Origin: Candidatus Poribacteria bacterium
GTDB taxonomy: Bacteria > Poribacteria > DTPJ01 > WJIO01
Length of the DNA: 14,918 bases
Assembly: GCA_014730235.1 (NCBI GenBank)
Contig: WJIO01000380.1
Coordinates: forward strand, 1-14,918
Direction of reading: 5' to 3'
Part shown: piece after piece, positions 1 through 14,918 of the stretch
Layout of the letters: each line of letters starts with the position of its first letter
Position numbering within the stretch: position 1 is the stretch's first letter
The notes under the pieces: model-generated
The model's database searches: none
What the model was told of the DNA's origin: nothing
Seen by the model: the letters and a program-made list of their open reading frames with translations, nothing else
Made by a program: the position numbers and the translations under genes

Positions 1-158
1 ATCCTCCATTTGTTATTCATGCTTCAAGCTTTTTGAAAAAGCTTGAGCAAAAAGGAATAAGAATTTCGCAGGAATGACAAGCTGAGGGAATTTTCAAATT
101 ATTACCATACTCAAACCGGAATAGCCAAAGTTTTCACGGACATAAATTTTATGCTTGG
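1..158. repeat. Dispersed inverted-repeat element, copy A (partial at window edge)
   Basis: The right half is clear. It has the right arm of the central hairpin (GCAGGAATGACA, about 70-81), the conserved stretch GAATTTTCAAATTATTACC, the inner end CCGGAATAGCC, and an outer arm ending in ATGCTTGG at 158. It matches copy C almost base for base through the outer arm. The left half is not canonical: the hairpin's left arm is replaced or interrupted by a separate palindrome, CAAGCTTTTTGAAAAAGCTTG, at about 28-48. The true left end, if it exists, lies outside the window. The element ends 13 bases beyond the stop codon of the minus-strand UroD-like gene, so it may also act in 3'-end formation; that is inference. 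Confidence 0.7.
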
Positions 159-171
159 TTTCAGAATATAT

Positions 172-1341
172 TTAAACCATCACTTTCGGATCGATTGGAT
201 ATTTTCCCCATTGATCCCGGCATCGCTTCATTTCCAGGATGTTTTCCCGCTTTGCCCCTACGGCCAGGGAGTGGGTTGAACCCATTATATAACCACCTCC
301 AGGGGCTGCGTGGGTGAAGGCGTATCGGGCATCGCTGCGGATGTCCTCTGTTGTTCCGCTTATGATCTTTTCGTGCCAGATGCCTCCCCAAAGGCAAAGC
401 TTGTGGCCAACTCGCTCTTTCAAGGCTTTGATATCCATACCGCCTGATGCCTGGATACCTTCATAGGCATCGTAGACTTCGGCCAGTTCTTCGATTACGG
501 GCCAGGTGTGACCGCAGCAGTGTTTAAGTATTTTCAGTCCGTATTTATGAGCTTCTTCGGCATGGGCTTTGTGCCAGGGGTAGACCATCTCCCGGTATAT
601 CTCAGGACTGGCCAGTAGTCCGGTGCTGCTGCCCAGGTCACCGCAGGGCATTATGCCATCTACACCCAATTGGGCCTGGAATTTAACCTGATGAACCAGC
701 CGTCTTCCCTGGAGTTCGGCGATTTTTTTGCAGATCTCAGGTTCCATCAAAAGGTTTATCCAACCATCCTCTTCAGTGGGGCCAAATGTGGGAAATCCCA
801 AATCACCGCACATAAGCAGGATGAAATGTGTATCTTTCATCTTTTTGACGGCATGATGCACAAATTCCCATTGGGAGTCTTGAGGATCACCCAGGGGCTG
901 CTCTTCAACCCTGTCAATCTGTTCCTGCAAACCTTCCAGAGTAGGCGGCGTATATTTGCGTTCTTCCCTTCTTTCAAACAACCGGAGATCGCCAGTAACG
1001 GCTGAAACCCGATAAATATTACCTCTTTCGTCCTCATAAGTCTCGTGATCAATCTGCTTCATGGGTTTGGGGTGATAGCCTTTGGGCGGAACTCCTCCTA
1101 CAAATACTATGTCCATCTCCAGGGCATTAATCAGGTCTATGCGATCCCTTTTGTAATGTTCCACAACTTCATCCCTACGGCCGTCCCAGTAGGCTTTGGT
1201 TTGTCTGATCTTTGACTGAACAAGGGTTTCCCTTCCCAGGATATCCTCGTAAACGTTGTAATCAACGGAATGTTCACCCCAAGGTATACGATCCGGTTCC
1301 CGATGTTCCAATGCGGCAAAAACTCTTTCTCTAGGCAGCAT
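172..1341 (-). CDS. Uroporphyrinogen decarboxylase (URO-D)/MtaA-like family protein
   Basis: A 389-residue soluble protein of the URO-D/cobalamin methyltransferase superfamily, a TIM-barrel fold. Visible family signs are the N-terminal REPDRIPW segment (residues 14-21), CGDLGFPTFGP (178-188), and a late HCCGHTWPVIEEL motif (274-286). The last resembles the metal-binding H-x-C motif of MtaA/CmuA-type methyltransferases more than heme-pathway HemE. Members of this group outside heme synthesis are common beside sugar or methyl-compound genes, but the substrate cannot be read from sequence. No other heme gene is nearby, so I do not call it hemE. The ATG start at 1341 is supported by an upstream AAAGGAAA on the minus strand (rc of 1347-1354). 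It is transcribed away from the lipoprotein operon; repeat copy B begins 47 bases upstream of the start and copy A lies just beyond the stop. Confidence 0.85.
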   Translation of the reverse strand: MLPRERVFAALEHREPDRIPWGEHSVDYNVYEDILGRETLVQSKIRQTKAYWDGRRDEVVEHYKRDRIDLINALEMDIVFVGGVPPKGYHPKPMKQIDHETYEDERGNIYRVSAVTGDLRLFERREERKYTPPTLEGLQEQIDRVEEQPLGDPQDSQWEFVHHAVKKMKDTHFILLMCGDLGFPTFGPTEEDGWINLLMEPEICKKIAELQGRRLVHQVKFQAQLGVDGIMPCGDLGSSTGLLASPEIYREMVYPWHKAHAEEAHKYGLKILKHCCGHTWPVIEELAEVYDAYEGIQASGGMDIKALKERVGHKLCLWGGIWHEKIISGTTEDIRSDARYAFTHAAPGGGYIMGSTHSLAVGAKRENILEMKRCRDQWGKYPIDPKVMV

Positions 1342-1388
1342 GTAAATTTCCTTTATGTTATTCAGCTTCGCTGTTTTTAAACATTATT

Positions 1389-1529
1389 GGTTCTTCCGGG
1401 TTAAGTGCGGTAATGAAGAAAAACCCCAAATTTACAAGAAAAACTTACTTTGATTGTCATTCCTGCTTTCTCAGGAATGACAGGTTGAGAGAATTTTCAA
1501 ATTATAACCAAACTAAACCCGGGAGAACC
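1389..1529. repeat. Dispersed inverted-repeat element, copy B (141 bp)
   Basis: The ends are imperfect inverted repeats. The left end reads GGTTCTTCCGGGTTAAGTG; the right end, reverse-complemented, reads GGTTCTCCCGGGTTTAGTT. The centre has an 11-bp perfect stem TGTCATTCCTG/CAGGAATGACA (1455-1465 with 1472-1482, loop CTTTCT). The flanks ACATTATT (1381-1388) and AAATTACT (1530-1537) agree at 6 of 8 positions, compatible with a decayed target-site duplication but not proof. No protein is encoded. It lies 47 bases upstream of the start of the minus-strand UroD-like gene. With copy C it fills most of the 557-base gap between that gene and the lipoprotein; in the stretch between the copies (1530-1590) I see nothing else. 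Confidence 0.8.
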
Positions 1530-1599
1530 AAATTACTTTCAATATTAATAAATTATGTTACATTAACAAGACTGTCAGGTCAAGGTGTTTTATGAATGT

Positions 1600-1794
1600 C
1601 CAAACATAAAATTTATGTTCCTGTGTTATTGCGATAAAGTTTGATTTTTCCTGGTTCAGTGTGTTAAAGATGAGGAATTCTATATGCTATCATTCCTGCG
1701 GAAGCAGGAATGACAGGCTGAGAAAATTTTCAAATTATTACCATACTCAAACCGGAAGAGCCAAAGTTTTCACAGACATAAATTTTATGCTTGG
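1600..1794. mobile_element. MITE-like element, copy C (195 bp) with 9-bp target-site duplication
   Basis: This is the most complete copy. The outer ends are inverted repeats: left CCAAACATAAAATTTATGT, right reverse-complemented CCAAGCATAAAATTTATGT (18 of 19 identical). Inside lie the inner ends shared with the other copies (1643-1762) and a 10-bp perfect hairpin TCATTCCTGC-GGAA-GCAGGAATGA (1690-1713). The element is flanked by an exact 9-base direct repeat, TATGAATGT, at 1591-1599 and 1795-1803, directly abutting both ends. This is the signature of transposition by a DDE-type transposase acting in trans; no transposase is in the window. The right end lies 32 bases upstream of the -35 box of the lipoprotein/receptor operon, so the insertion may have altered that promoter's upstream region. 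Confidence 0.85.
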
Positions 1795-1826
1795 TATGAA
1801 TGTTGAATTAAAAAATCCGGAAATAA

Positions 1827-1855
1827 TTGACTTACTATCAGGGTTCTGATAGAAT
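1827..1855 (+). promoter_or_regulatory. Sigma70-type promoter of the lipoprotein/receptor operon
   Basis: The -35 box TTGACT (1827-1832) and -10 box TAGAAT (1850-1855) are separated by exactly 17 bases, each matching 5 of 6 consensus bases. The start codon of the first gene follows at 1899 after a GGAGGT ribosome-binding site (1888-1893). Transcription would begin near 1862. The promoter lies directly downstream of repeat copy C. Confidence 0.65.
1835..1852. promoter_or_regulatory. Candidate operator palindrome in the promoter spacer
   Basis: CTATCAG-GGTT-CTGATAG is a perfect 7-bp inverted repeat with a 4-base centre. It fills the spacer between the -35 and -10 boxes and overlaps the first bases of the -10. 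This is a classical position for repressor binding and would fit regulation of a TonB-dependent uptake operon. The regulator is unknown and not encoded in the window. The sequence does not look like a standard Fur box. Confidence 0.5.
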
Positions 1856-1898
1856 AGTGGCAATGATTTTACATGTATCCAATAAATGGAGGTATGAT

Positions 1899-2396
1899 AT
1901 GATAAAAACATTAAAAATTACCGCGTTTATTCTGTTGGCTTTGATGTTTGTCTTGGGATGTGGTAACGATGAGGATGAAGAAGAGGCAGATTTACCATCA
2001 ACCGGATCAATCTCAGGTACGATAACCTTTGTAGATGAGCCACCGGAAGCTGAGGTTAAGGTTCAGGTATCAATCTTTTCCATGGTTGATCCTACAACCA
2101 ATATGCCCATGGGCCCACCAGCCCATTATAGCGATCCCCTTACTCAGCATACCGGAAATGTTCCCTATCAAATATCCGGTGTATCTTTTGGTGAATACAA
2201 GCTGGCGGCAGTGGGTTATGCTGTTGTGGGAGAAGGTTCGGGAATGCCTAATAATATAATCGGTATGTATGGTTTTTCCCCACCAGTTGATATGGAACCC
2301 GATTCTTTTTCCGTGACTGAAGAACAGCCGGATATTACAGGAATTGATATTATCGCCACCTATGCTTCCGAAGAGCAAAATCAGCATCCCCAATAA
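1899..2396 (+). CDS. Small lipoprotein, first gene of the TonB-receptor operon
   Basis: A 165-residue lipoprotein. The signal peptide is MIKTLK followed by a hydrophobic stretch and the lipobox VLGC, with Cys21 the predicted lipidated residue. A very acidic linker follows (GNDEDEEEAD, 22-31), then one predicted beta-rich domain (about 36-155) beginning SISGTITFVDEPPE and containing the motif VSFGEYKLAAVGY. This resembles carboxypeptidase-regulatory or transthyretin-like beta-sandwich modules; the match is by pattern only. An internal PTTNMPMGPPAH segment is rich in Met, Pro and His. The start at 1899 was chosen because GGAGGT sits 5 bases upstream and the signal peptide begins there; reading on to 1827 would translate the promoter. 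The receptor gene follows after 16 bases, so the protein is probably an accessory surface or periplasmic partner of the receptor. Specific function unknown. Confidence 0.8.
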   Translation: MIKTLKITAFILLALMFVLGCGNDEDEEEADLPSTGSISGTITFVDEPPEAEVKVQVSIFSMVDPTTNMPMGPPAHYSDPLTQHTGNVPYQISGVSFGEYKLAAVGYAVVGEGSGMPNNIIGMYGFSPPVDMEPDSFSVTEEQPDITGIDIIATYASEEQNQHPQ

Positions 2397-2412
2397 TCTG
2401 GATAATTAGATT

Positions 2413-4422
2413 ATGTATTTAAAATTCCTTCATATATTTCTGATATTGTTTCTGGTTTTTCCGGTATATTCCCAATCGGATGAAGATGATGAAGCTGGGG
2501 AAATTCTTGCTATACCTGATATTATTATTACATCCGAGCGGATTGAGCAGACCAGCAGAAGCTCGACAGCTACTGTAAATATATTATCCTGGGATATAAT
2601 ATCCGAAAATAATATCACCGCCTTTGACCGGGCCCTGGAGACCATCCCCGGCTTGACTCTGAATCGTTCGGCTGGAACGGCTACCAACTCAGTCAGTATC
2701 CGGGGGGCGTCGGACCTGCTGGGCGGAGGTGTTGGCAACCGGGTTTTACTGTTGATTGACGGTCGTCCTGCAATTACAGCCGATACCGGCGGAGCCAATT
2801 GGAGCATGCTGCCTATGGGTGTTGTGGATCGGGTGGAAGTGGTTAAAGGGGCCTTATCACCCCTGTATGGATCAAACGCAATGGGCGGTGTTGTGAATTT
2901 TATTACAAAATCACCCTCTGATTCCCGGAAAACCAGAATAAACATGGGACTGGGATATTATGAAAAACCGCCGGAATGGATGCAGTATAGGGATAAAAGG
3001 GATTATTTCGGTGACATAAGCATAACCCAATCCGACACCTACGGAGGATTGGGTTATGTTCTTGATCTGGGCTTGAAAAACTCCGATGGCTATCGCCAGA
3101 ACACGGATTTTTCCCTATATAACGCCTATGGAAAAATGCAGTATGTAACCGATAACAACCTGAAGATAAACTTTTCGGCGGGAAGAAACTCCCTGGATAG
3201 AGGTTACCCCCATACATGGCTTATCAATAATCAATCGCCTTTCGTGCATCCCCTGAAAATAGCATATCCAAAGACCAACGACAGGCAGACAAAGGACTCA
3301 TGGAATATCAACCTTTCCCTGGATTCACCTGTGGGTTCTAATATGAAGCTTTCCGGTGATCTGTATCACTTTAAGAATTATTCAAAATCCATATATAATC
3401 CGAATGGGCTGGAAGGTGATAACCAGCCGGAGGGATTTTTTACCGACTCTGACGCTAGGAAAACCGGTGGAATTCTGCAACTGGATATGTTTGGCCTGGA
3501 AAGAAATTACCTTATACTTGGCCTGGATCTGCAAATGGACTCGGTGAATTCCCATCCCCCGGATATGATGTTTGGAAAACACAGGGCTGAAACCCTGGCT
3601 GGCTTTGCCCAGGATAAGATTACGATAACCGATAAGCTGATCTTTATGGTCGGGGCCAGATATGATTACCGAAACATCGAAGATGGTATAGATGAGGGCC
3701 AATTAAGCCCGAAAGCCGGTATATCTTATCAGTTAAATGATGACGCCTCCCTTCGACTTTCTGCCGGTCAGGCTTTCAGGTCGCCGTCACTGGCGGAGAT
3801 ATACCTTCGGGAGGAACTGCACGCGGGTATTGAATTTGTGGAAAATAAGGAACTGCGGTCGGAAAAGCTGCGTTTTTATTCTGAATTTGGTATACGTCGT
3901 AAGTTTTTTAACTTTTTGAATACAGATACAGCAATTTTTGTCTACGATTTTTCAGACATGATATTCTGGCAGCCCATAGGCAATAACCAGTTCCAGGTTA
4001 CAAACCTCAGCCGCTCCACAATCAGTGGTATAGAAACGGGATTTAACATACATTGGAAGGACATTTCCTGCACAGCTAATTACACATACCTTGATGCAAA
4101 GGATAAAACCCAGGGACGAAGTGATGACAATCTTCCCTATAAACCAAAACATACTGCCTATGGATCACTAGGCTATCAATTCAGGGGTTTTCAGTTGCAG
4201 ACTTCTCTTAGATATGTCAGTAAAATTGACGAGGTTATATTTTATGCCAACGATAACCCGGAAGCCTTTTATGTTATAGATTCCCAGTTATCTTATCGTT
4301 TATCCAACAATTTAAGGTTTTCTGTCATAATTGACAATCTATTAGATCGGCAGTATGAAGAAATGGCCCGTTATCGCAGACCGGGAAGGTCTGTATCATT
4401 TAGACTTATGATCGGCGAATAA
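2413..4422 (+). CDS. TonB-dependent outer-membrane receptor (BtuB/CirA-like architecture)
   Basis: A 669-residue TonB-dependent receptor. The N-terminal signal peptide (about 1-20) ends at PVYSQS, followed by an acidic stretch and a TonB-box-like segment PDIIITSERIE (35-45), close in form to the BtuB-type box. The plug domain (about 46-165) shows the expected motifs: ALETIPGLTLNRSAG, VSIRGAS, LLIDGRPA, VDRVEVVKGALSPLYGSNA, MGGVVNFITK. The rest is a 22-strand-type barrel with a late YKPKHTAYGSLGY segment and a C-terminal DNLLDRQYEEMARYRRPGRSVSFRL, typical of the last strands. It has no N-terminal carboxypeptidase-like or signalling extension. Such proteins bring scarce ligands (metal chelates, cobalamin, oligomers) across the outer membrane using TonB energy; the ligand here is not evident. 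The ATG start follows the lipoprotein stop by 16 bases with only a weak ribosome-binding site, suggesting translational coupling. Confidence 0.95.
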   Translation: MYLKFLHIFLILFLVFPVYSQSDEDDEAGEILAIPDIIITSERIEQTSRSSTATVNILSWDIISENNITAFDRALETIPGLTLNRSAGTATNSVSIRGASDLLGGGVGNRVLLLIDGRPAITADTGGANWSMLPMGVVDRVEVVKGALSPLYGSNAMGGVVNFITKSPSDSRKTRINMGLGYYEKPPEWMQYRDKRDYFGDISITQSDTYGGLGYVLDLGLKNSDGYRQNTDFSLYNAYGKMQYVTDNNLKINFSAGRNSLDRGYPHTWLINNQSPFVHPLKIAYPKTNDRQTKDSWNINLSLDSPVGSNMKLSGDLYHFKNYSKSIYNPNGLEGDNQPEGFFTDSDARKTGGILQLDMFGLERNYLILGLDLQMDSVNSHPPDMMFGKHRAETLAGFAQDKITITDKLIFMVGARYDYRNIEDGIDEGQLSPKAGISYQLNDDASLRLSAGQAFRSPSLAEIYLREELHAGIEFVENKELRSEKLRFYSEFGIRRKFFNFLNTDTAIFVYDFSDMIFWQPIGNNQFQVTNLSRSTISGIETGFNIHWKDISCTANYTYLDAKDKTQGRSDDNLPYKPKHTAYGSLGYQFRGFQLQTSLRYVSKIDEVIFYANDNPEAFYVIDSQLSYRLSNNLRFSVIIDNLLDRQYEEMARYRRPGRSVSFRLMIGE

Positions 4423-4444
4423 TATACGGGGGATAGGTGATATT

Positions 4445-4741
4445 ATGTTTCTGGAAATAGCACAATGGATACCCAGGATAATTGGTTTTGCTATTGCCGG
4501 TTTTTGCTATATGTTTATGCTGGAACTAAGTACAGAGGGTTGGGGAGCAGCCCTTTCCCATTTTATACAGGGCACCGCTTTCCTGATTTTGACTCTCCTT
4601 AGCTGGAAATGGGGTTTCTGGGGCGGTCTTTTATATATAAGTTTCGGGATTTTTATAGTTATCAAAGAGCGCAAAGGTCGTTTTGTAGTTATTGCTTCAA
4701 CTACTTTAATATTAACGGGCATCATGTTTATCATATTCTGA
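4445..4741 (+). CDS. Small integral membrane protein (about four helices)
   Basis: A 98-residue hydrophobic protein with about four predicted membrane segments: near 9-28, 38-53, 56-73 and 79-97. Short charged loops lie between them, including KERKGR (74-79), which should face the cytoplasm by the positive-inside rule. Aromatic residues are frequent (WKWGFWGG, 53-60). I recognise the general look of small uncharacterised membrane families of about 100 residues but cannot assign a name. GGGGATAGGTGA upstream provides a ribosome-binding site for the ATG at 4445. It begins 22 bases after the receptor stop and ends 15 bases before the P1 hydrolase start, so it belongs to the same operon. A role as inner-membrane accessory to uptake is possible but unsupported. 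Confidence 0.75.
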   Translation: MFLEIAQWIPRIIGFAIAGFCYMFMLELSTEGWGAALSHFIQGTAFLILTLLSWKWGFWGGLLYISFGIFIVIKERKGRFVVIASTTLILTGIMFIIF

Positions 4742-4756
4742 AAGGACTGGTCTACA

Positions 4757-5716
4757 TTGTCAAACTTGTATAATGCCATTACAGATGTTCCCGGTATAAA
4801 GGTCGGTCATGCAACAAACAGGGTAGCCCTTACCGGATGTTCAGTTGTATTATGCGAAGACGGAGCGGTGGCTGGTGTGGACGTTCGGGGTTCTGCACCC
4901 GGCACAAGGGAAACTGATGCGTTGAATCCCATTAACACCATTAGCAAAATACATGGTGTAATGCTTACCGGCGGAAGCGCTTTTGGTCTGGATGCGGCTG
5001 GTGGTGTTATGAAATATCTGGAGGAGCTTGGTTATGGTTATGCCATGGTTGATTTGCGAATACCCATAGTTCCAGCGGCTGTGATATTTGATCTCATGGT
5101 AGGCGACAGCTCTGTAAGACCTGATAAGGAAATGGGTTATTTGGCATGTCTTAACGCCAAAATCGGTCATGTGGAAGAAGGAAACGTAGGGGCTGGAACA
5201 GGCGCAACTGTAGGTAAAGCTCTGGGTATGAATAAGTGCATGAAATCCGGTATAGGTACAGCCAGTATAAATTTAGGAGATATAGTTATAGGAGCGATTA
5301 TGGTAGTAAACGCTCTGGGGGATGTTATTGATCCCGACTCCGGGAAAATAGTCGCCGGTGCTTATGATCGTAAAACCAATCAGTTTGTAAATATAGTCCA
5401 GCGCATGATGAAATTAAAATCCAAAGTTGAATCAGGCAATACCACTATAGGGGTAATTGCTACCAATGCCCGACTGAATAAACCCCAGGCAACAAAAATA
5501 TCACAGATGGCACATGACGGTCTGGCTCGGGCTATCCGACCTGTTCACACTATGGCCGATGGTGATACTATCTTTGCCCTTTCCACAGATGATGTAAGGG
5601 CAGATATAAATGTCATAGGCACAGCCGCTGCTGAGGTTACGGTTATGGCAATATTAAACGCTGTCAAAAAATCAGAAGGTTTTGCCGATATACCCGGATA
5701 TGTTAATATTAATTAA
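4757..5716 (+). CDS. P1-family N-terminal-nucleophile peptidase/amidase (DmpA/NylC type)
   Basis: A 319-residue cytoplasmic hydrolase of the DmpA/L-aminopeptidase D-esterase/6-aminohexanoate-oligomer hydrolase family. These proteins are made as a precursor and cut themselves into two chains, freeing a Ser or Thr nucleophile. Visible signs are the N-terminal ITDVPGIKVGHAT, the segment GVDVRGSAPGTRETDAL, LTGGSAFGLDAAGG (70-83), EEGNVGAGTGATVGK (140-154) and the cleavage motif SGNTTIGVIATNARL. Self-cleavage is expected between Asn228 and Thr229, as in NylC-type members, rather than Gly-Ser as in DmpA. The start is TTG, with AAAGGA about 10 bases upstream. No signal peptide is seen. As last gene of the receptor operon, it suggests that the imported compound contains an amide, peptide or ester bond to be hydrolysed inside the cell. 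Substrates in the family range from D- and beta-peptides to nylon oligomers. Confidence 0.9.
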   Translation: MSNLYNAITDVPGIKVGHATNRVALTGCSVVLCEDGAVAGVDVRGSAPGTRETDALNPINTISKIHGVMLTGGSAFGLDAAGGVMKYLEELGYGYAMVDLRIPIVPAAVIFDLMVGDSSVRPDKEMGYLACLNAKIGHVEEGNVGAGTGATVGKALGMNKCMKSGIGTASINLGDIVIGAIMVVNALGDVIDPDSGKIVAGAYDRKTNQFVNIVQRMMKLKSKVESGNTTIGVIATNARLNKPQATKISQMAHDGLARAIRPVHTMADGDTIFALSTDDVRADINVIGTAAAEVTVMAILNAVKKSEGFADIPGYVNIN

Positions 5717-5733
5717 TCTCCTATAGAGATTTT
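5715..5733 (+). terminator. Weak hairpin at the end of the receptor operon
   Basis: AATCTC-CTATA-GAGATT forms a 6-bp stem overlapping the end of the P1 hydrolase gene, followed by only a short T run. It is a weak candidate for an intrinsic terminator. The rest of the 5734-5858 stretch is AT-rich and shows nothing else I can name. Confidence 0.3.
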
Positions 5734-5858
5734 ACTAAATATTTACAATTTTGGCAATCAAAAATCTCAACTTTTTAATGGAAATTCTATAGATAGTATA
5801 TTATGCCTTCTCCGTTTCCAGTCGAGTAAAATTATTAAATTAATCAGAAAAATTTCAC

Positions 5859-5887
5859 TTGACAGTATGGGTTTTTCCATCTATACT
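5859..5887 (+). promoter_or_regulatory. Consensus sigma70 promoter for the tRNA pair
   Basis: The -35 box TTGACA (5859-5864) is a perfect consensus match. The -10 box TATACT (5882-5887) differs at one position, and the spacer is 17 bases. The tRNA-Val gene begins 23 bases after the -10 box. This is the strongest promoter in the window and fits a stable-RNA gene. Confidence 0.85.
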
Positions 5888-5910
5888 TAATATTACCGTT
5901 TAACTGGACG

Positions 5911-5987
5911 GGGCGGATAGCTCAGTTGGTTAGAGCGCCGGCCTTACAAGCCGGAGGTCATAGGTTCAAGTCCTGTTCCGCCTACCA
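5911..5987 (+). tRNA. tRNA-Val (anticodon TAC)
   Basis: A complete cloverleaf of 77 bases with encoded CCA (5985-5987). The acceptor stem is GGGCGGA/TCCGCCT (one G-U pair), the D arm GCTC/GAGC, and the anticodon stem CCGGC/GCCGG with loop CTTACAA, giving anticodon TAC at 5945-5947. The variable loop is AGGTC, and the T arm carries loop TTCAAGT. The gene is transcribed with tRNA-Asp, which starts 7 bases downstream. Confidence 0.97.
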
Positions 5988-5994
5988 GTAGTGC

Positions 5995-6073
5995 GGGGCT
6001 GTGGTGCAGTCTGGTCTAACACGCTGGCCTGTCAAGCCAGAGATCGCGGGTTCAATTCCCGTCAGCCCCGCCA
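5995..6073 (+). tRNA. tRNA-Asp (anticodon GTC)
   Basis: A complete cloverleaf of 79 bases with encoded CCA (6071-6073). The acceptor stem GGGGCTG/CAGCCCC is perfect and the discriminator base is G. The anticodon stem is CTGGC/GCCAG with loop CTGTCAA, giving anticodon GTC at 6031-6033. The T loop is TTCAATT. The D loop is long (11 bases), which accounts for the extra length. A run of seven T residues follows at once (6074-6080) and probably marks the transcript end. Confidence 0.97.
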
Positions 6074-6278
6074 TTTTTTTACCCATTTTCATTTTTTATC
6101 CCTACCTTTCCGCTAAAAGTAAAATTCCAATGAAAAATCAGCAATCCATAATAAAATTTATATATTTCATTAAACATATATCAATGATTTTGAAGTTTTT
6201 CCAAACTAACCCATAAGAACCATATATATTTAGTGGGTTACCCGATAAAAATCAAGCATTAGCCATGAGGTGATCACA
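6074..6278. other. Intergenic stretch between the tRNA-Asp gene and rtcB
   Basis: AT-rich DNA without a credible gene. It starts with a T7 run that may end the tRNA transcript. It contains a spaced inverted repeat, TAACCCA (6207-6213) and TGGGTTA (6234-6240), around an AT-rich TATATATT. The rtcB promoter should be in this stretch, but I find no pair of -35/-10 boxes that I trust. Confidence 0.4.
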
Positions 6279-7742
6279 ATGGGCAGAAATAAAGCAAATA
6301 TACCTTTAGAAAAAGTTGATAATTACAGATGGCGCGTGCCATCCAGTTATATGCAGGGAATGCGTGTTGAAGGCCGGGTTTATGCAGATAATGAGCTGGT
6401 GAAAGTTATAAAGACAGATCAAAGCCTTCAGCAGGTAGCGAACGTAGCCCATTTACCGGGAATAGTGAAATATTCCCTGGCTATGCCTGATATTCACTGG
6501 GGATATGGATTTCCCATCGGTGGAGTAGCTGCTACTGATCCGGAAAATGACGGCGTTGTATCCCCCGGCGGCGTTGGTTACGATATAAACTGCGGAGTCC
6601 GCATGCTAAGGACAAATTTGGAAGCTAATGATATAAGAAGTAAGATGAAAGACCTGATCAATGCCATATTCGCCAAAATCCCATGTGGTGTGGGTGAAGA
6701 GGGTAATATATCCCTATCTCCACAGGAGGAGCGGGACGTATTAACCCAGGGTGCTGGCTGGGCTGTGAAAAACGGCTATGGCAGGCCTGACGACCTGGAC
6801 TTTACCGAGGCCAACGGATGCCTTAAAAATGCCGATCCCAAAGCTGTCAGCGGCAGGGCTTTTTCCAGGGGTAAAAGGCAGTTGGGAACCCTGGGTTCCG
6901 GTAACCATTTCCTGGAAGTTCAGAAGGTTGATAAAATATATCACCAGGAAGCTGCCAAGTTTATGGGTCTGGAAGAAGGTCAGGTTTCTGTGATGATCCA
7001 CTCCGGCTCAAGGGGATTTGGCCATCAGGTATGTGACGACTTTCTTAAAAGATGGGGAAATGTTACAAAGAAATATAATATCCAGATTCCTGATCGTCAG
7101 TTAGTCTGCGCCCCGGTGAATTCTTCGGATGGTCAGCAGTATTTGGCAGGGATGGCTGCCGCTGCTAACTACGCATGGGCTAACAGGCAATGCCTTATGC
7201 ACTGGACCCGGGAAGTTTTCCAGGACTTTTTTGGTATGACTGCCAGAGATTTAGGTCTTGAATTGATCTACGATATAGCTCATAATATAGCCAAGATTGA
7301 AACTCACAAGGTTGACGGTGAAGACCGCAAGCTTTGTGTGCATAGAAAAGGATCAACCAGGGCGTTTCCGCCGGGACATGCGGAAGTGCCTGATAAATAT
7401 AAATCCATAGGCCAGCCAGTTATAATCCCCGGAGATATGGGTACGGCTTCTTATATCCTGGTAGGAACCGAACTGGCTATGGAAGAGACCTTTGGAAGCA
7501 CCTGTCACGGTGCGGGTAGAATGTTAAGCCGCAGGGCAGCTATCAGATCCACAAAAGGAAGACCTCTGGCCCGGGAGTTGGAAGATATGGGCATTTTTGT
7601 AAGGGCTAGAGGCAGGACAACCCTCCAGGAGGAAGCTCCTGAGGCCTACAAAGATATTGATGAAGTTGTAAAAGCGGCTCATGAAGCCGGTATATCCCGC
7701 CGGGTGGCAAGAATGAAGCCCCTGGCAGTCATGAAAGGTTAA
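6279..7742 (+). CDS. rtcB: RNA-splicing ligase RtcB (GTP-dependent 3'-phosphate/5'-OH RNA ligase)
   Basis: A 487-residue full-length RtcB. The enzyme joins RNA ends carrying 2',3'-cyclic phosphate or 3'-phosphate to 5'-hydroxyl ends, using GTP and Mn2+. The metal and guanylylation residues are all present in family spacing: MPDIHWGYGFPIGG; GGVGYDINCGVR with Asp102 and Cys105; GSGNHFLEV with His209; HSGSRGFGH with His241; YDIAHNIAK with His335; and CHGAGR with His410, the residue that receives GMP. I chose the ATG at 6279 because GAGGTGA (6267-6273) is its ribosome-binding site; the GTG at 6270 lies inside that site. It sits 205 bases downstream of two tRNA genes and 26 bases upstream of serS, in keeping with a role in tRNA repair. 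No archease or RtcR regulator is visible, so repair or stress control must lie elsewhere or be absent. Confidence 0.97.
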   Translation: MGRNKANIPLEKVDNYRWRVPSSYMQGMRVEGRVYADNELVKVIKTDQSLQQVANVAHLPGIVKYSLAMPDIHWGYGFPIGGVAATDPENDGVVSPGGVGYDINCGVRMLRTNLEANDIRSKMKDLINAIFAKIPCGVGEEGNISLSPQEERDVLTQGAGWAVKNGYGRPDDLDFTEANGCLKNADPKAVSGRAFSRGKRQLGTLGSGNHFLEVQKVDKIYHQEAAKFMGLEEGQVSVMIHSGSRGFGHQVCDDFLKRWGNVTKKYNIQIPDRQLVCAPVNSSDGQQYLAGMAAAANYAWANRQCLMHWTREVFQDFFGMTARDLGLELIYDIAHNIAKIETHKVDGEDRKLCVHRKGSTRAFPPGHAEVPDKYKSIGQPVIIPGDMGTASYILVGTELAMEETFGSTCHGAGRMLSRRAAIRSTKGRPLARELEDMGIFVRARGRTTLQEEAPEAYKDIDEVVKAAHEAGISRRVARMKPLAVMKG

Positions 7743-7768
7743 AACTCAAGAAGGAGGGTAGATTCTCC

Positions 7769-9064
7769 ATGTTAGATCTAAAGTATATCAGGGAAAATGC
7801 AGACAAAGTCAGAGAAATGCTTCGGAATCGTAATCTCTCCGATTCCCTGAGTGATCTGGACAAACTTCTGGAATGTGACGAGAAGCGTCGAAATATACTG
7901 CCTGAATTGGAGCAACTCAGACATAAAAGAAACGAAGTTTCAAAGCAGATCGGTGCTTTGAAGCGGGAAAAAAAGGACGCTTCCAAGCAGATAGAAGATA
8001 TGCGTTTAACAAGAGATAGAATCCAGGAACTTGAGGAATCAGTCAGGTCACTGGATGAAAGTATAAGGGAGATCACCCTCGGTTTGCCCAACATGCTTCA
8101 CTCAAGTGTTCCTATCGGAGCTGACCCCAGTGAAAACGTGGTGGTTCGAACCTGGGGAGAAAAGCCGGAATTTGATTTTGAACCTGCACCCCACTGGGAA
8201 ATAGGCGAAACCCTGGGAATTCTGGATTTCGAGCGCGGCGCAAAACTGGCCGGTAGCAACTTTGTTTTATACAAAGGTCTGGGTGCAAGGCTTGAGCGGG
8301 CCCTGATAAGCTTGATGCTGGACCTGCATACCAATAAACATGGCTATACTGAGATACTTCCACCCTACATAGGAAATCGGATTATCCTTACAGGCAGCGG
8401 ACAACTTCCCAAGTTTGAGGATCAGGTGTATCAATGCGACAAAGGCATTGATTCAAAGGACGACCTTTTTCTTATCCCAACGGCTGAAGTTCCGTTGGCA
8501 AACTATCATTCAGGAGAAATACTTAACGGTGACGATTTACCCTTGAGATATACGGCGTTTACCCCATGCTTCCGAAGAGAAGCCGGGGCATATGGAAAAG
8601 ACACTCGAGGTCTTGTGCGTATACACCAGTTTAACAAGGTGGAAATGTTTAAATACACCAAGCCTGAAGATTCCTATGAAGAACTGGAATCAATGGTGAA
8701 GGACGCAGAGGAAGTACTTCAATTGCTGGAACTTCCATACCAAGTTACAAGCCTGTGTTCGGCGGATGTAAGCGCAGCCATGGCCAAGACCTATGACATC
8801 GAAGTCTGGATGCCGGGATTGAATAGATTCCAGGAAGTATCCTCGTGCAGCAACGGCGAGGAGTATCAAGCCCGAAGAACTAACATCAGATACCGTCCTG
8901 AACCGGGAAAATCTGTGGAATTTCCTCACATGCTCAACGGTTCGGGTGTTGCCACGCCCAGAACATTTATCGCTATACTGGAAAATTTCCAGCAGAAGGA
9001 CGGCTCTGTAATTATTCCCAAGGCCTTGCGTTCTTATATGAATGGGGTTGAGAAGATAGGCTGA
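7769..9064 (+). CDS. serS: Seryl-tRNA synthetase
   Basis: A 431-residue class II aminoacyl-tRNA synthetase of normal bacterial length. The N-terminal arm (about 28-105) is a charged coiled coil that would contact the long variable arm of tRNA-Ser. The catalytic domain shows the serine-binding TAE (238-240), motif 2 FTPCFRREAGAYGKDTRGL (264-282), the HQFNKVEMF segment, and motif 3 NGSGVATPRTFIAILEN (390-406). Motif 3 reads TPRTF where many SerRS have VGRTL, a variant that keeps the ATP-binding Arg. The ATG is well supported by AAGGAGGG (7751-7758). It is cotranscribed with rtcB (26-base gap). No T-box or other leader is present in that gap, so it is probably expressed with rtcB. Confidence 0.97.
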   Translation: MLDLKYIRENADKVREMLRNRNLSDSLSDLDKLLECDEKRRNILPELEQLRHKRNEVSKQIGALKREKKDASKQIEDMRLTRDRIQELEESVRSLDESIREITLGLPNMLHSSVPIGADPSENVVVRTWGEKPEFDFEPAPHWEIGETLGILDFERGAKLAGSNFVLYKGLGARLERALISLMLDLHTNKHGYTEILPPYIGNRIILTGSGQLPKFEDQVYQCDKGIDSKDDLFLIPTAEVPLANYHSGEILNGDDLPLRYTAFTPCFRREAGAYGKDTRGLVRIHQFNKVEMFKYTKPEDSYEELESMVKDAEEVLQLLELPYQVTSLCSADVSAAMAKTYDIEVWMPGLNRFQEVSSCSNGEEYQARRTNIRYRPEPGKSVEFPHMLNGSGVATPRTFIAILENFQQKDGSVIIPKALRSYMNGVEKIG

Positions 9065-9078
9065 TTTATTTTAATGAG

Positions 9079-9168
9079 AATAGCACACGGATTAGACGGA
9101 TGATACGGATTTTCATAGATTATACATGAAAATTTATCCGCGCTAATCCTTATTATCCGTGTTCTATT
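9079..9168. repeat. Imperfect inverted repeat (ACACGGAT type) between serS and the DUF433 gene
   Basis: The left arm (9079-9115) and right arm (9126-9168) are reverse-complementary with small gaps. The outer part AATAGCACACGGAT pairs with ATCCGTGTTCTATT, and the inner part TTTTCAT pairs with ATGAAAA around a 10-base loop. Both arms consist of degenerate CGGAT units. It differs in sequence from the TCATTCCTGC family. CGGAT-rich hairpins of this general kind occur as dispersed intergenic repeats in many bacterial genomes. A T-rich tail follows (TTTTTCTTTTT), so the structure could also end the rtcB-serS transcript. No target-site duplication is seen. Confidence 0.7.
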
Positions 9169-9192
9169 TTTCTTTTTCAGGAGTTGGTTAGT

Positions 9193-9411
9193 TTGAATCC
9201 TCTTCTTAAACGCATAATCACTAATCCAGAAATTTGTTTTGGTAAACCATGTATACGAGGAACCAGAATATGGGTTTCTCTTATTCTCGATCTTCTTTCT
9301 GTTGGTACAGAAATTGATGATATAATAAGTGAATACCCAGAACTAACGAAAGATGATATTTATGCATCTATAGCTTATGGCGCAGAGATGAATAATATTA
9401 TACCTATCTAA
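9193..9411 (+). CDS. DUF433 domain protein (antitoxin-like), without a recognisable toxin partner
   Basis: A 72-residue protein covering the whole DUF433 domain. The pattern RIITNPEICFGKPCIRGTRI, then LDLLSVGTEIDDIISEYPELTKDDIYASIAYG, is characteristic; the second half is a predicted helix-turn-helix. Family members often act as the antitoxin-like partner of a PIN-like DUF5615 protein encoded just downstream. Here the next gene is a methyltransferase, so it looks orphaned. I place the start at TTG 9193, since AGGAG at 9179-9183 is 9 bases upstream; a TTG at 9184 lies directly against that site. The gene is AT-rich and sits next to a dispersed inverted repeat, which is compatible with horizontal transfer. 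It ends 12 bases before the methyltransferase and is probably cotranscribed. Confidence 0.85.
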   Translation: MNPLLKRIITNPEICFGKPCIRGTRIWVSLILDLLSVGTEIDDIISEYPELTKDDIYASIAYGAEMNNIIPI

Positions 9412-9423
9412 GGGGATTTATGA

Positions 9424-10185
9424 ATGTCAGACATGGCCCATCCATATACGAAGTTTGCAGCGGCATATGATCAGATGATGGAAAATGTAGATTATGACCG
9501 ATGGGCAGATTATATTGATCGCTTGTTTTCGTTTTACAATCATCACCCCAAGCGGGTGCTGGATATTGCATGTGGAACTGGTTCAGCCACCATCAAGCTG
9601 GCGGAAAAGGGATACCAGATGTCCGGCACTGACCGGGCTTTGGAGATGCTTATATGGGCCAGGGAGAAAGCTGAGAAGAATAAACTGCATTTGACACTGT
9701 GGCAGCAGGATATGAGATATCTCAGCATCAAAAAGCCTTATTATGATGCGGCTCTATGTCTTTATGACAGCATAAATTATATAACGACTGAAGAGGAGAT
9801 GCTGGAGTTTTTCCACAGGGTAAATGAAGCCCTTAGGCCCAAAGGTATGTTTATATTTGATGTTACCACTGAACATAACATTGTTAAGCATTTCCACCGA
9901 CAGACTTTTGCTGAGAGCTATGATGATTTTTCATATATATGGCGAAATCTTTATTTCCATCAGGAGAAAGTCTGCAAAACTATACTTACTTTCTTTTTGA
10001 AAGAAGACGATCATTACGGAAAATATGAGGAGCTTCATATTCAAAAGATTTACTCGATCAAGCAAATGAAGAAAATGCTGGATGATTCAGGTTTTAAGCT
10101 TTTAAGCTCATTTGATGCCTTTACGTTTAACAGATGGGGCAGGACTTCTGAGCGCATAAATTTAACCGCTGTGAAAAACGATTAA
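9424..10185 (+). CDS. Class I SAM-dependent methyltransferase
   Basis: A 253-residue methyltransferase with a Rossmann-like fold. An N-terminal YTKFAAAYDQMMENVDYDRWADYI (8-31) is typical of YqeM-like small-molecule methyltransferases. Motif I is VLDIACGTGSATIKLAEKG (45-63), which binds S-adenosylmethionine, with Asp70 at the end of strand 2. The segment WQQDMRYL precedes DAALCLYDSINYI, the motif IV region. The C-terminal half (YIWRNLYFHQEK to the end) is a beta-rich substrate region as in that subfamily. The substrate is unknown. The ATG is supported by AGGGGA (9411-9416). It lies in a run of four closely spaced genes ending at the terminator near 12000, so the DUF2007-like protein and the Gfo/Idh/MocA oxidoreductase are its likely expression partners. 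Confidence 0.9.
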   Translation: MSDMAHPYTKFAAAYDQMMENVDYDRWADYIDRLFSFYNHHPKRVLDIACGTGSATIKLAEKGYQMSGTDRALEMLIWAREKAEKNKLHLTLWQQDMRYLSIKKPYYDAALCLYDSINYITTEEEMLEFFHRVNEALRPKGMFIFDVTTEHNIVKHFHRQTFAESYDDFSYIWRNLYFHQEKVCKTILTFFLKEDDHYGKYEELHIQKIYSIKQMKKMLDDSGFKLLSSFDAFTFNRWGRTSERINLTAVKND

Positions 10186-10210
10186 CCTTTACCTGAAGGC
10201 GGTGCAGAAA

Positions 10211-10855
10211 ATGTTTGGTATATTTTCAAAGCGTAGAAAAAAAAGGGAAAATTTGACTGTGGTATACAGCACCAGAGACGACTGGGAAGCGGAGGTTGTC
10301 AGAACTGCTTTGCTGAATGAAGGCATCAAGGCTTATGTGGAAATCATAAAAGACGAAGACAAGAATCGAAAGACGACAGTCTCTGTGCCTGCTGCCAAGT
10401 TAAAAGAAGCGGAGATGGTTATACGCAGAACTTCCCTTGTAATAATGAATAAAGAAAACATAATAGCCGAACAGGAAGAGCGGGAGAAAAACGCATCAAA
10501 GCAAGAAAAAGAAAAAAAGACTGAGGAGCAATATACGGAAGTTGCCGAAAAGAAACCTGTGGGAGAGCCGGAACTGCTAGCGGAAAAAGACGGAACTGGT
10601 AAGATATTATATTATGAAGAAGCTGATCAGTATGAGTTAAGGTTGGAGTTTGAATTCTACAAAAAATCCCATTTTATGCCTGCGGAAGAATGGGAGGAAT
10701 TTATTGATTTCAGTGCCCAAAGGCAGGAATTCTTTATACTGCTAAAGGAAAAATATCCTCAATTAGCGTCTTTGGTAAAAGAAAATAAAATGCGCGCAGA
10801 TTTATTGAAACTTATTGAATATTCCTACGGAAAAAGCACCCCACCAAAAAATTGA
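10211..10855 (+). CDS. DUF2007-type N-terminal domain with charged linker and unknown C-terminal domain
   Basis: A 214-residue soluble protein. The first segment is basic (SKRRKKRE, 6-13). Residues about 14-75 (LTVVYSTRDDWEAEVVRTALLNEGIKAYV, then VSVPAAKLKEAEMVI) fit DUF2007, a small ferredoxin-like alpha/beta domain annotated as a putative signal-transducing module. A Lys/Glu-rich helical linker follows (about 85-115). The C-terminal domain (about 125-208), beginning ILYYEEADQYELRLEFEFYKK, is one I do not recognise. I chose the ATG at 10211, 7 bases after AAGGCGGT (10196-10203); the GTG at 10202 falls within that site. No membrane segment is seen. It lies 25 bases after the methyltransferase and 61 before the oxidoreductase. 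Function unknown; the DUF2007 assignment is by pattern. Confidence 0.7.
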   Translation: MFGIFSKRRKKRENLTVVYSTRDDWEAEVVRTALLNEGIKAYVEIIKDEDKNRKTTVSVPAAKLKEAEMVIRRTSLVIMNKENIIAEQEEREKNASKQEKEKKTEEQYTEVAEKKPVGEPELLAEKDGTGKILYYEEADQYELRLEFEFYKKSHFMPAEEWEEFIDFSAQRQEFFILLKEKYPQLASLVKENKMRADLLKLIEYSYGKSTPPKN

Positions 10856-10916
10856 ATATTGGTTACTCCTGTATTAAATCTTATTTACAAAATCAAAGTT
10901 ATGAAAGGGAAAATGT

Positions 10917-11978
10917 ATGGCAGATTCAAAACCTATTAAAATTGGTCTTGCGGGTCTTGGTCGGGCAGGCCGGGGTATGCACATCAGGGAACTGGAAGCG
11001 AGAAAGGACAAGTTTCAGGTTGAGGCTGTATGTGATGTTATAGAAGAACGCCGCAATCAGCTTGCTGAGCAGTTAGGATGTAAGGCCTACGCAAATGTTA
11101 AAGACCTGATCGTCGATCCCGATGTGGAAATGGTTGACATTGCTACCCGATCATGCGACCATTACGACCATGCAAAAATGGCCCTGGAAGCCGGTAAGGA
11201 TGTCTTTCTGGAAAAACCCATGACATGTACCTACAAAGAGGCTGTTTCTCTCAGAGATATTTCCAAAGGTTCTGAGGGCAACCTTTATATAAGGCAGAAT
11301 CGCCGTTTTGAACCGGGTTTCCAGCATATCCGGGAGATTATGGCTTCGGGAATACTGGGTGATATATACGAGATCAAACTGCGAAGGGTTAGTTATTCCC
11401 GCCGGGATGACTGGCAGACTATCATCGAATTCGGTGGTGGGCAGCTTCTAAACTGGGGGCCTCATATCATAGATCATGGTCTGCAGTTTCTGGACTCACC
11501 CCTGAAAGATATTTGGAGCGAACTCAAGCTAATAGCTGCTGTAGGTGATGCAGAAGACCACCTCAAGATTATTCTTAAAGGTGAAAACGATCGCATTGTA
11601 GACCTGGAAATCAGCGGCGGAGCAGCTATATCCGAACCGGAATATCTGCTTTGGGGAACAAAAGGCGCGCTTAAATGTGCTGGTAACAAGATAACCATGA
11701 AATACCTTGACCCCAATGCCGAACTCGCGCCCCGCAAGCTAAATCCCGGAACTCCGGAAGGAGGGTTCGGCAGTCCTGATTCCCTGCCCTGGATCGAGGA
11801 AAATATTGACGTAAATCCTCAGAAAAAAGTCAGCATGAGCGGTATATGGGATGAGCTTTATAAGGCAGTTCGGGAAGATATCCCCTTCCCGGTTAAGCTG
11901 GACGAAGCTGTAGAGATAATGAAAGTTGTATCAGCAGCTAAAGAAGACACTGAGTTTTATTATGCCGGAAGAGTTTAA
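10917..11978 (+). CDS. Gfo/Idh/MocA-family NAD(P)-dependent oxidoreductase
   Basis: A 353-residue oxidoreductase of typical family length. The N-terminal Rossmann domain starts IKIGLAGLGRAGRGMHIREL (7-26, dinucleotide-binding G-x-G-x-x-G type). It continues with VEAVCD at the end of strand 2, MVDIATRS, and the LEKP motif (98-101) carrying the catalytic Lys100. The C-terminal alpha/beta domain includes GGGQLLNWGPHIIDHGLQFL (173-192), where Asp186/His187 occupy the region of the family's second catalytic motif. Such enzymes oxidise or reduce sugars, inositols or their derivatives; the substrate cannot be told. The ATG has AAAGGGA about 6 bases upstream. It is the last gene of its operon: a strong hairpin terminator begins 5 bases after the stop. 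A link with the UroD-like gene at the left of the window, a frequent companion class in carbohydrate clusters, is only speculative. Confidence 0.93.
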   Translation: MADSKPIKIGLAGLGRAGRGMHIRELEARKDKFQVEAVCDVIEERRNQLAEQLGCKAYANVKDLIVDPDVEMVDIATRSCDHYDHAKMALEAGKDVFLEKPMTCTYKEAVSLRDISKGSEGNLYIRQNRRFEPGFQHIREIMASGILGDIYEIKLRRVSYSRRDDWQTIIEFGGGQLLNWGPHIIDHGLQFLDSPLKDIWSELKLIAAVGDAEDHLKIILKGENDRIVDLEISGGAAISEPEYLLWGTKGALKCAGNKITMKYLDPNAELAPRKLNPGTPEGGFGSPDSLPWIEENIDVNPQKKVSMSGIWDELYKAVREDIPFPVKLDEAVEIMKVVSAAKEDTEFYYAGRV

Positions 11979-11983
11979 ATCCT

Positions 11984-12023
11984 AAAAGCAATCTCAAGGG
12001 GGATGAGGTTGCTTTTATTTTTT
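11984..12023 (+). terminator. Rho-independent terminator after the Gfo/Idh/MocA gene
   Basis: A 13-bp stem, AAAAGCAATCTCA (11984-11996) with TGAGGTTGCTTTT (12004-12016), has one G-U pair and loop AGGGGGA. A T6 tract follows (12018-12023). It starts 5 bases past the stop codon and is the clearest terminator in the window. Confidence 0.9.
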
Positions 12024-12072
12024 CAAAAAGGTAAAGAAGGACCTGGGGGATTTAGTTTGGTTTAATCGTTTT

Positions 12073-12191
12073 GGCTATTCCGGGTTCAGTGTGGTAAAGA
12101 TAAGAAACTTCTTTATGCCGTCATTCCTGCTTTTGCAGGAATGACAAGCTTAGAGAATTTCAACTATAACCACACTAAATCCGGAATAACC
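12073..12191. mobile_element. MITE-like element, copy D (119 bp) with 8-bp target-site duplication
   Basis: Inverted ends: left GGCTATTCCGGGTTCAGTG, right reverse-complemented GGTTATTCCGGATTTAGTG (16 of 19 identical). The central hairpin is an 11-bp perfect stem, GTCATTCCTGC-TTTT-GCAGGAATGAC (12120-12145). An exact 8-base direct repeat, ATCGTTTT, abuts both ends (12065-12072 and 12192-12199), as expected for a target-site duplication. It lacks the outer arms seen in copies A and C. It lies between the Gfo/Idh/MocA terminator and the phosphoinositide-PLC-like gene, ending 52 bases before that gene's start. No coding capacity. Confidence 0.85.
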
Positions 12192-12243
12192 ATCGTTTTA
12201 AACAATATGGATTATAAAATCCCTTGAAGAAAGGAAATTTAAA

Positions 12244-13383
12244 TTGCGAGTAAGAATCCTTTTAGTGGCAACCTTCTTTGCCTTCAGCTTTTCTCTGTTT
12301 TGTATAGGACAAGCAGACGAAAATATGGAGTGGATGAATAAGAACATAAAGATTAACCAGATACAGGTATTTGGTAGCCACAATAGCTACAAAGAAGCTA
12401 TTGCCCCTGCGTTGATGGAGATGATCAAAGCGGAAAACCCAAAACTTGCCAGGGAGTTGGACTACAGCCATATTTCCCTTACTGAGCAGCTTAACCTTGG
12501 TCTTCGGAAACTGGAAATTGATATTTACTACGATCCCGAAGGCGTTAGATACGCAAAACCTTATGGGATTACCAAGCTAAAAGAGATGGGACTACCCACA
12601 GGGCCCGAATATGATCCTGAAGGCTTAATGCTTAAGCCGGGATTTAAGGTGCTGCATATTCAGGATATTGATTTCCGCAGTAACTGCCTGACCCTGAAAA
12701 TATGTCTTGAAGAATTAAAAGCCTGGTCAGATGCCCACCCAACACACTTTCCTATAGTTATCACCATGAACACCAATGATGGTATAATTGACAAACCCGA
12801 TTATACCCGTCCTGTTCCTTACGATACCGAAGCCTACGATGAACTGGACAAGGAATTCCTGTCAGTTTTTCCCGCCGAAAGGATCATAAAGCCTGATGAC
12901 GTAAGAGGCGATTATGAAACCCTGGAAGAAGCCGTTCTCGCTCATAACTGGCCGACTCTGGGAGAAGCCCGGGGTAAGATCATGTTTGTGCTGGATCAAA
13001 GTAACCATAAGCTGGAGGCTTATGCCAAAGGTCATCCATCGTTAAAAGACAGGATAATGTTTGTCAATGCCACAGAAGGAAGGCCAGAGGCGGCTTTTCG
13101 TATTGTAAACGATCCCATTAAAGACTTTGATTATATAAGCCAGTTGGTGAAAAAAGGTTACATTGTTCGTACAAGGGCCGACGCCGGTACAGAAGAAGCC
13201 CGAACCGGTGATACAACACGCAGGGAAAAAGCCTTTGCCTGCGGCGCGCATATCGTAAGCACGGATTATTATAATCCTGATCCCAGGTTTGGAACTGGCT
13301 ATAAAGTAGAACTCCCCGGCGGCGTTGTTGCCCGATGGAATCCCCTGTTTGAGGACATGCCGGATTTCCCGCCTGCGGAATAG
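12244..13383 (+). CDS. Exported Ca2+-dependent phosphoinositide-specific phospholipase C-like protein
   Basis: A 379-residue protein of the bacterial Ca2+-dependent phosphatidylinositol phospholipase C group (PI-PLC-C1 type, TIM-barrel phosphodiesterase). The N-terminus MRVRILLVATFFAFSFSLF is a Sec signal peptide, cut probably near GQA-DE (21-25); SLFC is a poor lipobox, so I favour a free exported form. The catalytic region shows QVFGSHNSYK with His46, LRKLEIDIYYDPEG with Glu91 and Asp93 as likely metal ligands, and LHIQDIDFRSNC with the second His138. Later segments IVITMNTNDG, FVLDQSN and VRTRADAGTEEART complete the barrel, ending VVARWNPLFEDMP. Likely role: cleavage of phosphodiester-linked lipids or polyols outside the cytoplasm. 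The start is TTG, with AAGGAA 8 bases upstream (12231-12236). It is alone in its transcript and runs convergently into the radical SAM gene, with only 19 bases between the two stops. Confidence 0.88.
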   Translation: MRVRILLVATFFAFSFSLFCIGQADENMEWMNKNIKINQIQVFGSHNSYKEAIAPALMEMIKAENPKLARELDYSHISLTEQLNLGLRKLEIDIYYDPEGVRYAKPYGITKLKEMGLPTGPEYDPEGLMLKPGFKVLHIQDIDFRSNCLTLKICLEELKAWSDAHPTHFPIVITMNTNDGIIDKPDYTRPVPYDTEAYDELDKEFLSVFPAERIIKPDDVRGDYETLEEAVLAHNWPTLGEARGKIMFVLDQSNHKLEAYAKGHPSLKDRIMFVNATEGRPEAAFRIVNDPIKDFDYISQLVKKGYIVRTRADAGTEEARTGDTTRREKAFACGAHIVSTDYYNPDPRFGTGYKVELPGGVVARWNPLFEDMPDFPPAE

Positions 13384-13402
13384 GTTTTAGGTTAATAAAA
13401 AT

Positions 13403-14659
13403 TTAGCTATAGCTTTTTTGAGCCAATAGTTCATGCCCCGGTGCGGAATATGGTCCGCAGTTGCAGACGTAATAATCCGGGCTTTGACCGTGCCGGGTAA
13501 AATCCTCCTCCAGGTCTTCCCACATTTTCCTGGATGCCCGACATAAAGCATAAGGTGTTTCAGGGCTTAGTTTTTCAATTTCGTCAATTATAAATCTATA
13601 AATCTTTTTCCTGTATTCGTGGGGTATCTGGCATCCCTGTAGACATGGTTTACCCTGGGCTTCTTTCATTAAATTTATAAATTCCGGATCAAGAAGCGAG
13701 GTATCCATCGTCTGGTGAATCTTATTGTAATCCAGAAAACGTAGAGTTTCAAAAGTTATTAAATCCGGTCTGGTTTGGGAGAATATAAGACGAATCAACT
13801 CCCTGTTTTCTTCCTGCCAGTTCTTTACAGGGATTATGGGTGACAGTCGGAAACGCACATGATAACCGGCTTCCTGACATAAACGAGCAGATTCTATGCG
13901 GTCTTCCATAGATGCGGCTTTATATTCAAAATTCTGGCTCTGGGTTATTCCGCTGACGCTCCAGCAGCAGAGAGTATGACCTTTGTGATCAAGTTTCAGC
14001 AGATGATCAACGTGACTGCTTTTGCCGACATATAGTTCAAGATACTCTTTTTCCCGCTGAGCAAAATATTCCACCAGTAGCTTTGAGCCGCCGTATTCCG
14101 GTTCAAAGCATACAGTATCGGTGTAATTGTCGTATTGATATAGGGTTTGTCCTGGAGCGCGTTTAATGGTATCGTCTATGTAAGTAATCATATCCTCCAT
14201 ATTCATCATAATATTTACGAAATGCCCCAGATGACAATAGGAACAACGGAAATGACAGCCCACAATAGAATGAAGCTGAAACGCCGGATTACATACCAAA
14301 CCAGTGCGCTTGCGATAAGCCCGAGAACCGCTTTCCCGCCAGTCTATGCCGCCGTAACCGGAAAGCCGGGTTATTTTGAATATACCAGGATACTTTTCCT
14401 GACGGCGTTTTCTCTCCTCTGGTGTATCCTCAAATCTGTATCGGTTAAAAACTACAACTGGCTTAATATCCGCATTCATGCCGTGATTTTTGACTCTAAA
14501 CTCATCGGATAAGACAGCATTATTGAGTTTTTCATCATCTACATATTCTATGTTATCGGTTATAATGCCGCTTTTCAGGCGTTCTGATCGCTGACGTGCA
14601 ATTGGATTTTCCTCTATACCTTCCACTATATACAGTTTTGATGCTTTTAGTGGTATCAT
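13403..14659 (-). CDS. Spore-photoproduct-lyase-like radical SAM protein
   Basis: A 418-residue radical SAM protein of the SPL-like family. The [4Fe-4S] motif is GCHFRCSYCHL, with Cys135, Cys139 and Cys142 (C-x3-C-x2-C, the spacing of spore photoproduct lyase). Further SPL-like segments are VGKSSHVDHLLKLDHKGHT (211-229), EYKAASMEDRIESARLCQEAGYHV (245-268) and LSPIIPVKNW (272-281). It is longer than classical SplB (about 340 residues), mainly at the N-terminus, and has an unusual Cys-rich C-terminus: CLQGC (339-343) and CNCG (399-402). By alignment from memory, the SplB hydrogen-donor Cys position (in FEA-S/A-C) is Tyr189 here, and one of the two tyrosines near the cluster is His143. True thymine-photoproduct repair is therefore doubtful. 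The ATG start has AGGAG 7 bases upstream on the minus strand (rc of 14667-14671). Repeat copy E begins 35 bases upstream. Confidence 0.88.
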   Translation of the reverse strand: MIPLKASKLYIVEGIEENPIARQRSERLKSGIITDNIEYVDDEKLNNAVLSDEFRVKNHGMNADIKPVVVFNRYRFEDTPEERKRRQEKYPGIFKITRLSGYGGIDWRESGSRAYRKRTGLVCNPAFQLHSIVGCHFRCSYCHLGHFVNIMMNMEDMITYIDDTIKRAPGQTLYQYDNYTDTVCFEPEYGGSKLLVEYFAQREKEYLELYVGKSSHVDHLLKLDHKGHTLCCWSVSGITQSQNFEYKAASMEDRIESARLCQEAGYHVRFRLSPIIPVKNWQEENRELIRLIFSQTRPDLITFETLRFLDYNKIHQTMDTSLLDPEFINLMKEAQGKPCLQGCQIPHEYRKKIYRFIIDEIEKLSPETPYALCRASRKMWEDLEEDFTRHGQSPDYYVCNCGPYSAPGHELLAQKSYS

Positions 14660-14694
14660 ACTTATTCTCCTGTAAGCAAGTTCAAAAGATTTAT

Positions 14695-14835
14695 GGTTCT
14701 TCCGGGTTAAGTGTGGTTATAATTGAAAATTCCCTCAGCCTGCCATTCCTGCTTTCGCAGGAATGGCAGGCAAAGTAGATTTTTCCTGTGTAATTGTGAT
14801 TTTTCTTCGTTACCACACTCAACCCAGAAAAAACC
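14695..14835. repeat. Dispersed inverted-repeat element, copy E (141 bp, opposite orientation)
   Basis: Inverted ends: left GGTTCTTCCGGGTTAAGTG, right reverse-complemented GGTTTTTTCTGGGTTGAGTG. The conserved asymmetric stretch (TTGAAAATTCCCTCAGCC) lies left of the hairpin here, so this copy is inverted relative to B, C and D. The central stem is the longest of the family: 15 perfect pairs, GCCTGCCATTCCTGC with GCAGGAATGGCAGGC (14738-14752 and 14757-14771, loop TTTC). No convincing target-site duplication is seen. It begins 35 bases upstream of the SPL-like start codon, so that gene's promoter must overlap the element, or transcription must come from further upstream. Confidence 0.8.
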
Positions 14836-14865
14836 TAAAATTTCAAAATCCTGTATTAATTTTGC

Positions 14866-14918
14866 CTAGGAATCAAGAAATTCTTTTATGACGGCTGAGT
14901 TATCCTCATCACCCAGCC
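14866..14918 (-). CDS. Probable C-terminal end of a further minus-strand gene (partial)
   Basis: Reading the minus strand from the window edge, one frame runs LGDEDNSAVIKEFLDS and ends at TAG (14866-14868). The residue mix is that of an ordinary amphipathic protein end. The other two minus-strand frames close early as well, one after three codons and one after about ten. Only 16 codons are visible, so neither identity nor reality is certain. If real, it would lie upstream of the SPL-like gene on the same strand, separated from it by repeat copy E. Confidence 0.3.
   Translation of the reverse strand, partial: LGDEDNSAVIKEFLDS

Follow-up and report, generated by a model that had tools for sequence, protein, structure and literature searches.

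The five small repeats spread over this 14,918-nucleotide stretch of DNA (the window, which is the entire contig C325 of a Candidatus Poribacteria bacterium assembly) are non-autonomous DNA transposons (MITEs), here called family I. The hairpin at their centre is also found in MITEs with other ends, so that at least three families (I, F2 and F3) share it, and it is carried in them as a passenger. The reading that we consider probable is that of MITEs with ISL3-type ends which have captured a REP hairpin of the CGTC-1 type as cargo and whose core is unstable.

Family I in the window and in the genome

The source genome is a draft metagenome assembly of 5.53 Mb in 451 contigs, 91.6% complete and with contigs broken at repeats. 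The end motif TTCCGGGTTNAGTGTGGT, searched over the whole genome with up to three mismatches, gave 503 and 520 matches on the two strands and its reversed form 4 and 4, while a stricter TIR pattern gave 433 and 434 versus 0 and 0. At least about 500 family-I elements are thus present, i.e., one per roughly 11 kb, and the window is denser than the genome average. An earlier note, made from the letters of the window, had reported five copies and predicted a very high copy number; both are borne out, and the contrary outcome that it had named, few or no other copies, was not encountered. Ends were paired in 1.60 Mb from 99 contigs (29% of the genome), a non-random sample whose contigs were selected in part for having matches.

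Complete family-I copies are flanked by an 8-bp A/T-rich duplication, which is perfect in 58/132 and has at most one mismatch in 87/132. The match between the flanks is confined to exactly 8 bp: 39% of end pairs are perfect and 62% differ at no more than one position, where shuffled pairs reach 0.4% and 2.9%. The target consensus is AAAWWTTT. The family is short, gene-less, TIR-bounded, dispersed in many copies and associated with a fixed target duplication, as are bacterial MITEs. These duplications were overlooked in the earlier note; its proposal of a transposase supplied in trans agrees with them and with the lack of coding capacity. Canonical copies have a mean identity of 90.6% to the consensus and a maximum pairwise identity of 96.7%, so that the family must be old and has probably ceased to move. 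By estimate, this divergence suffices to account for canonical copies with mismatched duplications.

The halves of the elements, read inward from the ends, fall into types a to g, all of which converge on TGTCATTCCTGC. In most elements one half is of a left type (a, c or d) and the other of a right type (b or e), labels that were given post hoc after inspection of the data, and same-type pairs are scarce (a-a 1 and b-b 2 observed versus 16 and 28 expected at random). The features of the window, including those of a further family with other ends (F4), are as follows:

1-126, + strand: copy A, MITE with right half-type b and a left half of type d truncated at the contig start
11-22 (decayed) and 68-79, + strand: core stems of copy A
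23-67, + strand: loop insert of copy A, 45 nt, AAGCTTTTT...AAAAAGCTT palindrome
127-158, + strand: right end of the F4 element that encloses copy A, end CATAAATTTTATGCTTGG
1389-1529, + strand: copy B, MITE c-b, TIRs GGTTCTTCCGGGTTAAGTG / inverted
1455-1482, + strand: REP-type hairpin core of copy B, TGTCATTCCTGC, loop, TCAGGAATGACA
1600-1794, + strand: F4 composite, TIR CCAAACATAAAATTTATG / CATAAATTTTATGCTTGG, with copy C inside
1643-1762, + strand: copy C itself, an a-b MITE inside F4
1688-1715, + strand: core of copy C, TATCATTCCTGC GGAA GCAGGAATGACA
12073-12191, + strand: copy D, canonical MITE a-b
12119-12146, + strand: REP-type core of copy D, tag CGTC, stem ATTCCTGC, loop TTTT, stem GCAGGAAT, GACA
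14695-14835, - strand: copy E, a reversed c-b MITE
14741-14768, - strand: REP-type core of copy E, both arms with the same change, TGCCATTCCTGC ... GCAGGAATGGCA

Copy D is bounded by a perfect 8-bp target duplication (ATCGTTTT at 12065-12072 and 12192-12199). The flanking 8-mers of copy B (ACATTATT and AAATTACT) are identical at 6/8 positions and those of the inner copy C at 5/8; in copy E (2/8) the duplication is unrecognisable. The earlier note had taken 1600-1794 as one copy; an element is indeed present, but as two nested ones, the MITE at 1643-1762 lying inside F4. The F4 composite has moved as a unit, with a perfect 9-bp duplication (TATGAATGT) at 1591-1599 and 1795-1803. Similarly, the stretch 1-158 had been given as one partial copy. 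It is partial, but its MITE stops at 126 and the remainder belongs to the outer F4 element, copy A being the right-hand part of an F4-type nest whose left part is missing at the contig start. The asymmetric stretch described for the five copies corresponds to the right half-module of type b, found in A-D and inverted in E.

The intergenic placement noticed in the window is general, since the midpoint lies outside ORFs of at least 120 aa in 152/156 sampled copies, though such ORFs make up 85% of the 1.60 Mb. Divergent, convergent and co-directional gaps are occupied in proportion in the same sample. The full element was not found in 38 other genomes of the phylum, among which the sole match (G001, same order) is limited to the hairpin; conservation in distant relatives, the other outcome that would have spoken against mobile elements, was accordingly absent there.

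One REP-type hairpin in MITE families with different ends

The core unit consists of a tag, TGTC (391) or CGTC (17), an 8-bp stem which begins with AT (ATTCCTGC), a loop mostly of 4 nt and, where the unit is complete, the tail CCA. This tail is present in 28 units, and 188 are closed hairpins with a tag at each end. The core fits CGTC-1 REPs as defined in PMC3733652, a class that includes Neisseria dRS3. With these REPs (PMC3733652; PMC3898611) it shares the tag, the 8-bp stem from AT, the 4-nt loop and, where the dimer is complete, the CCA tail, together with an intergenic location and hundreds of copies. Like the core, dRS3 is a suspected mediator of rearrangements (PMC3898611); its stem is ATTCCC, whereas here it is ATTCCTGC. 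A further difference is that the REP of this genome lies inside MITEs with fixed target duplications, mostly as a closed two-tag hairpin. In PMC3733652, CGTC REPs are old and widespread bacterial repeats with no known mover, and CGTC-1 REPs are described as seemingly without a dedicated transposase, a broad spectrum of transposases being possible movers; REP dimers within larger palindromes are noted in two species, with target duplications not treated in the sections used here. In G001, REP units with the CCA tail occur with none of the family-I MITE ends, so the REP also exists apart from the MITEs.

Another close counterpart is QMITE2 of Coxiella, a 150-190 bp MITE containing a REP (PMC5896051, sections used here). 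In contrast to family I, its REP is of the GTAG type and is described as an IS1111 target, and there is one family, with direct repeats of variable length (7-11 nt); those sections note no REP shared between MITE families and no hybrids.

The sample contains 240 complete cores, of which 133 are found in family I, 22 in F2 (TIR GTAATCGTTAAAAAATG) and 10 in F3 (ends CTGATATTTCTAAAATTAA / TTTTAGAATTCTCAG). The duplications differ as well: copies with full ends have perfect ones of 5 bp (14/34) or 6 bp (9/34) in F2, of 5 bp (6/12) or 6 bp (4/12) in F3, and of 9 bp in F4 (CCAAGCATAAAATTTATG; 8/17), with shuffled means at these lengths of about 0.3 to 0.6. In F4, the core is present in 16/17 copies because a whole ISL3-type MITE is nested inside, window copy C being among these nests. 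It is important to note that core-less copies exist in family I (63-79 bp) and in F2 (84-102 bp). Those of family I keep their 8-bp duplications (for instance C353:24255-24327, with AAAATTAT on both sides), and the hairpin is therefore not needed for movement.

The putative transposase of family I

The ends of family I begin with GGYTCTTCCGG and, together with the 8-bp A/T-rich duplication, are ISL3-like. Several of the ISL3 loci compared begin with GGTTCATCCGG; L185 begins with GGGTCATCGGG and has the 8-bp duplication ATTTTTTT, and a published ISL3 transposon has the end GGGTCTTCGGA and the 8-bp repeat AAAATAAG (PMC9782665). Ends of the form GG(T/C)TC(T/A)TCCGG and the A/T-rich 8-bp target are thus common to family I and ISL3-family insertion sequences, and they point to an ISL3-type DDE transposase as the putative mover. 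The agreement is limited to the first 8-11 bases. Family-I MITEs differ in being gene-less, 63-240 bp long and provided with the inner end sequence GTTNAGTGTGG, which was on no ISL3 element or gene examined.

The search recommended in the earlier note, for a full-length element with the same ends flanking a transposase, yielded none in this genome (91.6% complete) or in relatives with similar ends. The ISL3 transposase gene is represented in the genome by three fragments only (C391, C342, C236), and the sole one with a visible end (C391) ends differently from family I. Since no ISL3 gene with the same ends is present in the genome, the label used here is ISL3-type ends, which stops short of proven membership in ISL3. 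The C391 transposase was rejected as parent because its subgroup terminates at the stop codon with GGTTCATCCGG-type ends: C391, L179 and L180 diverge exactly there, which places the element end at that point. It had at first been plausible as parent, since MITE-like DNA on the same contig stops 314 bp downstream from the fragment of the gene and has a final 47 bp that match MITE ends. Relatives were also considered as the source of a partner. Ends GGYTCTTCAGRGTTAAGTGTGG occur in G029, G004, G051 and others, with 8-bp duplications where checked, and elements of about 270-650 bp have them in G029 and G051; PF01610 is lacking in these three genomes, and no longer, gene-bearing relative turned up. 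Zn_ribbon_ISL3 (PF14690) had no significant match. Viral contigs were dismissed as a source, their single match being a chance one within a phage coding region, and the closed hairpin had no match in them.

Alternatively, the mover may belong to a non-ISL3 family of DDE transposases which likewise makes 8-bp duplications. This is possible but the less favoured option: the lack of any ISL3 transposase in relatives with near-identical ends (G029, G051, G004) and of any ISL3 gene with GTTNAGTGTGG inside its end speaks for it, but the starts of the ends (GGYTCTTCCGG / GGTTCATCCGG) and the A/T-rich target agree with the ISL3 loci compared here and with the published transposon. With an ISL3-type DDE enzyme acting in trans, the ends GGYTCTTCCGGGTTNAGTGTGG and their inverted copy would have been recognised and the elements inserted into A/T-rich intergenic DNA, leaving the 8-bp duplication that is observed.

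Instability of the core

Among a-b elements, the loop is of purine (GAAA) type in 37 and of pyrimidine (TTTC) type in 29, and duplications are kept in both groups (22/37 and 20/29), so the loop flips inside intact elements. The stems (conservation 0.977 and 0.986) are better conserved than the TIRs (0.891 and 0.883), even though the TIRs were the criterion by which the copies compared had been selected. The same change is found in both stem arms six times versus 0.7 in shuffles, a pattern that copying of one arm from the other would produce.

In addition, 22 cores are hybrids, which join halves of different families with the junction exactly at the hairpin. Flanking 8-mers agree at 7/8 or more positions in 1/21 hybrids with a family-I half versus 81/119 canonical elements. 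When hybrids and within-family odd pairs are taken together, a duplication is seen in 3/29 (Fisher p = 1.7e-8); two b-g odd pairs do have one. Hence the hybrids, lacking duplications, did not insert in their present form. Reciprocal products show no enrichment (10/5720 pairs; controls 0.19-0.73%), so that template switching or deletion fits better than reciprocal crossing-over. An extra set of 11 I-I elements contained no hybrids. Action of an IS110 recombinase on the hairpins, which is suspected in the case of dRS3, was discarded because the genome has no such recombinase. Overall, the core looks recombinogenic.

A simpler account, to which we give a minor share of credence, is that of an ordinary MITE family with its palindrome by descent, the sharing with other families being unrelated and the hybrids being assembly errors. 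The draft state of the assembly (451 contigs) and the lack of reciprocal products are in its favour, and misassembly is possible chiefly for hybrids with cores >40 bp (12/22). Nonetheless, the cores of the other 10/22 are <=40 bp and can be spanned by single reads, and hybrid core lengths are similar to those of normal elements. Moreover, the core is standard in families I, F2 and F3 despite their different ends and duplications, and loops are flipped in elements that keep theirs.

The earlier note had also considered a REP/RAYT-like system, in which a Y1 (HUH) transposase would move the hairpins or the whole elements. Such systems resemble the present one in their high-copy, small, palindromic and intergenic mobile DNA; the core has a REP anatomy and the assembly one Y1_Tnp gene. 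However, the contig of this sole gene (C236) has none of the elements, no RAYT gene flanked by the hairpin repeat was found in the assembly, the tag is TGTC/CGTC and not the GTAG of REPINs, and the literature does not link CGTC REPs to RAYTs (PMC3733652). Fixed duplications of 8 bp, as well as of 5-6 and 9 bp, are a DDE signature unexpected for HUH transposases. This explanation is largely refuted already and very improbable. Still more remote is a family of structured non-coding RNA genes, since the strong folding (z -5.5 to -11.8) is a consequence of the inverted ends, Rfam had no match in the window or three further copies, no orthologous positions kept across species were seen, and target duplications, gene context proportional to the gaps and absence from relatives all disagree with it.

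Under the favoured reading of captured REP cargo, the CGTC-1-type hairpin would have been taken up as a passenger in three or more MITE families that differ in ends and duplications, and REPs in this genome would owe their spread chiefly to several DDE-type transposons that carry them as cargo, and not to a transposase of their own. The hybrids would most likely stem from template switching by a polymerase, or from recombination, at the hairpin, events that may also rearrange the chromosome. A bolder and rather tentative extension is that the REP hairpin serves generally as an exchange module, at which template switching joins halves of unrelated transposons, so that one hairpin is mobilised by several transposases and also creates new end combinations and chromosome rearrangements; if true, it would explain the spread of CGTC REPs devoid of their own transposase. 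The genome would thus offer a concrete answer to how CGTC REPs move, namely as cargo in several DDE-type MITE families, and a natural record of hairpin instability at several hundred loci in which hairpin-driven rearrangement may be measured.

Nested repeats in the window

The features of the window considered here are:
23-67, extra insert in the hairpin loop of copy A, built on the palindrome CAAGCTTTTTGAAAAAGCTTG
1591-1803, F4 composite together with its perfect 9-bp duplication, TATGAATGT
5911-6070, adjacent pair of ordinary tRNA genes

F4, the outer element that carries a nested ISL3-type MITE, is represented in the sampled contigs by at least 17 paired copies, 16 of which contain such a MITE. 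A loop insert like that of copy A is also found in some other cores (e.g., L064:17180-17309), often accompanied by CAAAAAGGAATAAGA, and has the appearance of an additional repeat lying within the hairpin. Tandem copying of REP halves can also occur, as in the sister lineage G001, where the unit AGAAATATAGAGCAGGAATGAT, roughly 22 bp long, forms a short tandem array beside a REP (L032:1080-1230).

ISL3 fragments: possible transfer or contamination

Two contigs of the assembly, C342 (L097) and C236 (L072), bear ISL3 fragments, XRE regulators, and a primase-like gene; where checked, the MITE ends under study were absent from these loci unless several mismatches were allowed. Both contigs are possibly contamination, which is stated as 4.77% for this assembly. 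The ISL3 C-termini of L099 (C391:1-182), L179, and L180, all at contig edges, are nearly identical (95–98% at the amino acid level), the last two coming from metagenome assemblies, one of a Desulfobacteraceae member and one of a Neomarinimicrobiota member. This near-identity may reflect either a recent transfer of the IS or shared contamination.

Further families and related elements

Two further MITE families with no identified transposase, F2 and F3, occur in L142-L143, L049, and other sampled contigs, each with duplications of 5–6 bp. Elsewhere in the phylum, related elements with the ends GGYTCTTCAGRGTTAAGTGTGG are found in genomes of other families, namely G029 and G051 (L280-L289) and G004 (L274-L279). 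In G004, contigs end some 31 bp into the element, as they would for a multi-copy IS with an unassembled interior.

Follow-up and report, generated by a model that had tools for sequence, protein, structure and literature searches.

A 195-bp element between 9-bp direct repeats

The window, meaning the whole 14,918-nucleotide stretch analysed here, is contig C325 of a draft genome of 5.53 Mb in 451 contigs that is 91.6% complete. Direct reading of its sequence places a 195-bp element at positions 1600-1794 between exact 9-bp repeats (TATGAATGT), and a repeat search of the window recovered the element ends, CCAAACATAAAATTTATGT and ACATAAATTTTATGCTTGG, as a 19-nt inverted pair with 95% complementarity (Table 1). 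Both results bear out the first-pass annotation, which had described 9-bp direct repeats abutting inverted ends at 1591-1803. There is no gene within the element, and its predicted fold (−61 kcal/mol) contains strong internal hairpins. It is a non-autonomous transposon (MITE) in which one mini-element is nested in another, and it belongs to the shortest composite subfamily of its outer family.

On the left of the element, a sigma70-type promoter (TTGACC-N17-TAACAT) whose −35 box begins 16 nt from the element end points to a URO-D-family gene (172-1341), and copy B, a core-only element, sits between this targeted promoter and the gene. On the right, a second promoter-like pair lies 32 nt from the element end, which is not the distance preferred by the family (see below), and points to an ORF ending at 2396. 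The duplication around copy D is an exact 8-bp repeat, ATCGTTTT, at 12065-12072 and 12192-12199. Directly downstream of copy D, positions 12244-13383 code for a Ca2+-dependent phosphoinositide phospholipase C (PI-PLC-C1, Pfam 436 bits). The window contig starts inside a long copy, and contigs C3, C110, C241 and C347 break inside copies near contig ends, indicating that the repeat breaks the assembly.

Table 1. Coordinates of the mobile elements and promoter-like sequences in the window.
Feature	Position	Strand	Basis or detail
Copy A, right portion of a further long element truncated at the contig start	1..158	.	
Copy B, core-only MITE, 141 bp	1389..1529	.	duplication decayed
Sigma70-type promoter facing away from the element	1555..1583	-	-35 TTGACC 1578-1583, 17-bp spacer, -10 TAACAT 1555-1560
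Left target-site duplication copy TATGAATGT, 9 bp	1591..1599	.	sequence; exact match to 1795-1803
Composite MITE, 195 bp	1600..1794	-	arm B left, arm A right
Outer terminal inverted repeat, left, CCAAACATAAAATTTATGT	1600..1618	+	repeat search
Embedded core MITE, ISL3-type ends	1643..1762	.	7-bp AAAGTTT on either side within the outer element
Core hairpin, TCATTCCTGC-GGAA-GCAGGAATGA type	1690..1715	.	sequence
Outer terminal inverted repeat, right, CCAAGCATAAAATTTATGT on minus strand	1776..1794	-	repeat search
Right target-site duplication copy, 9 bp	1795..1803	.	sequence
Second promoter-like pair TTGACT-N17-TAGAAT	1827..1855	+	sequence
Copy D, core-only MITE, 119 bp	12073..12191	.	
Copy E, core-only MITE, about 140 bp	14695..14835	.	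without clear duplication

The outer ends define a family with 9-bp duplications

The end motif CCAAGCATAAAATTTATG, part of an inverted repeat (CCAAGCATAAAATTTATGTCC) with a terminal cytosine, occurs at 174 sites genome-wide when up to 2 mismatches are allowed over the first 18 bases, compared to 1 site for the reversed control. The statistics were computed on 81 stretches (the window and 80 others, 1.02 Mb) that were picked for carrying this motif. Ends were paired by geometry alone, blind to duplications, which gave 49 pairs lying 140-320 bp apart. Exact 9-bp direct repeats flanked 26 of the 49 pairs, with 1 mismatch in 8 more and 2 mismatches in 3; the resulting 37 of 49 pairs with at most 2 mismatches compare to 2.1% with shuffled partners, and exact duplications of 7 and of 8 bp were found once each. 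Two of the 49 pairs come from elements whose left end is doubled and consist of inner ends; at the true outer ends of these elements, the duplications are exact. In these two elements (6723-6959 of L052, on C25, and 4389-4670 of L063, on C120), CAAAGCATAAATTTCTTGTC(T/C)GGAT stands ahead of CCAAGC and the target duplication lies outside the outermost end, which shows that new ends can be added.

Element lengths are mostly 163-295 bp. The most homogeneous group is that of 194-197 bp, with 10 copies in the sample and a mean pairwise identity of 0.90. A search of the genome for an empty site corresponding to a 9-bp insertion did not find one. Transposition as the long form, which had been deduced from the window copy, is upheld by dozens of long copies that have unrelated flanks and each their own, different 9-bp duplication. 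The long subfamily itself, previously postulated because copy A ends with the outer right arm (CATAAATTTTATGCTTGG, 141-158), is likewise substantiated by these dozens of copies.

The long form is a MITE within a MITE

The core also stands alone in this genome, bounded by GGTTCTTCCGGGTT ends and by duplications whose length is exactly 8 bp: among 51 core-only elements, the 8-bp duplication is exact in 21 and has 1 mismatch in 11, and none is exact at 6, 7, 9 or 10 bp. One core is inserted in a member of a third repeat family; TCATTTTT is present only once in the other copies of that family, which provide an empty site within the genome. On the two sides of the core, the longest composites retain AAAACTTT and AAAACTTC, the core's own 8-bp duplication. 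Conversely, the outer element exists without the core, as a 165-bp copy with the exact target-site duplication ACAAATTAT on C253 and as a second empty copy on C46. On C332, the core lies within a full outer element that has kept its hairpin, an uncollapsed intermediate with the target-site duplication CTTCAGATA. The long form is thus a MITE within a MITE, in which a core with ISL3-like ends and 8-bp duplications has inserted into an outer MITE.

The surviving forms suggest an order of events from the empty outer element through core insertion and hairpin loss to the shorter forms. The core MITE would earlier have jumped into the outer MITE and made an 8-bp duplication of its own; thereafter the composite would have lost the outer hairpin and further segments, shrinking from 275-295 to 212 and then to 195 bp, and would have spread by way of its outer ends. 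In the window, the core is bounded by a 7-bp AAAGTTT, which may be the remnant of a deletion between AAAACTT repeats.

Complete ISL3 elements on Pseudodesulfovibrio and Vibrio plasmids have GGTTCATCCGG ends and exact 8-bp duplications, and this genome carries ISL3 fragments, including pieces of transposase; one ISL3 fragment ends in GGTTCATCCGG. Since core-only MITEs resemble ISL3 elements in having GGTTC(A/T)TCCGG ends and 8-bp duplications, we assign the core to the ISL3 type with moderate confidence. About 10 of the first 11 bases of the core ends match those of an ISL3 IS, and beyond about 11 bp the identity fades. The assembly yielded no intact ISL3 element. ISL3 was also considered as the parent of the outer ends and rejected, as it fits the core only.

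Core-like ends are also found in other genera of the phylum. In G029, two elements (1406-1966 of L261 and 1481-1750 of L262) have GGTTCTTCAGGGTTAAGTGTGG ends and exact 8-bp duplications (GGTTATTG and TTATAGAG), and the same ends are present at contig ends in G004. No ISL3 transposase was detected in three related genomes, including these two. A third MITE family with TGTAATCGTTAAAAAATG ends occurs here at the end of C76 (L134), in L073 and in L222 (C228, 12722-13018), and L222 also holds an IS that shares these ends and encodes a DDE_Tnp_1 transposase of 402 aa. More than once, the end of this TGTAATCGTTAAAAAATG-ended family has served as an insertion site for ISL3-type core MITEs.

The outer ends insert at a fixed distance upstream of promoters

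Offsets were read outward from 148 element ends, counting both paired and single ends. A −35-like TTGACA matching at least 5 of 6 bases begins at offset 16 beside 37 ends and at offset 15 beside 9, compared to 0-5 ends at every other offset. The best −10 box mostly follows after a 17-bp spacer, and the aligned consensus reads TTGAC followed by TGnTA.AAT. Requiring both boxes leaves 23 of the 45 outer elements with a promoter at offsets 15-17, compared to 0-3 of 45 for six other offset windows. Such a promoter stands beside none of the 49 core-only elements, 26 of 1808 randomly chosen AT-rich sites and 164 of 20000 random sites. Relaxing the boxes brings the count to 35 of 45 at offsets 15-17 and to 2-8 of 45 elsewhere; the strict match is therefore missing in about half of the elements and the relaxed match in 10 of 45. 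The arm nearest the promoter is arm A in 9 cases and arm B in 10. On the side that the promoter faces, the start of an ORF of 100 aa or more lies 30-400 bp downstream in 45 of 55 cases, compared to 37% at random. The outer ends thus keep a set distance from sigma70-type promoters, inserting 15-17 bp upstream of the −35 box with a peak at 16. Neither this promoter targeting nor the separate outer MITE hit by a core MITE could be seen by the first-pass annotation.

The insertions thereby amount to a natural promoter map: their alignment gives a sigma70-type consensus (TTGACA, a spacer of 17 bp and TG-n-TATAAT) for a bacterium that is represented here by nothing but a draft genome.

A candidate parent IS for the outer ends

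Insertion 15-17 bp upstream of the −35 box, with a peak at 16, was described by Guerillot et al. (2014) for the Mutator-type transposases of TnGBS, ISLre2 and ISKra4, as a trait of p-MULT 3 and of the ISKra4 lineage; these elements make 8-9-bp duplications, have 18-39-bp repeats with a terminal C, and use both orientations when their two repeats are nearly identical (PMC3942029). A search of this genome with the PF06782 profile returned two loci, on C354 and C264. The locus on C354 (L285) is a 1509-bp IS with perfect 25-bp inverted ends (CCAAGCATAAAAATAATGTTCCCTT) and an exact 9-bp duplication (CCGATTTGT), so that an IS with such ends and 9-bp duplications, which the first-pass annotation had proposed to look for, does exist in the same genome. 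Its end is identical to the MITE end at 16 of the first 18 bp. Its transposase, an open frame of 442 aa, scores 91 bits against PF06782 (cut-off 24.3), and 152.9 and 144.5 bits against the NCBIfam models of ISKra4 and ISLre2, both under their cut-offs (205 and 200). The C264 locus is an ISKra4 member (218 bits) with other ends, which itself lies 16 bp from a TTGACA-N17-TAGAAT pair.

The C354 IS is likely the parent of the outer MITE ends. Similarity between the IS and MITE ends stops at about 18 bp, with 2 positions differing, so that another, unassembled IS may be the true partner. No promoter lies at the expected offset on either side of the C354 IS, and its transposase (1459-2787 of L285) aligns an Asp where three relatives have the Glu of a VES motif, likely the third catalytic position; both features suggest that this copy may be inactive. 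The candidate was detected only through PF06782: a de novo search of 1.14 Mb for ISs bounded by 8- or 9-bp duplications and inverted repeats returned none with the MITE outer ends. Ends and duplications were also sought for ISKra4 relatives on cyanobacterial plasmids, and none were resolved.

We consider it very likely that the outer ends are the substrate of an ISKra4/ISLre2-type, promoter-directed transposase and that the cargo is an ISL3-type MITE within a composite MITE. The enzyme would be a DDE transposase of the p-MULT group of the Mutator superfamily, such as that of C354, and a transposase of this kind would move the MITE. It would place the element end about 16 bp (15-17) upstream of a −35 box, in either orientation and with a 9-bp duplication, and would find promoters via RNA polymerase, as proposed for TnGBS.

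It is improbable, by comparison, that the outer ends were moved by another 9-bp-duplicating IS, for instance of the IS4 group, that is missing from the draft. High-copy intact ISs are often lost from metagenome assemblies, and IS4 members give duplications of about 10 bp (PMC2266710). Against this, an IS with ends identical at 16 of 18 positions and a 9-bp duplication is already present. IS4-type families are not known to target positions 16 bp upstream of −35 boxes. An IS4/IS701-like element of this genome, present on C440 and C11, was rejected as the parent because its ends differ (CAAAAGTTTTGCAAATG).

An ordinary MITE without target preference, seen beside promoters because surviving insertions lie in intergenic DNA, is very unlikely. 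Survivors would be expected in promoter-rich intergenic DNA, and an ORF start is also found downstream on the opposite side in 22 of 34 cases, but such a MITE explains neither the fixed spacing nor the lack of promoters at offsets 15-17 beside the core-only MITEs of the same genome; the offset peak already refutes it.

It is extremely unlikely that an IS1182-family element moved the ends. Two copies, on C451 and C18, start directly behind the motif CCAAGCATAAAATTTAT, and a transposase fragment matches IS1182. However, GATACTGTTGGCGAATTC forms the end of related IS1182 elements from other bacteria, several of which sit in palindromes; the motif on C451 and C18 is thus a target and not an end. 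IS1182 was rejected as the parent: its GATACTGTTGGCGAATTC ends are not those of the MITE, and other genomes contain the same IS1182 end with no motif beside it.

A non-transposon origin, in which recombination copies a repeated regulatory RNA or protein-binding palindrome, would fit the strong internal hairpins and the 23-bp palindromes that stand alone upstream of promoters (see below), but is extremely unlikely given the different 9-bp duplications at each site, the precise shared ends, the empty outer copies and the exact 9-bp duplications that bound two of the lone palindromes as well.

Comparison with known systems and distribution

The element, a nested MITE that we infer to use promoter-directed transposition of the ISKra4/ISLre2 type, was compared with systems already described. 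It shares with ISKra4, ISLre2 and TnGBS (p-MULT 3 and 4) the terminal C, inverted repeats of about 18-25 bp, the 9-bp duplication, the 15-17-bp (peak 16) distance to the −35 box and the use of either orientation with near-symmetric ends, and a matching IS is found in the same genome. Unlike them, it lacks a transposase gene, is mostly 163-295 bp long, carries an ISL3-type MITE and hairpins, and is represented by 174 end motifs within a single genome. Mosaics are likewise built by TIMEs and similar short non-autonomous elements (PMC4133298). TIMEs, however, derive from Tn3 and are not known for promoter targeting. ERIC, Correia and RUP are also small non-autonomous repeats with many copies (PMC2229807), but have mostly TA-type ends in place of 9-bp duplications and a fixed promoter distance. 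MITEs go unmentioned in PMC3942029, and the literature searched contained no published MITE of the ISKra4/ISLre2 promoter-targeting group, though one may exist elsewhere.

Of 84 genomes of the phylum examined, the other 83 lack the end motif except for a single match with 1 mismatch, in G059, which lies inside coding sequence and was read as chance and not as a family member. Hence the MITE family looks recent or species-specific; the nearest relative among the phylum genomes compared shares only the order. Viral contigs gave 3 matches to the end motif, none with a partner end.

Bacterial transposons seldom direct their insertion to promoters, a behaviour described in TnGBS and in autonomous elements of the ISKra4/ISLre2 group. 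In the present genome, it seems to have been exploited by a passenger without genes, which left scores of copies beside promoters. The nesting shows two unrelated MITE families fusing into a new mobile unit, with intermediates still present. As the MITE preferentially lands 16 bp upstream of the −35 box, in the region in which UP elements and activators act, one could speculate, tentatively, that the copies form a dispersed regulatory layer, with the same end and hairpin upstream of dozens of promoters whose control they would change or insulate.

Lone palindromes upstream of promoters

At eight places, nothing is present but the two ends, fused as CCAAGCATAAA(A/T)TTTATGCTTGG or nearly so, in palindromes of 23-30 bp (C93:2746-2768, C106:7562-7591, and on C353, C184, C337, C65, C269 and C440). 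Exact 9-bp duplications bound two of them, TGTCAACAA on C93 and TGTCAGAAC around the 30-bp form on C106, and most have TTGAC at offset 15-16. These palindromes are possibly footprints of near-precise excision: because each end of the element is a palindrome, nearly identical direct repeats of 13 bp occur at both ends, and slippage between these would delete the interior and leave a palindrome.

Two such palindromes or ends have received an IS1182 insertion. The two copies (2203-3139 of L098 on C451, and 1139-890 of L099 on C18, minus strand) occupy the same position in the palindrome; one is truncated, and one is interrupted by an element whose end recurs in C225 and C76.
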